A stretch of DNA of 64,000 bases, from contig NZ_JABFCX010000003.1 in the NCBI RefSeq assembly GCF_013085255.1, forward strand, positions 629,288 to 693,287. The letters are read 5' to 3'. Both the position numbers and the translations under genes were made by a program. This DNA comes from Parvularcula mediterranea (GTDB lineage Bacteria > Pseudomonadota > Alphaproteobacteria > Caulobacterales > Parvularculaceae). The notes below the pieces were generated by a model. It worked only from the letters and a program-made list of their open reading frames with translations, was not told where the DNA came from and searched no databases. Positions 1 through 64,000 of the stretch are shown here, piece after piece (within the stretch, counting starts at the first letter, position 1; every line of letters begins with the position of its first letter).

Positions 1-2
1 TG

Positions 3-371
3 ATCACAGGCGGGCTCCGCAAGCCTGAGGACTTCGTCAAGGCACTGGCACTAGGTGCGGACGCGGTGGCGCTATCGAACTCGGCTATGCAGGCCATCGG
101 TTGCATCGCCATGCGCGCCTGCCACACGGACAATTGCCCGGTCGGGATCGCCAGCCAGAAGCCGGAGCTCACCAACCGCCTCGTGGTCGAGAAATCAGCG
201 CGGAGACTGGCGAACTTCTTCGAAGCCTCCACCGAGCTGATGAAAGTCCTCGCCCGCGCCTGCGGCCACCGGAGCCTGAGCGGTTTCGGCAAGGATGATC
301 TGGCCACGTTCAAGGAAGATATTGCGGACCTGACGGGCATCTACATGCCCTCGGTCGGGAGGATGCGATGA
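3..371 (+). CDS. FMN-binding glutamate synthase-like protein, C-terminal end (partial)
   Basis: Only the last ~122 codons are present; the gene enters from the left edge. The translation contains the glutamate-synthase cysteine signature C-x5-C-x4-C (GCIAMRACHTDNCPVGIA), which in GltB binds a [3Fe-4S] cluster beside the FMN (beta/alpha)8 barrel. The preceding ALGADAVALSNSAMQ stretch is the barrel end that binds FMN phosphate in this family. The protein ends soon after this domain, so it lacks the C-terminal GXGXG beta-helix of full GltB and is more likely a stand-alone 'FMN-binding glutamate synthase family' protein than true glutamate synthase. Its stop overlaps the next start (ATG at 368), implying translational coupling to the redox genes downstream. 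Confidence 0.85.
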   Translation: MTGGLRKPEDFVKALALGADAVALSNSAMQAIGCIAMRACHTDNCPVGIASQKPELTNRLVVEKSARRLANFFEASTELMKVLARACGHRSLSGFGKDDLATFKEDIADLTGIYMPSVGRMR

Positions 372-592
372 GCACGGACCTTGCTGCGCAGATTTGGGGC
401 GTGATCGGGATCTACCTCGGAGTGGGGCTTCTCTTTGCCCTTCTCTACGTCTCGCTGATCGTTGGGCGCATAGATCCTGACGCTGCCAAGGCGAAGGTCT
501 GGGTGAAGATCATTCTCATCCCGGGTGTGATGCTTCTCTGGCCGATGATGCTTTACCGCACGATTTTCTGGAAAGGGCCACCCGTCCGATGA
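368..592 (+). CDS. small two-helix membrane protein, unknown function
   Basis: A 74-residue protein with two clear hydrophobic helices (about residues 8-32 and 44-66) separated by a short charged loop (GRIDPDAAKAK). I do not recognise a named family. Its start overlaps the end of the glutamate-synthase-like gene by 4 nt, and its own stop overlaps the next start at 589, so it is embedded in a translationally coupled operon ending in a ferric-reductase/Rieske fusion. It may be a subunit or assembly factor of that membrane redox protein; this rests only on position. Confidence 0.7.
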   Translation: MSTDLAAQIWGVIGIYLGVGLLFALLYVSLIVGRIDPDAAKAKVWVKIILIPGVMLLWPMMLYRTIFWKGPPVR

Positions 593-741
593 AACGTGGA
601 CAGATGAACCGCCACCGCTTCGTTTGGGTCATCCTCGCGCCCGTCATGGCTGTCACGATTGCTGGCGCACTGATGGTGAAGCCCGGTGAGGGATCCGGAA
701 GCAGCGAAAACCTCCCAGCCTTTCTGACGGAGGGCCGCTGA
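589..741 (+). CDS. 50-residue single-helix membrane peptide
   Basis: A short ORF whose ATG overlaps the preceding TGA (ATGA at 589-592) and which ends 2 nt before the next gene's ATG at 744. The peptide has a basic N-terminus (MKRGQMNRHRF), one hydrophobic helix (about residues 11-30) and a short polar tail (KPGEGSGSSENLPAFLTEGR). The tight overlaps on both sides make it a convincing gene despite its size. No family is recognised; it is probably a small component of the neighbouring membrane redox complex. Confidence 0.6.
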   Translation: MKRGQMNRHRFVWVILAPVMAVTIAGALMVKPGEGSGSSENLPAFLTEGR

Positions 742-743
742 CC

Positions 744-1793
744 ATGGCGCATGATTATAAGGCCATCCAGTGGACGCCGTTCAAGAAACGGTACGACCTG
801 TTCCTTCTGTTAGGTGTCGCCACTTACCTCGTCCTGTTCTTCGTTTTCACCGCAGGCGGACAACCGGACGGCGAGAGCCTGCACCCGGTGCAGATCGCGA
901 TTGCAGCGACGGGCAGCCTCTCCTTCCTTATGCTGACCTTCATTCTGTCGATCGGCCCGCTCGCGCGGTTCACCGACCGGATGAAGCCGTTCCTCTACAA
1001 CCGCAGGCATGTCGGTGTGGCGACATTTATCATCGCTCTTCTCCACGCAGCGCTGGTGGTGATATGGTATCACGGCTTCAGCGAGACGAACGTCTTCGTT
1101 TCGCTGCTGGCCTCGAACCCGCGGTACAGCTCGCTCCAAGGCTTCCCGTTCGAGAGCCTAGGCGTCGCCGCGTTTTTCATCCTTTTCCTCATGGCCGCGA
1201 CGAGCCATGACTTCTGGAACGCCCACCTCGGGCCAGGGCTATGGAAAGCACTGCACATGCTGGTGTACGTCGCTTTCGCTTTGCTGGTCGGCCACGTGAT
1301 GTTTGGCTTCGTTCAGGACCAGACGAGCATCGTCTATCCGGTTCTTGTCGGCAGCTCGGCCCTGTGGGTCAGTGGCCTGCATATCGCCGCCGGGTTCAAG
1401 AGCGCGACACCGTCGGACGTGCACCTTGGCCGGTTTATCGAGGTGGCCGAGGTCTCCGCCTTCGAGGAGGGGCGTGCACGGATCGTGACGCCGTCCAAAG
1501 GCGAGCGCATCGCCGTCTTCCTCCACAAGGGGAAGCTGTCCGCGATCTCGAATGTCTGTCGCCACCAGGGGGGGCCGCTTGGGGAAGGACGGGTGATCGA
1601 CGACTGCGTCACCTGCCCCTGGCATGGGTTTCAGTACCGCCTCGAGGATGGCCGCTCGCCTGAGCCTTTCTCGGAGAAAGTCGCGACCTACAGTGTGAAG
1701 GTCGAAGACGGCATGGTCTTTGTGGACTCAGAGCCGAAGGAACCCGGCACCCGAACCGAACCCGTCAGCCTGCATGGTGAGGACGCGCTATGA
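744..1793 (+). CDS. ferric reductase-like membrane domain fused to a Rieske [2Fe-2S] domain
   Basis: 349 residues. The N-terminal ~220 residues contain about six hydrophobic helices with histidines inside or next to helices (RRHVGVATF, ALLHAALV, LHMLVYV, LVGHVMF), as in heme-b ferric-reductase-like (FRD/YedZ) domains. The C-terminal part is a Rieske ferredoxin-like domain with ligands C272-x-H274 and C291-x2-H294 (CRHQGGPLGEG and CVTCPWHGF). Known families suggest electrons moving between a soluble donor or acceptor, the [2Fe-2S] cluster and membrane hemes. No FAD/NADPH domain is present, so the partner must be another protein; the FMN/3Fe-4S protein upstream is the obvious candidate. It overlaps the next gene by 4 nt (ATG at 1790). 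Confidence 0.85.
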   Translation: MAHDYKAIQWTPFKKRYDLFLLLGVATYLVLFFVFTAGGQPDGESLHPVQIAIAATGSLSFLMLTFILSIGPLARFTDRMKPFLYNRRHVGVATFIIALLHAALVVIWYHGFSETNVFVSLLASNPRYSSLQGFPFESLGVAAFFILFLMAATSHDFWNAHLGPGLWKALHMLVYVAFALLVGHVMFGFVQDQTSIVYPVLVGSSALWVSGLHIAAGFKSATPSDVHLGRFIEVAEVSAFEEGRARIVTPSKGERIAVFLHKGKLSAISNVCRHQGGPLGEGRVIDDCVTCPWHGFQYRLEDGRSPEPFSEKVATYSVKVEDGMVFVDSEPKEPGTRTEPVSLHGEDAL

Positions 1794-2548
1794 GTGACAA
1801 GGACGACTTCTTCATCGGCTGGTCTGCCGAGACGCCGAAGGCTGACCGGCGCTTTTTCATGCTGGCTGGCCTCGGGCTTCTCGCAGGAACGGGCGGCGCA
1901 GCGGCGCTTATCGGCGGGGCACAGGACGGCGGTGGTCCGGGTACGTGGGATCAGGGCGACATTCAGGAGTGGCGCGGGATCGCCAGCGCCCTTCCCTATC
2001 CAACGCTGCGGACCCGGGACACGGACGGCAAGATCAAGACTGCCTTCCTCTCGTGTCTCAACAAGTGCACCCCAGAACTCCGCATCAATCAGTATAGGGA
2101 TGGCGAAGTGGTCATCCGAGGCAGCGCCATCCGGCGCGGCGAGCATCTGATGATCGCGACTGAGGACAGCGGCGCATGGATTTCGCAAGCCAGCGGGTCT
2201 CTGCCGGACCAGCTGGCACTGCCCGAAGAAGAAGCCCTTGGGAGTGCAGAGCTTCGCGGCGAGATCCTAGACACCAAGTGCTGGTTCGGAGCCATGCGCC
2301 CCTCATCGGGCAAGGTTCACAAGGCGTGCGCGTCCCTCTGCATAAGGAGCGGTCTGCCTCCCGCTTTCTACGTCAAGCCTCTCAGGGAGCAGGAGCGCCT
2401 TCTCATCATCACCGACAGGCGCGGCGCGCCCGTAAGCCAAGACGTCCTGCCCTACGTCGCCGATAGGATGCGCCTCTCCGGCGATGTCGTCCGGAAAGGC
2501 GATGTCCTTTATCTGAGAACGGACGTTTCGACCTTCGAGAGGGTCTAG
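1790..2548 (+). CDS. Tat-like anchored/exported protein with Cys-rich motif, unknown function
   Basis: 252 residues. The N-terminus has a twin-arginine-like motif (KADRRFFMLAGLGLLAG) followed by a hydrophobic stretch, suggesting Tat export or membrane anchoring. Two cysteine clusters follow: LSCLNKC near residue 85 and a conserved-looking block GEILDTKCWFGAMRP..GKVHKACASLCIRSGLPP around residues 155-190, which could bind metal or heme or form disulfides. It overlaps the Rieske fusion gene by 4 nt and is the last gene of the operon, so it is probably the extracytoplasmic partner. No function can be assigned from sequence. Its stop codon overlaps the convergent SDR gene's stop (2545-2548). Confidence 0.75.
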   Translation: MSDKDDFFIGWSAETPKADRRFFMLAGLGLLAGTGGAAALIGGAQDGGGPGTWDQGDIQEWRGIASALPYPTLRTRDTDGKIKTAFLSCLNKCTPELRINQYRDGEVVIRGSAIRRGEHLMIATEDSGAWISQASGSLPDQLALPEEEALGSAELRGEILDTKCWFGAMRPSSGKVHKACASLCIRSGLPPAFYVKPLREQERLLIITDRRGAPVSQDVLPYVADRMRLSGDVVRKGDVLYLRTDVSTFERV

Positions 2549-3207
2549 CCCTTCCGTCCCATAGCAAGGCGGACAGCAGCACCCGTGACGGCATGGGCCT
2601 CCTCGGACAGAAGGAAGGCGACGACCGACGCGGCGTCATCGGGCGTCACCCATTCGGACGTGTCCGCGTCGGGCATGTCCTTGCGGTTCGCAGGCGTGTC
2701 GAGGATCGTGGGCAGCACTGCATTCACACGGATGCCTTTGCCTGCGAGCTCTTCGGACAGGCTCTTCGTCAGTGCCATGACACCGGCCTTGGACGCGGCA
2801 TAGGCAGCCATGCCAAGGCCTGCCGAACCGGCAGCCGCAGCGCCGACATTCACAACGCTCGCGCCCTCGCTCAGATGCTCTAGCGCGGCGCGGCAGGAGT
2901 TGGCGGCGGAGCGCAGGTTCATCTGGTACATGCGATCGAAGCTCTCGATCTTGCCGTCGGCGATCGTCTCCCAGATGAAGCCGCCCGCGATATTGGCCAC
3001 GCCGTCCAGCCTCCCGTGGGTCGCCGCGATCCGTGCGTAGGCTGACGTCACTGCGCCTTCGTCCGTCAGGTCCACACCGCCGAGGCCGCCTTCGACATGG
3101 TCAGCGATGTCGACAGGAACCGCCGCCCAACCCTTCGCCTCGATCGCCTTGCAGACCGCACGGCCGAGGGTGCCGACTCCTCCGGTGACGATGATGATCC
3201 TGCTCAT
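2545..3207 (-). CDS. SDR family NAD(P)-dependent oxidoreductase
   Basis: 220 residues starting at the ATG at 3207, which has a GAGGAACG ribosome-binding site just upstream; a longer reading frame to 3309 is not needed. Classical short-chain dehydrogenase features: an N-terminal Rossmann motif TGGVGTLG close to the start, NIAGG (the NNAG-like motif), and the catalytic Y-x3-K (YAASK) followed by a substrate-loop region. The substrate is not predictable. It is convergent with the redox operon (the stops share bases) and divergent from the sugar transporter gene at 3408. Confidence 0.85.
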   Translation of the reverse strand: MSRIIIVTGGVGTLGRAVCKAIEAKGWAAVPVDIADHVEGGLGGVDLTDEGAVTSAYARIAATHGRLDGVANIAGGFIWETIADGKIESFDRMYQMNLRSAANSCRAALEHLSEGASVVNVGAAAAGSAGLGMAAYAASKAGVMALTKSLSEELAGKGIRVNAVLPTILDTPANRKDMPDADTSEWVTPDDAASVVAFLLSEEAHAVTGAAVRLAMGRKG

Positions 3208-3407
3208 GGCGCGTTCCTCCGTTTTCGCCCGCTTAGCAGCGCCTGACCGGTGATGCGACCGGGCAGCACAAACAGGCTCGGCACAGCTGCATTTCGTGCT
3301 AGGCAACACCTCCCGGCACGTGGCGTCAGGGCAGTTCTTCGGACACCGCTATCGGGCAGCGCCCGGAAGTGGCGCGGAAGACAACGATGCCATCGGGAGG
3401 CCAAGGG

Positions 3408-4955
3408 ATGAGCAAGACAGCGACGGCGATCGAGCCTGAGATCACGGCGGGCCTCAGGCCCAAACCGGCGCTCGGCTTCTGGCAGGTCTGGAACATGTCC
3501 TTCGGGTTCTTCGGGATCCAGATGGCCTTCGCCCTGCAGGGCGCGAACGTCAGCCGTATCTTCCAGACCCTCGGTGCCGAGATCGACCAGATCGCGATCC
3601 TCTGGATTGCTGGCCCCGTCACCGGCCTCCTTGTGCAGCCGATCGTTGGGTACTTCAGCGACAAGACCTGGACGCCGCTCGGGCGCAGGCGACCCTATTT
3701 CCTCGGCGGTGCGATTGTCGCGACGCTGGCACTGTTGGTGATGCCGAACTCGCCCTTCCTGTGGGTCGCGGCTGCGATGCTGTGGATCCTCGACGCGGCC
3801 ATCAATGTCAGCATGGAGCCTTTCCGCGCCTTCGTCGGTGACAAGTTGCCGAGCCGCCAGCGGACGCAGGGCTTTGCCATGCAGACGGTGTTCATCGGCT
3901 CAGGCGCGTTCCTCGCCTCACTGGCCCCGTGGTTCTTCGCGGAGATCCTCGACATCGCAAACACCGCCGAAGCGGGCGTGGTGCCGGAGAGTGTGAAGTA
4001 TGCCTTCTACGTCGGTGCGTTCTTCCTCCTGCTGACGATCGGCTGGACCGTGCTGACGTCCAAGGAGTACTCGCCTGAGGAAATGGCCGGGTTCGAAACG
4101 GACGGCATAGGCGGTGACGAGGTCGAGCTGACGGGCCACGCCAAGCGTCCGAGCTTCTTCATGTCTTCAGGGGCCGCCTTGGTAGCGATTGGTGCGCTCG
4201 GCTTTTGGGCGGTCGCAGCCACCGGTGCGGACAAGCAGTTCTTTGTACTCACCGGGCTCTTCGCGGTGCTCGGTGCATTTTTCCTGATCAACGCCCTGCT
4301 TCTGAAGGGAAGCGGTACGGGGTCGTTCTCCTCGATCATGGGCAGCCTCGTCTCCCTGCCGCGGGTGATGCGGCAGCTGGCGGTCGTTCAGTTCTTCAGC
4401 TGGTCAGCGCTGTTCCTCATGTGGATCTACGCCACGCCGGCCGTGACGAGCTTCCACTTCGGCTCAGACGATCCGACATCGGCGCTCTACAATGAGGGGG
4501 CGAACTGGGTCGGGTGGCTCTTCGCGATCTACAACATCGTCGCCGCGGTCTACGCCTTCATCCTGCCGCCGATGGCGACGAGGCTCCGCAGGCGGACGGT
4601 TCATTCGGTGAACCTCGTCGCGGGCGCGTTGGGCCTCGCGTCGTTCGCTTTCTTCCGGGACCCCAACTGGCTCATCCTGTCGATGGTCGGGGTGGGTATG
4701 GCTTGGGCCAGCATCCTGACCATGCCGTACACGATGCTTTCCGATGCCTTGCCCCAGAAGCAGCTCGGCATCTTCATGGGCATCTTCAACTTCTTCATCG
4801 TGCTGCCGCAGCTCATCGTGGCAGGCACGATGGGCCCGATCCTGCGCGATTACATGGGTGGCAGGGCAGAACTGGCGCTGCTGGTTGGCGGTGTCTTCAT
4901 GCTGCTTGGCGCCGTCGCGGTCCATTTCGTCGACCGCACCAAGCCTCAGAACTGA
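3408..4955 (+). CDS. MFS sugar transporter, SLC45/GPH type (probably maltose or sucrose)
   Basis: 515 residues starting at the ATG at 3408, which is preceded by GGGAGG at 3395-3400; an upstream in-frame start at 3369 has no such signal. About twelve hydrophobic helices. The loop after helix 2 carries GRRRPYFLGG, typical of SLC45/plant-type sucrose transporters and bacterial maltose transporters such as Caulobacter MalY. A long hydrophilic loop (about residues 225-250) separates the two halves. With the adjacent GH13 alpha-glucosidase and TonB-dependent receptor on the other strand it forms an alpha-glucoside uptake set: outer-membrane import, then inner-membrane transport, then cytoplasmic hydrolysis. 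Substrate identity is inference from neighbours. Confidence 0.85.
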   Translation: MSKTATAIEPEITAGLRPKPALGFWQVWNMSFGFFGIQMAFALQGANVSRIFQTLGAEIDQIAILWIAGPVTGLLVQPIVGYFSDKTWTPLGRRRPYFLGGAIVATLALLVMPNSPFLWVAAAMLWILDAAINVSMEPFRAFVGDKLPSRQRTQGFAMQTVFIGSGAFLASLAPWFFAEILDIANTAEAGVVPESVKYAFYVGAFFLLLTIGWTVLTSKEYSPEEMAGFETDGIGGDEVELTGHAKRPSFFMSSGAALVAIGALGFWAVAATGADKQFFVLTGLFAVLGAFFLINALLLKGSGTGSFSSIMGSLVSLPRVMRQLAVVQFFSWSALFLMWIYATPAVTSFHFGSDDPTSALYNEGANWVGWLFAIYNIVAAVYAFILPPMATRLRRRTVHSVNLVAGALGLASFAFFRDPNWLILSMVGVGMAWASILTMPYTMLSDALPQKQLGIFMGIFNFFIVLPQLIVAGTMGPILRDYMGGRAELALLVGGVFMLLGAVAVHFVDRTKPQN

Positions 4956-4974
4956 CGCGCTCCCCGGCGAGGGC

Positions 4975-5841
4975 TCAGGGGAGCTGCTCGCCGGTCGCTG
5001 CTTCGTAGATGTCGTACCAGTCGGAGCGGTCCAGGATCAGGTCCTTCGCCCGCACTGCTTCACGCAGACGCTCGGGGTTGCGTGTGCCGAGGATCGGGAC
5101 CGTCCGTGCCGGGAAGGTCGTCACGAACGAGAGCGCCACTTCCATACTCGACCGCCCAAGCTTTGCGGCGATGGCTTCGATCGCGCCCCTCACCCGCTGG
5201 GCCTGATCGCTCTCGCCGGAGAAGACCTGCCCGCCCGCAACAGGCGACCAGACCGGGACGGCGAAATCATGCCGCATCGCCTGATCGAGAGTTCCGTCCG
5301 TGATCGGTGCGATATGGAGCGCGGAGAACTCAATCTGGTGCGCGATCAGAGGAGCCTTGAGGTAGGCTTTAAGCCCTTCGATCTGCGCTGCCGTGAAGTT
5401 CGAGACGGCCACAGCCTTCAGCTTGCCTGCCTCGACAAGACCATCAAGCGTCGCCGCAAGGTCCGCTGGGTGGGTCAGCATGTCGGGTCGGTGGATGTAG
5501 TAGAGGTCGATCCGCTCAACGCCCATCAGGCCCAGGGACTTGTCGACTGCGGAGGTCAGATACTCTTTGGACGAATTGTACGGGGTGCCGAAAACGATAC
5601 CGCCCTTGGTGGCAACAGTCGCCCCTTCAAGGAGCGCGGGAGCTTCGCGAGCAATACGGCCAAGCATGCGCTCGGCCGCGCCGATGCCGCTCTCGTTGCC
5701 GTAGATGTCCGCCGTATCGAGGTGATCGATCCCCGCTTCACGGGCCGCTTCCACCATCTTGCAGGCAAGGTCGAACTGGTCCTCCGTATACCGCCAAAAG
5801 CCATAAGCGAAGGAACCGAAGTCAAAGTCTTGAGATGTCAT
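4975..5841 (-). CDS. aldo/keto reductase
   Basis: 288 residues with the AKR catalytic tetrad recognisable as D42 and Y47 (DTADIYG), K79 (ATKGG) and H117 (YYIHRPD). The NADPH-binding tail motif is visible as VPILGTRNPERLREA near residue 250. The family reduces carbonyls of aldehydes and sugars with NADPH in the cytoplasm; this sequence resembles the YdhF-like group. It lies 3 nt downstream of the alpha-glucosidase gene and is co-transcribed with it, which suggests a role in carbohydrate or aldehyde metabolism, but the substrate cannot be predicted. Confidence 0.85.
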   Translation of the reverse strand: MTSQDFDFGSFAYGFWRYTEDQFDLACKMVEAAREAGIDHLDTADIYGNESGIGAAERMLGRIAREAPALLEGATVATKGGIVFGTPYNSSKEYLTSAVDKSLGLMGVERIDLYYIHRPDMLTHPADLAATLDGLVEAGKLKAVAVSNFTAAQIEGLKAYLKAPLIAHQIEFSALHIAPITDGTLDQAMRHDFAVPVWSPVAGGQVFSGESDQAQRVRGAIEAIAAKLGRSSMEVALSFVTTFPARTVPILGTRNPERLREAVRAKDLILDRSDWYDIYEAATGEQLP

Positions 5842-5844
5842 AAT

Positions 5845-7455
5845 CTATTCCGTGAGGCGCAACAAAGCTCCGCTGAATGCGCCCATGATGAGGGAGTCCC
5901 CGTCGCTCGAAACATCGCCGACGGTGAAGAGTTTTTCCGCGGCGGCTGCTTCTGAGAAGGCCAGCTCCGAAGCGGAAAGGTTGAAAATGGCCCGAAGGGT
6001 CTCGCCGTTCAGCGTTCGGTCAAAGGCAACCGTCTCGCGGCCTTCATCGAGGAACGTCAGTGTGCCAAGCTTCAGGACGTCCGAGCCAGAGCGATAGGAT
6101 GTGAGTTCCCGGTAAAAATTGAGAACTGATCCTGGATCATCGCGCTGACCATCTGCAGCCAGTGCTTGGTGCCGACCGTTGATGGGCAGCCAAGGCTCGG
6201 AGGTCGTGAAGCCCGCGAACGGCGCGCGTGCTTCCCACGGCATGGGCGTTCGCGCACCGTCACGGCCAAGGGAATTGGGCCAGTTCGCGATCGCTTCAGG
6301 ATCCTGAAGCTTCTCGAACGGAATGTCCGCCTGCGGAAGGCCAAGCTCTTCGCCCTGATAGATGAAGACATTGCCCCGCAGGCTCATCAGGAGCAGCGCA
6401 AACAGCTTGGCACGCTGTTGCTCAGAAACCGGCAGGTTCCAGCGGGAAACGGCGCGGACGGCGTCATGGTTGGAAAACGCCCAGGATGGCCATTGCTTTT
6501 CACCCGAAGAGGGCCAGGCGCCGACCTTTTCGTGCACCGTCTCCGCGGTCAGCTCAGGCGACCAAAGGAAATCAAAGCTGTAGGCTGACTGAAGCCGGCC
6601 CTCTGCCGTGTAGTCCTTCATCACAGAGAGCGAGTCGTCCGCGCCGACTTCTGCCACGGAGAAGATTGCTCCGTGTGCATCGGTCATGCGGCGGAACTTC
6701 TCGAGGAAGGGCAGCATCTCCGGCTGGGCGTGATCGTTCGTGTGCCACTGAAGGTCATAGGGCCTCACAGGGCCATTGCAGCGGCGGGGCCTTGGCGGGT
6801 TATCCTCCAGGCTCCGATTGTGCATCGAGCAGTGAAGTGCGTCGAGCCTGAAGCCTTTTACCCCGCGCTCGATCCAGAACTTCACCGTATCGAGGATCTC
6901 TTCCTGCAGCTCCTCATTGTGGAGGTTGAGGTCAGGCTGTGAGGGAAGGAAATTGTGGAGGTAGTATTGCTGCCGCCCAGAAGACCAACGCCAGGAAGGC
7001 CCACCGAAGATCGACTGCCAGTTGTTGGGCGGCGAGCCGTCGGCCTTGGGGTCTGCCCATACGTACCAGTCCGCCTTCGGATTATCGCGTGACGAGGCGC
7101 TCTCGGCGAACCACGCGTGCTGGTCAGACGTATGAGAATAAACCTGGTCGATGATGATCGGCAGGTCGAGGCGGTTCGCCTCTTCGACTAGCGCATCGAA
7201 ATCCTTCATCGTACCGAACATCGGATCGACGTCGCGATAGTCCGAGACGTCGTAGCCGAAGTCCTTCATCGGCGAGCGGAAGAAGGGCGAGAGCCAGACC
7301 GCGTCGACGCCGAGGTCGGCAACGTGGCAGAGCCGCTCCGTGATGCCACGCAGGTCGCCTACGCCATCGCCTTTGGTGTCCTGAAAGCTGCGCGGGTAGA
7401 TCTGATAGATCACCGCGCCGCGCCACCATTCGGGATCGTCCATCCGCCTCGTCAT
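5845..7455 (-). CDS. GH13 alpha-glucosidase
   Basis: 536 residues of the GH13 (beta/alpha)8 fold. The start of the barrel is WWRGAVIYQIYPRSFQD. Conserved regions: nucleophile D205 in GFRLDALH, general acid E269 in SVAEVGAD, and transition-state-stabilising D331 in FSNHDAV. No signal peptide, so it is cytoplasmic and would hydrolyse imported alpha-1,4/1,6 glucosides (maltose, maltodextrin, isomaltose, possibly sucrose). A second ATG at 7443 (MDDPEWW) could be the true start. The aldo/keto reductase gene follows after 3 nt. Upstream lies a 7-bp-arm inverted repeat at 7648-7665 that could be its operator. Confidence 0.9.
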   Translation of the reverse strand: MTRRMDDPEWWRGAVIYQIYPRSFQDTKGDGVGDLRGITERLCHVADLGVDAVWLSPFFRSPMKDFGYDVSDYRDVDPMFGTMKDFDALVEEANRLDLPIIIDQVYSHTSDQHAWFAESASSRDNPKADWYVWADPKADGSPPNNWQSIFGGPSWRWSSGRQQYYLHNFLPSQPDLNLHNEELQEEILDTVKFWIERGVKGFRLDALHCSMHNRSLEDNPPRPRRCNGPVRPYDLQWHTNDHAQPEMLPFLEKFRRMTDAHGAIFSVAEVGADDSLSVMKDYTAEGRLQSAYSFDFLWSPELTAETVHEKVGAWPSSGEKQWPSWAFSNHDAVRAVSRWNLPVSEQQRAKLFALLLMSLRGNVFIYQGEELGLPQADIPFEKLQDPEAIANWPNSLGRDGARTPMPWEARAPFAGFTTSEPWLPINGRHQALAADGQRDDPGSVLNFYRELTSYRSGSDVLKLGTLTFLDEGRETVAFDRTLNGETLRAIFNLSASELAFSEAAAAEKLFTVGDVSSDGDSLIMGAFSGALLRLTE

Positions 7456-7739
7456 CGTCCGCTCTTCATTCTACGGAGCATCGCCTGTCCGCTTGTCAGC
7501 ACCCCCGTCTCGCGGACGCAGCCAAGGCGCCTGGAGGCGCAGGAGAAAAAGGTCAGCCGATGCATGATCTGCTCATCATTCCTGCAACACCGGCAGGGTC
7601 AAGCGGGATATTTCCGGGTACCCCGGACCCCCCATATCCAGCGCGTGACAATGATGTCTCATTGTGCCTGCGCGCTGCGGATTTTGCGCCATCCAGCGGT
7701 AAACCTGCACCCACGCCCATGTCGCGCCGCAAAAAGAAA
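7456..7739. other. intergenic region between alpha-glucosidase and TonB receptor genes
   Basis: About 280 nt with no convincing gene; an 80-codon ORF at 7560-7802 has no ribosome-binding site and overlaps the receptor terminator. It should carry the leftward promoter for the alpha-glucosidase/aldo-keto reductase pair. The notable element is an inverted repeat at 7648-7665, annotated separately. Confidence 0.5.
7648..7665. promoter_or_regulatory. 18-bp inverted repeat, candidate operator
   Basis: ACAATGA-TGTC-TCATTGT is a perfect palindrome with 7-bp arms and a 4-nt centre. It lies in the promoter region of the alpha-glucosidase gene, about 190 nt upstream of its start. Size and symmetry fit a LacI- or TetR-type operator, but no copy was found before the receptor or the SLC45 transporter, and the regulator is unknown. 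Confidence 0.35.
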
Positions 7740-7757
7740 GGGGAGCCGCAGCTCCCC
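7731..7757 (-). terminator. rho-independent terminator of the TonB-dependent receptor gene
   Basis: On the minus strand the sequence forms GGGGAGC-TGCG-GCTCCCC (7-bp stem at 7740-7746/7751-7757) followed directly by TTTCTTTTT, a textbook intrinsic terminator. It lies about 30 nt after the receptor stop codon at 7786. Confidence 0.85.
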
Positions 7758-7785
7758 TTCCCTCGTCAGTCAAGTCCGCAGAGGC

Positions 7786-10137
7786 CTAGAAGCGGCCCGT
7801 GAAGCGGACGCCGAAGCGGCGGTCTGCGTCGCGCGGGATCTGGTAGCGGAAGCCGTCGCCGGAGTAGGTCGTCACGAAGCTCTCGTCGAGGATATTCTTC
7901 GCGATCAGGCTCACCGTGTACTGACCTTCCATGAAGGAGACACCGACCTGCGCATCGAGCAGGTCGTAGCCTGGCAGGAGGCCAACCGGGTTCACCGTGC
8001 CATCATTGTTCGGCAGCAGCGACTGCTGGTCGTCCACACGAGCAAAGGTCAGGTTACCGATGAAGTCCGTATCATCGTTGATTGGCAGTTTGAGGTTCGC
8101 GCCGAGGGTGTAGTTGAGGTCCGGCGAGAACAGGAGGTCAAGGCCCGAGCGGTCCGAACAGTTCGCCGGAGGCTGGCCCGTACCCGGATCAACCGGGCAG
8201 TTGAACTCTTCGATGACAGCTTCGTTGAGCGCCACAGCGGCGGTCAGCGACAGCCAGTCCGACGGGCTCCACGATGCGTCGATCTCGACGCCTTCGGTCG
8301 AAACGTCACCGGCATTGGTCAGCCTGGTGATGGTCACGCCGGTCGAGTTGTCGAAGTTGTTGGCCTGGAAGTTCTCGATGTCAGCCTGGTAAGCCGTGAT
8401 GGCGAAAGCGAAATCGCCGGTCACATACTTGTAGCCGATCTCGAAGCTGTCCGAGGTCTCAGCGTCGATCGGGAGCTGGTCGTTCGTGCCCATATTGTAG
8501 AACACGTTGAAGCCCGGACCCTTGTAGCCCTGGTTGAAGCTGGCATACGCCGTACCCAGATTACCGCCGCCTGCGAGGGCGCCGATGTCGAGGGTTGCGC
8601 CGATGCGGGCTGAGAAGTCCGTGTCGCTGACTTCACCGGTGAAGGTGTTGTCGAAGCCGCCCGAAGCCTGGCTGAACTGGCTGTTCGGAGCTGCCGGACG
8701 GACGCCTACACCCTGACGGCCGAATTCGTCATTGTTGCGGCGCGTGTGGGTGAAGCTCGTCTGATCGTCCGTATACCGGAAGCCGACGAAGGCGTTGATG
8801 GCTTCGGTGAGGTCGTAGCCGATCTGACCGAAGGCTGCGATGTTCTCGACCGAGCTGTCCGTGAACGACGTCGCGGAGACGATGTCGTTGGCGTTACACT
8901 CAAGCCCCGGGTTGGCGTCGAGAATCGGCTGGTTCTGGCCGCCATTGTTCTGGCAGCTTGCGTTCCGCGTGAACGTCGCCGTGCGATCGAGGTTCATGAA
9001 GAAGAGGCCGAGAACATAGTCGAGACGCTGGTCGTCCGGCGAGGTGATCCGAAACTCCTGCGTGAAGGTCTTGGTGTCGAGCGCGCCATTGTCGTGGAGC
9101 TGGAACGGCACACCGAAGACAGGGGTGTTGGCCGTGCCGCCGATCGAGGTGAAGTCACCCTCGCGGTCCTCGGCGTTCTCCCACTCGCGGTAGGCCGTGA
9201 TCGAGGTCAGGAGGATGCCGTTCTGGAGCTCCTTGTCGACCTGCACCGAGAACGCGTTGGTCTCGTCCACCATGAAGGTCTCGAAGTCGTGGTCCACGCG
9301 GCGCTGGTCGAGGTCGAAGGCACCGTTCGGAGCCGCTGCCGAAGCAGGGTTGCGGCCGCTCGGGCGAACTTCGAGGTCGGCGCAGCAATCGTCTTCAGAG
9401 CGGTTGTGCTCGACGATGCCGAGGATCGACAGCGTGTCGGTCGGATCGAACTGGAGCATCCCGCGGATGCCCATCTTGTCGTAGCCGTTGACCTTCTTAT
9501 TGTTGTAAACATTGAAGATATTGCCGTCGAAAGCCGATTGGGCAACCGTCAGGCTGCCTTTGACCGTGTCAGACAGCGGGCCGGAAATGCGGCCGCGGAC
9601 GCGGTATTCATTGTCTTCGAAATAGTCGGCGAGGACGGTGGCTTCGAACTCATCGGTGGGACGCTTGGTCGTGATGCTGACGACACCAGCCGAGGCGTTC
9701 TTGCCAAAGAGCGTGCCTTGCGGGCCGCGCAGGACTTCGAGCTGCTCGACTTCATAGAGCTCGGAGAAGGCCTGGCCGGAGCGGCCAAGGACGACGCCAT
9801 CGACGACGGTCGAAACCGAAGGCTCAATGGCGCCGGAGAAGGAAATGGTGCCGATACCGCGGATAGTCAGCGCCGAGTTCTTCGACGTCGTGCCCTTACG
9901 GAAGCTGACGGAAGGGACGAGGTACTGGATGCTCTCGATGTTGACGGCAGCGGTGCGCTCGATCGCCTGAGCATCGACAACGCTCACCGCGACAGGGACT
10001 TCCTGGATGTTCTGTTCGCGCTTCTGGGCGGTGACGATGATCATGTCGCCGCTGTCGTCCTGTGCGAACGAAGCACCCGGAAGTGCGACGGCGAGAGCGG
10101 CCAGGCTGGCCGAAATAGTTTTCTTGTTCAGAGGCAT
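7786..10137 (-). CDS. TonB-dependent receptor (outer-membrane sugar importer)
   Basis: 783 residues. A signal peptide (MPLNKKTISASLAALAVALPGASFAQ) is followed by a TonB box and plug start (DMIIVTAQKREQNIQEVPVA), the plug domain (LRGPQGTLFGKNASAGVVSI, residues ~115-135), and a long beta-barrel ending in the aromatic residue F (VRFTGRF) as expected for outer-membrane insertion. Ribosome-binding site AAAGGAAAAGG precedes the ATG. The receptor binds a ligand at the surface and uses TonB-ExbBD energy for import. Its place between an alpha-glucosidase and sugar transporters suggests malto-oligosaccharides or related glycans; the ligand is inferred. Confidence 0.9.
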   Translation of the reverse strand: MPLNKKTISASLAALAVALPGASFAQDDSGDMIIVTAQKREQNIQEVPVAVSVVDAQAIERTAAVNIESIQYLVPSVSFRKGTTSKNSALTIRGIGTISFSGAIEPSVSTVVDGVVLGRSGQAFSELYEVEQLEVLRGPQGTLFGKNASAGVVSITTKRPTDEFEATVLADYFEDNEYRVRGRISGPLSDTVKGSLTVAQSAFDGNIFNVYNNKKVNGYDKMGIRGMLQFDPTDTLSILGIVEHNRSEDDCCADLEVRPSGRNPASAAAPNGAFDLDQRRVDHDFETFMVDETNAFSVQVDKELQNGILLTSITAYREWENAEDREGDFTSIGGTANTPVFGVPFQLHDNGALDTKTFTQEFRITSPDDQRLDYVLGLFFMNLDRTATFTRNASCQNNGGQNQPILDANPGLECNANDIVSATSFTDSSVENIAAFGQIGYDLTEAINAFVGFRYTDDQTSFTHTRRNNDEFGRQGVGVRPAAPNSQFSQASGGFDNTFTGEVSDTDFSARIGATLDIGALAGGGNLGTAYASFNQGYKGPGFNVFYNMGTNDQLPIDAETSDSFEIGYKYVTGDFAFAITAYQADIENFQANNFDNSTGVTITRLTNAGDVSTEGVEIDASWSPSDWLSLTAAVALNEAVIEEFNCPVDPGTGQPPANCSDRSGLDLLFSPDLNYTLGANLKLPINDDTDFIGNLTFARVDDQQSLLPNNDGTVNPVGLLPGYDLLDAQVGVSFMEGQYTVSLIAKNILDESFVTTYSGDGFRYQIPRDADRRFGVRFTGRF

Positions 10138-10505
10138 AGCTGCCTTTTCCTTTCCCTATCCACCTGCCCGGCCAATGCCGCCTCGAAGCGTTCTGTCCCT
10201 GCTTCGCGGCGGCTCTGGTGATGCCCTCACGGCTTCGACCGGCGCAGATTGTGACCAGTTGGAATGTGTGTTGTGAGCGCTTCTGCCCCACACCCTCAGG
10301 GTGTTTTGCAGCAGCCCTGCACGTATTCCGTGTCACGACGCCGCAACATGCGACGCTCCGCGTGACTGGGCAACAGGGTAAATGCGCTGCGGGCCTTCAC
10401 TGGCGTGAGCTGTAGCCAAGCTGCCACGCCTCGTGACGCGGGCACGAAATCCGCTAGAGAGGCGGCTTTACGCGAGCGACGTAACCAGTGCGGAGTGAGT
10501 TCGAC
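10138..10505. promoter_or_regulatory. divergent promoter region between TonB receptor and sodium/solute symporter
   Basis: A 368-nt gene-free stretch that must hold both promoters. Three symmetric elements are visible: a LacI-type core TGTGAGCGCTTCTG around 10274 (AGCGCT centre, poor flanks); ACACCCT-C-AGGGTGT at 10290-10304; and TTACG-N7-CGTAA at 10468-10484, 21 nt before the symporter start. None matches the xyl operator at 12385. Which ones are functional is unknown. Confidence 0.4.
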
Positions 10506-12332
10506 ATGCAGGCCAACCTCCTCTTCACGCTCGTCTCCTGTGCGTTCTTCATGGCGGTGGTGGCCGTCATTTCGTACTTCTACACCCGCGGAGAGGTGGA
10601 TTCGAAGGAAGGCTACTTCCTCGCAGGCCGTGGGCTTGGCGGGTTCTTCATTGCAGGCACCCTCCTCCTCACGAACCTCTCGGCAGAGCAGCTGATCGGC
10701 CTCAACGGCTCCGCCTATGGCTTCGACCTGTCGAGCATGGCGTGGGAGGTCACGGCAGCGGTCGCGACCATCTTCATGGCGCTCATCTTCCTGCCGAGAT
10801 ATCTCGCGGGGGCTTTCACGACCCTGCCTGAGTTCCTGTCCAAGCGGTTCGATGATGACGTCCGTAGCTACACGGTCATCCTTTTCATGCTCGGCTACGG
10901 GCTGATCACCATCCCCTCGGTTCTTTACTCAGGGTCCGTCGCCGTGACGCGGCTCTTCGATGTAGAGAGCCTGCTGGTCGGCTCGATGGGCGCGGACACG
11001 GTCGCGGGCATCGGCGCATGGTTCGAGGGCCTCTTTGGGACCGCGACCAGGCAAGGCGCGACACCCGATGGCGAGCAGTTCTTTGCGATTGCAGTGACGG
11101 TCGTCGTGATCGGGGTCATCGGCTCGATCTATGCGATCTTCGGCGGCCTGCGGGCTGTGGCGATCTCCGACACGCTCAACGGCGTCGGCCTCCTCGTCAT
11201 CGGCATCCTCGTACCAACCCTGGGCCTTATCGCCCTTGGGGAAGGCAGCTTCATGGAGGGCCTCCGGACGATCACGACAACGGAGACCCAAAAGCTCAAC
11301 GCCATCGGCGGCGAGAGCTCGCCCACGCCGTTCGGCACGATCTTCACAGGGATGATCTTCGCCAATCTCTTCTATTGGTGCACGAACCAATATGTGATCC
11401 AGCGGACCTTGGGCGCGAAGAGCCTCGCGGAGGGACAGAAAGGCGTTCTTCTCTCGGGCTATTTCAAGGTCATGATCCCCTTCATGATGATGATGCCGGG
11501 GGTGATCGCCTTTCACCTCTATGGGCCGAACCTCGCCACCATCGACCTCGCCTATCCGCAGCTCATCGATGACGTGCTTCCCGTTTATCTGTCAGGCTTT
11601 TTCCTCGCGGTGCTGCTGGGCGCGGTGTTCAGCTCGTTCAACTCGCTGCTGAACAGCGCAGCCACGCTCTTCGCTCTCGACGTCTACGCCCCTTCACGGA
11701 CCAAGGAGGTCCCCGACAGCGAACTCGTCCGTGTGGCGAAGGTCGCGAGCCTCGTCATCGCCGTGATGAGTTTCATCATCTCGCCCCTCCTCTACCTTGC
11801 GCCGGAGGGCCTTTGGCAGCTGATCCGAAAGTTCACGGGGTTCTACAACATCCCGATCATCGCCATCGTGATCGTCGGCCTCTTCACGCGCAGGGTCCCA
11901 GCTATCGGCGCGAAGATCGTCATCGGGTTCCACGTCATCACCTACGGCCTCCTCCGCTTCCCACTGGCGGATGTGGTGACGATCCACTTCATCCATCAGT
12001 ATGCGATCCTCTTCGTGATCGAGGTGGGTATCATGCTGGCGGCTGGCCAGTGGCGGCCGAAGTCCGTCCCCTGGACGTTTGAGAAGCACAACAAGGTCAG
12101 CCTCGCGCCGTGGCGCTTCGCAACGCCGGTGTCGGTCACGCTGATGTCGTGCGTGGTCGCGCTTTACCTCCTCTTCTCCCCCATGGGCATCGTGGAGGCG
12201 CGGTTCAGCGCGCTCTTCTGGCTAAGCATCGCAGGCCTTCTCGTGATCAATGCCTTTGCGTGGTTCAGGGCGCTTTCGGTGCGCAAGGGCTTCGCTGAAG
12301 AGGCTCATGGAGCACCGACAGAAGGCCTCTGA
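10506..12332 (+). CDS. sodium:solute symporter (SSS/SGLT-like), probable sugar transporter
   Basis: 608 residues starting at ATG 10506 (MQANLLFTLVSC) with GGAGTGAG upstream. About 13-14 hydrophobic helices of the LeuT-like SSS fold. Signatures: GYFLAGRGLGGFFIAGTLL after helix 1, SAEQLIGLNGSAYG, and GAVFSSFNSLLNSAATLFALDVY, the sodium-site helix region of SGLT-type proteins. Members of this subgroup (SGLT/vSGLT-like) carry glucose, galactose or other monosaccharides with Na+. It lies between the alpha-glucoside block and the xylose operon, so it may serve either; no substrate-determining residue was assigned. Confidence 0.85.
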   Translation: MQANLLFTLVSCAFFMAVVAVISYFYTRGEVDSKEGYFLAGRGLGGFFIAGTLLLTNLSAEQLIGLNGSAYGFDLSSMAWEVTAAVATIFMALIFLPRYLAGAFTTLPEFLSKRFDDDVRSYTVILFMLGYGLITIPSVLYSGSVAVTRLFDVESLLVGSMGADTVAGIGAWFEGLFGTATRQGATPDGEQFFAIAVTVVVIGVIGSIYAIFGGLRAVAISDTLNGVGLLVIGILVPTLGLIALGEGSFMEGLRTITTTETQKLNAIGGESSPTPFGTIFTGMIFANLFYWCTNQYVIQRTLGAKSLAEGQKGVLLSGYFKVMIPFMMMMPGVIAFHLYGPNLATIDLAYPQLIDDVLPVYLSGFFLAVLLGAVFSSFNSLLNSAATLFALDVYAPSRTKEVPDSELVRVAKVASLVIAVMSFIISPLLYLAPEGLWQLIRKFTGFYNIPIIAIVIVGLFTRRVPAIGAKIVIGFHVITYGLLRFPLADVVTIHFIHQYAILFVIEVGIMLAAGQWRPKSVPWTFEKHNKVSLAPWRFATPVSVTLMSCVVALYLLFSPMGIVEARFSALFWLSIAGLLVINAFAWFRALSVRKGFAEEAHGAPTEGL

Positions 12333-12384
12333 CAGCCCCGTTCTCCTGAATTCTGCAGAAACCAGTTTGCACCGTGGTCCGCGA

Positions 12385-12400
12385 GTGTTATCGCTAACAC
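12385..12400. promoter_or_regulatory. xyl operator (XylR/LacI-type palindrome)
   Basis: GTGTTATCGCTAACAC is a 16-bp palindrome with one mismatched pair. It is one base from the LacI-family consensus TGTTAGCGCTAACA and closely resembles the Caulobacter XylR operator as I recall it. It lies 33 nt before the sugar porter ATG, the first gene of the xylose operon, and overlaps a possible -10 (GCTAAC). The lacI-type gene at the operon end is the obvious regulator, with xylose as probable inducer. Confidence 0.75.
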
Positions 12401-12432
12401 AATCATGATCACGGCCGTCGGCAGAACGGCGC

Positions 12433-13875
12433 ATGGAGGAAACCTTGAACCAAGCGGTGGAGCGCCAGGACGGCGCCTCTTCAGAAGGCAGTCTCGCCTT
12501 TCTTCTTCTCATCAGCTGTGTCGCGACAATCGGCGGCTTTCTGTTCGGCTTCGATTCAGGCGTCATCAACGGCACGATCGACGGCCTTAGGATCACCTTC
12601 GGCTCATCGGACTGGGGTTCAGGCTTCGAGGTCGCCTCCATGCTGCTCGGCTGCGCCGCCGGTGCGGCGATCGCAGGGCGGGCCTCGGACATCTTCGGCA
12701 GGCGAAACATGATGTTTGGCGCTGCGGTGTTCTTCATCATCAGCGCCTTCGGCTCCGGCATCGCCAACGCCTCCACCGAGTTCATCGTCTACCGGATTAT
12801 CGGTGGCCTCGCGGTCGGCGCAGCCAGCGTCATGGCGCCCGCCTATATCTCTGAAGTTGCGCCAGCCTCCCTCCGTGGTCGGATGGCCACGATCCAGCAG
12901 GTTGCGATCATCTTCGGCCTCTTCGTAGCCTTTCTCAGCAACTACCTAATCGCCGGGGCTGCGGGCCAATCAACGGATCCGTGGCTCTTCGGTTTTGAAG
13001 CCTGGCGCTGGATGTTCTGGATGGAACTGATCCCGGCAGCGGTGTTCCTTCTCTCCCTCCTCGCGATCCCGGAGAGCCCTCGCTTCCTCGTCGCCAAGGG
13101 CAAGCGTTCGGAAGCCAAAGACGTCCTGACAAAGGTCAGTGGGCCGAGCGTTGCCAGTGAGCAGGTCGCCGCCATTGAGGAGTCCCTGGCATCAGACCAC
13201 GCGCCGCGCCTCTTGGACCTGTTCGAGAACGGCAGGCTCCAGCCGATCGTCTGGGTCGGCATCGGGCTCGCGGTGTTCCAGCAGCTCGTCGGCATCAATG
13301 TCATTTTCTACTACGGCGCCGTCCTCTGGCAGGCCGCAGGCTTCACCGAGGGGGATGCTCTCCTCATCAACGTCCTGTCGGGTGGGCTCAGCATCGCCTC
13401 AGTGGCGCTGGCCCTCGTGCTGATCGACCGTATCGGGAGGAAACCGCTTCTTCTCATCGGCTCGACGGGCATGGCGATCACGCTCGGCATCGTCGCCTAC
13501 GCTTTCTCCACCGGCGAGATCCTTGGCGGCGGTAGCGTCGATCTCTCCGACGAGAACGGCAAGCTCGCGCTCTACGCTGCCAACGCCTACGTCATGTTCT
13601 TCAACTTCTCCTGGGGCCCGGTCATGTGGGTCATGCTCGGTGAGATGTTCCCGAACAGGCTGAGGGGTTCGGGCCTCGCGGTCTCCGGCTTCTTCCAGTG
13701 GGTCGCCAATTTCGCGATCAGCATGACCTTCCCGGTGATGCTCGCGGCGGCCTCCATCGGCCTTGTCGGCGCCTACGGTTTCTACGCCATCTGCGCAGCC
13801 ATCTCGATTGCCTTCGTGGCGTTCTTCGTCCGCGAGACCCGCGGCAAGAGCCTCGAAGACATGACCGCCAACTGA
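12433..13875 (+). CDS. MFS sugar porter, probable D-xylose:H+ symporter
   Basis: 480 residues of the MFS sugar porter family. Diagnostic motifs: GFLFGFDSGVINGT in helix 1, GRASDIFGRRNMM in loop 2-3, IPESPRFLVAKGK at the central loop, QQLVGINVIFYYG in helix 7, and IDRIGRKPLL in loop 8-9. This is the XylE/AraE/GLUT type. GGAGG lies just inside the ATG at 12433 and 5 nt before an in-frame TTG at 12445, so translation may start there (MNQAVERQ). It is the first gene after the xyl operator; together with xylB-xylA this argues for xylose as substrate. Confidence 0.9.
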   Translation: MEETLNQAVERQDGASSEGSLAFLLLISCVATIGGFLFGFDSGVINGTIDGLRITFGSSDWGSGFEVASMLLGCAAGAAIAGRASDIFGRRNMMFGAAVFFIISAFGSGIANASTEFIVYRIIGGLAVGAASVMAPAYISEVAPASLRGRMATIQQVAIIFGLFVAFLSNYLIAGAAGQSTDPWLFGFEAWRWMFWMELIPAAVFLLSLLAIPESPRFLVAKGKRSEAKDVLTKVSGPSVASEQVAAIEESLASDHAPRLLDLFENGRLQPIVWVGIGLAVFQQLVGINVIFYYGAVLWQAAGFTEGDALLINVLSGGLSIASVALALVLIDRIGRKPLLLIGSTGMAITLGIVAYAFSTGEILGGGSVDLSDENGKLALYAANAYVMFFNFSWGPVMWVMLGEMFPNRLRGSGLAVSGFFQWVANFAISMTFPVMLAAASIGLVGAYGFYAICAAISIAFVAFFVRETRGKSLEDMTAN

Positions 13876-13898
13876 CCCCTCTCCCGGAGACAGACATA

Positions 13899-16247
13899 AT
13901 GAACCGTATGCTGAAGTCCGCTCTTCTCCTCTGCTCGAGCCTTGTGGTCACCCTGCCTGCGGCTGCGCAAGAGACGCCCGTCTACAAGCAGGAAGACGCC
14001 GCCATCGACGCGCGGATCGACGACCTCCTTGGCCGGATGACCCTCGAGGAGAAGATCGGGCAGATCACGACGATCTGGACACAGAAGACCGAGCTCATGG
14101 ACGAGGACGGCAACTTCGATCCGGAGAAGGCGGCGGAGCTCTATCCCAACGGCATAGGCCACTTTGCACGGCCAAACGATCGGCAGAATCCGGCCAATCC
14201 TCTCGAGCAGCCGTTCCGGAACGAGCAGGAGACCGTCGATCTCGTCAACGCGGTCCAGCGCTACCAGACCGAAGAGACCAGGCTCGGCATCCCTACCCTC
14301 TTCCACGAGGAAGGACTGCATGGTTACGCCGCACGCGGAGCAACCTCGTTTCCGCAGGCCATCGCTCTGGCGTCCAGCTGGGATACCCAGCTGATTGAAG
14401 ATGTCTACACCGTCGCTGGCCGGGAGATCAGGGCGCGCGGTGCGCACATGGTCCTCTCGCCCGTGGTGGATGTCTCTCGCGACCCTCGCTGGGGGCGGAT
14501 TGAAGAAACCTATGGCGAGGACCCCTACCTCGCAGGCGAAATCGGCGTCGCCGCTGTTCTTGGTTTTCAGGGTACGGAGATCCCGATCGAGGATGGCAAG
14601 GTCATTGCCACCCTCAAGCACATGACTGGCCACGGCCAGCCGGAGAGCGGCACGAATGTTGGCCCTGCCAATATCAGCGAACGCATCCTCCGCGAGGTCT
14701 TCTTCCCGCCCTTCGAGCAGGTCGTGAAGCGGACGAACATCCGCAGCCTGATGGCCTCCTACAACGAGATCGACGGGGTCCCGTCGCACGCAAACCCCTG
14801 GCTCCTCAACGATGTCCTGCGCGGTGAGTGGGGCTATGAAGGCGGCGTGGTCAGCGACTATTGGGGCGTTCGCGATCTCGTGACGCTTCATATGGTGGAG
14901 GCTGATCTCAAGGCAGCTGCCGTTCGCTCCTTGAAGTCCGGCGTCGATTTCGACCTTCCAACTGGCGACGCATTCGCCTTCCTCCCCGAAGCGCTTGAGG
15001 AAGGTCTCGTCACGATGGATGAGATCGACACCGCCGTCCGGCGTATGCTGAGGATCAAGTTCGAGTCAGGCCTCTTCGACGATCCGTTCGCTGACGCTGC
15101 GGAAGCCGAAGCCATCACGGCGAACGAAGAAGCGCTCGCTCTCGCAGAGGAAGCCGCGCGCAAATCCGTCGTCCTCCTGAAAAACGACGGCACCCTGCCC
15201 CTCGATGCGGACAGCCTGAAGCGCATTGCCGTCATCGGCCCGAACGCCGACGCCATCCGGCTTGGCGGCTATTCCGACGTACCCGCACGGTTCGTGACGC
15301 CCCTCGAAGGCATCACCGAGCACGTCGGCGACAAGGCGGAGATCCTCTACCACGAAGGCGTCGACATCATCGCCAGCGGCAACTGGTGGCAGGACGAGAT
15401 CACCCTCGCGGACCGCGACGAGAACCTGAAGAAGATCAAGGCCGCTCGCCGTGTCGCGCGCAAGGCGGATGCGATCATCCTCGTGATCGGCGGCACGGAA
15501 GCCACGAGCCGCGAAGGCTGGGCCGGGAACCACCTTGGTGACCGCACCGACATTGAGCTTGTCGGTGAACAGAAGGAACTGGCCGAAGCCATGTTCGCCC
15601 TTGGCAAGCCCGTGGTCACCGTCCTGATCGGCGGCAAGCCGCTTGGCGTCGATGACGTGGCTGAGGCGACCAACGCTCTCGTCCAAGGCTGGTATCTCGG
15701 CCAGGAAGGCGGAACGGCACTGGCCGACATCCTCTTCGGTGAGGTGAACCCGAGCGGCAAGCTGCCGGTCACCATGGCCCGCAATGTCGGCCAACTCCCG
15801 CTGGTCTATAACCACAAGCCAAGCGCGCTGCGCGGTTATCTCTTCGATACGACCGCGCCTCTCTACCCCTTCGGCCACGGTCTGAGCTACACCGACTTCA
15901 CCTACTCCGAGCCGCGCCTCGAAGAGAGCGAAGCGAAAATCGGTACACCGATCACTGTCTCGGTCGACATTACCAACGCAGGCGATATGGCAGGCGATGA
16001 AGTCGTCCAGCTCTACGTGCGCGACCTCATCAGCTCGGTCACCCGCCCGGTGAAAGAGCTGCGCGGCTTTGAACGGATCAGTCTTGAACCCGGTGCCACG
16101 AAGACGGTGACCTTCACCCTCGACGATGAGGACTTCCAGATGTGGGATGCCCAGATGGTCCGCCGGGTCGAGCCCGGTGACTTCGAGCTGCACATTGGCG
16201 GATCGTCAGCAGACGTCCAGACCGTCACGGTCACGCTCACGGAATGA
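13899..16247 (+). CDS. GH3 beta-glycosidase (probable beta-xylosidase/beta-glucosidase), secreted
   Basis: 782 residues starting at ATG 13899 (CGGAGA upstream); a longer frame from 13698 only overlaps the transporter gene. Signal peptide MNRMLKSALLLCSSLVVTLPAAAQ implies periplasmic location. GH3 features: the (beta/alpha)8 domain with KHMTGHGQ and the nucleophile D320 in GVVSDYWG; the second alpha/beta domain (KSVVLLKNDGTLPL onwards); and a C-terminal fibronectin-III-like domain (PVTVSVDITNAGDMAGDEVV-type region). Family members release xylose or glucose from the non-reducing ends of beta-oligosaccharides. The xyl operon context points to xylo-oligosaccharides. Confidence 0.88.
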   Translation: MNRMLKSALLLCSSLVVTLPAAAQETPVYKQEDAAIDARIDDLLGRMTLEEKIGQITTIWTQKTELMDEDGNFDPEKAAELYPNGIGHFARPNDRQNPANPLEQPFRNEQETVDLVNAVQRYQTEETRLGIPTLFHEEGLHGYAARGATSFPQAIALASSWDTQLIEDVYTVAGREIRARGAHMVLSPVVDVSRDPRWGRIEETYGEDPYLAGEIGVAAVLGFQGTEIPIEDGKVIATLKHMTGHGQPESGTNVGPANISERILREVFFPPFEQVVKRTNIRSLMASYNEIDGVPSHANPWLLNDVLRGEWGYEGGVVSDYWGVRDLVTLHMVEADLKAAAVRSLKSGVDFDLPTGDAFAFLPEALEEGLVTMDEIDTAVRRMLRIKFESGLFDDPFADAAEAEAITANEEALALAEEAARKSVVLLKNDGTLPLDADSLKRIAVIGPNADAIRLGGYSDVPARFVTPLEGITEHVGDKAEILYHEGVDIIASGNWWQDEITLADRDENLKKIKAARRVARKADAIILVIGGTEATSREGWAGNHLGDRTDIELVGEQKELAEAMFALGKPVVTVLIGGKPLGVDDVAEATNALVQGWYLGQEGGTALADILFGEVNPSGKLPVTMARNVGQLPLVYNHKPSALRGYLFDTTAPLYPFGHGLSYTDFTYSEPRLEESEAKIGTPITVSVDITNAGDMAGDEVVQLYVRDLISSVTRPVKELRGFERISLEPGATKTVTFTLDDEDFQMWDAQMVRRVEPGDFELHIGGSSADVQTVTVTLTE

Positions 16248-16262
16248 TCGCGGGAGGCTTTG

Positions 16263-17702
16263 ATGTTCCTCGGAATTGATCTTGGTACCTCAGGCGTCAA
16301 GGCCGTCATCATCGGCGCTGGCGGAGGTGTCGTGGCTCAGGCAACTGCACCACTCGGCATCATACGGCCTGAGCCGGGGCACTCCGAGCAGGATCCTGAG
16401 GAATGGTGGCAGGCCACGGGCAAGGCCGTCCTCGAACTCCCCGCAGACCTGCGGGCCGAGGTGCAAGGCATCGGCCTGTCAGGGCAGATGCACGGGGCCA
16501 CGCTCCTCGGACAGGACGGCGAGGTTTTGAGGCCAGCCATCCTCTGGAACGATGGCCGGTCCGCAGCCGAGTGCGCAGAGCTTCAGCAGCGTGAACCACG
16601 CACGAAAGAGATCACGGGCAACCTCGTCATGCCTGGCTTCACCGCACCCAAGCTGCTCTGGGTCGAGAACCATGAGCCTGAAGTCTTCCGGAAGGTGGCG
16701 AAGGTTCTTCTGCCCAAGGACTATCTCCGTTTCCGCATGTCCGGCGAGTTTGCCTCGGATATGTCCGACGCTTCCGGCACCTGCTGGCTCGACGTGGCTG
16801 AGAGGCGTTGGTCCGAGGCGATGGTTGCCGCGACCAACCTGCCGATGAGCGCCATGCCCTCCGTCCACGAAGGAACGGACGTCACAGGCGCGCTGTCCAA
16901 GGACGTAGCAAACGCTTGGGGCATGAAAGAAGTCCCAATCGTTGCGGGCGGCGGAGACAACGCTGCGGGCGCGGTAGGCGCTGGCGTTCTCGCCGACGGT
17001 GAGGCGTTCCTCTCCCTCGGCACGTCGGGCGTCCTCTTCGTCGCTGGGGACAGCTTCAGGCCCAATCCGGCACGAGGCATCCATGCCTTCTGCCATGCCG
17101 TCCCAAATCGCTGGCACGAAATGACGGTGATGCTCTCCGCTGCGAGCTGCCTCGACTGGGGCGCACGGCTCACAGGCGCGAAGGACGTGGCGGAGTTCAT
17201 CGCCATTGCCGAGGACGCCAAGGCTGGCAGCGTCCCCCTCTTCCTCCCCTGCCTCTCCGGCGAGCGGACACCGCACAACGACCCATCCGCGCGCGGTGTT
17301 TTCTTCGGCATGGACCAAGACACCGCGCCGTCAGAGATCGCGCAGTCTGTTCTCGAAGGCGTCGCGTTTGGCCTCGCCGATGGCTTCGAGGCGCTGGAAA
17401 ACGCAGCGTCCGTCGAAGCCATCAATGTCATCGGCGGGGGCTCGCGCTCACACTATTGGGGCACACTGATCGCTTCGATCTTCGGTAAAGACCTCGTCTA
17501 TCGCGAAGGCAGCGAAGTCGGCCCAGCCCTTGGGGCGGCGCGTCTTGCCAAGCTCGGCGTCACCGGCGCTCCCGAAGCAGAAGTCTGCGCTCCGGGCGCC
17601 GTCAAGGAGCGCGTCAGCCCTGACCCGGCCATCCGTGAACATCTCCTCCCGAGGTTTGAGCGCTACCGCGAGCTTTACCGCCGGACCGCCGACCTTTTCT
17701 GA
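16263..17702 (+). CDS. xylB: xylulokinase
   Basis: 479 residues of the FGGY carbohydrate kinase family. Start is ATG 16263 with GGGAGG at 16252-16257 (a TTG one codon earlier is less likely). Motifs: phosphate-binding FLGIDLGTSGVKAV at the N-terminus, the xylulokinase-type SGQMHGATLL, the catalytic-domain GGGDNAAGAVGAG, and the adenosine-binding VIGGGSRSHYW. Phosphorylates D-xylulose to xylulose 5-phosphate in the cytoplasm, feeding the pentose phosphate pathway. It lies 15 nt after the GH3 gene and 20 nt before xylA. Confidence 0.93.
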   Translation: MFLGIDLGTSGVKAVIIGAGGGVVAQATAPLGIIRPEPGHSEQDPEEWWQATGKAVLELPADLRAEVQGIGLSGQMHGATLLGQDGEVLRPAILWNDGRSAAECAELQQREPRTKEITGNLVMPGFTAPKLLWVENHEPEVFRKVAKVLLPKDYLRFRMSGEFASDMSDASGTCWLDVAERRWSEAMVAATNLPMSAMPSVHEGTDVTGALSKDVANAWGMKEVPIVAGGGDNAAGAVGAGVLADGEAFLSLGTSGVLFVAGDSFRPNPARGIHAFCHAVPNRWHEMTVMLSAASCLDWGARLTGAKDVAEFIAIAEDAKAGSVPLFLPCLSGERTPHNDPSARGVFFGMDQDTAPSEIAQSVLEGVAFGLADGFEALENAASVEAINVIGGGSRSHYWGTLIASIFGKDLVYREGSEVGPALGAARLAKLGVTGAPEAEVCAPGAVKERVSPDPAIREHLLPRFERYRELYRRTADLF

Positions 17703-17722
17703 TAAACGCTAGGACCATTTCC

Positions 17723-19033
17723 ATGACCGCAGATTTCTTCTCCGCGATTCCAACGATCAAGTATGAAGGTCCGGACTCGGATAACCCGCTCGCCTTCAAG
17801 CACTATGATCCAGACCGCCAAGTCCTCGGCAAGCGGATGGAAGATCACCTGCGTCCGTCAGTCTGCTTCTGGCACACGTTCTGCTGGGATGGCTTCGATG
17901 TCTTCGGTGCAGGCACGTTTGGACGTCCGTGGCACAAGCTCGAAGGCCAGGAGATGGCTGAAGCTCGCCTCGAAGCGGCCTTCGCATTCTTCGAAAAGCT
18001 GGGGACGCCCTACTTCGCGTTCCACGATGTCGACGTCATGGCGCCTGCTGCGACCATGGCCGAGCATGTCGAGAACTTCCACCGGATCCTCGACCCGATC
18101 GAGGCACATATGGAGCGCACGGGTCTGAAGCTCCTTTGGGGCACGGCCAACGTCTTCTCGCACCCGCGCTACATGGCCGGTGCAGCAACCAATCCGGACC
18201 CAGAGGTTTTCGCCTGCGCAGCCCTCCAGATCCGGCACGCCCTCGAAGCGACGCACCGCTTGGGCGGCGAGAACTACGTCCTCTGGGGCGGACGCGAAGG
18301 CTACGATACCCTCCTCAACACCGACCTTGGGCGCGAGATGGACCAACTCGGCCGTATGCTGAGCCTTGCGGTCGAGCACAAGCACAAGATAGGCTTTAAG
18401 GGCCCGCTCTTGATCGAGCCCAAGCCTCACGAGCCGACAAAGCATCAGTACGACCGCGATACCCAGACGGTCTACGGCTTCCTCGAGCGCTACGACCTCC
18501 TCGAGGACGTGAAGGTCAATATCGAGACCAACCACGCAACGCTCGCTGGCAATGCGATGGATCACGAAGTTGCTGCCGCCTATGCGCTCGGCATCTTCGG
18601 CTCCATCGACGCCAACCGTGGCGACCCGCAGAACGGATGGGACACGGACCAGTTCTGGAACGATCCCCTGGAGATCACCCGGACGATGATCCATATGCTG
18701 AAAAACGGTGGCTTCACGACCGGAGGCTTCAACTTTGACGCCAAGGTCCGTCGTCAGAGCATCGATGCTGAAGATCTCTTCCACGGCCATATTGGTGGCC
18801 TCGACGCCCTCGCCCGTGGCCTCCTCTCGGCAGCGAAGGTCATTGAGGAGGGGACGTGGGAGAAAGTGCTTTCGGACCGCTACTCCGGTTGGGACCGAGG
18901 ACTTGGCCAGAAGATCATGTCGGAGCTCTCGCTCGCCGACATCGCGGATCACACGCTGTCGGAGGGGCTCGATCCCAAGCCGCGCTCAGGACGTCAGGAG
19001 CGCCTTGAGAACCTGATCATCGACGCCGTCTGA
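17723..19033 (+). CDS. xylA: xylose isomerase
   Basis: 436 residues, the usual size of proteobacterial XylA. Signatures: FAFHDVDVMAP, with the catalytic His; VLWGGREGYDTLLNTD, with metal-binding residues nearby; LIEPKPHEPTKHQYD, containing the metal-ligand Glu and Lys; and the downstream FGSIDANRGD and GGFNFDAKVRR blocks. Isomerises D-xylose to D-xylulose with divalent cations. With xylB it gives the isomerase route of xylose catabolism rather than the oxidative Weimberg route known from Caulobacter crescentus. Confidence 0.96.
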   Translation: MTADFFSAIPTIKYEGPDSDNPLAFKHYDPDRQVLGKRMEDHLRPSVCFWHTFCWDGFDVFGAGTFGRPWHKLEGQEMAEARLEAAFAFFEKLGTPYFAFHDVDVMAPAATMAEHVENFHRILDPIEAHMERTGLKLLWGTANVFSHPRYMAGAATNPDPEVFACAALQIRHALEATHRLGGENYVLWGGREGYDTLLNTDLGREMDQLGRMLSLAVEHKHKIGFKGPLLIEPKPHEPTKHQYDRDTQTVYGFLERYDLLEDVKVNIETNHATLAGNAMDHEVAAAYALGIFGSIDANRGDPQNGWDTDQFWNDPLEITRTMIHMLKNGGFTTGGFNFDAKVRRQSIDAEDLFHGHIGGLDALARGLLSAAKVIEEGTWEKVLSDRYSGWDRGLGQKIMSELSLADIADHTLSEGLDPKPRSGRQERLENLIIDAV

Positions 19034-19110
19034 GGGCGCTGCGTGACGGGCTGGACGGCTTTGTCTAAGGGGGATTCTCCGGAATCGCCGGAAGGACAGC
19101 CGCTAGCCCC

Positions 19111-20157
19111 ATGAGCACCCGCACGAGACCCGAAACAAGGCGCCCGGTCGCAACGCTCAAGGACGTGGCCGAACGGGCCGGCGTCTCGCAGATGACGGTG
19201 TCGCGGGTCCTCAATGCGCCCGCGAAAGTCAGGAAGCAGACGGCAGAGAAGGTCCGCGAGGCCATCGAGGCCCTCAACTTTCGGCCCAATTACCTTGCTA
19301 AGAGCCTTGCGGACGGACGGTCGATCCTCATCGGCCTCCTCTACAACAACCCCAGTGATCAATATCTCAGCCAGGTGATGTTCGGTGCACTGCGGGCTTG
19401 CCGTGAGCGGAGCCATCACCTCTTGGTGCAGGATTTCCTCTTCGAGACGGACCTTGGTGACACCGATGCCGTCACGTCAATCATCCGGCAAAGCGGGGTT
19501 CAGGCTCTGATCGTCTGTCCACCGATCGGCGAGGACCCGTCGGCGAAAGAGACGCTTGAGAAACTCGGACTGCCCTTCGTCAGGATTGCACCGGGCCGCG
19601 AGACTGATGGCGCGCCCTATGTCGAGATTGACGACCGGGATGCGGCCAAACGCATGACGCAGCACCTGCTCGACCTCGGCCACAGGGATATCGCGTTTAT
19701 CGCAGGCCCTGAAGACCAGGTCTCAAGCAGGCGGCGGACGGAAGGCTTCAAGGAAGCCATGACCGTTGCAGGCCTTCCGGTCCCTGATGAATTTCTCAGG
19801 CAGGGTGCCTATACCTACAGGTCTGGTATGGAGGCGGCTCTCCCCTTGCTCCAGTCAGCCAAGAGACCGTCGGCAGTCTTTGCAGCCAATGACGATATGG
19901 CGGCCGGGGTCCTCGCCGCTGCCATGCAGGCCGGTCTCTCCGTACCCGGAGATCTATCGGTTGCAGGCTTTGACGACGTCTCCCTCGCCACCACGGTCTG
20001 GCCTTCGCTGACGACCGTGCGCCAGCCGATTGCGGAGATGGCAGAACGCGCGGTCGGCCTTCTCGAGACCGATACGTTCGGGCAGGAAGGAGAGCGGTCA
20101 GCACTCCTCCCCACAGAGATCATCGAGCGGGAATCGACGGCCAGGTTTGAAGGCTAG
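19111..20157 (+). CDS. LacI family transcriptional regulator, probable xylose repressor
   Basis: 348 residues. N-terminal helix-turn-helix TLKDVAERAGVSQMTVSRVLN followed by the hinge-helix region (NYLAKSLADGRS), then a periplasmic-binding-protein-like sensor domain with typical blocks (GLLYNNPSDQYLSQ; FIAGPEDQVSSRRRTEGF; PSAVFAANDDMAAGV; GFDDVSLATTVWPSLTTVRQ). It is the last gene of the xyl cluster, 77 nt after xylA. The LacI-type palindrome at 12385 is its likely target; auto-regulation through the operon is then expected. The true start could be a few codons later, since no strong ribosome-binding site lies close to the ATG. Confidence 0.9.
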   Translation: MSTRTRPETRRPVATLKDVAERAGVSQMTVSRVLNAPAKVRKQTAEKVREAIEALNFRPNYLAKSLADGRSILIGLLYNNPSDQYLSQVMFGALRACRERSHHLLVQDFLFETDLGDTDAVTSIIRQSGVQALIVCPPIGEDPSAKETLEKLGLPFVRIAPGRETDGAPYVEIDDRDAAKRMTQHLLDLGHRDIAFIAGPEDQVSSRRRTEGFKEAMTVAGLPVPDEFLRQGAYTYRSGMEAALPLLQSAKRPSAVFAANDDMAAGVLAAAMQAGLSVPGDLSVAGFDDVSLATTVWPSLTTVRQPIAEMAERAVGLLETDTFGQEGERSALLPTEIIERESTARFEG

Positions 20158-20170
20158 CCATCCTCAGCTG

Positions 20171-20959
20171 TCACTCGGCAGCGGGTAGGACCAGCACGAC
20201 CTGGGATGTCTGCGCCATCACCTGACCGATCGGGGCAGGATCAGCCGGAGGGAGCGGTGCATCCTCGGGCCAGAGCGCGATGAGGCTATCAAGCGCAGCG
20301 TCGATGCCCTCAGGTTTTTCGTCGAACAGTTCAGCGCGGTCCCTGGCCACCACGGCGAAGCCCCATGCGTCCTGATACTCGCCAGGGTCAGTCACCGCGC
20401 CATCGGTTATTGCAATCTGGTATTCCTCAACGATCGTGTCCATCAGGAAGCGGATGATCTCAGCGGGGTCACCACCAGCCTTCTTGGCGAGCATGGCGAG
20501 GTTCGCCTGAGCCGCGGCCAGCTGCGGTTCGATCTCCGACGCAGCCCGGCCTTCATCGAGTGCCTTGGAGACCTCCTCAAAGAGGGACGCGTCAAAGCCG
20601 AGAGCGTCGAGACCCTCGCGTTCACCGGCGTGGGTTTCCGAGACGGGGTGCAGGAGGTGCTTCGCCGCCATCTCGGCCTCTCCTGCCCGATAGAGCGCGA
20701 GACCAGCCTCAACGTGGCCAGCCATGAAAGCCAACCTGCTCGGAAGAGGCAGCGCGTCGACGCTATGTCCAGCCTCGCCGCCCTCACCCTCACCAGCTTC
20801 GCCGCCCTCGCCTTCGCCCATTTCACCAGAGGCGCTCGCGTAGCTGCCCTGCTCCGAGGCTTCACCGCCTTCGCCGCCCTCACCGCATGCTGAAAGCCCG
20901 GTGCCGAGCGCGAGGGTTCCAAGGCCAAGTCCGACCCACGTTTTGAGTTTGATGGTCAT
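20171..20959 (-). CDS. Gly/Glu-rich lipoprotein linked to iron uptake, unknown function
   Basis: 262 residues. A signal peptide with lipobox (GTGLSAC, cysteine at about residue 25) is followed by a low-complexity GEGGEGGEASEQ / GEGEGGEAG tract (residues ~26-65), then a helical acidic domain (SRLAFMAGHVEAGLALYRAG..AAKHLLHPVSETHAG). The Glu/Gly tract and the His/Glu-bearing helices could bind cations; the helix pattern recalls imelysin/EfeO-like periplasmic iron proteins, but I cannot assign the family. Divergent from piuC with a shared iron-type operator between them, so an iron-related envelope role is inferred. Confidence 0.7.
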   Translation of the reverse strand: MTIKLKTWVGLGLGTLALGTGLSACGEGGEGGEASEQGSYASASGEMGEGEGGEAGEGEGGEAGHSVDALPLPSRLAFMAGHVEAGLALYRAGEAEMAAKHLLHPVSETHAGEREGLDALGFDASLFEEVSKALDEGRAASEIEPQLAAAQANLAMLAKKAGGDPAEIIRFLMDTIVEEYQIAITDGAVTDPGEYQDAWGFAVVARDRAELFDEKPEGIDAALDSLIALWPEDAPLPPADPAPIGQVMAQTSQVVLVLPAAE

Positions 20960-21011
20960 CGCTACCCACTTGTGTCCGATTGCGAGGCACTTTTAGGGTC
21001 GCTGACGATGA

Positions 21012-21028
21012 TTGCAAACGGTTCGCAA
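21012..21028. promoter_or_regulatory. candidate iron-responsive operator (lipoprotein/piuC)
   Basis: TTGCAAAC-G-GTTCGCAA is a 17-bp palindrome with one mismatch in the 74-nt gap between the divergent lipoprotein and piuC genes. TTGCAA (minus strand, 21012-21017 complement region) could also serve as the -35 of the lipoprotein promoter with TAAAAG as -10. A closely related sequence lies between fbpC and fbpB (23866-23884). The regulator could be a Fur/Mur, Irr or RirA type; sequence alone does not decide. Confidence 0.5.
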
Positions 21029-21033
21029 CAGCC

Positions 21034-21711
21034 ATGACCCTTCTCACGATCGGCAATGTCCTCGGCGAGGATCAGCTCGCGGCCGCACGGGTTATGCTTG
21101 AGCGTGTGACCTGGAAGGACGGCAAGGCAACGGCCGGCAAAACGGCAAGAGCCGTCAAAGAAAATCAGCAGGCTGACCTTACAAGTGGTGCGGGACAGCA
21201 GCTCCGGGAGCGCGTGTCCGATGCCGTGTTCCAACATCCTGTGTTCGCCGCAGCCGCCCGCCCGCGCCGAACCTCTCCCGTGATGATCAGCAAGACATCA
21301 GACGGCGAGCATTACGGCCGGCATGTGGACAATGCCTTCATGGGCAAGGGCGAGACGCGGCTCCGTACCGATCTCTCCTTCACGCTCTTCCTCAGCGAGC
21401 CGGAGAGCTATGATGGCGGAGAGCTTGTGCTCCATTCACCGATGGGAGAACAGGCTGTGAAGCTGTCCGCAGGCGGCCTCGTTCTTTATCCGACATCGGA
21501 CATTCACGAGGTGAAGCCTGTTACCCGCGGCGAGCGGCTGGTCGCTGTCGGCTGGATTGAGAGCAGCATCGCCGACGCCAGCCAGCGCGCGTTGCTCTTC
21601 GATCTTGAGAACCTGAGAGCGTCGCTGAGACAGACCATGCCGGGGTCGGAGGAGCTGCTGACGCTCGACAAAACGGTCGCCAACCTCCTCCGCATGTGGG
21701 GTCAGGCCTGA
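21034..21711 (+). CDS. piuC: Fe(II)/2-oxoglutarate-dependent PKHD-type hydroxylase (PiuC/YbiX family)
   Basis: 225 residues from the ATG at 21034 (MTLLTIGNVL), matching the usual family length of ~226; an 18-codon longer frame from 20980 runs through the operator and is rejected. The 2-oxoglutarate dioxygenase facial triad is visible: H-x-D in YGRHVDNAF and the distal His in SDIHEVKPV, followed by the 2OG-binding Arg region (TRGERLVAVGW). PiuC proteins accompany TonB receptors and iron uptake in proteobacteria and are iron-repressed, but the substrate is unsettled. Divergent from the lipoprotein gene; convergent with fbpA. Confidence 0.9.
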   Translation: MTLLTIGNVLGEDQLAAARVMLERVTWKDGKATAGKTARAVKENQQADLTSGAGQQLRERVSDAVFQHPVFAAAARPRRTSPVMISKTSDGEHYGRHVDNAFMGKGETRLRTDLSFTLFLSEPESYDGGELVLHSPMGEQAVKLSAGGLVLYPTSDIHEVKPVTRGERLVAVGWIESSIADASQRALLFDLENLRASLRQTMPGSEELLTLDKTVANLLRMWGQA

Positions 21712-21715
21712 AGGA

Positions 21716-22738
21716 TCAGGGCCAGCCGACGCGGTCGAAGATCCTGACCGCTTCGGCCTGATGGACGCCAAGCTCCCTGACGTTGAGCTTGTCAGCCTCA
21801 AAGCCACCAAGCTCCTCCACTGCTGACGATGCGTCCACGGATGGAACAGAGGGATACTCATTGTTCCCGTTGGCGAAGTAGCTCTGCGCACCTCCTTCGG
21901 TCAGGTACTCGATAAACCTGATGGCATTCTCACGATTTGGCGAGTACTGAACAACGCCCGCGCCAGAGATGTTCACATGGGTGCCGCGATCGCCCTGGTT
22001 CGGGAAGATCACACCGAGCGCATCGAAGGTTGCCCGGGTACCCCGATCATCGGAGCCTGCAAAGCGCGCAAGGTAGTAGGAATTGACCACCGAGATCGCG
22101 CACTCGCCCGAGGCCACGGCATTGATCTGGCTGGTATCGTTCCCCTGCGGACGACGGGCAAAGTTGGCAACCACGCCGCGCGCCCACGCCTCAGCAGCTT
22201 CAGGGCCCTTGTGAGCGATGATCGAAGCGAGCAGCGAGATGTTGTAGATGTTGGACGACGACCGGATGCAGACCTTCCCGCGAAACTTCTCGTCGGCGAG
22301 GTCTTCGTAGGTCGCAAGGCCCTCAGGCTGGCCAGCCTCCTTGTTGAAGATGACGACACGCGCCCGCTTTGAGAGGCCGAACCACAGACCATCAGGGTGC
22401 CGCATTTCGGCAGGGAGCCGCTCGCGCAGCACGGCGCTATCCACAGCGCTCAGGATCCCCGCCTCCTCGGCGCGCCAGAGGCGGCCTGCATCGACGGTGA
22501 TGAGGAGGTCAGCCGGGCTGAACTCACCCTCGGCCTTGATCCGCTCGATCAGCGCGTCGGCGCCCGCCTCAAGGCGGTTGACCTTGATCCCGGTCTTCTC
22601 GGTGAACTCTTCATAGAGCCTGAGATCGGTGTCGTAATGGCGCGACGAATAGATGTTCACGACGCCCTCGGCGAGGGCAGGAGCTGCGAGAGCGGCGAGG
22701 CTCGCGGCAGCGGATACGAGAATGCGGAGTGCGTTCAT
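21716..22738 (-). CDS. fbpA: Fe(3+) ABC transporter substrate-binding protein
   Basis: 340 residues with a signal peptide (MNALRILVSAAASLAALAAPALA) and a mature start GVVNIYSSRHYDTDLRLYEEF typical of FbpA/FutA/IdiA ferric-binding proteins. The C-terminal lobe includes AISVVNSYYLARF, with the tandem tyrosines that ligate Fe(III) in this family. Periplasmic; delivers ferric iron to FbpB-FbpC. It lies 66 nt downstream of fbpC on the same strand; that gap is AT-rich and may contain its own promoter. Confidence 0.92.
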   Translation of the reverse strand: MNALRILVSAAASLAALAAPALAEGVVNIYSSRHYDTDLRLYEEFTEKTGIKVNRLEAGADALIERIKAEGEFSPADLLITVDAGRLWRAEEAGILSAVDSAVLRERLPAEMRHPDGLWFGLSKRARVVIFNKEAGQPEGLATYEDLADEKFRGKVCIRSSSNIYNISLLASIIAHKGPEAAEAWARGVVANFARRPQGNDTSQINAVASGECAISVVNSYYLARFAGSDDRGTRATFDALGVIFPNQGDRGTHVNISGAGVVQYSPNRENAIRFIEYLTEGGAQSYFANGNNEYPSVPSVDASSAVEELGGFEADKLNVRELGVHQAEAVRIFDRVGWP

Positions 22739-22804
22739 GGCGGGTCCAAACCTGCTTCTTGCGATTGATTATTAGAAAAAGAAACGCTGCGCAAGCGGTG
22801 CTGG

Positions 22805-23827
22805 TCAAGCGCCAAACGCAAACACGCGACCTGCGAGAGGCTGTACGGAAGCAGGCTGTCCAACCGCCAGCCCATCACCGTCCGTGAGGGTCGCTGCAAT
22901 CCGTTCCCCAGCATGGTTGCGAAGGAAGACCTTGGAGATCGCGCCGGCACGGCGGATGTCTTCGACGACGAGTTCACCGCCGGCTCTCGCCTCGAGAGCA
23001 TCGGGTCTTGCCACGACATCGAGCAGGTCGGTGGCTGGCAGGTCGCCGCTGAACGCCTCAGCGGACCACAGGCCGAAGGGTGTCTGGACGGCACCGCCCT
23101 GCCGCTGACCACCGAAGCGCTGCCCCCGTCCGAGGAACTCCGCCACCGCCGCTGTGGCCGGGTGATCATAGAGCGCAGCGGGGCTCCCCTGCTGGACGAT
23201 CAGCCCCTCAGACATCACCGCGATCTTGTCGCCGACATCCATCGCCTCTTCCGGATCGTGCGTAACGAGCAGAGCGACCGACCCTTGGACCTTCAGGATC
23301 CGCCGGGTTTCTTCGCGCAGCCGCTGGCGGAGCACCACGTCGACATTGGCAAACGGCTCATCGAGGAGAAGCACCTCAGGTCGCGGCGCCAGCGCCCTCG
23401 CAAGAGCCACGCGCTGCTGCTGCCCGCCTGAAAGCGTATGGGGGTAGGCATCGCCAAAGCCGCCTAGCCCCACCTGCTCCAGCATGTCGGCTGCCGCTAC
23501 CTTCGCTTGGCTGCCCTCGACACCGAAGGCGACGTTCTTCGCAACGCTCATGTGAGGGAAGAGCGCGCCGTCCTGAAAGACAAGGCCCACCGGCCGCTTC
23601 TCTGGTGGCGGGTTCTTGCCCGGCGTAGCCAGCAGCTGGTCCCCAAGAGAGATCTCACCCGCCTGCACGTCATAAAGACCAGCAGCGAGGCGCAGAAGCG
23701 TGGTCTTTCCGCAGCCCGACGGGCCAAGCAGACAGGTGATCTCACCGCGCGCGGCTTCAAGATCGATGCCCTTCAAGACCTTGGTCTCGGCGAAGCCGTG
23801 TTCGATGGCGCGAAATGCGAGACCCAA
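22805..23827 (-). CDS. fbpC: Fe(3+) ABC transporter ATP-binding protein
   Basis: About 340 residues. Walker A GPSGCGKTT, ABC signature LSGGQQQRVALARAL, Walker B VLLLDEPFANVD and the H-loop VTHDPEEAM are all present, followed by a regulatory TOBE-like C-terminal domain. An ATG at 23887 exists, but it would place the iron-type operator inside the coding region. A TTG at 23827 with GGGGGA just upstream gives a normal ABC N-terminus (GLAFRAIEHGFAETKVLKGI), so I choose it with moderate confidence. Energises FbpB-mediated ferric iron import; divergent from fbpB. Confidence 0.9.
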   Translation of the reverse strand: MGLAFRAIEHGFAETKVLKGIDLEAARGEITCLLGPSGCGKTTLLRLAAGLYDVQAGEISLGDQLLATPGKNPPPEKRPVGLVFQDGALFPHMSVAKNVAFGVEGSQAKVAAADMLEQVGLGGFGDAYPHTLSGGQQQRVALARALAPRPEVLLLDEPFANVDVVLRQRLREETRRILKVQGSVALLVTHDPEEAMDVGDKIAVMSEGLIVQQGSPAALYDHPATAAVAEFLGRGQRFGGQRQGGAVQTPFGLWSAEAFSGDLPATDLLDVVARPDALEARAGGELVVEDIRRAGAISKVFLRNHAGERIAATLTDGDGLAVGQPASVQPLAGRVFAFGA

Positions 23828-23865
23828 GAAATGTCCCCCGGACTGTTCCAATCCGGCGGTCATCT

Positions 23866-23884
23866 GATAACCGTTCGCAATCGT
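23866..23884. promoter_or_regulatory. candidate iron-responsive operator (fbpC/fbpB)
   Basis: On the minus strand CGATTGCGAACGGTTATCA shares the core ATTGC(G/A)AACGGTT with the palindrome at 21012-21028. It lies in the short divergent gap between fbpC (minus) and fbpB (plus). Recurrence in two iron-gene promoters within 3 kb supports a common iron-responsive repressor; its identity is not determined. Confidence 0.5.
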
Positions 23885-23904
23885 CAACCGATTGAGGTCT
23901 CAAG

Positions 23905-25542
23905 TTGCGTCTCCGCCTCGGCAGTCTGGGTCTGCTCGTCCCGGCCCTTCTGGCCGCGGGACTGGCCGCCGTGCCGCTGGTCGCCATCGTGAGCGCCCTC
24001 TTCAGCGGTGGGAGCGAGACGCTCGACCACCTCTTCGGGACGGTGATGCCGACCTACGCCGTGAACTCGGCGATCCTGATGGTGCTCACCGCCCTTATCT
24101 CGGGCACGGTCGGTACAGGTACAGCTTGGCTCATAGCCGCCTCCGAGTTTCCCGGACGCAGGCTTCTCTCCTGGCTGCTTGTCCTACCCATCGCCGCGCC
24201 AGCCTATATCGTCGCTTATCTCTATACGGATCTTCTGGAGTTCGCAGGGCCCGTGCAGTCGGCCCTCCGCGACCTCACCGGTTGGACTGCAGGAGGGTAC
24301 TGGTTCCCTGAAATCAGGAGCCTGCCGGGGGCCAGCCTCATGCTGTCCTTCGTGCTCTACCCCTATGTCTACCTCCTCGCGCGAGCGTCCTTCTCTGCCC
24401 AGAGCCGGGGCCAGCTCCTCGCAGCGAGGACCCTAGGGATCAGCCCCTTCGGCACCTTCATGACGGTTGCGCTTCCTGCGGCGCGACCAGCTATCTTCGG
24501 TGGGCTGGCGCTCGTGATGATGGAGACCCTCGCAGACTTCGGGGTCGCCGAGTACTTCGCCATTCCGACCTTCAGTACGGGGATCTTCCGGACATGGTTC
24601 GCGCTGGGCGACCGACAGGGCGCAATGCAGCTCGCCGGTGTCATGCTCATCTTCGTGCTCCTCCTTGTGACGTGGGAAGCCGCCACGCGACGCGGCCGGG
24701 TCGCGAGCGGCGACAGGCTCTCCGATGGACCGCGGCCTTTCACGCTCAAAGGCGGCAAGGCAGCGCTCGCGTGTGTCGCCTGCGCAGTTCCTGTGCTCCT
24801 GGGCTTCGTGGGCCCTGTCCTGATGCTGCTCGCTAACATGGCAAGCCAGCTCGACGACCAACCCTTCGCCGCTCTCGCAGGGAGCTTCGGCGCAAGCCTC
24901 TCGACGGCGTTGATCGTAGCGGTGATTTCCACAGCGCTGGCTGTGCTGCTCGTCTATGCCGTGCGCGGATCATCAGGGCTTGGGAAAGCACCGGGTCCTG
25001 TGCGCTGGCTCGTCAGGTTCTCAACCCTTGGCTATGCGCTGCCCGGGGCGCTCCTTGCCATCGGCATTCTCGCGCCCCTCTCCTCGATCGATGTCAGCCT
25101 GACACGGTTCCTGCGGGACCAGGCGGGCTGGTCCGGCGGGCTCGTGCTGACGGGCACTGCAGCGATGCTGATCTACGCACTCACCGTCCGCTTCCTGACG
25201 ATTTCCTACAACAGCGCTTCGGCGGGGATGGGGCGCATCCCACATAGCCTCGACGCAGCGGCCAGGTCACTGGGCGCAGGTCCCGCAAGGCTCCTGAGGG
25301 AAGTCCAGCTTCCGCTCCTCTCACCCCAGCTTCTGGCTGGTTCAGCGCTCGTCTTTGTCGATGTGATGCGCGAGCTTCCCGCAACGCTGATCCTCAGGCC
25401 CTTCAACTTCGAAACCCTCGCGACAAGGGTCTACCGCCTCGCCAGCGACGAACGTATCGTCGAGGCATCCACGCCAGCGCTGCTCATCGTTCTTGTGGGG
25501 CTTGTCCCAGTGATGCTCCTCACAGGAGAGCGCCGTTCCTAG
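23905..25542 (+). CDS. fbpB: Fe(3+) ABC transporter permease
   Basis: 545 residues starting at TTG 23905 with GAGG at 23894-23897. A fused double permease with about 12 helices. Each half carries an EAA-like loop for contact with the ATPase: AARTLGISPFGTFMTVALPAARPAI in the first half and AARSLGAGPARLLREVQLPLL in the second. This is the FbpB/SfuB/HitB architecture. Inner-membrane channel for ferric iron delivered by FbpA. Separated from fbpA and fbpC by orientation, an unusual split of the fbpABC order with fbpB divergent. Confidence 0.9.
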   Translation: MRLRLGSLGLLVPALLAAGLAAVPLVAIVSALFSGGSETLDHLFGTVMPTYAVNSAILMVLTALISGTVGTGTAWLIAASEFPGRRLLSWLLVLPIAAPAYIVAYLYTDLLEFAGPVQSALRDLTGWTAGGYWFPEIRSLPGASLMLSFVLYPYVYLLARASFSAQSRGQLLAARTLGISPFGTFMTVALPAARPAIFGGLALVMMETLADFGVAEYFAIPTFSTGIFRTWFALGDRQGAMQLAGVMLIFVLLLVTWEAATRRGRVASGDRLSDGPRPFTLKGGKAALACVACAVPVLLGFVGPVLMLLANMASQLDDQPFAALAGSFGASLSTALIVAVISTALAVLLVYAVRGSSGLGKAPGPVRWLVRFSTLGYALPGALLAIGILAPLSSIDVSLTRFLRDQAGWSGGLVLTGTAAMLIYALTVRFLTISYNSASAGMGRIPHSLDAAARSLGAGPARLLREVQLPLLSPQLLAGSALVFVDVMRELPATLILRPFNFETLATRVYRLASDERIVEASTPALLIVLVGLVPVMLLTGERRS

Positions 25543-25580
25543 CGGTCACTCATCCACAAGAAGGAAGTCTCGCCTGAGCG

Positions 25581-25856
25581 CTACTTCTTCTTGCCGCCGA
25601 GCACCGCGACGAGCTCTTCAACTTTTTCCCGACGATCGCTGAGGTCGTCAGATGTCAGAGCATGTTCAACACAGGTGGCGAGGTGGTCATCGAGGATCAC
25701 AGTCTCAAGGCTCGAGAGCGCAGCCTTGATCGCCTGCACCTGGCGCACGACGTCGATGCAGTAGCGGTCGTCGTCGATCATCTTGCCGACCCCCCGCACC
25801 TGTCCCTCGATCCGGGCCAGACGGCGCTGCGCCGCGAGCTTGGTGTCGTCTTTCAT
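25581..25856 (-). CDS. csoR: CsoR-type copper-sensing repressor, copy 1
   Basis: 91 residues, all-helical CsoR/FrmR family (DUF156). The Cu(I) ligand set C33-x24-H58-x3-C62 has exactly the spacing of Mycobacterium tuberculosis CsoR (Cys36-His61-Cys65), so copper, not formaldehyde or nickel, is the likely signal. CsoR binds DNA as a tetramer and is released by Cu(I). It is 84/91 identical to copy 2 (41155-41430). It is divergent from the glutaredoxin-MauE gene, and a CsoR-type box lies directly before its own start, implying autorepression. Confidence 0.93.
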   Translation of the reverse strand: MKDDTKLAAQRRLARIEGQVRGVGKMIDDDRYCIDVVRQVQAIKAALSSLETVILDDHLATCVEHALTSDDLSDRREKVEELVAVLGGKKK

Positions 25857-25859
25857 GGT

Positions 25860-25877
25860 ATGCCCCCTACTGGGTAT
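25860..25877. promoter_or_regulatory. CsoR box a (csoR copy 1)
   Basis: ATGCCCCCTACTGGGTAT: imperfect palindrome matching ATACCCC-N3/4-GGGGTAT in its right arm. It starts 4 nt upstream of the csoR copy 1 start codon on the minus strand, so bound repressor would cover the ribosome-binding region and probably the transcription start. Confidence 0.65.
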
Positions 25878-26020
25878 GAGGCTAGGCGATGTTTATTATC
25901 CCTGCAACGTCCATCCCCTGGGGTGTTCCTCCAATGGGGGCGGCTTAGAAAAACCCGCACCTAGAACCGCGCGCAGCTGCTCATCTTGACGATGCGCTGC
26001 GCTACGCCCAGATCGTTCCG

Positions 26021-26038
26021 ATACCCCTGTGGGGTTAT
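26021..26038. promoter_or_regulatory. CsoR box b (glutaredoxin-MauE copy 1)
   Basis: ATACCCCTGTGGGGTTAT, arms ATACCCC and GGGGT(T)AT around TGT. It ends 11 nt before the ATG at 26050 and overlaps a possible -10 (GATACC). Same box type as at 33354, 41434, 42193, 53062 and 55909. Confidence 0.75.
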
Positions 26039-26049
26039 GGAGGCCACTC

Positions 26050-26844
26050 ATGAGTTCGACCACGGCTGATCAGGTTTCAGCGCCCCAGAGCGCCACGAAA
26101 ACCGCGCGCCTCTATCGCATGGTCATGCCCGGCCACACCTGCCCCCACGGCCTCAAGTCGAAATGGTATCTCGAGCGCAACGGCTACACAGTCGAAGACC
26201 ACCATCTGACGACCCGCGAAGAGATAGACGCCTTCAAGGAAAAACACGGCGTCAAAACCACGCCGCAGGCCTTCATCGAAGGCGAGCGTATCGGCGGCTT
26301 TGAAGCCCTGAAGCACCACTTCGACAGCTCCCTCGCCGCAAAGCAGGGGAAGAAGAGCTACGCTCCGGTGCTCGTGATTTTTGGTGTCTGTGCACTGATG
26401 GCATGGGGCGCCAGCTTTGCAGCCACCGGACAACTTCTCAGCCTGCGCGGTATCGAATGGTTCGCAGCGTTCTCGATGGCGGTGCTGGCGATCCAAAAGC
26501 TCCGCGATGTCGAGAGCTTCTCGACCATGTTCCTGAACTACGACCTTCTGGCGAAGAGATGGGTCCCTTACGGCTATATCTATCCGTTTGCTGAAGGTCT
26601 GGCCGCGGTCCTGATGATCGCGGGCGGCAGCTTGGCCCTCGCAGGCTCACCCATCGCGCTTGTCATCGGCACCATTGGCGCGTTCTCAGTCTTCAAGGCG
26701 GTCTACGTCGAGAGGCGCGATCTCAAATGCGCCTGCGTCGGCGGCAACTCGAACGTACCCCTCGGATTTCTCTCCCTGACCGAGAACCTCGTGATGATCA
26801 CCATGGGTCTCTGGGTGCCTTTCAAGATACTGGTGCTGGGCTAG
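26050..26844 (+). CDS. glutaredoxin-MauE membrane fusion protein, copy 1
   Basis: 264 residues from ATG 26050 (TGGAGG just upstream). Residues ~20-100 form a glutaredoxin-like domain with a single-cysteine motif C31-P-H-G (MVMPGHTCPHGLKSKWYL) and the cis-Pro region VKTTPQAFIEGERIGGF. Residues ~110-264 hold about four to five helices of a MauE/DoxX-like domain ending KCACVGGNSNVPLG. MauE proteins take part in disulfide handling in the envelope. The fusion could deliver reducing power or copper across the membrane; its presence under CsoR control supports a copper-stress role. Copy 2 is at 42230-43024. Confidence 0.88.
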   Translation: MSSTTADQVSAPQSATKTARLYRMVMPGHTCPHGLKSKWYLERNGYTVEDHHLTTREEIDAFKEKHGVKTTPQAFIEGERIGGFEALKHHFDSSLAAKQGKKSYAPVLVIFGVCALMAWGASFAATGQLLSLRGIEWFAAFSMAVLAIQKLRDVESFSTMFLNYDLLAKRWVPYGYIYPFAEGLAAVLMIAGGSLALAGSPIALVIGTIGAFSVFKAVYVERRDLKCACVGGNSNVPLGFLSLTENLVMITMGLWVPFKILVLG

Positions 26845-26860
26845 CCCTGGATACGAAAAA

Positions 26861-26878
26861 GGGAGCCCGAGGGCTCCC
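26861..26878 (-). terminator. intrinsic terminator, strongest for the PEP-CTERM gene
   Basis: GGGAGCCC-GA-GGGCTCCC forms an 8-bp stem. On the minus strand it is followed by TTTTTCG, giving a clear rho-independent terminator 28 nt after the stop of the PEP-CTERM-like gene. On the plus strand the stem may also stop the glutaredoxin-MauE transcript, though the following tract is only TCTC. Confidence 0.8.
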
Positions 26879-26905
26879 TCTCACATCCAGACCGGAAACT
26901 CGAGG

Positions 26906-27667
26906 CTACTGCCTGGGCGCACCGTTGAGCTTTCGCCCGGTGAACACGGTCAGAATGCCCCCAGCAAACAGAAGCGCGGCACCCGGAAGGGGGATCGGAG
27001 CCACATCAGTCAGGGCTCCAGCCGAGAGCCCGCCATCGAAGTCGATAACGATCTGGGCGCCCGGAGAGAGATCGAGCGTCCCACCGCTGAAGAACGACAG
27101 GAAGAGGTTGTCCACCTGAGTACCCGTCGATGGATCCGGCTGGAATTCAATAAAGTTCGTGAACGACGTACCAAGGTCTTCAGCGATACCGAAAACCTGC
27201 CCGTCCTCGACCTCGACGCCACCACTCCGGTCGATGCCGAGAGAAAAGAAATCGCTCCCAGCTTCGGTTTCAAAGCTCACATCCGCAAAGGTCGAGATGT
27301 TGTAATCGACTGTGCTGGAGAACTGCTGCTCATTGTTGGTGAGGATGATGGTCGCTCCGCCAAATGCGATGGAACCGATCGACGTCCCTAGCTCCTGCGA
27401 GGAATCTCCCGACACGAGGAGGTTGATGAAGACGGTCTGAGCGTCGGTGTCCGAGCTTGAGGAGCTTGCCGACACGATGTCCGTAGCGCCGTCGGAGAAC
27501 GTGTCAGCGAAGGTGTCGGTCACCGACTCCAGAGAGACATCGCCGAAGAAGTTCGAGAAACTGATCTCCACACGAAGTTCTGCTGTGAATGCCGCCGCGC
27601 TCGCTTGGGACGAAAGTGAGAGGGCAAGGGCTGATGCTGCCAGGACAGTGGAAAGTGAACGGATCAT
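26906..27667 (-). CDS. VPLPA/PEP-CTERM sorting domain protein, exported
   Basis: 253 residues. Signal peptide MIRSLSTVLAASALALSLSSQASA, a Ser/Thr/Asp-rich beta-strand body without cysteines, and a C-terminal sorting signal: IPLPGAALLFAGGILTVFTGRKL, that is a PLPGA motif, a hydrophobic helix and a basic RK cluster. This tripartite tail is recognised by exosortase-type enzymes and is linked to surface polysaccharide export in the family. It starts 14 nt after the stop of the 1,094-residue coiled-coil gene and is co-transcribed with it. An exosortase is not in this window. Confidence 0.82.
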   Translation of the reverse strand: MIRSLSTVLAASALALSLSSQASAAAFTAELRVEISFSNFFGDVSLESVTDTFADTFSDGATDIVSASSSSSDTDAQTVFINLLVSGDSSQELGTSIGSIAFGGATIILTNNEQQFSSTVDYNISTFADVSFETEAGSDFFSLGIDRSGGVEVEDGQVFGIAEDLGTSFTNFIEFQPDPSTGTQVDNLFLSFFSGGTLDLSPGAQIVIDFDGGLSAGALTDVAPIPLPGAALLFAGGILTVFTGRKLNGAPRQ

Positions 27668-27681
27668 GAGAGGAACTCCAA

Positions 27682-30600
27682 CTAGGCGATTTCAACAAAG
27701 TCGTCAGTGATAGGAACGGATCCGCTGACGGAGATGGACGGAAGGGGGAAGTCGAAGAGCTCTTCGAAGACATCGAACTGGGCGAGGTCCACCCCTCCTT
27801 CGATCCTCAGCAGAGGTCCGAAGCCAAGGTCGGCCAGCACGTTGCCCGTATCGATACCAAGGTCTTCGAGACCGGGAATGTTCTCAAACAGCTCGTCGAT
27901 CGGAAGCTTTGTCGAGGCCTCGACCACGCTCTTCAGGAAATCGAATTGGTAGCCGAGCTCGAGGCCCAGTTCCGTGTCGTTCGAGAACAGGGCTTTCGGC
28001 GTGAGAACAGCCGTGTAGTCGATCAGCCCATCTCCATTGACGTCAAACTGCGAGGCATTTTCGAGAACGAGCTTTTCGCCTGCACCCACCGTAAACTGAT
28101 CATCTGACCCTTCGACCGTGTACGCGACGACGAAGTCTTCGATCGACAGTGTGAACTCCTGGATGAAGTTCACCCCTGCTGACACGTCGATGTCGACGAA
28201 CTCCGTACCGATGTCGAAGTCGAACAGCTGGCGGATCGCAAGCTTCTGGGGCGTTGAAAGATCAGTCGCGTCGAGGATTTCCCGTGCACTGATGGTAAGA
28301 TCGAGAGGGTTGATCGTCAGCCCCTGATTGCCCAGCGCCTTGTTGACAACTTCCGCTACGATCTGATCGAGATCGACGGTTACTTCGACGATGTTCTCCG
28401 TCGTGCCGACGGCGGCGAAGAAGCCGTACTCACCGAGGCTCTCACCGGTCACAGAAGCGAAAGCGTCTTCGATGAGATTGAGGGAGAAGACTGATCCCAG
28501 CGGATTGGTCTCTGGACTGACGAGAAAGATAGGCACGTCGCCATCACCGTCCGTGTCCCCCTCCCCTCGGATCGTTTCCTCGACCACGGCAAGAACCTCA
28601 AGGAACACCCCTCTCAGGTTCGCAAGATCGTCGCTGCTCGTCGGAAGGCCGCGGGCTTCCAGAAGAGCCGCGAACTCGGGGCTGAAGTCGAGGCTGGAGT
28701 TGCTGATGTCAGCGACCAATTCCTCGAAATTGTAGGTGACGACAGGTCCTTCGCGGAAAAAACCAAGATCCGCCACAGCAGCCTGCGCTTCGAGGGACAG
28801 GTCGGGGATCCGCACCTCTGCGGTGATGATCCCGCTTGCGATGTTGGGGATCGTGATGTCCGCGATAGACGCTGTATCGAGATCGAGCAGCGTGATGTTC
28901 TGGCCTAAGGCGGCATCGGCCGAGAAGCTCAGCGCATCAGAATTAGGCGTGAGGTCAGCAATCGTCAGGTCGTCAAGGCGAGCAAAGAAGTCGGCAATGA
29001 CGTCGAGCTGCGCGGACGCTTCGAAGAATGTCTGTAGAAGGATCTTCACGCGCGGGGGCTGCGTTGTAAAGACGGCCACGGCATCGTCGATTGCCGCTTC
29101 GATGACCGAGGTCAGCTCCAGCACATCCGTCGTCTTGTTGTAGGACCGGACGATCGAGATGTCGAAAGGCACCTGCGCATCGACAATCCCTCCGATGAAC
29201 TCAACGCCCAGCTGGACCCCTGCCTGAACCGAAGCGCTTCCGGTGGCACGAAGCTCGGCTTCGAACTCGAATCCGTCGACCAGTTCGATCGCACGACCGA
29301 TCACGGCCTCCGCTGTCGCTTTGAGACCTTGAGCCAGAACGCGCTGGGCCTCTGCTGTGCCGATCTCCTGCACGAGGTCAGCGATATCGGCGAGGAGTTC
29401 TCTCAACCCTTCCCCATCGGGCCGCCCCGAAAAGCCGAGGGCTTCGAGTTCCTCCTCGACGCGGCTGATCCGGTCGCTGATCCCGTCGACCCGGGCTTGG
29501 GCCAGGTCAGCAGCTTCGGTCAGCTTTTCGAGTTCGCTCCTTGCCGCATCGACCCGCGCTTGGAGCTCGTCGACGGCTAGGGTCTGTTCGATCCGCTGGC
29601 GGAGGATATCAATGCGATCATTGTTGTTCTCGATCCGCTCTTCGATCCGGCGAATGCGTTCTTCTGCACGGTCGATCTGCCGGTCAGTGCTCCGCAGGCG
29701 GAGTGCCGCGAGGATCTTGCGCGGCCCGTTCTCAGCCTGGTCCTCGAGCTGGTCCTGCCGCGCCTGCAGCCTGTCCAAGCGGAACTCCTCAGCTGTCAGC
29801 CTCCGATCCAGCGTCCTGTTGTTGAGCTCAGCAAAGCGAATGAGCGTCTCTGCCGTCCCGCGAGCAATACGCCCGCCGAGCTGTACGAGCCCTTCTAGCG
29901 CTGTGCCGAGGGCATTCTCCAGCCCCGTCAGTGTGCCCCGGGCCGTCGCAGCTGCAGCGGTCGCAAGGCCAAGCTGCACCGTCAGCGCAGCCTGTTCCGT
30001 CCTCAGCCCGAGGAGCGTCTCAAGCGTGTCGGCCCTCTCCTCAAGCCGGGCCTTCTCACCCGTGAGGGCATCGACTTCCGCCTGGGCCGCGGTCTCAAGC
30101 GCCTCTGCGTTGGAGAACGCCGCCCGCGCCTGTCCAAGAAAATCGTCCAGCGCTTCCTCTGCGGAAACGGAGCCATCGGCGAAGACGACGGTCCCGGTCT
30201 CAAAAGGATCATTCAGCAGGTCGAGGTCCGCGAGCGGATCGATGTTCACCTCGATCGCTCCGGTGCGCAGCTCATTGATGCTCACGCCTTCGGCGTCCGC
30301 GATAAGCCCCTCATCGGTCATCGTGAAGGTGATCGGCAAGGACTGCGGGGTCGCCGGGCCATCGCCAATCGTCAAATCGTAGGAGAGCGTGACGGACCGG
30401 CTCTCTCCCAGCGCCAGTCCGTCAAGCTCCCCCTCGGTCTCCCAGACAATCCGGCCTAGTGACATCCCTAGGGTGCCGTCAGCGCCTGCGAGAAACAGAT
30501 TGGAAACTGCCGCTTCATCCAGCCCGCCGCCAACGAGAGGGATGTAGGTATGGAAGAGCGCGCTCGTCTCACCACCGAAGAGACCGAATTCCTCCGCATC

Positions 30601-30966
30601 GGAGACTTCGGTCTCCCGCTGCACGGTCCGGTCGACGGCGAAAGAAACGGTCTGCCGCGCTTCCGCGCTCGGCTCGCCCTCAACACCGGGCACAGTGGCG
30701 AGGACTTCGAATGAGTCTGCGTAGCCGCGATCCCCGTCCAGCACGATAATGTAGGTCTCGTCGCCGGAGAACCCTCGCACGCCATCGGTCACATCACGGC
30801 CGCTGCTGTCTAGAACAACCACGCCCTCGGGCAGGAACCTGAACGCAAGTTCGAGGTCGGTCCGGGAGGAATCGGTCGTCACCCGCATCTCGATCTGGGT
30901 GGCGTCGTCTCCCGCCGTCAGTTCAATGTTCAGCTCGAAATCGTCAGCCACCGGATCCTCCCGCAT
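27682..30966 (-). CDS. large acidic coiled-coil protein, probably surface or secreted, unknown function
   Basis: 1,094 residues, strongly acidic, with almost no cysteine. Three parts can be seen: a beta-rich N-terminal region (about 1-275); a long heptad-rich coiled coil (about 280-540; e.g. RLEERADTLETLLGL, AEERIRRIEERIENNNDRI); and a C-terminal beta-rich half with Ca-loop-like GDTDGDGD and FDVNGDGLIDY. There is no N-terminal signal peptide. The C-terminus ends TDDFVEIA, a Asp-plus-hydrophobic tail of the kind seen in type I secretion substrates, so ABC-type export is possible but unproven. Followed by a PEP-CTERM-like gene and divergent from a CadC-like regulator. The start lacks a good ribosome-binding site. 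Confidence 0.7.
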   Translation of the reverse strand: MREDPVADDFELNIELTAGDDATQIEMRVTTDSSRTDLELAFRFLPEGVVVLDSSGRDVTDGVRGFSGDETYIIVLDGDRGYADSFEVLATVPGVEGEPSAEARQTVSFAVDRTVQRETEVSDAEEFGLFGGETSALFHTYIPLVGGGLDEAAVSNLFLAGADGTLGMSLGRIVWETEGELDGLALGESRSVTLSYDLTIGDGPATPQSLPITFTMTDEGLIADAEGVSINELRTGAIEVNIDPLADLDLLNDPFETGTVVFADGSVSAEEALDDFLGQARAAFSNAEALETAAQAEVDALTGEKARLEERADTLETLLGLRTEQAALTVQLGLATAAAATARGTLTGLENALGTALEGLVQLGGRIARGTAETLIRFAELNNRTLDRRLTAEEFRLDRLQARQDQLEDQAENGPRKILAALRLRSTDRQIDRAEERIRRIEERIENNNDRIDILRQRIEQTLAVDELQARVDAARSELEKLTEAADLAQARVDGISDRISRVEEELEALGFSGRPDGEGLRELLADIADLVQEIGTAEAQRVLAQGLKATAEAVIGRAIELVDGFEFEAELRATGSASVQAGVQLGVEFIGGIVDAQVPFDISIVRSYNKTTDVLELTSVIEAAIDDAVAVFTTQPPRVKILLQTFFEASAQLDVIADFFARLDDLTIADLTPNSDALSFSADAALGQNITLLDLDTASIADITIPNIASGIITAEVRIPDLSLEAQAAVADLGFFREGPVVTYNFEELVADISNSSLDFSPEFAALLEARGLPTSSDDLANLRGVFLEVLAVVEETIRGEGDTDGDGDVPIFLVSPETNPLGSVFSLNLIEDAFASVTGESLGEYGFFAAVGTTENIVEVTVDLDQIVAEVVNKALGNQGLTINPLDLTISAREILDATDLSTPQKLAIRQLFDFDIGTEFVDIDVSAGVNFIQEFTLSIEDFVVAYTVEGSDDQFTVGAGEKLVLENASQFDVNGDGLIDYTAVLTPKALFSNDTELGLELGYQFDFLKSVVEASTKLPIDELFENIPGLEDLGIDTGNVLADLGFGPLLRIEGGVDLAQFDVFEELFDFPLPSISVSGSVPITDDFVEIA

Positions 30967-31181
30967 AGAAGCAAGGAAAGAGTGGCAACCGGGCCGACAG
31001 AAGTCCTGTCGCCCGCCTTAGGGATTTCTTAAGTCTGTAACCTTCTGTTTTACATGTATTTTATGCTCGGCGCCGGCCTGTTCTTAGGGCGCTCGCTGAG
31101 CGACTTGGTCTTGTTAAACACACGCCCCTGCCTCAAGGATGAGAACGAGTAAGCCGCGTGCGTCGAGGGCAGTGACCATCC
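30967..31181. promoter_or_regulatory. AT-rich divergent promoter region
   Basis: 215 nt between the coiled-coil gene (minus) and the CadC-like regulator (plus). The stretch 31020-31070 (TCTTAAGTCTGTAACCTTC..TTTTACATGTATTTTATG) is much richer in A+T than its surroundings and probably holds both promoters. A short inverted repeat CGCTC-GCT-GAGCG lies near 31090. A direct regulator-target relation between the two genes is likely from the layout. Confidence 0.45.
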
Positions 31182-33089
31182 GTGACCGACCGAATTGATA
31201 TTGCAGGCCGGCAGGTCGACTTCGTGGAAGGCTGGATCGACAACGGCTCAGATCGGCTGACCGTCGAGCCCAAAGTCATGGATGTTCTCCGCGTCCTCAC
31301 CGAGAATGTCGGGCAGGTCGTTTCGCGTGAAGCCCTGATCGATGAGGTCTGGGGCGTTGAGCATGGAGGAGACGAGCGGCTCTCGCGAGCGATCTCCCTC
31401 CTTCGCAAGGCCTTGGCCGACACCAGCAAGGACGAGCGGCTCATCGAGACAGCACCTCGGCGTGGCTATCGTCTGACAGCCGAGGTTTCTGCCCCTCAGG
31501 CCGAGCCAGCCACGACCGAGCCTTCACCAGCCGCGCCGATCGCGGAACCTCTCGTCACCGACAGCCGGGGTAACAGGCGTTGGCTTGTGGGCGGCGGCGT
31601 CGCTGCCCTGCTCCTCCTCGCTTTGGCCGCGATCGCCTTCTTCCCCGGCAGCGGGCCCCGTGCGCCCGAGCGCTCGCTGGCGGTCCTCCCCTTCATCGCG
31701 ATGTCCGCCGAAGAGGGTGACGTGTTCTTTGCTGAGGGTCTCTCGGAGGAGCTCCTCAACGTCTTCTCACAGGCCGAAGGGCTTAAGCTTGCGAGCAGGA
31801 CGTCCTCCTTCGCCTTCGCAGGGCGCGACATGGATATCCGCGACATCGGCGACGAACTCGGCGTGGCCCATGTGCTGGAGGGGAGCATCCGGCGCAGCGG
31901 CACGGACGTCAGGGTCACGGCCCAGCTGATTTCCGTCGAGGATGGCTACCATCTCTGGTCGCAGACCTACGATCGCTCTCTCGACGACATCTTCCTTGTG
32001 CAGGACGAAATCGCCCGACGGGTTGCCGAAGCACTCAACTCGAAGCTTCCCGCCAGTGGCGAGAGTACCCTGCTTTTCGACGTCGGGACGAAGAGCCCCA
32101 AGGCTTATGATCACTACGCTGAAGCGCGGACATTTCTCGACCGCCGCGGAAGCCTGATGACCCGCGCACAGGCGTCTTTCGAAGCAGCAATCGAAGCTGA
32201 CCCCACCTTCGCCGAAGCGCACTCGGGTCTGGCCGTCGTCTACGTCCTTTCCCCGATCTATCAGAACGCCCCCAAAGAGACGGCGTGGCTAAGGGCACGC
32301 GAGGCGGCCGACCGGGCGCTTTCCCTCGATCCCTCCCTGTCAGAGCCCTATGCGGTTTTAGGCGCGATCGAAGCGGCCAAGTTCAACTGGGCCGAAGCTC
32401 TCACCGCCTACGCTGATGGCGAGAGCCGCAACCCCGAGGACGTCGTGATCCTCCAGTGGCAGGCCGAGCTTCTCAGCTATCTGGGCTACCTCGACAGGGC
32501 TTCGGAGAAGATCTCCCGCGCGATCGAAGTATCCCCTGACTCCGGCATCCTGAAAGTCGTCGCGGGCAACATCGAAGAAGCGCGGGGCAATATCGACGGC
32601 GCCAACACCCATTTCCGCCAGCTGGAGAAACGCGGCTGGAGCCCCGTCGGGCTGGCCATCGTCGAGATACACCAAAACGACATCGAAGAAGCTGCGCGCA
32701 CCTATATGGAGCTCACGGTCAAGCGTAAGTTCGTATCGGAAGACGACAGCGACGAACTCCGAGGCATGCTTGAAAGCCTCATGCGCGAAGAGCTCAGCGT
32801 CGATGCGGTCCTCGGTCGCTTCCCCACCCTCGCAGAAAACGACGACGTGGTGACGACCCTCCACATCTTCAGACGCAACAGTCTCGAGGTTCTCAAACGC
32901 ATTGAGGCGGACACGGACGAAGACTATGACAGCTTCTACTTGGTCTGGACCAATGTCGACCCGAACCTCCGTGCACATCCTTATATCACGACCTTCCTCC
33001 AAAACACCGGAATGATCGATTTCTGGGACAAGGCCGGCTGGCCAGACCGTTGCAATCGCACGCAGGACGGCGTCGTCGCCTGTCGCTGA
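31182..33089 (+). CDS. CadC/ToxR-like membrane-anchored winged-helix regulator with TPR domain
   Basis: 635 residues, GTG start. Residues ~1-100 are an OmpR-type winged helix (LTVEPKVMDVLRVLTENVGQ; SRAISLLRKALAD; ETAPRRGYRLTAEV). A single membrane helix follows at ~128-150 (WLVGGGVAALLLLALAAIAFF). Residues ~160-285 match the TolB/FlgO-like module found in such proteins (RSLAVLPFIAMSAEEGDVFFAEGLSEELL; LEGSIRRSGTDVRVTAQL; HLWSQTYDRSL). The rest is helical TPR repeats. The family senses envelope signals and controls a neighbouring target, here probably the coiled-coil/PEP-CTERM pair. No phosphorylation site is present. Confidence 0.85.
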   Translation: MTDRIDIAGRQVDFVEGWIDNGSDRLTVEPKVMDVLRVLTENVGQVVSREALIDEVWGVEHGGDERLSRAISLLRKALADTSKDERLIETAPRRGYRLTAEVSAPQAEPATTEPSPAAPIAEPLVTDSRGNRRWLVGGGVAALLLLALAAIAFFPGSGPRAPERSLAVLPFIAMSAEEGDVFFAEGLSEELLNVFSQAEGLKLASRTSSFAFAGRDMDIRDIGDELGVAHVLEGSIRRSGTDVRVTAQLISVEDGYHLWSQTYDRSLDDIFLVQDEIARRVAEALNSKLPASGESTLLFDVGTKSPKAYDHYAEARTFLDRRGSLMTRAQASFEAAIEADPTFAEAHSGLAVVYVLSPIYQNAPKETAWLRAREAADRALSLDPSLSEPYAVLGAIEAAKFNWAEALTAYADGESRNPEDVVILQWQAELLSYLGYLDRASEKISRAIEVSPDSGILKVVAGNIEEARGNIDGANTHFRQLEKRGWSPVGLAIVEIHQNDIEEAARTYMELTVKRKFVSEDDSDELRGMLESLMREELSVDAVLGRFPTLAENDDVVTTLHIFRRNSLEVLKRIEADTDEDYDSFYLVWTNVDPNLRAHPYITTFLQNTGMIDFWDKAGWPDRCNRTQDGVVACR

Positions 33090-33353
33090 GCAAGTCAAGC
33101 TGTGCCTGACGCTGGCGACGAAGCAACGATGGGCGACGAACAGAAGAACCCGACGCGGCAGGAAGCCAGCACCGAAACTTCGCTAGATAATGAAGGAGTT
33201 CAAAATGGTGCGGTCGAGAAGAGTCAAATTTCGATTTTACCCCATACATTTCAAGGCTTTATTTAGTTTTATTTTCGAAACTGTAGTGCGTTTTGTGGTG
33301 CAGGTCCTTCCCAGAACTCGCTTCAAAGGCGGCGGGTGTGCGGTGTCAAACTG
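33090..33353. other. gene-poor, AT-rich region before the cus operon
   Basis: Between the CadC-like gene and the cus operon. The sequence around 33215-33300 (AAATTTCGATTTTACC; TTTATTTAGTTTTATTTTCG) is much lower in GC than the rest of the window. It includes one possible small ORF (33205-33354) and ends in a CsoR box. It may be a recombination boundary, but no direct repeat, integrase or tRNA is visible. Confidence 0.4.
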
Positions 33354-33354
33354 A
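33205..33354 (+). CDS. possible 49-residue basic peptide
   Basis: An ORF of 49 codons with a good ribosome-binding site (GAAGGAG, 7 nt from the ATG). The peptide begins MVRSRRVKFRFYPIHFKALF and is basic and hydrophobic. Its stop abuts CsoR box c. Codon use is AT-rich and unlike the neighbours, so it may be spurious; I do not recognise it. Confidence 0.25.
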   Translation: MVRSRRVKFRFYPIHFKALFSFIFETVVRFVVQVLPRTRFKGGGCAVSN

Positions 33355-33370
33355 TACCCCTCTGTGGTAT
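33354..33370. promoter_or_regulatory. CsoR box c (cus operon)
   Basis: ATACCCCTCTGTGGTAT: perfect left arm ATACCCC and shortened right arm GGTAT. It lies 43 nt before the start of the small Cys-rich gene that heads the cusCBA operon, so it probably makes the whole 33414-41152 operon copper-inducible. Confidence 0.65.
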
Positions 33371-33413
33371 TTGGTTCTTTAATCGTCTCATGTTAAGCGA
33401 CTAGGAGATGGCC

Positions 33414-33794
33414 ATGCTCAGACGCATAATCCTCCTCGCTGCCGCCTTGTTCCTGAGCGCGCAACCGGTGATGGCGTGCTGTGTTGAGGGCCATTCCGCG
33501 GTCGTAGAAGTTTCGCCTCCCTGCCACGATATGTCTTTGAAAGAACCGGGATCAGCCGGAGAATCCGGTGAGGTATGTCCCGGCTGTGCCGATTGCGAGA
33601 CGGCTCTGGCAGCGAACGAATTGAAACCGAGCAAGCCTTTGCTCGACTCTTCGTTCGCGAAGGTCCTGCCCTCCACTTCTGCGCAACTTGGTGTCCAGTC
33701 CGAGGTTATCATCAATGGCGCGACGGGTCCGCCGCGCGTTTCACGAAGCCCAGCCGAAAGTCCGGTCTCTCTCTTCCAGAAGCTCCTGATCTGA
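33414..33794 (+). CDS. small secreted Cys-rich protein, cus operon leader gene
   Basis: 126 residues from ATG 33414, which is 6 nt from AGGAG; the ATG at 33408 touches the Shine-Dalgarno sequence. Signal peptide MLRRIILLAAALFLSAQPVMA, then cysteines at ACCVEGH, PPCHDM and VCPGCADCETA, and a Ser/Pro-rich tail ending VSLFQKLLI. It resembles DUF2946-type small proteins that precede copper or heavy-metal efflux operons. A periplasmic copper-binding or buffering role is inferred from the Cys/His content and the CsoR box upstream. Similar stand-alone proteins occur at 43026 and 58145. Confidence 0.7.
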   Translation: MLRRIILLAAALFLSAQPVMACCVEGHSAVVEVSPPCHDMSLKEPGSAGESGEVCPGCADCETALAANELKPSKPLLDSSFAKVLPSTSAQLGVQSEVIINGATGPPRVSRSPAESPVSLFQKLLI

Positions 33795-33803
33795 ACGCGG
33801 AGA

Positions 33804-33842
33804 GCGCGTGCGTGCAGCGCATGCGCAATTTCGCGTTTTTTT
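33804..33842 (+). terminator. hairpin plus T-run between leader gene and cusC (possible attenuator)
   Basis: GCGCGTGCG-TGCAG-CGCATGCGC forms a 9-bp stem with one G-U pair (33804-33826), followed after 9 nt by seven T residues (33836-33842). It could partly terminate transcription so that the leader protein is made in excess over the efflux pump, or protect the upstream mRNA. The spacer before the T-run is longer than in strong terminators. Confidence 0.4.
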
Positions 33843-33857
33843 GATCATGGAGCTTCT

Positions 33858-35069
33858 ATGCGTTTTCTGACAATTTTCTTGTTCTGTTGCCTGCCGTCTA
33901 GCGCAGTCGCGCAGACGTTCAGCGAGCTGGAGGGGCTCCTCCGGGACCATCCGGCCCTCGCCGTGTATGGGTACGAAACCGAGGCCGCGCTCGACCGTAG
34001 TCGCGCGGCGACTGCACTCCCCGACCCCGTCGTTTCCCTTGGTGTCAACAATCTGCCAGTGAGCGACCCGGCGTTCGACCGTTTCCTACCCACCAACCGG
34101 GCCATCGGTGTCCGGCAGGAATTCCCGAACTTCGCCGGGCGGCGCGCCAGGGCCTCGCAAGCGGAAGCTATGGCGGGACTATCGGAAGCAATGCAGGCGG
34201 CACGCTTCAGTGCTCTGAGAGCCGAGCTCATCGTCCTTCTTCATGAGAAAGAACGCATCGCAGCGGAACGGATGCTGGCTGAGGAGCGACGCGAAAAGTA
34301 CGATCGCCTCTCCGACGTGGCGTCTGCGGAAATCAGCGGAGGGCGCCCCATCGTCTTTCGTCTTGCCGAGATCGAGGCTGAGCGTGCGGGCGTCGCCCGG
34401 CAACTGGCCGCGCTCCTCGAAGCCGAGGCCGCCGCCGACGCAGCGCTGATCGACCTCGTAGGCTTCGTGCCCACAATCGCAGCGCCGACGATCGAAGCCC
34501 GCGTTTGGGACGGCGACCCTGCCAGCTTCCACACTGTCCGTGTTCAGATGAACGATATCGAGCGGGCCGAAGGCGCAGTCTCCGAGGCGCGCGCGGCTTT
34601 CAGGCCCAATTGGGGCGCGCAGGTCACCTACCAGCAGCGCGAGGAGGGCTCAGGGGCACCAGGCGAAGTCTTCGCCGGTGACGACTGGGTCTCCGGCATG
34701 GTCACAATGACCGTCCCGCTCTGGGCTGGCCGTAGCCAGGCTCCCCGCCTCCGTGCTGCGAAGGCCGAAGAAGCTGCCGCTCGGTCGAGCTATCTGGCGG
34801 CGGCTCGCTCTGCACGGGCGCGCTACGAAGCTTTGCACTCTCAAATGGAAAGCGCAAAAGCCCAATTCTCGATCTTGGAAGCTGAAATCGCTGCGGTCGA
34901 AGACGAGATTCAAAGCCAGCTCAGAACGTATGAGAGCGGTGTCGGAGACTACGCTCCTATCATCGACGGCGAGATCACCCTCCTTCGTCTCGAGACGGAG
35001 ATCATCCGTGAGCGCACTCGAGCCGCCCAGACTGCGGCGCGTCTGAACAGCCTGCTGGTGACGCCATGA
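33858..35069 (+). CDS. cusC: TolC-family outer-membrane efflux protein (CusC-like)
   Basis: 403 residues. Signal peptide MRFLTIFLFCCLPSSAVAQ, then the OEP repeats: ALPDPVVSLGVNNLPVSD near residue 55 and VRVQMNDIERAEGAVSEARAAFRPNWG in the second half, the paired helices that form the periplasmic tunnel. Outer-membrane channel of the tripartite pump with the adaptor and RND protein encoded immediately downstream (4-nt overlap with the adaptor at 35066). Copper/silver specificity is assigned from the CusA-like pump and CusF-like protein in the operon. Confidence 0.88.
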   Translation: MRFLTIFLFCCLPSSAVAQTFSELEGLLRDHPALAVYGYETEAALDRSRAATALPDPVVSLGVNNLPVSDPAFDRFLPTNRAIGVRQEFPNFAGRRARASQAEAMAGLSEAMQAARFSALRAELIVLLHEKERIAAERMLAEERREKYDRLSDVASAEISGGRPIVFRLAEIEAERAGVARQLAALLEAEAAADAALIDLVGFVPTIAAPTIEARVWDGDPASFHTVRVQMNDIERAEGAVSEARAAFRPNWGAQVTYQQREEGSGAPGEVFAGDDWVSGMVTMTVPLWAGRSQAPRLRAAKAEEAAARSSYLAAARSARARYEALHSQMESAKAQFSILEAEIAAVEDEIQSQLRTYESGVGDYAPIIDGEITLLRLETEIIRERTRAAQTAARLNSLLVTP

Positions 35070-36772
35070 GAATCCCAAGCCTTCTTCTCCTTGCCCTTCT
35101 CACAGCCCTCGCCGCGTGCGGGGAAGCTTCTCTTAAGCGTTCGGATACAGCCGAAGCAGAGAGCAGCGGGGAGGCGCTCTACACCTGCCCGATGCACCCG
35201 CACTACATTTCGACGGACCCTGATGGCTCCTGTCCGATCTGTGGGATGGATCTTGTTCCAGCCTCCTCGGATGCCGCCTTACCCACAACTGGCAGCGCTG
35301 GCATCGCGGTCACACCGGAGATCATCCAGACCATCGGTGTCCGGACGGCCGTCGCAAAGGTTACGCCGATGACGCAAATGCTGCGGGCCTTCGGAACCGT
35401 TGAAGCGAACGAACGTCAGGAGACTGTTGTGGCCTCCCGCGTCGAGGGATGGATCGAAGATCTCGCCGTCCGCGCGGTTGGGGATCCCGTCGATCCGGGT
35501 ACGGTGCTTTACAGGCTCTATAGCCCGGATCTGATCGCCGCGCAAAAGGACTTCCTCAACGCCCTCGATATCGGCAACGAAGCGCGCATCTCGGCCGTGC
35601 GCCAGCGTCTGGTTTCGCTCGGCATGCAAGGGCCCTCCATCGCTGAGCTCGAACGCAGCCGCGAGGTGATCGAGCGCGTCGCGATCCGGGCGGAGGATGG
35701 CGGGATCGTCTCTGAGCTGAACACCCGCGACGGTGACTACATCAAGCCGGGTGACGATGTGATGACGCTCCAGTCCTACGAAGATGTCTGGGTGATCGCC
35801 GACATGCCCGAGCAGGACTTGCACCTCGTCTCCGCAGGCCAAGCGGCGACCCTCGACTTCCCCAGCGCGCCGGATGCCGACAGCAGCGGCAGGGTGGATT
35901 ATGTCTACCCTACCGTCGATCCAGCCACCCGCACAGGGCGCCTAAGAATCGTGGTGAGCAATGCCTCCGGACGGCTGCGCCCGGGGGCCTATGCCGACAT
36001 CCGCATCGAGACCGAAGCGGGGGCGATGCTGGCCGTGCCGAGCGAGGCCGTGCTTCGCGACAGCCGGGGTGCCCACGTCATCCTCGCTTTGGGCGAGGGC
36101 CGCTTCCTACCGCGTGTGGTCGAGACCGGCATGTCGGCCGGAGGCATGACCGAGATCGAAGCGGGCCTTCAAGAGGGCGATCGCGTGGTCGCTAGCGGAC
36201 AGTACCTTCTCGATAGCGAAGCCAAGCTTCGCGAGGGCTTCTCCTCCCTCAACCGTCTGCAGGCTGACGAAGACACGCCGCTCGACAGGATTCCGCTCGA
36301 TCAGGCGACGCTCGCCCAGATCGACCATTTCGCCGATATGGCGCTCTATTTCCACGAGGCGCTCACCGACGGCTATGCCATCGAGCCGAGCTTCATTGAT
36401 CCCCTGCTTACCTTGAGTGAGAGTCTTGCCGGACGTTTTGGCGGCACGCGGCTCGGACCCATTGTCACCGAAACACAGGCTGCACTCCGCGAAGCCAAAG
36501 CTGCCGAGAAGGGCGAGCCCCTAGCCGAGGCGCTCTCTGACCTGATGGAAGCCTTTGAACCTTGGCTGATGGAGGGTGCTCCGCAGCATTATGCGGATGA
36601 AGGACTGACGCTGTTCAGGGATGTCAACGGCCACCTCTGGCTGCAAGAGAGCTCTGTTCTCCGGAACCCCTATGGCACTGCGGATGCCGAGTCGGTGGCC
36701 TGGCCGGAGCGGATGGCCGCCGTTCGGGAGACCGAGCCTCGGCCGGCCTCCGATCCGCATGCGAACCACTAG
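35066..36772 (+). CDS. cusB: efflux RND periplasmic adaptor with heavy-metal-binding domain (CusB-like)
   Basis: 568 residues, longer than most adaptors. Lipobox TALAAC (Cys18) suggests a lipoprotein. Residues 40-63 are a heavy-metal-binding module (YTCPMHPHY..GSCPICGMDLVP; C41, C56, C59). The membrane-fusion body follows (VASRVEGWIEDLAVRAVGDPV; DGDYIKPGDDVMTLQS). A C-terminal extension (~410-568, ending NGHLWLQESSVLRNPYG) resembles the DUF3347-like domain of some copper adaptors but lacks its cysteines. Bridges the RND pump and the outer-membrane channel and may hand Cu(I) to the pump. Overlaps cusC by 4 nt. Confidence 0.88.
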   Translation: MRIPSLLLLALLTALAACGEASLKRSDTAEAESSGEALYTCPMHPHYISTDPDGSCPICGMDLVPASSDAALPTTGSAGIAVTPEIIQTIGVRTAVAKVTPMTQMLRAFGTVEANERQETVVASRVEGWIEDLAVRAVGDPVDPGTVLYRLYSPDLIAAQKDFLNALDIGNEARISAVRQRLVSLGMQGPSIAELERSREVIERVAIRAEDGGIVSELNTRDGDYIKPGDDVMTLQSYEDVWVIADMPEQDLHLVSAGQAATLDFPSAPDADSSGRVDYVYPTVDPATRTGRLRIVVSNASGRLRPGAYADIRIETEAGAMLAVPSEAVLRDSRGAHVILALGEGRFLPRVVETGMSAGGMTEIEAGLQEGDRVVASGQYLLDSEAKLREGFSSLNRLQADEDTPLDRIPLDQATLAQIDHFADMALYFHEALTDGYAIEPSFIDPLLTLSESLAGRFGGTRLGPIVTETQAALREAKAAEKGEPLAEALSDLMEAFEPWLMEGAPQHYADEGLTLFRDVNGHLWLQESSVLRNPYGTADAESVAWPERMAAVRETEPRPASDPHANH

Positions 36773-36781
36773 GGGGTTGTC

Positions 36782-39700
36782 GTGAGCAATATAGACGAAG
36801 ACAACCTCACCGGGCAGGACCCTTCGACATCGGGGGTTGCACGGCTCATCGAATGGTCGGTCGCCAACCAGTTGATCGTTCTCGTCGCGGCCGCGGCGCT
36901 CGGGGTCTTCGGCTGGATGGCGGCGCGCGACACACCGCTCGATGCGATTCCGGACCTGACCGATACGCAAGTCATCATCAGGACCGATTTTCCGGGGCAA
37001 AGCCCGCAGATTATAGAGGATCTTGTCACCTATCCTTTGTCCTCGAACCTCCTCGGCCTTCCACGCACGAAGAACGTTCGTGCATCCTCCATGTTCGGGA
37101 CAAGCTTCGTCTACGTCATCTTCGAGGACGATGTGGACCTCTACTGGGCCCGGAGCCGGGTGCTGGAAGCCCTCTCCCGCCTCGGCCCGGAGCTGCCGGA
37201 GGGTGCGGTTCCGCAAATCGGACCTGACGCAACCGGCGTTGGCTGGGTCTACCAGTACGCCCTTGTGGACCGGACCGGGCGGACCGACCTCGCTGGCCTG
37301 CGCTCCCTTCAGGACTGGTTTTTGAAGCTCGAACTCTCAGGCGTCGAAGGCGTGGCCGAGGTCGCCTCCGTCGGCGGCTTTGAGCGCGAGTATCAGGTGC
37401 TGGTCGATCCGAACCGCCTGCGCTCCTACGGCGTCTCCCTCGCTCAGCTCGGCCGCGCCGTGCAAGCAGCGTCCAGCGAAGTGGGGGGGCGCGTCCTCGA
37501 ACAGGCGGAGACCGAGTTCATCATCCGCTCATCGGGCTATGTCGATGAGAAGAGCGATCTCGAGAATGTCGTCGTCTACGCCGTAGACGGATCGCCTGTC
37601 CTCTTGCGCGACGTGGCGCGGATCGTAGAGGGGCCCGCTCTTCGCCGGGGCATCACCGAGCTTAACGGCGAAGGCGAGGTGGTCGCGGGCATCGTCGTCA
37701 TGCGCGACGGCGAGAATGCGCTGCAGGTCATCGACCGCGTGAAAGCGAAGCTCAGCGAACTGTCGCGTGGCCTCCCCGACGGCGTCGAGATCGTCACGGT
37801 TTATGACCGCGGGCCGTTGATCGAGGGGGCTGTCTCCTACCTTGAAGAAAAACTGATCGAGGAGGGCATCGCCGTCGCGCTGGTGATCTTCCTATTCCTC
37901 CTGCACGTCAGGTCGTCGCTCGTCGCAGTCGTCAGCCTGCCCCTCGGCGTCCTCGGCGCCTTTCTCATCATGTCCTGGCAGGGTGTGACCGCGAACATCA
38001 TGTCGCTCGGGGGGATTGCCATCGCTATCGGCGCCATGGTCGATGCGGCCATCGTGCTGGTGGAGAACGCCAGCCGGAAGCTTGCGGACCTCGATGCCGA
38101 CGCGTCAAAGAGCGAGCGCCGCGCGGTGATCCTTGCTTCGGCTAAGGAAGTCGGGCCGGGCATCTTCTTCTCCCTGCTGATCATCACCGTCAGCTTCCTG
38201 CCCGTCTTTGCCCTGACCGGGCAGAGTTTCCGGCTCTTCAGTCCCCTCGCCTTCACAAAGACCTACGCCATGGCATTTGCGGCCCTATTGTCTGTGACGC
38301 TCGTTCCCGTGCTGATGATACATCTCCTGAAGGGCCGGTTCAGGCGCGAGGACGAAAATCCGGTGAGCCGCTTTTTAGTCAGGCTCTACAAACCTGTCCT
38401 CGACCTCGCCTTGCGCTTTCGCTGGTTCACCATCGGTATCGCGGCTCTCATCACCGCCAGCGTCATCGTGCCGGTCAGCCGTGTCGGTTCAGAATTCATG
38501 CCCGCCCTCTACGAAGGCGAGCTTCTCTACATGCCCACCACCCTACCCGGCGTCTCGGCGACGAAGGCACGGGAACTCCTCGGGCAGACGAACCGGCTCA
38601 TCATGACCGTGCCCGAGGTCGAGCGTGCCTTCGGTAAGGCCGGGAGGGCCGATACCGCCACGGACCCGGCGCCGTTGACAATGATCGAGACCTGGATCGA
38701 GCTGAAGCCGAAGTCTGAATGGCGCGCAGGCGTCACAGCCGAGGATATCATCGACGATCTCAACGCCCGGCTGGACATTCCGGGCCTCGTCAATTCGTGG
38801 GGCTACCCGATCAAAATCCGTATGGACATGGTCTCCACCGGCATCCGCACCCCCGTCGGGATCAAGGTGACCGGGGACGACCTCGCCGGGATCGAGCGAG
38901 TGGCTAGTCAAATCGAACAGGCGGTCTCCGGCGTTCCAGGCACTCGCTCTGCCTTCGCGGACAGGGTTCTAGGCGGGCGCTATCTGGAAATAGAGCCCGA
39001 TCGGCTCAGCCTCGCCCGGCACAATATCAACATGGAAACCTTCCAGACGGTGATCCAGATGGCACTTGGCGGTATGCGGATGAACCAATCCGTCGAAGGC
39101 CGAGAGCGCTACGACATCATGTTGCGCTACGATCGTCCGTTCAGGGAGGACGTCGAAGACCTAGGAGACATCCTCGTGACCTCGCCTTCGGGTGCGCAGA
39201 TTCCCCTCGGCGAGCTGGCGAGTGTATCCTACGCCGAAGGCCCTCCGATGATCCGGTCCGAGAACGCCCGGCTGACCGGTTGGGTGTTCGTCGATATTGA
39301 GGGCAGGGACATGGGATCCTATGTGGCCGAGGCGCGCGAGATGATCGCGGGCGCCGTCGACCTGCCGTCCGGCTACGCCGTTGCCTTCTCCGGACAATAT
39401 GAGGAGTTCGAAAGAGCGAGCGCGCGGCTGCGGGTGGCGGTCCCTGCCACGGTGGCGATCATCTTCCTCCTTCTGATGCTGCATTTCGGAAGGCTCGACC
39501 GGACACTGATGATCATGTTGTCCCTGCCCTTCGGCCTCGTCGGTGGGCTCTGGGCCGTCTGGCTCGCTGGCTACAATCTTTCGGTGGCTGTCGCTGTTGG
39601 TTTCATCGCGCTGGCGGGGATCGCGGTGGAGACGGCCATCGTTATGCTGCTCTACATCGACGCCGAAGTTCGGGAGCGGCGTCCGAGGAGCGTGGACGCT

Positions 39701-39997
39701 TTGCTCGATGCGGTCGCCCATGGTGCTGCGCTCCGACTCCGTCCTAAGCTTATGACCGTCCTGACGATCTTCGCCGGTCTGCTGCCGATCTTCCTCACCG
39801 AAGGCATCGGCTCTGACGTCATGCGCCGGATCGCACTTCCGATGGTGGGCGGGATGGCATCAACCCTTCTTCTCACCCTTCTTGTCCTGCCCTCGCTTTA
39901 CGCACTCTGGGTCGGACGCAAGTTCGGCGGAAGCCAAACGGCTTCGGACGAAGACACTCGTCAGCTACCCCATGACATAACAGGAGAACCGTCATGA
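36782..39997 (+). CDS. cusA: heavy-metal RND efflux pump, Cu/Ag type (CusA-like)
   Basis: 1,071 residues, GTG start at 36782. A 12-helix RND transporter with two large periplasmic loops. N-terminal features: DTPLDAIPDLTDTQVIIRTDFPGQSP-type block and NVRASSMFGTSFVYVIFED. Helix 4 reads GGIAIAIGAMVDAAIVLVENA, nearly the E. coli CusA sequence and unlike the DGA form of CzcA pumps, so Cu(I)/Ag(I) is the likely substrate. Proton-driven extrusion from periplasm or cytoplasm to the outside with the adaptor and channel encoded upstream. Its stop overlaps the CusF-like gene (ATG at 39994). Confidence 0.92.
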   Translation: MSNIDEDNLTGQDPSTSGVARLIEWSVANQLIVLVAAAALGVFGWMAARDTPLDAIPDLTDTQVIIRTDFPGQSPQIIEDLVTYPLSSNLLGLPRTKNVRASSMFGTSFVYVIFEDDVDLYWARSRVLEALSRLGPELPEGAVPQIGPDATGVGWVYQYALVDRTGRTDLAGLRSLQDWFLKLELSGVEGVAEVASVGGFEREYQVLVDPNRLRSYGVSLAQLGRAVQAASSEVGGRVLEQAETEFIIRSSGYVDEKSDLENVVVYAVDGSPVLLRDVARIVEGPALRRGITELNGEGEVVAGIVVMRDGENALQVIDRVKAKLSELSRGLPDGVEIVTVYDRGPLIEGAVSYLEEKLIEEGIAVALVIFLFLLHVRSSLVAVVSLPLGVLGAFLIMSWQGVTANIMSLGGIAIAIGAMVDAAIVLVENASRKLADLDADASKSERRAVILASAKEVGPGIFFSLLIITVSFLPVFALTGQSFRLFSPLAFTKTYAMAFAALLSVTLVPVLMIHLLKGRFRREDENPVSRFLVRLYKPVLDLALRFRWFTIGIAALITASVIVPVSRVGSEFMPALYEGELLYMPTTLPGVSATKARELLGQTNRLIMTVPEVERAFGKAGRADTATDPAPLTMIETWIELKPKSEWRAGVTAEDIIDDLNARLDIPGLVNSWGYPIKIRMDMVSTGIRTPVGIKVTGDDLAGIERVASQIEQAVSGVPGTRSAFADRVLGGRYLEIEPDRLSLARHNINMETFQTVIQMALGGMRMNQSVEGRERYDIMLRYDRPFREDVEDLGDILVTSPSGAQIPLGELASVSYAEGPPMIRSENARLTGWVFVDIEGRDMGSYVAEAREMIAGAVDLPSGYAVAFSGQYEEFERASARLRVAVPATVAIIFLLLMLHFGRLDRTLMIMLSLPFGLVGGLWAVWLAGYNLSVAVAVGFIALAGIAVETAIVMLLYIDAEVRERRPRSVDALLDAVAHGAALRLRPKLMTVLTIFAGLLPIFLTEGIGSDVMRRIALPMVGGMASTLLLTLLVLPSLYALWVGRKFGGSQTASDEDTRQLPHDITGEPS

Positions 39998-40404
39998 CTT
40001 TGAAAACTCTTCCCCTTTCCCTTATCGCGACCTTGGGTCTGGTTGCCTGCGGCGGTAGCGAAACATCGTCGGCTTCACCGAGTGAGACGATTACGGACAA
40101 GCCGATGGACCATTCGGGTCACGATATGTCAGGCGACACGGGCCATGCCGCAGGAACCATCGTTTCCGTGGCCGAAGGCGAACTCGGGATCGACCATGGA
40201 CCCATCGACGGCATCGGTATGGATGCCATGACAATGCTCTTTGGCACCATGGGCGACGTCGATGCTACTGCGTTCGAAGAGGGCGACGAGGTCTCTTTCA
40301 TGGTCAAGCGCGGACGCGACGGCTCCTACCGGATCATGGCCATTTGCGACACCGGCGAGGCCGGGACTGACTGCCTCGACGGCATGATGCAGCACGACCA
40401 CTAG
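39994..40404 (+). CDS. CusF-like periplasmic copper-binding lipoprotein
   Basis: 136 residues. Lipobox LGLVAC (Cys19) then a Met/His tract MDHSGHDMSGDTGHAAG. The domain at ~55-125 matches CusF-type copper-binding proteins (GTIVSVAEGELGIDHGPIDGIGMDAMTMLFG...EEGDEVSFMVKRG): a small OB-fold with the His-Met-Met Cu(I) site represented by H67-region, MDAMTM. The tail DGMMQHDH is also Met/His rich. Acts as a periplasmic Cu(I) chaperone to the Cus pump. Start overlaps cusA's stop. Confidence 0.85.
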   Translation: MTLKTLPLSLIATLGLVACGGSETSSASPSETITDKPMDHSGHDMSGDTGHAAGTIVSVAEGELGIDHGPIDGIGMDAMTMLFGTMGDVDATAFEEGDEVSFMVKRGRDGSYRIMAICDTGEAGTDCLDGMMQHDH

Positions 40405-40423
40405 TCTGCAGGACAGAAATGCC

Positions 40424-41152
40424 ATGACGATCCTTAAATGGTCCGTACGCATTCATAAATGGATCGCACTCCTAATCGGCTTCCAGATCTTGCTTTGGAT
40501 TGCCGGTGGGTTCGTCATGAGCGTCGTTCCGATCGAGCAGGTCCGCGGCGAGCACAAGATAGCGGAGGCGGAGCCCAGTGCTCTCTCGCCTCTGGGCATG
40601 ATACCTCTCGTAAAGCTGTCGGATCGCCATGGCCTCAACAAGATGCTAGCAGCGGAAACCGGCACCCTTCTGGGCGAGCCAGTCTGGCGCATCCGGCACG
40701 TGGACGGCAGCCAAGCTACCTACAGCGGTGATACCGGGGCCGAACTGACGCCTGTCGACGAGACCCTGGCCCGCGCCATAGCACTTGCGGATTATTCGGG
40801 TGGCGGGACGCTTCAGACCCTCGACCGGCTCGAAGAGCTGCCGAGTGAGATCGGTGGCGACGTGCCGGTTTGGCGAGCGGTCTTCAGCGATCGGGACCGC
40901 ACCACACTCTACATCGATGTGCAACGCGCGGAGGTCCGCTCACGGCGCTCGGCGACCTGGCGATTCTACGACTTCTTCTGGAAGCTTCATATCATGGACT
41001 ATGATGACGGGAGCGATTTCAACAGCCCGCTTCTCATCACCGCGGCCGGTGCCGGTCTAATCGCAGCTCTCTCCGGGCTCTCGCTACTTTTCTTACGTAT
41101 GCGCCGCTTGCTTATCGCGGCACGCAACAAGCGGCGCGTACGAGCCAGCTGA
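40424..41152 (+). CDS. PepSY-domain membrane protein
   Basis: 242 residues. An N-terminal helix (~15-35, LIGFQILLWIAGGFVMSVV) and a C-terminal helix (~205-228, LLITAAGAGLIAALSGLSLLFL) flank a periplasmic PepSY-type region (PVWRIRHVDGSQATYSGDTGAEL..TLYIDVQRAEVRSRRS). The pattern TWRFYDFFWKLHIMDYDDG is typical of PepSY-associated TM proteins next to siderophore and copper genes. Probably an accessory in metal reduction or transport. Last gene of the cus operon, ending 3 nt from the convergent csoR copy 2. Confidence 0.8.
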   Translation: MTILKWSVRIHKWIALLIGFQILLWIAGGFVMSVVPIEQVRGEHKIAEAEPSALSPLGMIPLVKLSDRHGLNKMLAAETGTLLGEPVWRIRHVDGSQATYSGDTGAELTPVDETLARAIALADYSGGGTLQTLDRLEELPSEIGGDVPVWRAVFSDRDRTTLYIDVQRAEVRSRRSATWRFYDFFWKLHIMDYDDGSDFNSPLLITAAGAGLIAALSGLSLLFLRMRRLLIAARNKRRVRAS

Positions 41153-41154
41153 CC

Positions 41155-41430
41155 CTATTTCTTCTTGCCGCCTAGCACAGCGACGAGTTCTTCGACTTTC
41201 TCACGCCGATCATCAACATTGTCCGATGTCAGGGCGTGCTCGACGCAGGTTGCTAGGTGGTCGTCAAGAATGACGGTTTCGAGACCAGAAAGAGCAGCCT
41301 TAATCGCTTGCACCTGACGTACGACGTCGATGCAGTAGCGGTCATCTTCGATCATCTTTCCGATGCCGCGCACTTGCCCCTCAATCCGGGCAAGACGGCG
41401 CTTGGCGGCAAGTTTGGTATCATCCTTCAT
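41155..41430 (-). CDS. csoR: CsoR-type copper-sensing repressor, copy 2
   Basis: 91 residues with the same C33/H58/C62 Cu(I) ligand set as copy 1; the two proteins differ at only seven positions (10, 23, 28, 49 and 71-73). The near-identity implies recent duplication or gene conversion and probably the same DNA target. A CsoR box lies 4 nt upstream of its start on the minus strand. It sits between the cus operon and the DUF305/glutaredoxin-MauE/cop operon, both with CsoR boxes. Confidence 0.93.
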   Translation of the reverse strand: MKDDTKLAAKRRLARIEGQVRGIGKMIEDDRYCIDVVRQVQAIKAALSGLETVILDDHLATCVEHALTSDNVDDRREKVEELVAVLGGKKK

Positions 41431-41433
41431 ATT

Positions 41434-41451
41434 ATACTCCGTAAGGGGTAT
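41434..41451. promoter_or_regulatory. CsoR box d (csoR copy 2)
   Basis: ATACTCC-GTAA-GGGGTAT; on the minus strand ATACCCCTTACGGAGTAT. It begins 4 nt upstream of the csoR copy 2 start codon, the same geometry as box a at copy 1, supporting autorepression. Confidence 0.7.
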
Positions 41452-41603
41452 TCAAATGTAGAAACCACGAACCTTTCACGCAAGTCAGTTATTCGCCTCA
41501 AGCCGTGAAAACGGTCGGAAGTCCTGCATCTATGCGCCTCTGAACCTGATTTTTTGTGGGTTCTGGTGGAACGGGCACCGTACACCAAGCGTTCAGCTGG
41601 GAG

Positions 41604-41621
41604 ATACCCGGTGAGGGTTAG
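41604..41621. promoter_or_regulatory. weak CsoR-like box h (DUF305 gene)
   Basis: ATACCCGGTGAGGGTTAG keeps ATACCC and GGGT(T)A around a 5-nt centre. It lies 15 nt before the DUF305 start. Poorer than boxes b, d and e, and listed separately for that reason. The rest of the 200-nt gap after csoR copy 2 shows no other clear signal. Confidence 0.35.
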
Positions 41622-41636
41622 CCTCAGAGGATGAGT

Positions 41637-42161
41637 ATGGAACAGAAGAAAAGCAGCTACGGTCGCTTCCTGGCGATGGTTGGAACGTCCACCGCCATCA
41701 TGCTCGGGCTGATGTATCTCAACACTTACGAATGGAGTCATGTGAGGTGGAGCGAGACGAGGTTTTACATGACCTTCGTCATGGGCGCGACCATGGCGGT
41801 CGTGATGCTCGCCTTCATGCTCGGAATGTACCGCAACACGAAGATCAATATAGGGATTTTCGCGGGGAGCGCTCTGGTGTTCGTGGTGGCGCTCTGGCTC
41901 GTCCGCAGCCAGACCCTTGTCGAAGACGAAGCGTGGATGAAGGCCATGATCCCGCACCACTCCATCGCCATTCTCACCTCCGAAAGAGCGGGCATCGACG
42001 ACGTTCGTGTCCGCGAACTGGCCGATGAGATCATCCGTGCACAACGACGCGAGATCAAGGAGATGGAGTGGCTCCTCAACGACATCGCCGAGAACGGAGA
42101 AGCGCGCACTGATGCGGAAGCCGAGGCTCGACCCGTGCCTGACTTTGAAGGTGAAGAATGA
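41637..42161 (+). CDS. DUF305 membrane protein (putative copper-binding)
   Basis: 174 residues from ATG 41637, 6 nt after GAGG (an ATG at 41631 touches that site). Three N-terminal hydrophobic helices (MVGTSTAIMLGLMYL; MTFVMGATMAVVMLAFMLGM; IGIFAGSALVFVVALWLV) and then a DUF305 domain with the characteristic WMKAMIPHHSIAILTSERA and helix REIKEMEWLL. The His/Met-rich MIPHH motif of DUF305 proteins is proposed to bind metal. Common in copper-resistance clusters; specific function unknown. A weak CsoR-like box precedes it. Confidence 0.85.
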   Translation: MEQKKSSYGRFLAMVGTSTAIMLGLMYLNTYEWSHVRWSETRFYMTFVMGATMAVVMLAFMLGMYRNTKINIGIFAGSALVFVVALWLVRSQTLVEDEAWMKAMIPHHSIAILTSERAGIDDVRVRELADEIIRAQRREIKEMEWLLNDIAENGEARTDAEAEARPVPDFEGEE

Positions 42162-42192
42162 CTGTGGGACTTGCCAAACCCACGATGATTAT

Positions 42193-42210
42193 ATACCCCC
42201 AAGGGGTAAT
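42193..42210. promoter_or_regulatory. CsoR box e (glutaredoxin-MauE copy 2 / cop operon)
   Basis: ATACCCC-CAA-GGGGTAAT, the best symmetric copy after box b. A -35-like TTGCCA at 42171 and a -10-like TATACC at 42192 (15-nt spacer) surround it, so repressor would block the promoter. It lies 19 nt upstream of the glutaredoxin-MauE copy 2 ATG. Confidence 0.75.
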
Positions 42211-42229
42211 GAGAGGCTAGGAACTCCGA

Positions 42230-43024
42230 ATGAGTGCCACCACCCTTAGTTCTGCCCACGAGACGCAAGCCGCCACGAAGACGGCTCGTCTCTACCGCAT
42301 GGTGATGCCGGGGCATGTCTGCCCTTACGGCATCAAGTCGAAATGGTACCTTGAGCGGAAGGGCTACGAGGTCGAAGACCATCATCTCAGAACCCGTGAG
42401 GAGACCGACGCCTTCAAAGAGGAGCATGGGGTGAAAACGACGCCTCAGACCTTCATTGATGGCGAGCGCATCGGGGGCTTCGACGCTCTCAAGAAACATT
42501 TCGACTCCAGCCTTGCCAAGAAGGAAGGCGAAAAGACCTACACACCTGTTCTCGTCATCTTTGGCGTCTGTGCACTGATGGCTTGGGGCGCGAGCATCGT
42601 TGCCACAGGCCAAGTCATCAGCCTGCGCGGTATCGAATGGTTCGCGGCTTTCTCGATGGCCGTGCTCGCGATCCAGAAGCTCCGCGATGTCGAGAGCTTC
42701 TCGACCATGTTCCTAAACTACGACCTCCTCGCGAAGCGTTGGGTGCCCTACGGATACATCTATGCTTTCGCAGAGGGGCTCGCGGCGGTTCTGATGATCG
42801 CGGGCGGAAGTTTGGCACTTGTCGGCTCTCCGATTGCCCTTGCAATCGGTACGATCGGCGCCGCCTCGGTCATCAAAGCTGTCTATCTCGATAAGCGCGA
42901 GCTTAAATGCGCCTGCGTCGGCGGCGACTCGAACGTTCCCCTTGGCTTCCTCTCTCTCACCGAGAACCTGGTCATGATCGCCATGGGCATCTGGATGCCG
43001 CTTAAGATGTTGGTGCTTGGCTAG
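42230..43024 (+). CDS. glutaredoxin-MauE membrane fusion protein, copy 2
   Basis: 264 residues, same length and architecture as copy 1 (26050-26844) and very similar throughout: a single-Cys glutaredoxin motif C31-P-Y-G (MVMPGHVCPYGIKSKWYL), VKTTPQTFIDGERIGGF, and a MauE/DoxX-like membrane domain ending KCACVGGDSNVPLG. The CPYG/CPHG motif lacks the second cysteine of dithiol glutaredoxins, suggesting monothiol chemistry or metal/FeS binding. It heads the cop operon under CsoR box e. A role in thiol or copper trafficking at the inner membrane is inferred. Confidence 0.88.
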   Translation: MSATTLSSAHETQAATKTARLYRMVMPGHVCPYGIKSKWYLERKGYEVEDHHLRTREETDAFKEEHGVKTTPQTFIDGERIGGFDALKKHFDSSLAKKEGEKTYTPVLVIFGVCALMAWGASIVATGQVISLRGIEWFAAFSMAVLAIQKLRDVESFSTMFLNYDLLAKRWVPYGYIYAFAEGLAAVLMIAGGSLALVGSPIALAIGTIGAASVIKAVYLDKRELKCACVGGDSNVPLGFLSLTENLVMIAMGIWMPLKMLVLG

Positions 43025-43025
43025 C

Positions 43026-43424
43026 ATGATCCGGTTCCCGTCCTTCATCCGAGCGCTTCTGGTCCTGCTCACGATCGTCCTTGCGAGCGGTCATGCGATC
43101 TGTGGGGTGGCTGTTACCGAACCCTTGGCAAAAGCCATGTCGGCCGACGGCGCAATGCCCCAAGGCCATCACGGAGAGAGTACGGACCACGAGGGAGGCA
43201 ATAAGGCGCCGTGCCCGGACGATTGTGCACACTGTGAAAGCGCTTCGGATTTCCTGACGAGCGCTTGGGATTGGCCGGGCGATTTTTTCACTGCCGCAGT
43301 GATTGGCCAGAGCCAGAAGGTCGCCAGCGCTCGCCCTCGCAAAGAGAGGCTCACCCTGCCCGCTCGAGGGCCGCCCCTGAGGCGACGAACGCCCACTTCG
43401 GAACATGACCGCATCCTCCAGTGA
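43026..43424 (+). CDS. small exported His/Cys-containing protein, unknown function
   Basis: 132 residues from ATG 43026, 1 nt after the glutaredoxin-MauE stop. N-terminal signal or anchor (FIRALLVLLTIVLASGHAICG), then a polar region with GAMPQGHHGESTDHEGG and PCPDDCAHCESA, potential metal ligands, and a basic tail. It resembles the small DUF2946-like proteins often placed before copper oxidases. Periplasmic copper binding is plausible; no catalytic motif. Confidence 0.65.
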   Translation: MIRFPSFIRALLVLLTIVLASGHAICGVAVTEPLAKAMSADGAMPQGHHGESTDHEGGNKAPCPDDCAHCESASDFLTSAWDWPGDFFTAAVIGQSQKVASARPRKERLTLPARGPPLRRRTPTSEHDRILQ

Positions 43425-43484
43425 GAATACTCCGCAGGCGAGCTTTCGCCTTTGCCTTCGGAGTCTCACCAGAACGAGGATATT

Positions 43485-45404
43485 ATGCTCAATCGACGTC
43501 ATTTTCTAACCGGCACTGCCGCAGCGCTCACTGCACAGTCCCTTCTGCCTGCCTGGGCTCAATCAGGACCCCGCGGAAATACGGGTCTGCAGCGCGTCAC
43601 GAACAACCGTTTCGATTTCACCATCGATCACACGCCTATCAGTATCGACGGACGCAGGGCGCCTGCGGTGACCGTCAACGGGACCCTCCCCGCTCCTCTC
43701 GTGCGCCTCCAGGAGGGAGAAGACGTCCTCCTCCGTGTCGAGAACAAACTTGATGAGTGGTCTTCGATCCACTGGCACGGCCTCCTCGTTCCGTTTGAAA
43801 TGGACGGCGTTCCCGGGGTGAGCTTCCCAGGCATCGCGCCCCGCTCGACGTTCGAATACCGCTTTCCGCTGAAACAGGCAGGCACCTATTGGTATCACAG
43901 CCACTCAGCCTTCCAGGAACAGCTCGGCCTTTACGGCCCGCTCGTCATCGACCCTGCAGGGCCGGAGGCGGCTCCCTATGACAGGGAGTTCGTGATCGTC
44001 CTGTCCGACTGGACCTTCCAGGATCCGCACCGGATCTTCGCCGAGCTCAAAAAGATGGGCGACAGCCTGAACTACCAAAAGCGCACCGCCGGGGATCTCA
44101 TCGCCGACGCGAGGGAAGACGGACTCGGTTCGGCGCTCGAAAACAGGGCCATGTGGGGCCGTATGCGGATGATGCCCACGGACATCGCCGACGTAAACGG
44201 TGCGCAGTACACCTACCTCGTCAATGGCCACGGGCCTTCCGACGACTGGACGGGCATCTTCGAACCGGGCGAGAGCGTCCGCCTGCGGATCATCAATGCC
44301 TCCGCCATGTCGATCTTCAACGTCCGCATTCCGGGCCTGCCGATGACCGTGGTGAATGTGCATGGCCTCGATGTCCGGCCGGTGACGTTCGATGAGTTCC
44401 AGATCGGCACGGCTGAAACCTATGACGTCATCGTCGAGCCGCAGGACCGCGCCTACCGGTTGGTCGCGGCCTCGATCGACAGTTCGGGTCAGGCCCTCGC
44501 AACGCTCACCCCCCGCATGGGCGAGACGGCGGAGGCACCGCCACTACGCCCGCGCCCGCTTCTCACCATGAAGGACATGGGCATGGCGGGAATGGCAGGC
44601 ATGTCCGGCATGGACGCTTCAATGGCGACCCCTGACGAGCCGGGAATGCAGGGACAGGGTCACAACCTCTCCTACCCTGACGATCAGCCTAAGGACAGAA
44701 TGAAGGACGGTATGCACATGGGCCACGAGAGCCCTGGCATGACGGAGCACGACCACCCGATGGGGCCCGCCGTGGCCGCGACGGCCATGAACCCCGTTAG
44801 CCGCCTCGACGAGCCGGGCATAGGCCTCGAGCGAGTGCCTCACCGCACGCTTTCCTACAGCCAGCTCAGAAGCCGTCACCCCAACACAGATCGGCGACCT
44901 GCCGAACGCGAGATCGAGCTGCACCTGACCTCCAACATGGAACGGTACATGTGGTCCTTCGACGGCGTGCGGTTCTCCGAGGTCGAGGAGTCGATCAAGC
45001 TCTACCACGGCGAACGTGTACGGATGACGCTTGTCAACGACACGATGATGCCGCACCCGATCCACCTCCACGGCATGTTCTTCGACCTCGTCATCCCTGG
45101 TTACGAGGAGGACGAAGACGGTGAACGCTACCTTCCGGGACTGCACACCATCCTCGTGAAGCCCGGCGAAAAACTCTCGGTCGAGATGACCCCGCCGGAG
45201 CTCGGCGACTGGGCCTTCCACTGCCACCTCCTCTACCACATGCATGCTGGCATGATGCAGGTCGTCAGTGTGCTTCCCCCGGACGAGCGGCCACCCTTGC
45301 AGATGGTCGGAATGGGACCACCGGCCGCCACGAAGCCGGACAAGGACCACGACGCTATGTCCCATGGTGATCACGGAATGACCGGGATGGGAGGCGACCA
45401 ATGA
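43485..45404 (+). CDS. copA: multicopper oxidase, copper resistance protein CopA
   Basis: 639 residues from ATG 43485 (ACGAGGA upstream). Tat signal NRRHFLTGTAAALTAQSLLPAWA. Cupredoxin copper ligands: HWHG (SSIHWHGLLVPFEMDG), HSHS (TYWYHSHSAF), HPIHLHGM and HCHLLYHMHAGMM, giving the type 1 site and the trinuclear centre. A Met-rich segment (KDMGMAGMAGMSGMDASM and later MKDGMHMGHESPGM) is typical of PcoA/CopA. Oxidises periplasmic Cu(I) to less toxic Cu(II) or sequesters it. Overlaps copB by 4 nt. Confidence 0.95.
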   Translation: MLNRRHFLTGTAAALTAQSLLPAWAQSGPRGNTGLQRVTNNRFDFTIDHTPISIDGRRAPAVTVNGTLPAPLVRLQEGEDVLLRVENKLDEWSSIHWHGLLVPFEMDGVPGVSFPGIAPRSTFEYRFPLKQAGTYWYHSHSAFQEQLGLYGPLVIDPAGPEAAPYDREFVIVLSDWTFQDPHRIFAELKKMGDSLNYQKRTAGDLIADAREDGLGSALENRAMWGRMRMMPTDIADVNGAQYTYLVNGHGPSDDWTGIFEPGESVRLRIINASAMSIFNVRIPGLPMTVVNVHGLDVRPVTFDEFQIGTAETYDVIVEPQDRAYRLVAASIDSSGQALATLTPRMGETAEAPPLRPRPLLTMKDMGMAGMAGMSGMDASMATPDEPGMQGQGHNLSYPDDQPKDRMKDGMHMGHESPGMTEHDHPMGPAVAATAMNPVSRLDEPGIGLERVPHRTLSYSQLRSRHPNTDRRPAEREIELHLTSNMERYMWSFDGVRFSEVEESIKLYHGERVRMTLVNDTMMPHPIHLHGMFFDLVIPGYEEDEDGERYLPGLHTILVKPGEKLSVEMTPPELGDWAFHCHLLYHMHAGMMQVVSVLPPDERPPLQMVGMGPPAATKPDKDHDAMSHGDHGMTGMGGDQ

Positions 45405-46195
45405 GACACTTTCTCAACAGCCTTGCGGTCCTAGCTGTGACGGTCGCCGGCAGCTCCGCCTTCGCACAATCGAGCAGTGCGAACCCCTGGGATGCTGCCG
45501 ACGCAGTCTATGGTCCCGATACGATGCGTAAGGCCCGCGAGCGGCTTCTTGAGGAGAACGGCCGGACGCCCTTTGGCCTCTTCATGCTCGACCGGTTCGA
45601 GTGGCAGGACACGGGCGGGGACGGAACGCTTCTGTGGGATGCGCAAGCCTATTACGGCGGTGATCTTCGGAAGATCTGGATGAAGACCGAGGGCGATTAT
45701 GCTCTCGATGAGGGCGCCCTCGAAGAGGCAGAGGTCCAGCTCCTCTATTCCCGCGCGATCTCGCCCTTCTTCGATCTCCAGGCGGGCATTCGCCACGACA
45801 TCGAGCCCGACGGGCTGACCCATCTCGCGATCGGTATCCAAGGCCTCGCGCCCTACTGGTTCGAGACGGACACGGCGGTGTTCCTGTCCGAGGATGGCGA
45901 CGTCACCGCCCGCATTGAAGCTGAACTCGAATGGTTCCTGACCCAAAGGCTGATCCTCCAGCCAAGGATCGAAGCCGAACTCAGTGCCCAGACGATCGAC
46001 GACCGAGAGCTCGGTTCAGGCCTTACCTCGCTCAGTATCGGCGGTCGCCTGCGGTACGAGTTCGCCAGAGAGTTCGCGCCCTATATCGGCGTGGAGCACC
46101 GCAGCAGCTTCGGCGGAACAGCTGACTTCATCGAAGCGGCCGGAGGCGATCCGAGCGAGACCCTTGGTGTCTTCGGTACACGGATCTGGTTTTAG
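45401..46195 (+). CDS. copB: copper resistance protein CopB (outer membrane)
   Basis: 264 residues, CopB/PcoB family. Signal peptide ending SSAFAQ; the mature protein has FGLFMLDRFEWQDTGGDGTLLWDAQAYYGGD, the family hallmark, followed by amphipathic beta-strands (FFDLQAGIRHDIEPDGLTHLAIGIQG) and a terminal aromatic residue (GTRIWF). Unlike many CopB proteins it lacks an N-terminal Met/His-rich domain. Outer-membrane partner of CopA. Start overlaps copA's stop. Confidence 0.92.
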   Translation: MRHFLNSLAVLAVTVAGSSAFAQSSSANPWDAADAVYGPDTMRKARERLLEENGRTPFGLFMLDRFEWQDTGGDGTLLWDAQAYYGGDLRKIWMKTEGDYALDEGALEEAEVQLLYSRAISPFFDLQAGIRHDIEPDGLTHLAIGIQGLAPYWFETDTAVFLSEDGDVTARIEAELEWFLTQRLILQPRIEAELSAQTIDDRELGSGLTSLSIGGRLRYEFAREFAPYIGVEHRSSFGGTADFIEAAGGDPSETLGVFGTRIWF

Positions 46196-46204
46196 GAGGC
46201 CGTC

Positions 46205-47188
46205 GTGAATCTCGATCTCATCGAACCGAACATCCATCCCATTCTGGTTCACTACACACTGGCTTTCGCCAGCACGGCAGCCATCCTCTATCTCCTGCGG
46301 CTGGTCCCGAACCTGCGGCAGAGGCAGGGCATGACGATCGCGGCGGATTGGATGCTGTTCCTCGCGGCGGGATTCGTCATTGCCACGATCGCCGCGGGCT
46401 TTGAAGCCTACTACAGCGTGGCCCATGACGGGCCCTCGCACGAGGCGATGACCACGCACCGGAACTGGGCCGTGCCTTCGGGGCTCGCCGTTCTAGCCGT
46501 TGCCACGTGGCGCTGGCTTTCGCGCAAGGAAGCGCCTGGCGGGGGCCAGGTCGCAGGAATCGCCGTCGCGGGGCTCCTGGTCGTGATCACCGCATGGTGG
46601 GGCGGCCAGCTCGTCTACAGCTATGGCCTCGGCGTGAAGCAGCTCCCCGAAAGCTCAGGGAACGGACACGACCATGACCACGGGGGCGAAACCAGCGGCG
46701 ATCACGAAGACGATGGCCATGACGGCGACAGTCATGCCGATCAGGGCCTGACAACCACGGATGGAACGGACTTCGAAGCAGACCTCTCTTCGCCCAATGC
46801 CGCAGTCAAAAGCCTCGCCGCAGCCTACGCAACGGGACAGGCCGAAGCCGTCAGATCGGTCCTGTCGAGCGACGTCCTCATCGCCGAAGGCGGCAAGATC
46901 GAAGACGGCTTCGCTGCCTATGCAGGCCATCACCTACCGGCGGACCTCCGCGCCTCTCAGGAACGGACGTCAAAAGTCCTCGAGCGGAAGACCATCCGCC
47001 TAGGGACAAACGGTGCTGCAGTCATCACCCGCTCCCGCGTGGAAGGTACCAGCGGAGCAAGCATCCTCCTTGAAACGGCTCTGCTCGAACAACAGGGAGA
47101 CGCCTGGAGCATCACCCACCTGCACTGGAGTTTCAGCGCCGCCCCTGCGCCCTCGGATAACCATGGAGACGACAGCCATGAGCACTAA
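46205..47188 (+). CDS. DUF2231 membrane protein fused to His/Asp-rich linker and NTF2-like domain
   Basis: 327 residues, GTG start. Residues ~1-145 contain four helices with the DUF2231 opening (NIHPILVHYTLAFAST). Residues ~150-190 are an acidic His-rich linker (GHDHDHGGETSGDHEDDGHDGDSHAD). Residues ~190-310 look like an NTF2/SnoaL-like alpha-beta domain (AVKSLAAAYATGQAEAVRSVLSSDV...DAWSITHLHWSF). The His tract suggests Cu/Zn binding in the periplasm. Co-transcribed with copAB. The combination is unusual; the function is unknown. Overlaps the next start at 47178. Confidence 0.75.
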   Translation: MNLDLIEPNIHPILVHYTLAFASTAAILYLLRLVPNLRQRQGMTIAADWMLFLAAGFVIATIAAGFEAYYSVAHDGPSHEAMTTHRNWAVPSGLAVLAVATWRWLSRKEAPGGGQVAGIAVAGLLVVITAWWGGQLVYSYGLGVKQLPESSGNGHDHDHGGETSGDHEDDGHDGDSHADQGLTTTDGTDFEADLSSPNAAVKSLAAAYATGQAEAVRSVLSSDVLIAEGGKIEDGFAAYAGHHLPADLRASQERTSKVLERKTIRLGTNGAAVITRSRVEGTSGASILLETALLEQQGDAWSITHLHWSFSAAPAPSDNHGDDSHEH

Positions 47189-48497
47189 CGACAATTACGA
47201 CGAAGGAAGCCTGTCTCTCTGGGGCACCGTCGCCATGGGCACTGGCGTCATGATCGGTGCAGGGATCTTCGCCCTGACGGGGCAGGTTGCGGAGCTCTCC
47301 GGGGATCTCTTCCCCTTCGCTTTCGTCCTTGCAGCGATCATCAGCGGGTTCTCCGCCTACAGCTATATCAAGGTCACGAACGTCTATCCGTCCGCAGGCG
47401 GGATCGCGATGATCCTGAAGAAAGCCTACGGGAAGAGCACCGTCACTGGCGCAGCCTCGCTCCTGATGGCTTTCTCGATGATCATCAATGAAAGTCTCGT
47501 GGCACGCACATTCGGCAGCTATGCCTTGAGGCCCTTCGGCGTTGAGGAAGGCAGCTTCATGGTGCCGGTCCTCGCGGTCGGCCTCGTGGTCTTCGCCTTC
47601 GTGGTCAACATCGCCGGAAACAAGTGGATCGGCGGGATCAGTCAGGTCGCGGCGGTGATCAAGATCGGCGGGATCCTGATCTTCGGGATCGTCGCCATGT
47701 GGGCGGCGGGGTTCTCGTTCGAGCCCTACCAGAACGGCGTTGCGAATTCGTCCGGCATCGGAGGCTTCATCGCCGGAACAGCCCTCGCTATCCTCGCCTA
47801 TAAAGGGTTCACGACGATCACCAATTCCGGCGGCGAGGTGAAAGAGCCGAAGAAGAATGTCGGCCGTGCGATCATCATCTCTCTCGCCATCTGCACGATC
47901 GTCTACCTCGTTGTGGCCTTCGGAGTCGCCTCGACCCTGACCGTCGATGAGATTGTCGCGGCCAAGGACTACGCGCTAGCGGAAGCGTCGCGCCCAGCGC
48001 TCGGCAATCTCGGTGTCGGTTTCACGGTTGTTATTGCGCTGATCGCTACGGCGTCCGGCATTCTGGCGAGCGTCTTCGCCGTCTCTCGCATGCTCACCAT
48101 GCTGACGGACATGGACCTCGTTCCGCACAGTCATTTCGGCATGTCCGGGCCGATCCAGCGGCATCTTCTGGTCTACACGGTCGTCATGGCCGCAGTGCTC
48201 GCCGCCTTCTTCGACCTGACCAGGATCGCTGCGTTGGGAGCCATCTTCTACCTCGTCATGGACATCATCATCCATTGGGGCGTCTTGAGAAAACTCAAGA
48301 GCGACGTCGACGCGAGGGCCTGGGTTGTCTGGACGGCCATCGTCCTCGATGCCGTGGCTCTGACCGCCTTCACTCTGATGAAGGCGCAGCAGGACCTTTT
48401 CGTGGTCGCGATCGCCGTAGTCGGCATCATCCTCACATTTGTTCTTGAGCGGATATTCCTGCGCCAGCAATTGCAGAAAGAGGAGCAACACGGATGA
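47178..48497 (+). CDS. APC superfamily permease
   Basis: 439 residues from ATG 47178 (GGAGAC upstream), starting inside the end of the DUF2231 gene; a longer frame from 47013 is discarded. About 12 helices of the APC fold: GTVAMGTGVMIGAGIFALTGQ in helix 1 contains the GAGIF substrate loop, and AILAYKGFTTITNSGGEVKEPKKNVGRAI is helix 6 with its following loop. The family carries amino acids or related cations by proton exchange. Its presence in the cop operon suggests uptake or export of an amino acid linked to metal handling, such as His or Cys; this is a guess. Confidence 0.85.
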   Translation: MSTNDNYDEGSLSLWGTVAMGTGVMIGAGIFALTGQVAELSGDLFPFAFVLAAIISGFSAYSYIKVTNVYPSAGGIAMILKKAYGKSTVTGAASLLMAFSMIINESLVARTFGSYALRPFGVEEGSFMVPVLAVGLVVFAFVVNIAGNKWIGGISQVAAVIKIGGILIFGIVAMWAAGFSFEPYQNGVANSSGIGGFIAGTALAILAYKGFTTITNSGGEVKEPKKNVGRAIIISLAICTIVYLVVAFGVASTLTVDEIVAAKDYALAEASRPALGNLGVGFTVVIALIATASGILASVFAVSRMLTMLTDMDLVPHSHFGMSGPIQRHLLVYTVVMAAVLAAFFDLTRIAALGAIFYLVMDIIIHWGVLRKLKSDVDARAWVVWTAIVLDAVALTAFTLMKAQQDLFVVAIAVVGIILTFVLERIFLRQQLQKEEQHG

Positions 48498-48952
48498 AAG
48501 AGCGCTTCACCAGGCTTTTCGCGAGGCCGGAGATGGCAGTGGTCATCTTCGCCTTTCTCCTGAACTTTATTTGGGAGTTCTGGCAGCTACCCTACTACGC
48601 CAACGCGCCGAACATGCCGCACTGGGAGGGTACCAAGATGTGTACCCTTGCCACGTTCGGTGACGCAGGCATTGCGCTCGCAGCCTTTCTGGCGGCGAGC
48701 TTCGTAGCCGGAACCCGGGACTGGTTGCGAGACGGTGCGGAGAAGAAAACCATCGCAACATTCATCGCCGTTGGCCTCGCCATCACAGTCAGTGCTGAAT
48801 GGGTGCTCGCGGACCTTTTGGGTCAGTGGAGTTACGCCGAGGGTGCTCCGACGATCTTCGGCATCGGTCTGACGCCTTTTCTACAATGGTTGGTCGTCCC
48901 GATTTTCGTCATTCTCCTCGCAAGACCCTACCTCAGAGGGATGCAGACATGA
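48494..48952 (+). CDS. four-helix membrane protein, unknown function
   Basis: 152 residues with four hydrophobic helices (about 14-30, 56-78, 88-108, 122-145). Notable residues: [12 protein letters not shown] in helix 1 and [17 protein letters not shown] following it, a motif often seen in small metal- or quinone-linked membrane proteins. No family name recognised. Overlaps both the APC permease (ATGA, 48494) and the P-type ATPase (48949), so it is translationally coupled to the copper ATPase. Confidence 0.7.
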
Positions 48953-51171
48953 GCCACGATCCGTGCACGCATCACAATTCACTTGATGGTGCCGATGCCA
49001 AAGGGGAAGCCGCCCCGAATGGTAAGTTCGATCACGTGCCGAAGGACTACGATGGTACGGTCTTCACCTGCCCCATGCACCCGCAAGTGCGCGAGACGAA
49101 GCCTGGTCCGTGTCCCATTTGCGGCATGGCGCTCGAGGCCGAAGGCGCGGCCCAGCAGCCTTCGGACGATACCGAGCTGAAAGACATGACCCGCCGGTTC
49201 TGGGTCTCAGCCATTCTTACCCTGCCGCTTCTCGCCTACACGATGGGCGATATGATCCCCGGTCAGCCCCTTGGGGAGATGATCGAAGGCAACTGGACCC
49301 AGTGGGCGCAGCTCTTTTTCGCAGCGCCCGTCGTTCTATGGGGCGGCTGGCCGTTTTTCACCCGCGGCCTCGCGTCTTTCAGAACGGGGCATCTCAACAT
49401 GTTCTCGCTGATCGCGCTCGGGGTCGGTGTGGCCTTCGTCTATTCGCTCATCGCCACGTTCCTGCCGGCGATCTTCCCGCCTGCCTTCCGCGGACCCGGC
49501 GGTCATGTCGCCGTCTATTACGAAGCTGCGGCCGTCATCGTCACGCTGGTCCTGCTCGGCCAGGTATTGGAGCTTCGCGCGCGAAGTGCGACGTCCGGTG
49601 CGATCCGCGCGCTTCTCGAACTCGCCCCGCCCGAAGCGCTGCGCATCGCACCGGACGGCTCCGATGAAATGGTACCGATTGAAGAGCTCAGCGAGGGTGA
49701 TCGCTTGCGGGTGCGTCCCGGCGAGAAAGTCCCGGTGGATGGCACGGTCGCCGAGGGCAGGTCCAGTGTCGATGAGAGCATGATCACCGGCGAGCCCCTT
49801 CCCGTCTCGAAGTCAGAAGGCGACAAAGTGACGGGAGGGACCGTCAACGGCTCTGGCGGTTTCATAATGGTGGCTGATCGTGTCGGGGAAGATACCGTCC
49901 TTTCGCAAATCGTCCGAATGGTGAGCGAAGCCCAGCGTTCTCGAGCTCCCATCCAGAAAACCGTGGACAAGGTGTCCGCAGTCTTTGTGCCAACGGTGAT
50001 CGTCACCGCGATCATTGCCTTCATCGCGTGGTGGGCGCTCGGCCCGCAGCCTGCATTCAGCTACGCCTTGGTCAACGCTGTCGCCGTCCTTATCATCGCC
50101 TGTCCCTGCGCTCTCGGTCTTGCGACGCCCATGTCGATCATGGTCGGGACCGGTAAAGGTGCCCGGCACGGCATTCTGATCAAGAACGCCGAAGCTCTCG
50201 AGTCCTTCGAAAGCGTGGATACCGTGGTCGTCGATAAGACCGGTACGCTGACCGAGGGCCGGCCCGCTCTCGTCGGTATCGAAGTCGCATCCGGTTTCGA
50301 CGCGGACGCCCTCCTTGCGGATGTGGCGGCGGTCGAGCGGAGCTCCGAACATCCCCTCGCCGAAGCGATCGTGAACGGCGCAGCAGAGCGCTCCTTGACC
50401 ATACCGCACGCTGAAGGATTTCAGTCAGTGACCGGCCAGGGCGCCCACGGCTCGGTGAGCGGTCGTCGTGTCGCCGTCGGGAACAGCAAGCTGATGGCTT
50501 CGGAAGCTGCCGCGAGCGATCACTTCCAAGCGGCCGCGCGCCGAAGAAGGGCTGACGGCGAAACTGTCATGTTCGTCGCCGTCGACGGCGTGGCGGCCGG
50601 GATCATCGCGGTCGCCGACCCGATCAAAAAGAGCACCCCGGAAGCCATCGCCATGCTCCACGCAGCAGGGCTCGAGATCGTCATGCTCACCGGCGATGCA
50701 AAAGGCACAGCCGAAGCCGTCGCAACCCGACTCGGTATCGACGCGGTGCATGCGGATGTTTCGCCCGAAGACAAGTTTTCCGTCGTGTCCGAACTCCAAA
50801 AAGGCGGCAAGCGCGTCGCCATGGCTGGCGACGGCATCAACGATGCCCCTGCGCTTGCCAAGGCCGATGTCGGTGTAGCGATGGGCACGGGAACCGACGT
50901 GGCGATGGAAAGCGCAGCCGTGACCCTGGTCAAAGGCGATCTTCGCGGCATTGCCGCCGCGCATCGCCTGAGCAAGATCACGATGCGGAACATTCGGGAG
51001 AATCTCTTTTTCGCCTTCGTCTACAACGCCGTCGGCGTCCCGGTGGCTGCCGGTGTTCTCTACCCGTTTTTAGGCATTCTTCTCAGTCCGATGATCGCCG
51101 CAGGTGCGATGAGCCTGTCCTCCGTATCGGTCATCGGTAATGCGCTCCGCCTCCGTCGGCAAAAGCTTTAA
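48949..51171 (+). CDS. copA: copper-translocating P1B-type ATPase
   Basis: 740 residues from ATG 48949, overlapping the previous stop. N-terminus: instead of a CXXC HMA domain it has a heavy-metal-binding module C41-PMHP...C55-P-I-C58-GM. Core motifs: C385-P-C387 in helix 6 ([10 protein letters not shown], the Cu(I) site), phosphorylation Asp429 in [19 protein letters not shown], and the hinge [12 protein letters not shown]. The N- and A-domain motif [13 protein letters not shown] is present. Exports Cu(I) from the cytoplasm to the periplasm for CopA oxidase or Cus. The CPC motif places it in the Cu+ (P1B-1) group. Also often called copA; distinct from the oxidase at 43485. Confidence 0.95.
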
Positions 51172-51189
51172 CCCTCCGAGGTTTTGGAA

Positions 51190-51606
51190 ATGATCCTAGC
51201 TGTCTTGCTCGCCAGCACGATCTTCGTGACGACGCTGACCCTACACTGGGCGATCATGAAGCGGATCTCGATCGATCGATCACGTCTCACCGCCCCGATC
51301 TTTGCCGGAATATGCCTCATCCTCCTGACCATGCATTTCCTCGAGGTCGGCCTCTACGCGTTGGGGTTCGAACTCGGGCGAGCGTTGGAACTCGGTGACT
51401 TCAGAAAGCCGCCTTCGGCGGATTTCATGGATGTCTATTTCTTCGCTCTGGCCACCTTCACCACGCTGGGCCTTGGAAAGGTGATGCCTACGGAACACCT
51501 TGCTTTCATCGCGGGTGTTTCCTCCTTTAACGGATTTCTTTGCATCTCCATGTCGGCATCATTTCTCTTCAAGCTCACACCCGAAGTGACCGACCAATCA
51601 GAATAG
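51190..51606 (+). CDS. two-helix-plus-pore ion-channel-like protein
   Basis: 138 residues from ATG 51190, 8 nt after GAGG. Two N-terminal hydrophobic segments (ILAVLLASTIFVTTLTLHW; IFAGICLILLTMHFLEVGLYALGF), then DVYFFALATFTTLGLGKVMP and a final helix (HLAFIAGVSSFNGFLCISMSASFLF). The TTLGLGKVMP segment aligns by eye with the TTVGYGDITP filter of two-TM potassium channels but reads GLGK instead of GYGD, so K+ selectivity is doubtful. It follows the copper ATPase, so charge compensation or cation leak is possible. Family assignment is by pattern only. Confidence 0.7.
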   Translation: MILAVLLASTIFVTTLTLHWAIMKRISIDRSRLTAPIFAGICLILLTMHFLEVGLYALGFELGRALELGDFRKPPSADFMDVYFFALATFTTLGLGKVMPTEHLAFIAGVSSFNGFLCISMSASFLFKLTPEVTDQSE

Positions 51607-51660
51607 ATTTTTTCCGGGCAGGCTGACCGACTTTCCACCGAAAAGCAGAAAGGACAGATC

Positions 51661-53022
51661 ATGATCCTCAAGACGATAAAAACCGATGGCCTTGCGCACC
51701 TCTCTTACTTCCTCGGTGACGGGAACGAAGCCGCTGTCATCGATCCGCGCCGGGACATCGAGATCTATATCGAAGAAGCGCGGAAGCGCGGCATGCGGAT
51801 CACCCATATTTTCGAGACACACCGGAACGAGGACCTCGTCTCCGGCGCGCCGATCTTGGCTGAGGCGACGGGCGCCAATGTTCATCATGGGCCGAACCCT
51901 GCTGGCGTTGTGAGCTATGCCGAAACCACGCGCGAGGGCGACCGGTTCGAAATCGGTTCCGCCACGATCGAAGTTCTAGAAACCCCGGGGCATACGGATG
52001 ACAGCCTGTCCTTCGTCCTCTACGATCAGTCCTTCGACGATGGTCCTGTCGGCGTTTTCACCGGCGATGCCCTCTTCGTCGGCGATGTCGGCCGCACGGA
52101 TTTCTATCCGGATCGAGCAAGAGAGGTGGCTGGCCTCCTTTACGATAGCCTTCAGAAGCTGGTCGGGCTTGGCGACCAGGCGCTTCTCTATCCCGCCCAC
52201 GGCGCAGGCTCCGTATGCGGATCAGGTATGGCTGATCGTGAGTTCTCCAGCATCGGACATGAGCGCCGCAACAATCCGCGCCTCCAATTCGATGACCGCG
52301 AGGCTTTCATCGAGGCCAAGCTTGCCGAGGAACACCCCACGCCGCCCTACTTCTCGCTGATGGAGAAGCTGAATCTCGAAGGCGCCTCAGCCATGCGCCG
52401 GTACCTTCTTCCCGATCCGGTCTCGCCCGGAGCTTTGCAGGAAAACGGCAAGACCCAGCTCGTTGATATCCGGGGGATCGCCGATTTCCTCGGCGCCCAT
52501 GCGCCTGGATCCTTCTGTATCCCCGACGATATGCTCGCAGCTTTCGCTGGCTGGCTGCTCGATCCAGGAGGAGAAGTTCTTCTGATATCGCGCAACGCTC
52601 AGCAGGCGGAAGCGGCCGTACGGACACTTGGCAGGATCGGCTTTGACCATGTGACCGGATTTCTTCCCGGCATCATGCCTGTCGCCGCTTCGGGCAACCC
52701 CTTCCGAAGCGTCGGAGTCGTCGACACGCAGACAGTCAAAAGCCGTCTCGGTTCGGACGGCTGGACACTCCTCGACGTGCGCTCCGCCGAAGAATTCGAT
52801 GCTGGCCACATTGAAGGAGCGCAAAACGTCTATCTCGGCCATCTGGCTGATCGGATTGGCGACGTACCTTCGGAAGGCAACGTCACCGTCATGTGCGGAA
52901 GCGGCGCTCGGGCCACCATTGCGGCATCGGTTCTGTTAAAACACGGACGCAGCGATATCGACGTTTTCCTCGGCTCGACGAAGGCCTGGCTCGCGGCAGA
53001 TCACCCGGTCGTCAAGCCCTGA
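51661..53022 (+). CDS. MBL-fold hydrolase with two rhodanese domains (persulfide dioxygenase-like)
   Basis: 453 residues. Residues ~1-240 are a metallo-beta-lactamase domain (FLGDGNEAAVIDPRRD; THIFETHRNEDLVSG; ETPGHTDDSLSFVL; FTGDALFVGDVGR; YPAHGAGSVCG). The first metal-ligand motif is HRNEDL instead of HxHxDH, as in some ETHE1-like enzymes with one iron. Two rhodanese domains follow (~260-350 and ~365-453); the second has the active cysteine in VMCGSGARA and IDVFLGSTKAW. Family members oxidise glutathione persulfide or sulfide. In a copper block it may handle sulfur released from thiol-copper chemistry. Confidence 0.88.
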   Translation: MILKTIKTDGLAHLSYFLGDGNEAAVIDPRRDIEIYIEEARKRGMRITHIFETHRNEDLVSGAPILAEATGANVHHGPNPAGVVSYAETTREGDRFEIGSATIEVLETPGHTDDSLSFVLYDQSFDDGPVGVFTGDALFVGDVGRTDFYPDRAREVAGLLYDSLQKLVGLGDQALLYPAHGAGSVCGSGMADREFSSIGHERRNNPRLQFDDREAFIEAKLAEEHPTPPYFSLMEKLNLEGASAMRRYLLPDPVSPGALQENGKTQLVDIRGIADFLGAHAPGSFCIPDDMLAAFAGWLLDPGGEVLLISRNAQQAEAAVRTLGRIGFDHVTGFLPGIMPVAASGNPFRSVGVVDTQTVKSRLGSDGWTLLDVRSAEEFDAGHIEGAQNVYLGHLADRIGDVPSEGNVTVMCGSGARATIAASVLLKHGRSDIDVFLGSTKAWLAADHPVVKP

Positions 53023-53061
53023 GCGGCGCAGCGCGCGGCAACCGAGCCGATCTGTTGCCGG

Positions 53062-53078
53062 ATACCCCATAAGGGTAT
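53062..53078. promoter_or_regulatory. CsoR box f (DUF5676 gene)
   Basis: ATACCCCATAAGGGTAT, arms ATACCC and GGGTAT around a 5-nt centre. It lies 41 nt upstream of the DUF5676 gene in the gap after the MBL-rhodanese gene, which is itself probably in the P-type ATPase operon. Confidence 0.65.
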
Positions 53079-53119
53079 AGAATGAATGTAGATTGAAATG
53101 GAATAAGGAGGCTCCGCCC

Positions 53120-53374
53120 ATGCGTCTGATACCACTCGGTCACGCCCTGAGCCTGTTTCTGGCTTTCAGTTTCGTGGTCTGCATCCTGTGGGGGCTTATG
53201 ACGCCCCCGTCGCTCCACATGCACCCTGCTTGGGAAGCACTCCTGCCAGGTTTTGAGTTCCTGACCTTGCCGGGCTTCGCCATCGGTCTCGTCGAGAGTT
53301 ACCTCTATGGCTGGTACATCGCCCTGATCGTTGTACCTCTTTACAGGCTCTTCGATCGTCCATCAGCACGGTGA
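53120..53374 (+). CDS. DUF5676 small membrane protein
   Basis: 84 residues from ATG 53120 (AAGGAGG upstream; a longer frame from 53093 has no such site). Two or three helices. The sequence MRLIPLGHALSLFLAFSF...LLPGF..LPGFAIGLVESYLYGWYIAL matches what I know of the DUF5676 family, small inner-membrane proteins frequent in copper and metal clusters. It stands alone under CsoR box f. Molecular function unknown. Confidence 0.85.
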   Translation: MRLIPLGHALSLFLAFSFVVCILWGLMTPPSLHMHPAWEALLPGFEFLTLPGFAIGLVESYLYGWYIALIVVPLYRLFDRPSAR

Positions 53375-53380
53375 TTGTTA

Positions 53381-53397
53381 CCTGACCGGCGGTCAGG
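53381..53397. terminator. bidirectional hairpin between convergent gene ends
   Basis: CCTGACC-GGC-GGTCAGG, a perfect 7-bp stem with a 3-nt loop, lies between the DUF5676 stop (53374) and the ATP-grasp-like gene's stop (53393). No T-run follows on either strand, so termination efficiency is uncertain. Confidence 0.45.
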
Positions 53398-54670
53398 AAG
53401 GCACCACAAAGACAGCTCCGAGCCCGCCTCCGGGGGTTCGGAGGTTTGTCGTCTGACCTTGATAAATGCGGGCAGCAACCAGTTCGGTTCTCCCCGCGTA
53501 GCGAAACAGGCGGATGTCGAACTTCAAAGCGTCGATATTCTCTGCGCCAGCCAGTGCGCGCATCGGCGGGTCCACGCGCTTTTGCGCCACATACCCCCCA
53601 GCAATGATGTCCTGCCAGACGCGCTTGGTGAGCTTGTCGCCGCGATAGACAGCGCGGCTACCGAAGCCCGCATAGGGCTTGAAAAAGTACCGCTTCCTCT
53701 CAGCCCAGAGATGCTCGGCGCTGTCACCCGTCACGAGCACCGTTTCCGGGAGCTTTTCGAGCGTCCCTGTGACATCGCTCGGCAAGCCCGATGATGCCTG
53801 CCAGCCAGGGTCCGTCCAAGTCACAAGGTTTCTTTTATCCGCATAAAGAGCATGATGAAGAGGCGCGGGGCTCACCACCGCTGCGCCCTGCTGCAGGGCA
53901 TCGCTGAGCACGCGATTTTCTGGATCCTCCAGCAGAAAGTCGCAGCTCCGGTTATAGACCAGGTCGATCTCCTTGCCCTCGGCCCATAAAGACCCGCCTT
54001 GCAGCGCCAGGACCCGTGGGTCGCAGATCACCGCTTCGACCCCCTGAAGCTCGAGTTCCTCCGCGGCGAGTAGCATGTCCGGGTAGAGAAACTGCTCCGT
54101 TGGCTGCTCATCGACGATCGCGACCCGTCTCAGGGGGTGTTCAGGCCTGACCAGAGCGAACTCTTTTTTCAGGGTGCGAACGATACCGCCACCGACAGGG
54201 TAGATCGTGCCGAACGGCACTTCCCTACAGCTCTCTTCCGTCGTGCTGACGGCTCTCTCGAGGCGCTCGACGAGAAAGGCACCCCCGGCGTTCGTGTTGA
54301 CCTCGATAAGTTTCGGACCCTCCGGCGAGAGATGGAAATCAAACCCGAGGAACAACCCCCTCGTGTCGAACGGCGCGGTCGGTGGGTTTGTTCGCTCCGC
54401 CACAAGGCGGCGGAAAGACGGCGAGGCTGCCGCTGCTTCAATGGCTGACGCCTGCACCTCCATATCCCTGAGCTGAACTTCGTCGATGAAAACCGCCGTT
54501 GCTGCGAAGAGGTGCGGCCGGCTTTCGAAGAGGTGGCCTAGTTTGGCCTGTGCTTGCCCAGCGATGGTCTGCGCGATGCCCTTGGGGTCGATCGCGAGAC
54601 ACCGGCAATAGGCATTCAGCGCAACGATATCGTCATTGCAGGTCGTTTTGCAGTCCATAACGTCCTTCAC
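53393..54670 (-). CDS. ATP-grasp-like protein, apparently circularly permuted, copC-copD operon
   Basis: 425 residues, GTG start at 54670 preceded by GGAGG. An N-terminal Cys-rich stretch (MDCKTTC, YCRC). ATP-grasp-like motifs occur in unusual order: the Mg-binding-type E123-x-N125 (PKLIEVNTNAGGAF) comes early, while the nucleotide-binding-type K331 block (RYFFKPYAGFGSRAVYRG), the hinge-like YVAQKRVD and KFDIRLF with D385/R387 come late. Canonical ATP-grasp enzymes have E-x-N at the end, so a circular permutation is suggested. Such enzymes ligate carboxyl groups to amines or thiols (peptide or glutathione-like products). Last gene of the copC-copD operon, 19 nt after copD. Product unknown. 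Confidence 0.7.
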   Translation of the reverse strand: MKDVMDCKTTCNDDIVALNAYCRCLAIDPKGIAQTIAGQAQAKLGHLFESRPHLFAATAVFIDEVQLRDMEVQASAIEAAAASPSFRRLVAERTNPPTAPFDTRGLFLGFDFHLSPEGPKLIEVNTNAGGAFLVERLERAVSTTEESCREVPFGTIYPVGGGIVRTLKKEFALVRPEHPLRRVAIVDEQPTEQFLYPDMLLAAEELELQGVEAVICDPRVLALQGGSLWAEGKEIDLVYNRSCDFLLEDPENRVLSDALQQGAAVVSPAPLHHALYADKRNLVTWTDPGWQASSGLPSDVTGTLEKLPETVLVTGDSAEHLWAERKRYFFKPYAGFGSRAVYRGDKLTKRVWQDIIAGGYVAQKRVDPPMRALAGAENIDALKFDIRLFRYAGRTELVAARIYQGQTTNLRTPGGGLGAVFVVPS

Positions 54671-54689
54671 GAATGCTCCTCCCCAGAGG

Positions 54690-55517
54690 CTACCGATCAG
54701 GACCCGTCATCGTGGTCGCAAGGGACACGACAACAAGAACGAGCCCGAACAGAACCGCCTCTGAAGCCAACACGCGCCGGAGCAGCTTCGTCCCCGCTTC
54801 GGGGGCGGCAAGGATCCGTTCGGTGACGACCCTCTTGTTGTAGGCCCCTAGCCCAAGCGCACCGACCGCCAGGAAAAGCTTGAGCAATAGAAGCTGGCCA
54901 TATCCCGTCGCGAAGACCGCTTCGAGGCCACCCGCAAGTCTCAGAAGCAGGCCGAGCCCGAGCAGAAATGCGGCGGGCACGGCCCAGACAGCGATCGCAC
55001 TGAACCGAACGAGCCTCGCAGACAGATCGCCAGGCGGCGCCCCCGCCCTCGGGAACAGCGTCCATGGCGCGGCAATCCAGAACGCGGCGAGTCCCACGTG
55101 AATGATGACCATCAGAGGACTGAGGAACGGATCGTCGATCCCTTGCGTGTGACCACCAAGGCCGAAACCGATGACGAGGACTGCTGCGGAGCCTAGGGTA
55201 AGCTGCGGAAATGAGAAGAAACGGGTCAGGACGAGCCCGCACCCTCCAATAAGAAAGACGAGGATCTGCGCCCGGCCCGCCTGCCAGATGAACGGTGCCA
55301 TCGACCAGTCGACAGGCTCGCCCAACCCACCACTGAGCTGAACAGTCATCAGCACGAACCGCAGCAGCACGGCGGTCAGGACCATCACGCCGAGCGGCAC
55401 CAAGGGCTTCGTGTTGTGCGCGATGCCGAGCTGGCGGTGCAGAGCGATGCCCGCCGCCAGGAGGATTGTGCCGTAGAGCGAGGTTTTTGTCAGAACAAGG
55501 AGCGCGCAGAGCGCCAC
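54690..55517 (-). CDS. copD: CopD family copper resistance membrane protein
   Basis: 275 residues from GTG 55517, 2 nt after the copC stop (TGA-AG-GTG) with a GAGGG ribosome-binding site inside the end of copC; an ATG at 55586 would overlap copC by 67 nt. About eight helices. The CopD signature block is visible as LVIGFGLGGHTQGIDDPFLSPLMVIIHVGLAAFWIAAPW (the His-bearing helices thought to bind Cu). Inner-membrane protein that with CopC takes up or partitions periplasmic copper. Order copC-copD-ATP-grasp is a single operon under box g. Confidence 0.88.
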   Translation of the reverse strand: MALCALLVLTKTSLYGTILLAAGIALHRQLGIAHNTKPLVPLGVMVLTAVLLRFVLMTVQLSGGLGEPVDWSMAPFIWQAGRAQILVFLIGGCGLVLTRFFSFPQLTLGSAAVLVIGFGLGGHTQGIDDPFLSPLMVIIHVGLAAFWIAAPWTLFPRAGAPPGDLSARLVRFSAIAVWAVPAAFLLGLGLLLRLAGGLEAVFATGYGQLLLLKLFLAVGALGLGAYNKRVVTERILAAPEAGTKLLRRVLASEAVLFGLVLVVVSLATTMTGPDR

Positions 55518-55519
55518 CT

Positions 55520-55879
55520 TCAGCCCTCGAGTTCGAAGCTGATCCTGCCCAGCATCACATGGCCGTCCTTCGCCATGGCGCGCCACTCGATCACGTAAGA
55601 ACCAGGCTCGAGATCGGGGAGGTCAGCCTCGTAGTCGGCTGCGAAACCGCCGTCAGGCGAGAACGCGAGATCTTCATCATCGAGACCGACTCCTGAGATC
55701 GTCAGCCCGACCAGACGGACATCGCCACCGAACGAAAACGAAAAACCGGACGGGGCTTCGCTGAGGCTCGCACCGTCTTCGATGCTGGATTCCTCGACCG
55801 TGACATGCGCCAGGGCTTGGCCGGACAGAATCAGGGTCACGCAAAGAGCGACGGCCGAAAAGGTTTTGAGATACGCCAA
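55520..55879 (-). CDS. copC: periplasmic copper-binding protein CopC
   Basis: 119 residues. Signal peptide ending SGQALA, mature start HVTVEESSIEDGASLSEAPSGFSFSFGG: the N-terminal His after cleavage is the Cu(II) ligand in CopC proteins. The cupredoxin-like beta body ends GSYVIEWRAMAKDGHVMLGRISFEL, carrying the conserved DGH motif. No Met-rich Cu(I) loop (MxxM) is seen, so this looks like the Cu(II)-only type. Delivers or buffers copper for CopD. First gene of the operon; box g lies 30 nt upstream. Confidence 0.92.
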   Translation of the reverse strand: MAYLKTFSAVALCVTLILSGQALAHVTVEESSIEDGASLSEAPSGFSFSFGGDVRLVGLTISGVGLDDEDLAFSPDGGFAADYEADLPDLEPGSYVIEWRAMAKDGHVMLGRISFELEG

Positions 55880-55908
55880 GGTTGGACCTCCAGAAAGACG
55901 CTCTGCCT

Positions 55909-55925
55909 ATACCCTACCAAGGTAT
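55909..55925. promoter_or_regulatory. CsoR box g (copC / DUF3703-MBL divergent promoter)
   Basis: ATACCCTACCAAGGTAT, arms ATACC and GGTAT around CTACCAA. It lies between copC (minus, start 55879) and the DUF3703-MBL fusion gene (plus, start 56008) and may control both. Confidence 0.6.
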
Positions 55926-56007
55926 GAGACAAGCCGGTCGTCATGATCGTTTCGTTCAAGACAGTGAGCGACGACCATGGTGCATTGGGCTCTTCGGAGG
56001 ACGACCC

Positions 56008-57381
56008 ATGCGTAAGTTCAAGAAAGACGCCTTCAGGCGGGAGATGGCTGCAGGTCGAGCCGCGTTCGGCAGCGGTGATCTCGATCGGTCATTCCATCAT
56101 TTCGAGCGGGCACACATTCTCGGCCAACGATGGCTCCTCACACACCTGTCGTCTCATTGGTGGATGCTCCGTGTTGCCCTCAAGCGGAGGGACGGACGCG
56201 AGATACGTGGCCAGCTCAGCCGAATGATGGCGGTGTTCCCCGGCTATGCCTTCGGTTGGGTTCCCAAGGGGAACACCGGCGGAGCCAACGTACACCCGTT
56301 GAAGCCCATGGCGATCCCGGACGACCTCAAGTCCGATCTGGGGCGGTACAGCGTGACGCTCGACGTGCTTGGACGCCTCCCTTTTTTGGCGTTGGTCGCT
56401 CTTGTTGCTTTCGCTACGTACACAGAGTGGAACCACCGCCAACAGTCTGAAGTCATCGAGAACGACTGGCAGAACCGTTCGTTAGAAAGCGTACGGGACT
56501 TTGGTTCGGTTGAAAGCTTGGAAATCCTGCCCTTGGTTGGCTGGCTGACAGACGACGACGAACTGATGACCGAAGCCGGCGTCTCTCTCCTGATCAAAGC
56601 GGATGACACGACCATTCTCTACGACTTCGGACTTAACGCAGAAGGCGGAAGCCCCTCTCCCCTCGAAGCCAACATGCGGTCTTTGGGTGTAGAGCCGTCA
56701 GAGATCGATGCCATCTTCATCAGCCACCGGCACCGCGATCACGTGGGAGGTAAGAGATGGGCGGACGCTGGTTCCTTCTCCTTCGGAAAGGTGCAACAGG
56801 ACCTAACCGGTGTCACCGCATGGGTTCCTACCGAGCTTTCCCACCCCACCGCTAGCGTCGACCTGGTCAGTGGTCCTCGCAAACTGGCACCCGGGATTGC
56901 GAGCACGGGACCGATCGCCAGACAGCTCTTCATTGGGCCCGTCGAGGAACAGGCGCTCGTGATCAACGTCGAGGGGCGGGGTCTCGTGACGATCGTTGGC
57001 TGCGGACATCAGACCGTCCCCAAGCTCCTGACGCTGATCGACGAAGTCTTCGATGAACCTCTTTACGGTGTCGTCGGCGATCTCCACTTTCCGGTACCTG
57101 AGGGGCGTCTCAGGATGATGGGTATCGACGTTCAGAGGCGCCTTGCGTCAGGCAGAGGCTCTCTCGCGCCGATCGATCGTCAAGACTTCCTGCAGCAGGC
57201 TGATCGTCTTTCAGCACGTCTGAAGATGGCGGCCCTTGGTGGCCATGACACGAGCGATGAAGCGCTCGGCACGTTCGAGGCGCTCATGGGTGCCCGCTTT
57301 GAACGGCTTCAAGTGGGCCGTCCCGTCATCCTTACCGCTCCTGATCAGGGCGCAGCGGCTTCGCCGCCTCCCCAGGAGTGA
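56008..57381 (+). CDS. DUF3703 domain fused to MBL-fold hydrolase
   Basis: 457 residues from ATG 56008 (GGAGG at 55996-56000); the frame from 55882 crosses the CsoR box. Residues ~1-110 match DUF3703 (FKKDAFRREMAAGRAAFGSGDLDRSFHHFERAHILGQ, HWWMLRVALKRRDGREI). A hydrophobic segment follows at ~118-138. Residues ~175-440 are a metallo-beta-lactamase-fold domain with H240-x-H242-x-D244-H245 (SHRHRDHVGG) and a later His in VGDLHFP. DUF3703 is usually a stand-alone protein of metal-resistance operons; the fusion to an MBL hydrolase is unusual. Substrate unknown. Its 3' end overlaps the convergent AraC gene by 50 nt. Confidence 0.8.
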   Translation: MRKFKKDAFRREMAAGRAAFGSGDLDRSFHHFERAHILGQRWLLTHLSSHWWMLRVALKRRDGREIRGQLSRMMAVFPGYAFGWVPKGNTGGANVHPLKPMAIPDDLKSDLGRYSVTLDVLGRLPFLALVALVAFATYTEWNHRQQSEVIENDWQNRSLESVRDFGSVESLEILPLVGWLTDDDELMTEAGVSLLIKADDTTILYDFGLNAEGGSPSPLEANMRSLGVEPSEIDAIFISHRHRDHVGGKRWADAGSFSFGKVQQDLTGVTAWVPTELSHPTASVDLVSGPRKLAPGIASTGPIARQLFIGPVEEQALVINVEGRGLVTIVGCGHQTVPKLLTLIDEVFDEPLYGVVGDLHFPVPEGRLRMMGIDVQRRLASGRGSLAPIDRQDFLQQADRLSARLKMAALGGHDTSDEALGTFEALMGARFERLQVGRPVILTAPDQGAAASPPPQE

Positions 57382-58042
57382 GTCCGATGACTTGTTTGAA
57401 CGCTCGCGTCAGATGCGCCTGGTCAGAAAAACCGGCATCGATCGCGGCTTCCGATAGCGAAGCGCCGCCAGCGATGGCTTCGGCTGCCTTTACGACCTTC
57501 TTCAGCATACCAATCTTTGATATGGGGGATCCGAGTTCTTGACGCGCAAGCGATCTCAACCTCACCTCGGACAGCCCGACAGCTGCGGATATGACTTCCA
57601 GACCTCCTGGATTGTGGTCGAGAAGAGAGAGAGCCGTCGACAGGCGCGCGTCAAGGTTGTCTTTACCCTCATCGGAGAACAGGCCGTCAAAGAGGCTCGC
57701 GAGCTCACAGGGCCTCGTCAGGCAGGCGATGAGGTCATTGCTCAGTGGCTCGATAGCCGATCGGTCAACACCGTCCAGCAGCATTACCGCAGCGGAATGG
57801 TCGGGCTCGACCAAGACCAAGGTGAGCTGTCCCGAAGGCAGAAGACGATGCCGCAGACCCGGCGGTATCAGCCACCCCTGACCAGCAATGGTACGCCCGT
57901 CGGGAGCCTCCATTACCACCTCATGCTTCGACGCGGCCACCAATTGGATGGCGGCATGGGCATGGGGCTTGTTGTCCGCGGCCATACCCCGAAAAGCGAA
58001 CCAGCCGCCGCCAAAAAAAGCGTCCCCCTGCCAGCCGATCAT
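57332..58042 (-). CDS. AraC family transcriptional regulator
   Basis: 236 residues from the ATG at 58042, 8 nt after GGAG; starts at 58048 and 58075 are possible. An N-terminal cupin-like region carries HAHAAIQLVAAS and IPPGLRHRLLPSGQ, and the C-terminal ~100 residues hold the AraC DNA-binding domain (LSEVRLRSLARQELG and the second HTH SLSEAAIDAGFSDQAHLTRAFKQVIGLTPGEA). The effector is unknown; the pair of histidine motifs could bind metal or a small molecule. Divergent from the small gene at 58145 that precedes the second RND operon, so it probably controls that operon. Confidence 0.88.
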   Translation of the reverse strand: MIGWQGDAFFGGGWFAFRGMAADNKPHAHAAIQLVAASKHEVVMEAPDGRTIAGQGWLIPPGLRHRLLPSGQLTLVLVEPDHSAAVMLLDGVDRSAIEPLSNDLIACLTRPCELASLFDGLFSDEGKDNLDARLSTALSLLDHNPGGLEVISAAVGLSEVRLRSLARQELGSPISKIGMLKKVVKAAEAIAGGASLSEAAIDAGFSDQAHLTRAFKQVIGLTPGEAAKPLRPDQER

Positions 58043-58110
58043 TGTCATTTCTCTCCGGTTTCCGCGAAGCGCCAAGAAGTCGGTCTCTTGGCGAAGGGTT
58101 CTCCCTTAAC

Positions 58111-58138
58111 TTTACATTGGCGCATCTGCCCATATGTA
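58111..58138 (+). promoter_or_regulatory. candidate promoter of the second RND operon
   Basis: TTTACA (58111-58116), a 16-nt spacer, and TATGTA (58133-58138). The predicted transcription start, about 7 nt downstream of the -10, coincides with the ATG at 58145, so the first transcript may be leaderless. No Shine-Dalgarno sequence is visible before that ATG, which fits. Confidence 0.4.
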
Positions 58139-58144
58139 GAACTG

Positions 58145-58504
58145 ATGCACTCGGCTCGCGGAAATCGCGCGTTTTTCATCGCTCTCTTCGCGGTCCTCTG
58201 GTTCGCAGGCGGCGTCGCATCCAACACCCATGCGACCTTCGAAGCACTTGCTCACTCGGGCGATGAGCTGCACGCGCCGAGCGGAAGCCTCGACAAACTC
58301 GCAGCCGAAGCTTCCGGTGACGAGAATGCCGAACACGACCATCCGGACGGCACGGTCTGCGGCCCCTGTCACGCTCACGCGTTGAAGAGCAGTGCGGTCT
58401 CGGCACCTCATGCTAAGAGCGCAGCGTTACTCGTGAGGCCCTCTCGCTGGCAAATGCCCGTTCTGGACCTTCAAGACGGCTTGTTCCGACCTCCTCGCGA
58501 CTGA
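58145..58504 (+). CDS. small exported His/Cys protein, leader of second RND operon
   Basis: 119 residues in a frame that continues upstream through the AraC gene (antisense) but starts credibly at ATG 58145. N-terminal signal or anchor FFIALFAVLWFAGGVAS, then a polar region NAEHDHPDGTVCGPCHAHALKSS with a CGPCHAH metal-binding-like motif. Like the proteins at 33414 and 43026 it precedes metal-efflux genes. Possibly DUF2946-like. Function unknown. Confidence 0.6.
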   Translation: MHSARGNRAFFIALFAVLWFAGGVASNTHATFEALAHSGDELHAPSGSLDKLAAEASGDENAEHDHPDGTVCGPCHAHALKSSAVSAPHAKSAALLVRPSRWQMPVLDLQDGLFRPPRD

Positions 58505-58557
58505 CCCGACGACGCGCCACGCGCGCGATCCACGGTCAGTTACGCGAAGGAACAATC

Positions 58558-59895
58558 ATGAGTGTCTCTTACATAGGCGGAGCCGCTCTTGCGGCTTTCG
58601 CATTGGGTGCAGCGCTTCCGGCTGCCGCGCAAACATCATGCGCACCCCTCGAACGTACGGCCCCGCAGGAAATCGGTCGTTACCCTGCCTACACCCTCGA
58701 TATGGTCATGGGCCTCGTCAAAAATGTCTCTCCCGAGGTGCGGGCGATGGCGTTTGAAGCCGTGGCCCGCAGCCACGAAGCTCGGCAGGCTGGTCTCTGG
58801 AGCAATCCAGTCTTGTCCTTCGAGGTCGAAGACTTCGGAGGCGGCCGGTTTGAAGGAGGCAGTCCCTTGGCTGGCTTCGATGCCGCCGAAACCACTCTCT
58901 CCATCGGACAAACCTTCCGTCTGGGGAACAAACGTCGCCTTGAGCGACTGGCAGCGTTGGCACGGACTGAGCTTGCCGAGGCCGATCGCGATGTCGTCCT
59001 GCGCCTCCTCCAGCAGGATGCAGCCCAACTTTTCTTCGAACTGGCGGCAAGCGAACAGGCGGCCAGGCTGGCCTCGGAGGCTGCTGTTCTGTCCCAGCAG
59101 CTGACGGGCGCTGTGGCAGCCAGGGTCGAGGCCGGGAAATCGCCTCGAACCGCCTTGGACCGCGCCCGCGCCGCGACCGCCGAAGCCCTCGCCCAGGCGC
59201 GCGCCGCGGAAGCAGAAACGGAACGCCTGCGCTTCACCCTTTCGTCTCTTTGGGGCGGTATGGAACCAGTCAGGATCGCCGGTGACGACCTGATGGGCGC
59301 GATCGATCTTCCGGCGCCTGCCACTCTAGCGGAGCGGATCGAGACGCACCCTGAGCATCGACGCGCGGAAGCGGGACGTGACGCTACGCTGGCGGAACGC
59401 CGAGCGGCCCGTGCGCAAGCCTTTCCCGACGTGACCACCACCTTAGGCGTGAGGCGTTTCGAGGCCGATGCCAGTGAAGCACTTGTTGCTGGCATCAGCC
59501 TGCCACTGCCTCTGTTCGATCGCAGCCAGGGTCGCGTTCGAGCCGCTTCCGCGCGGAACAAGGGAGCGGCCTATGAGGCCGATATCGTTCGTGCCCGGCT
59601 GGTTGCGGCAGCAGCGCGAGCGTCCAGCACCGCACGGATCCTCGATCAGCGCCGCGCCGTTCTGGTTGAAGACGCCTTGCCCGCAGCGCGCGCGGCCGCG
59701 GAAGCAGCAAGGATTGGCTACGAAGCCGGGAAATTCGACCTGACGACTGCCCTTGATGCTCAATCCGCGTTCCTGGCCGCACAGCGCTCAGCCGTCAGCT
59801 CCGCCTTGGCCACGCGAATCGCGGAAACCGAGTTGAAGGCGCTGGCCGCCCTTCCGCCCTTCTCGACAAGCTATTGTGCGGAGGACAGACGATGA
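58558..59895 (+). CDS. TolC-family outer-membrane efflux protein (CzcC-like)
   Basis: 445 residues. Signal peptide ending GAALPAAAQ; OEP repeats with LWSNPVLSFEVEDFGGGRFEG near residue 85 and GISLPLPLFDRSQGRVRAASARNKG near residue 325, followed by long coiled helices. GAAGGA ribosome-binding site upstream. Outer-membrane duct of the second heavy-metal RND pump. The adaptor gene starts inside its last codons (ATG 59892, overlapping the stop). Confidence 0.88.
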   Translation: MSVSYIGGAALAAFALGAALPAAAQTSCAPLERTAPQEIGRYPAYTLDMVMGLVKNVSPEVRAMAFEAVARSHEARQAGLWSNPVLSFEVEDFGGGRFEGGSPLAGFDAAETTLSIGQTFRLGNKRRLERLAALARTELAEADRDVVLRLLQQDAAQLFFELAASEQAARLASEAAVLSQQLTGAVAARVEAGKSPRTALDRARAATAEALAQARAAEAETERLRFTLSSLWGGMEPVRIAGDDLMGAIDLPAPATLAERIETHPEHRRAEAGRDATLAERRAARAQAFPDVTTTLGVRRFEADASEALVAGISLPLPLFDRSQGRVRAASARNKGAAYEADIVRARLVAAAARASSTARILDQRRAVLVEDALPAARAAAEAARIGYEAGKFDLTTALDAQSAFLAAQRSAVSSALATRIAETELKALAALPPFSTSYCAEDRR

Positions 59896-61085
59896 CCGAC
59901 CTGAGGATTTTCTGTGCCCTGGGCGCCCTCGGCATTCTCGTGGCCTGCGGTCCGCAGGAAGAAGCCGCTAGCCCCGTCGAAAATGACCACGCTCATCAAG
60001 GCAACGAGCCGGTCGACGAGATTGAGATTGGTGCCGCGGCTGCACAGGCTGCAGGCATCGTGGTTTCGCGGGCCATGCGAACATCTATGGACGAGGTAAC
60101 GGAACTGCCAGCAGAGGTCTCTTTTGCCGCAGACCGGATTGCCACCATCGTTCCTCGTGTCGGCGGCGTAGTCCGCTCACTGGAAGCGACCGAGGGAGAC
60201 AGCGTGGAGCCAGGAGAGCTTCTCGCTATCCTCGATAGCGGCCGGCTGGCGAATCTCGTTTCGGCGTATCGAAGCGCCCTAGCCGCTGAACGTTTCGCAC
60301 AAGGAGCATTTGAACGCGAACGTGGCCTCCTCGAAAAAGGCGTCACCTCAGTAGCAGAATTTGCTGCCGCCCAGCAGTCCGCCGCTATGGCCCGCGCCCA
60401 GCGCGAGGCTGCGGAAACAGCCCTTCATGCGGCAGGCGTCGATCATGACGAGATCAATGCCCAGATCAACGGCCCAGACGGCGCTGCCGGGCGTTACCGG
60501 ATCGTTTCTCCGATCAAGGGGCGTGTCATCAATCGAAGCCTGTCCTTGGGACAGTCCGTTCAGGCGGGCGACGAAGGCGGCCAAGCGGCGTTCGTGGTGG
60601 CCGATGACACGATGGTCTGGGTCGATATTCAGGTGTTCGCGAAAGATCTCGGCAAAGTCCGCGAAGGACAGGTCGTTTCCATAAGGAACGATGCTGGTGA
60701 GGAACTCGCCAGCAGCGATGTTACCTTTGTGACACCTCAGCTCACGGAGGGTTCACGCACGGCGACAGCGCGCGTCGTCCTTGGCAATGAGGAGAAAAAG
60801 CTGCGGCCTGGCCAGTTTCTTTCGGCAACCATTGTCACAGGCGATGGAGAAGAGGTTCTCGCCGTACCAACGGCATCGCTGGTCACCGTCGAGGGACAGA
60901 ACGTGGTTTTCGTTCCGACCGATCAGGGCTTCGCCCCGCGCCCCGTCGACATAGGCCGCACGTTCAACACCATGATCGAAGTTCAAGGCGGCCTTTCCGA
61001 GGGTGACCTCTTCGTTTCTCAAGGCGCGTTCACGCTGAAAGCGGAGCTCGAAAAGGACAGTTTTGGAGGCGATCATGACCATTAG
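59892..61085 (+). CDS. efflux RND periplasmic adaptor (CzcB-like)
   Basis: 397 residues. Lipobox ILVAC, then a His-containing linker (NDHAHQGNEPVDE), the biotinyl-lipoyl-like first half (VPRVGGVVRSLEATEGDSVEPGELLAI), a helical hairpin (~140-185), the second lipoyl half (RIVSPIKGRVINRSLSLGQSVQAGD) and beta-barrel domains (VDIQVFAKDLGKVREGQVV). The C-terminus FGGDHDH may bind metal. No CPMHP module, unlike the cus adaptor. Couples the outer-membrane channel and the RND pump encoded around it. Confidence 0.88.
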   Translation: MTDLRIFCALGALGILVACGPQEEAASPVENDHAHQGNEPVDEIEIGAAAAQAAGIVVSRAMRTSMDEVTELPAEVSFAADRIATIVPRVGGVVRSLEATEGDSVEPGELLAILDSGRLANLVSAYRSALAAERFAQGAFERERGLLEKGVTSVAEFAAAQQSAAMARAQREAAETALHAAGVDHDEINAQINGPDGAAGRYRIVSPIKGRVINRSLSLGQSVQAGDEGGQAAFVVADDTMVWVDIQVFAKDLGKVREGQVVSIRNDAGEELASSDVTFVTPQLTEGSRTATARVVLGNEEKKLRPGQFLSATIVTGDGEEVLAVPTASLVTVEGQNVVFVPTDQGFAPRPVDIGRTFNTMIEVQGGLSEGDLFVSQGAFTLKAELEKDSFGGDHDH

Positions 61086-61124
61086 ACGCCGCACCAAGTC
61101 TGCACGAGCATCGAGGGCGTCGTC

Positions 61125-64000
61125 ATGAGGAGTATCATCCATGGCATCGCGGGCGGTCAGCTCTTCGCGGCTCTGGCCGCCGCCGCAATCACCCTCGCCG
61201 GCATCTGGTCCTTCCGTACACTTCCCGTCGACGCATTCCCGGATGTCACCCCCTCCCTCGTTCAGGTGTTCACCGAGACGGAAGGCCTCGCGCCCGAGGA
61301 AGTCGAGCGCTATGTGACCTACCCGCTCGAGGCGTCCATGTCCGGCCTGCCCAAAGTCGAGGAAATCCGATCAGTCTCCAATTTCGGCCTTTCTGTTTTG
61401 AACATCTACTTCGAGGACGGAACGGATGTTTACTTCGCGCGACAGGTCGTCGGCGAGCGCCTGGCCGAAGCGCGGAACGCGATCCCCGAGGGGTTTGGCG
61501 AGCCGCAGATGGGCCCGATCAGCACCGGCCTCGGGATCATCCTCTACTACCAGCTCGTGGACGAGAGCGGTCAGCGCAGCCTGGTCGAGATGCGCGAGAT
61601 CCAGGACTGGCTGATCAAGTATCAATTGCAATCCGTACCCGGCGTAACCGAGGTCCTTTCGCTGGGCGGATATGAGAAGCAGTACCAGGTTCGCATTCAG
61701 CCAGACGCTCTTCTGCGCTACGACCTGACCGTTGCCGACGTGGTATCGGCGCTCAACGCGGGAAACCGGACAGCCGGCGCGCAATATCTTGAGCTCGACT
61801 CCGAACAGTACGTCGTACGCGGTATAGGTCTCGCAGAGAACACCGCCGACCTCGGTGCAGCGGTTCTCAAGACGCTCGATGGAACACCGGTCCGGGTAGC
61901 GGACGTGGCTGAAATCGACATCGGCGGCGGGGTTCGCCAGGGGCTCGCCATCGCCGACGGCCAGGGCGAGGTTGTCGCAGGGCTTGTCCTCAAACTTTAC
62001 GGCACGAACACCTCCGATGTCATCGGCCGGGCGAAGAAGCGTTTCGACGAGATCAACAGGACGCTCCCCGATGGTGTGCAGGCCGTTGCCTATTACGACC
62101 AGGCGACGCTCGTGAAGGCCGCGTCATCCACGGTGACCACCGCCCTCTGGCAGGGGGCACTGCTTGTCGCTGTCCTGATCTTCGCTTTCCTCGGCGGCTG
62201 GCGGCCGAGCTTGGTGGTGGTGCTGTCGATCCCCTTCTCAGTTGGCTTCGCCTTCCTGGGCATGAAGTTTCTCGGGGTCTCGGCGAACCTGATGTCGCTT
62301 GGCGGCGTGGCCATCGCTATTGGCATGATGGTCGATGGGGCAATCGTCATCGCCGAGAATGTCGATCGCTTGATGCGGGAACGACCTGAACAAGAGCGCC
62401 GCAGCGCCGTCGCGGAGGCCGTCACGGAAGTGCTCGGCCCGCTCCTGGCGGCCGTTGCCGTCGTGATCGTCGTGTTCCTTCCCTTGTTTGCCCTTGAAGG
62501 GGTCGAGGGAAAGACCTTCCGTCCTTTGGCGGCTTCGGCGGCGCTCGCCATGACCGGTTCACTGATCTACGCCGGTCTGATCGCCCCGGCCATCGCCGGC
62601 TGGGTGATGCGGACACGCAAGGAGCGCGTTGGCGAAATGGGCGGGTGGATCGGCCGTTTCATTCGTCCTTACGCTGCCTTTTTTGTCAGGCGGCGGTCGG
62701 CGGCCTTTGGCCTTGCCGGAGTGATGCTCCTCGCAGGGGCATTGGTGTTCCCGCGTCTTGGTTCGGAGTTCACGCCGACGCTCGAGGAAGGCGACATCCT
62801 CCTTCGAACCACTATGGCGCCATCTATCTCCCTGACCGAAGCCGAGGCGACGATGACGAGGGTCGAACAGCGCATCCTCGATAGCTTCCCAGAGGTCGAG
62901 CGCATCGTCACCAGGATCGGTCGGGGCGAGGTCGGCGCCCATGCCGACCCGACGAACAGCGGCGAGAGCTTTCTCGCACTGAAGCCGAGAAACGCGTGGC
63001 GGCCCCGCTTTTCTCCGGACGACCTGCGCGCAGCCCTGTCCGAGGAGCTGTCGGACTTCCCCGGCATCCTCGTCAATGTCAGTCAACCGATCGCCATGTC
63101 GGTGGATGAGCTCCTCACCGGCACGAAGGCTGAGCTGGCCGTCAAGATCTTCGGTCCAGATACGGACGAACTGATCGCGGCTGGCGGCCGACTGCAGACG
63201 ATCCTCCAGGAGGTCCGAGGAGCATCAGACGTCCAGATGGACCAGGTGACCGGGGCACCGCAGCTTCAGATCGATCTCGATCGCCAAGCGCTCTCGCGCT
63301 TCGGGATCACCGTCGATCAGGCGCTCTCGACCGTCCGCACGGCGATCGGCGGCGAGGAGGCGGGCACGCTCTTCGAGGGCGTGCGGCAATTCCCTATCGT
63401 GGTTCGCTACACGGAAACGAGGCGCGACACGCCCGAAGCCGTCCGGCGTCTGGTGATCAAGGCGCCTGATGGGGCGCTGGTCCCTCTCGAGGCGGTGGCG
63501 GACGTGCGCCAGGTCGTGGGTCCGCGTCAGATCACGCGCGAGGACGGGCAACGCTTCATCACGGTTCAGGCCAATGTGCGGGGGCGCGACATCGGCTCCT
63601 TCGTCGAGGAGGCACAAGGTCTAACGGCAGATGGACTGGACCTCCCGCCCGGCTACCGCGTCGTTTGGGGCGGGCAGTTCGAGCTGCAGCAGCAGGCCAA
63701 CAAACGCTTCGCCGTGGTGATCCCGATCACGCTCGGCATTGTGCTCCTTATCTTGCTCGTGACTTTCGGGCGGCTAAAACCGGCACTCCTGATCCTATCC
63801 AACATCCCGCTCGCCCTGGTCGGCGGAGTGATCGCACTGTGGGTCGCCGGGCTGCCGGTATCTGTTCCTGCCACGGTGGGATTCATAGCGCTCTTCGGGA
63901 TCGCCCTCGGCAACGGCATGGTCCTGGTGAGCTACCTCGACCGCTTCGCGAGAGAGGGCCGCCCGCTCGACGCCCTGGCGGTGGACGGCGCGGTGTTGCG
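61125..64000 (+). CDS. heavy-metal RND efflux pump, CzcA-type (partial at right edge)
   Basis: 958 codons are present from ATG 61125 (GAGGG at 61113-61117); the frame is open to the window end, and the family is ~1,040 residues. Start: GGQLFAALAAAAITLAGIWSFRTLPVDAFPDVTPS. Helix 4 reads LGGVAIAIGMMVDGAIVIAENV, the DGA form of CzcA/CnrA/NccA-type pumps rather than the DAA form of the cus pump here, suggesting divalent cations (Zn, Co, Cd, Ni) or a less certain specificity. Periplasmic PEVERIVTRIGRGEVGAHADP block is typical. Third gene of the tripartite operon. Confidence 0.9.
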   Translation, partial: MRSIIHGIAGGQLFAALAAAAITLAGIWSFRTLPVDAFPDVTPSLVQVFTETEGLAPEEVERYVTYPLEASMSGLPKVEEIRSVSNFGLSVLNIYFEDGTDVYFARQVVGERLAEARNAIPEGFGEPQMGPISTGLGIILYYQLVDESGQRSLVEMREIQDWLIKYQLQSVPGVTEVLSLGGYEKQYQVRIQPDALLRYDLTVADVVSALNAGNRTAGAQYLELDSEQYVVRGIGLAENTADLGAAVLKTLDGTPVRVADVAEIDIGGGVRQGLAIADGQGEVVAGLVLKLYGTNTSDVIGRAKKRFDEINRTLPDGVQAVAYYDQATLVKAASSTVTTALWQGALLVAVLIFAFLGGWRPSLVVVLSIPFSVGFAFLGMKFLGVSANLMSLGGVAIAIGMMVDGAIVIAENVDRLMRERPEQERRSAVAEAVTEVLGPLLAAVAVVIVVFLPLFALEGVEGKTFRPLAASAALAMTGSLIYAGLIAPAIAGWVMRTRKERVGEMGGWIGRFIRPYAAFFVRRRSAAFGLAGVMLLAGALVFPRLGSEFTPTLEEGDILLRTTMAPSISLTEAEATMTRVEQRILDSFPEVERIVTRIGRGEVGAHADPTNSGESFLALKPRNAWRPRFSPDDLRAALSEELSDFPGILVNVSQPIAMSVDELLTGTKAELAVKIFGPDTDELIAAGGRLQTILQEVRGASDVQMDQVTGAPQLQIDLDRQALSRFGITVDQALSTVRTAIGGEEAGTLFEGVRQFPIVVRYTETRRDTPEAVRRLVIKAPDGALVPLEAVADVRQVVGPRQITREDGQRFITVQANVRGRDIGSFVEEAQGLTADGLDLPPGYRVVWGGQFELQQQANKRFAVVIPITLGIVLLILLVTFGRLKPALLILSNIPLALVGGVIALWVAGLPVSVPATVGFIALFGIALGNGMVLVSYLDRFAREGRPLDALAVDGAVL

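Follow-up and report, generated by a model that had tools for sequence, protein, structure and literature searches.

Palindromic boxes across a 30-kb copper block of Parvularcula mediterranea as predicted operators of CsoR repressors

Described CsoR-family systems and the present locus

As reported (PMC5057107), the CsoR protein of the alphaproteobacterium Bradyrhizobium liaoningense has 91 aa and carries the residues C33-H58-C62, its box, TATACCCCTACCGGGTATA, overlaps the -10 element, deletion of csoR leads to derepression of both promoters of the divergon, and the csoR mRNA was mapped as leaderless. That box, ATACCCC-N3-CGGGTAT, which was studied as a CsoR-box, is one mismatch from the consensus ATACCCC-N3/4-GGGGTAT found in the stretch of DNA analysed here (64,000 nucleotides, hereafter the window), in which two alphaproteobacterial CsoR proteins of the same length and with the same three residues are encoded, again with a box at the csoR start. 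A single box is shared in B. liaoningense by the csoR-cueA divergon, which includes a P-type ATPase (PMC5057107), whereas seven or eight boxes are found here, probably serving about nine transcription units that include RND efflux, multicopper oxidase and glutaredoxin-MauE genes.

RicR of Mycobacterium tuberculosis, as described in PMC10141476, is likewise a copper repressor of the CsoR family that controls several operons, among them those of its own gene and of a multicopper oxidase, but the regulon comprises five operons with different effectors, in an actinobacterium. As described in PMC12724321, Mesorhizobium NreA is an alphaproteobacterial CsoR/RcnR-family repressor with a dyad operator in the promoter and a leaderless mRNA; it differs in being nickel responsive and in having the operator between -35 and -10, whereas the box here would overlap the -10 if the mRNA is leaderless. 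The effector genes also have a counterpart on the Roseovarius indicus plasmid pRIdsm_01 (locus L110), with a homologous glutaredoxin-MauE gene, a DUF305 gene and, nearby, ion channel and P-type ATPase genes, but with a CueR scoring over its cut-off and no CsoR-like box of up to three mismatches in the 24.8 kb examined.

The CsoR proteins and the boxed genes

Two 91-aa CsoR repressors, 92% identical, are encoded on the reverse strand by csoR1 (25581..25856) and csoR2 (41155..41430), and both contain the Trns_repr_metal domain (PF02583; E 5.1e-27 and 1.5e-27, 94.5 and 96.2 bits against a cut-off of 22.8). Both have the C-H-C site that the original prediction had ascribed to them, as C33-H58-C62, in the same register as in the B. 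liaoningense protein, and 74 of 80 relatives have the three residues in register as well. These predicted Cu(I) ligands are also present in a third CsoR, encoded outside the block (C2:115974-116246), beside whose gene a poor box is found. Among solved structures, the two that match best are both CsoR proteins. The top-scoring NCBIfam model for csoR1 and csoR2 is RicR (NF052430), at 81.1 and 80.9 bits and thus below its cut-off of 175, and scores with the RcnR and FrmR models are at most 41.4 and 33.9 bits (cut-offs 138 and 133).

A sequence scan of the window, with mismatches counted against both arms of the consensus, confirmed the eight palindromes originally proposed, with one to three mismatches each and no perfect copy. 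They lie before start codons or a divergent pair, as had been claimed, two of them 3 bp from a csoR ATG and the other six 9-82 bp from a likely start, some of these starts having been picked by eye. The scores given below are from a half-site matrix whose training set, 90 distinct boxes, was drawn from relatives and included none from the window; the training boxes had been chosen with the originally proposed consensus (up to two mismatches, family gene downstream).

The boxes predicted at csoR1 (25860..25877, N4, two mismatches, score 16.9) and csoR2 (41434..41451, N4, one mismatch, score 23.0) are the two located 3 bp from an ATG, and in the latter the arm toward the csoR2 start reads GGAG. 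Beyond csoR1, a predicted box at 26021..26038 (N4, one mismatch, score 16.5) lies 11 bp upstream of a first glutaredoxin-MauE fusion gene (26050..26844, forward strand; PF07291 E 1.8e-12, glutaredoxin domain slightly under the Pfam cut-off). Three in-block genes at 26906-33089 lack both a copper-related NCBIfam match and an above-chance box; a CadC-like regulator is encoded at 31182-33089. At 33354..33370 (N3, one mismatch, score 19.1), a predicted box precedes by 37 bp a probable efflux operon (33408..41152, forward strand), delimited by Pfam/NCBIfam hits and gaps of less than 70 bp, whose genes we infer to share one transcript. It encodes a small Cys/His-rich exported protein without a family match, an outer membrane factor, a CusB-like adaptor, a CusA/CzcA RND pump, CusF and a PepSY membrane protein.

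A weak box-like sequence at 41604..41621 (N4, three mismatches, score 8.0) is found 9 or 15 bp upstream of a gene for a DUF305/CopM-like membrane protein (41631..42161, forward strand; PF03713 E 3.5e-9, CopM model below cut-off). The next predicted box (42193..42209, N3, one mismatch, score 21.4) lies 20 bp upstream of the second glutaredoxin-MauE gene, the first of a probable 10-gene operon (42230..53022, forward strand) recognised from family hits and gene spacing. This gene is followed by those for a DUF2946-like protein (below cut-off), a PcoA-type multicopper oxidase, a 264-aa protein without an NCBIfam match that is a putative CopB by position only, a DUF2231 protein, an APC-type permease (below cut-offs), a membrane protein, a copper P-type ATPase, an ion channel and an MBL-rhodanese protein (below cut-offs). 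The highest score in the window, 23.3, corresponds to the predicted box at 53062..53078 (N3, one mismatch), upstream of a gene for a DUF5676-like two-TM protein (53120..53374, forward strand; PF18926 E 2.6e-4, below cut-off; start picked by eye from its SD sequence), homologues of which are found downstream of 14 boxes in relatives. Finally, the predicted box at 55909..55925 (N3, three mismatches, score 20.4) is located between two divergent genes. One is a putative copC (55520-55879, reverse strand, TTG start), named from its sequence and position, and on the same strand lie copD (54690-55586, CopD model hit below cut-off) and a gene for a 425-aa protein without a Pfam match (53393-54670). 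The other encodes a DUF3703/metallo-beta-lactamase-fold fusion protein (56008..57381, forward strand, start picked by eye), with E values of 2.1e-38 for PF12487 and 1.4e-9 for PF00753 when the longer frame 55882-57381 is taken. The claim that every downstream gene is copper-linked holds by family for most of them, and by association for the DUF5676, DUF305 and DUF3703-MBL genes.

Occurrence of the box in the genome and in relatives

The genome is GC-rich and has C and G runs, which could favour palindromes of this kind arising by chance or from composition. With the relative-trained matrix, however, the eight sites take ranks 1 to 8 in the window, and seven of them score 16.5-23.3 against a maximum of 14.5 in 20 Markov-simulated 64-kb sequences, so that a chance origin is rejected for these seven; together with the genome-wide scans and the co-occurrence in 200 genomes described below, this makes such an origin of the palindromes as a whole extremely unlikely. 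The score of the 41604 copy, 8.0, is within the null range and not above chance by sequence. The narrower reading, in which CsoR acts at these seven sites and the match at 41604 is coincidental, is somewhat favoured by that score and by the near-background number of sites with up to three mismatches genome-wide, in spite of the DUF305 gene start directly downstream and of two relatives (L045 and L078) with boxes of two mismatches and one mismatch at 14 and 112 bp, respectively, from DUF305 genes.

All five sites with at most one mismatch in the 3.2-Mb genome are inside the copper block, so near-perfect copies are confined to it, and hits with up to three mismatches are near background (N3, 50 versus 29 for the reversed control; N4, 36 versus 46). 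Because of these background counts, the support for the 55909 site comes from the matrix and from its position. Five sites with two mismatches are found outside the block, all inside long frames, although this contrast is weak because mechanical frames overlap some in-block boxes too.

In the order, 200 genomes were compared. Of the 111 that have a CsoR homologue, by a search that takes in distant CsoR-family members with identity down to 30%, 94 also carry the N3 box with at most one mismatch, against 5 of the 89 that have no homologue (Fisher p 2e-32, genomes and loci not being independent of one another), which leaves 17 genomes with csoR and no such box, and five with the box and no csoR, as counter-cases. 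The reversed control motif shows no difference (13/111 versus 10/89). The original prediction considered a regulon with so many operons in 30 kb unusual; this is not supported by site number, since at least three N3 sites with at most one mismatch are found in 21 of the 200 genomes, up to a maximum of eight, the present genome having three. The host is an alphaproteobacterium and its relatives are mostly marine.

In 76 relative loci, after exclusion of L104-L107 as distant or misregistered matches, 112 of 119 boxes lie upstream of a block gene family; observed counts in these loci were de-overlapped and those of the control motif were not. No box of up to four mismatches is present within 220 bp upstream of csoR in 12 of 80 relative loci, one at a contig edge. 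Graded copper thresholds set by differences between the copies, as the original prediction suggested, would be no more than a possibility. Boxes of the P-type ATPase and DUF5676 genes in relatives have a mean of 0.56 mismatches (18 distinct boxes) versus 1.11 (65) for csoR boxes (Mann-Whitney p 0.003, uncorrected for relatedness), and those at other effector genes are not nearer to the consensus than csoR boxes (1.42, 12 distinct). N3 versus N4 spacing was rejected as a marker of target class, being inconsistent (27 N4 and 48 N3 among the csoR boxes of relatives).

The proposed CsoR regulon

The co-occurrence of box and csoR, the confinement of near-perfect boxes to the block, the conservation of the box by gene family and the B. 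liaoningense box make it very probable that the palindromes are operators of a genuine regulon of copper-sensing CsoR, with repression across the block relieved by Cu(I), in good agreement with the single CsoR regulon originally proposed. C/G-rich dyads at predicted target promoters, seven of them above chance, and a box beside both csoR genes, from which autoregulation is predicted, are as expected for a CsoR repressor. At low cytosolic Cu(I), CsoR1 and/or CsoR2 would bind the dyads and block transcription; the dyads probably lie across the core promoters of the two csoR genes, of both glutaredoxin-MauE units and of the Cus-type efflux operon, and probably also those of the DUF5676 gene and the divergent copC/DUF3703-MBL pair. 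Binding of Cu(I) to C33-H58-C62 would release CsoR from DNA, and derepression would then supply the P-type ATPase for export from the cytoplasm, the multicopper oxidase and the Cus-type pump for oxidation and export in the periplasm, and more of the repressors. CsoR binding, the copper response and operon extents are here all inferred.

It is very unlikely that the boxes are operators of another copper regulator, such as CueR, a CopR/CusR-type response regulator or the CadC-like protein. MerR-family and OmpR-family proteins are encoded in the genome and the CadC-like gene is within the block, but the box follows csoR homologues over the 200 genomes and abuts csoR in relatives. The best proteins of the genome reach 99.9 bits for CueR (cut-off 147.4) and 225.8 bits for a CopR-type regulator (cut-off 279.2), these cut-offs being strict, since a single one of the 14 control genomes reaches each of them. 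The protein most like CueR is a better match to MerR (125.9 bits, still short of the 150.85 required), and it overlaps a frame that by eye resembles merT. CueR and CusR/CopR were therefore rejected as box binders, nothing in the genome exceeding these curated cut-offs. A signal other than Cu(I), either persulfide, as for CstR-like proteins, or another metal, is also very unlikely for the repressors. An MBL-rhodanese protein (51661-53022), persulfide dioxygenase-like by reading though with models below cut-off, belongs to the predicted regulon, and Zn and Cd also induced the B. liaoningense divergon (PMC5057107); against this, the C-H-C residues are retained and the neighbouring genes are largely copper genes. 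CstR is not known to have the histidine of C-H-C.

Copper-sensing CsoR repression is a switch of a known type, to which copper-defence genes of many kinds appear to be wired here, nearly every group of them in the 30-kb block. The box abuts the csoR start in 47 of 76 csoR genes (74 relative loci, L088 and L102 being further excluded, and the two window genes), and this position in many relatives suggests that the csoR mRNA is leaderless or near-leaderless. Among distinct sequences, an SD core (GGAG, GAGG or AGGA) is found in 12 of 31 csoR upstream regions whose box lies no more than 12 bp from the start versus 22 of 30 whose box is farther away (p 0.01); the difference between the former and effector genes (21/36) is not significant (p 0.14). 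Of three alphaproteobacterial plasmids examined, two have the glutaredoxin-MauE/DUF305 module together with CueR or a MerR-like regulator. We tentatively consider, as a possibility rather less than even, that the copper-defence programme has been rewired, this module being run in the present order by CsoR through a separate box at each promoter, with csoR autoregulated by an operator that abuts its start codon, so that operator, -10 and translation start would fall within about 20 bp, and with a start-facing arm that, where it is GGAG or GAGG, may double as the ribosome-binding site.

No paper on CsoR in Hyphomonas was found in the library of open-access papers searched, and for CsoR and MauE the titles among the matches listed look unrelated. 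Joint control of copper efflux, oxidation and redox genes in Gram-negative bacteria is usually credited to CueR and CusRS/CopRS. The results provide a matrix-supported CsoR regulon for Hyphomonas/Parvularcula-type bacteria, in which efflux, oxidation and redox genes are apparently under one regulator. Moreover, the block supplies natural operators of varied match to the consensus for one repressor type, and the shared operator ties little-known families to copper, namely glutaredoxin-MauE, DUF5676, DUF3703-MBL and perhaps DUF305, whose roles become testable.

Probable CsoR boxes in the window and in the genome

The original prediction placed eight palindromes of the form ATACCCC-N3/4-GGGGTAT, with three or four bp between the arms, in the copper block, and all of them are present (at 25860, 26021, 33354, 41434, 41604, 42193, 53062 and 55909), five with one mismatch to this consensus, one with two and two with three, none being perfect. 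A half-site weight matrix trained on 90 distinct boxes from relatives only, and then applied to the window, ranked these sites 1 to 8; as its training boxes had been picked by the same consensus (up to two mismatches) and by their place before a family gene, the matrix has prior knowledge of the predicted motif. Seven sites scored 16.5 to 23.3, versus a best score of 14.5 among 20 simulated 64-kb sequences, and the site at 41604 scored 8.0, inside this null. In the whole genome (3.21 Mb, contigs C1 to C3, the window lying on C2), the copies that deviate from the consensus at no more than one position (five, N3 and N4 pooled) are all inside the copper block and, judged by these near-perfect sites, the box is not frequent in unrelated intergenic regions. 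Outside the block there are five two-mismatch places (C1:1164582, C1:1226232, C1:1261748, C2:874419 and C3:29377), every one within an open frame of at least 340 codons. This is suggestive only, since the genome is GC-rich and mechanically called frames overlap some in-block boxes too.

The boxed units are csoR1 (25581-25856, minus strand), a first glutaredoxin-MauE gene, a Cus-type run of six genes (33408-41152; outer membrane factor, CusB-like adaptor, CusA/CzcA pump and CusF among them), csoR2 (41155-41430, minus strand), a DUF305 gene, a ten-gene run (42230-53022; a second glutaredoxin-MauE gene, PcoA-type multicopper oxidase, copper P-type ATPase, ion channel and MBL-rhodanese protein among them), a DUF5676-like gene and, behind one box, the divergent copC-copD and DUF3703-MBL units; several gene names in the block rest on below-cut-off matches. 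The csoR and glutaredoxin-MauE units are duplicated inside the block, with 79-80% DNA identity across the two pieces. Three genes at 26906-33089, with neither a box nor a copper-related NCBIfam match, break up the block.

The glutaredoxin-MauE fusions (26050-26844 and 42230-43024) carry CPHG/CPYG motifs that look monothiol by eye. The gene at 56008-57381 (plus strand), divergent from copC, fuses a metallo-beta-lactamase-fold domain to DUF3703, and a 425-aa protein behind copCD (53393-54670, minus strand) is without a Pfam hit at E 0.1, its C-terminal half being ATP-grasp-like by eye. After the copper block, a second metal efflux set (58558-61085), IhpA/IhpB-like by models below cut-off, has no CsoR box above chance in the window matrix scan. 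Just past the window (C2:693288-712000), a MerR-like gene and frames like MerT, ParB, a conjugative coupling protein and a recombinase were seen by eye; with such neighbours, the metal block may belong to a mobile island.

Both CsoR proteins have, as anticipated, an intact C-H-C site (PF02583 with C33, H58 and C62). A third homologue (C2:115974-116246), 57% identical to csoR2 and with the same ligands, has a three-mismatch box directly upstream. Three frames follow downstream: one encodes 212 aa and lacks a Pfam match, one a His-rich protein with a heavy-metal-associated domain, and one a small membrane protein, MerT-like by eye. No CueR-type or CopR-type protein of this genome reaches the curated cut-offs, each of which was met in just one of 14 control genomes. 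The highest-scoring CueR candidate does better against the MerR model, where it again stays below cut-off; by eye, the frame that its gene overlaps resembles merT.

Conservation of the box in relatives

Searching genome contigs with CsoR2 yielded 80 relative loci, 74 of them with C-H-C in register; in 12, a box with up to four mismatches was absent within 220 bp before csoR. In 76 of these loci (1.26 Mb), 25 perfect, 61 one-mismatch and 33 two-mismatch boxes were found, versus 0, 0 and 5 for the reversed motif and 0, 6, 1 and 0, 0, 12 for two other scrambled-arm controls. A gene homologous to one of the window block starts within about 220 bp of 112 of these 119 boxes, and the other seven all have two mismatches. 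The genes behind them are csoR (75), DUF5676-like (14), P-type ATPase (10), a small exported protein heading the Cus run (8), copC (6), glutaredoxin-MauE (4), DUF305 (2) and DUF2231 (1), some boxes being counted for two genes; as the loci were retrieved via csoR and many are closely related, csoR is over-represented and the counts are not independent. Among 200 genomes of the order, 94 of the 111 with a CsoR homologue contain an N3 box with no more than one mismatch, versus 5 of the 89 without (reversed motif: 13/111 and 10/89).

All 11 Luminiphilus/Halieaceae csoR loci fetched (L090-L095, L097-L101) have two boxes 34 bp apart start to start, a fixed tandem operator upstream of csoR, versus a single box in most alphaproteobacterial loci. 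A Hellea genome has two perfect boxes, 18 bp start to start, immediately before csoR (L075, 8728-8762).

Position of the box at csoR

In 47 of 76 upstream regions, of which 74 come from relatives and two belong to the window genes, the csoR start has a box with up to three mismatches no more than 12 bp away, and the gap to the start is 3-6 bp in 36 of the 38 distinct upstreams having a close box. Of these 38, 11 have TTGAC no more than 30 bp upstream of the box, and in six it precedes the box by 8-9 bp; by our own count, assuming transcription from the ATG, it would lie at about -30 to -37 in five of the six, the sixth (L066) having an uncertain start codon. In Bradyrhizobium liaoningense, transcription of csoR was mapped to the A of the ATG, the CsoR-box overlaps the -10 and csoR deletion derepressed both divergent promoters (PMC5057107); Mesorhizobium NreA is likewise leaderless (PMC12724321). 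Given this geometry and these two cases, csoR transcripts here are probably leaderless or nearly so. A ribosome site may instead be embedded in the operator, because the start-facing arm of the csoR2 box reads GGAG and TTGAC is absent within 30 bp of the box before both window csoR genes.

Box strength, possible regulator exchange and breadth

In relatives, boxes before P-type ATPase and DUF5676 genes are nearer the consensus than those before csoR (mean mismatches 0.56 versus 1.11); boxes of the remaining effector genes, at 1.42, are no nearer. In B. liaoningense, two promoters on one common box are reported to differ 1.9-4.8-fold in output (PMC5057107). That box differences set graded copper thresholds is a reasonable candidate idea.

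Of 72,556 plasmid records, 300 carry glutaredoxin-MauE homologues. In stretches from three of these 300 records (57 kb), no CsoR-like box with up to three mismatches was found; the first encodes a CueR that passes its cut-off, the second a MerR-like protein that does not reach its own, and in the third stretch no CueR/MerR-like regulator was seen. These three loci suggest that the copper module may have been rewired between regulators.

Repressor, ligands, box and start geometry all have a direct precedent in B. liaoningense (PMC5057107), and in B. diazoefficiens copA expression goes strongly up on csoR deletion (PMC10457146). RicR is a precedent for a regulon of many operons (PMC10141476), and gut Firmicutes CsoR regulons are reported to consist mainly of csoR and copA (PMC4938975). 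The predicted regulon had been called unusual, and by site number it is not, 21 of the 200 genomes having at least three N3 sites, up to eight. What is added over known CsoR systems is breadth.
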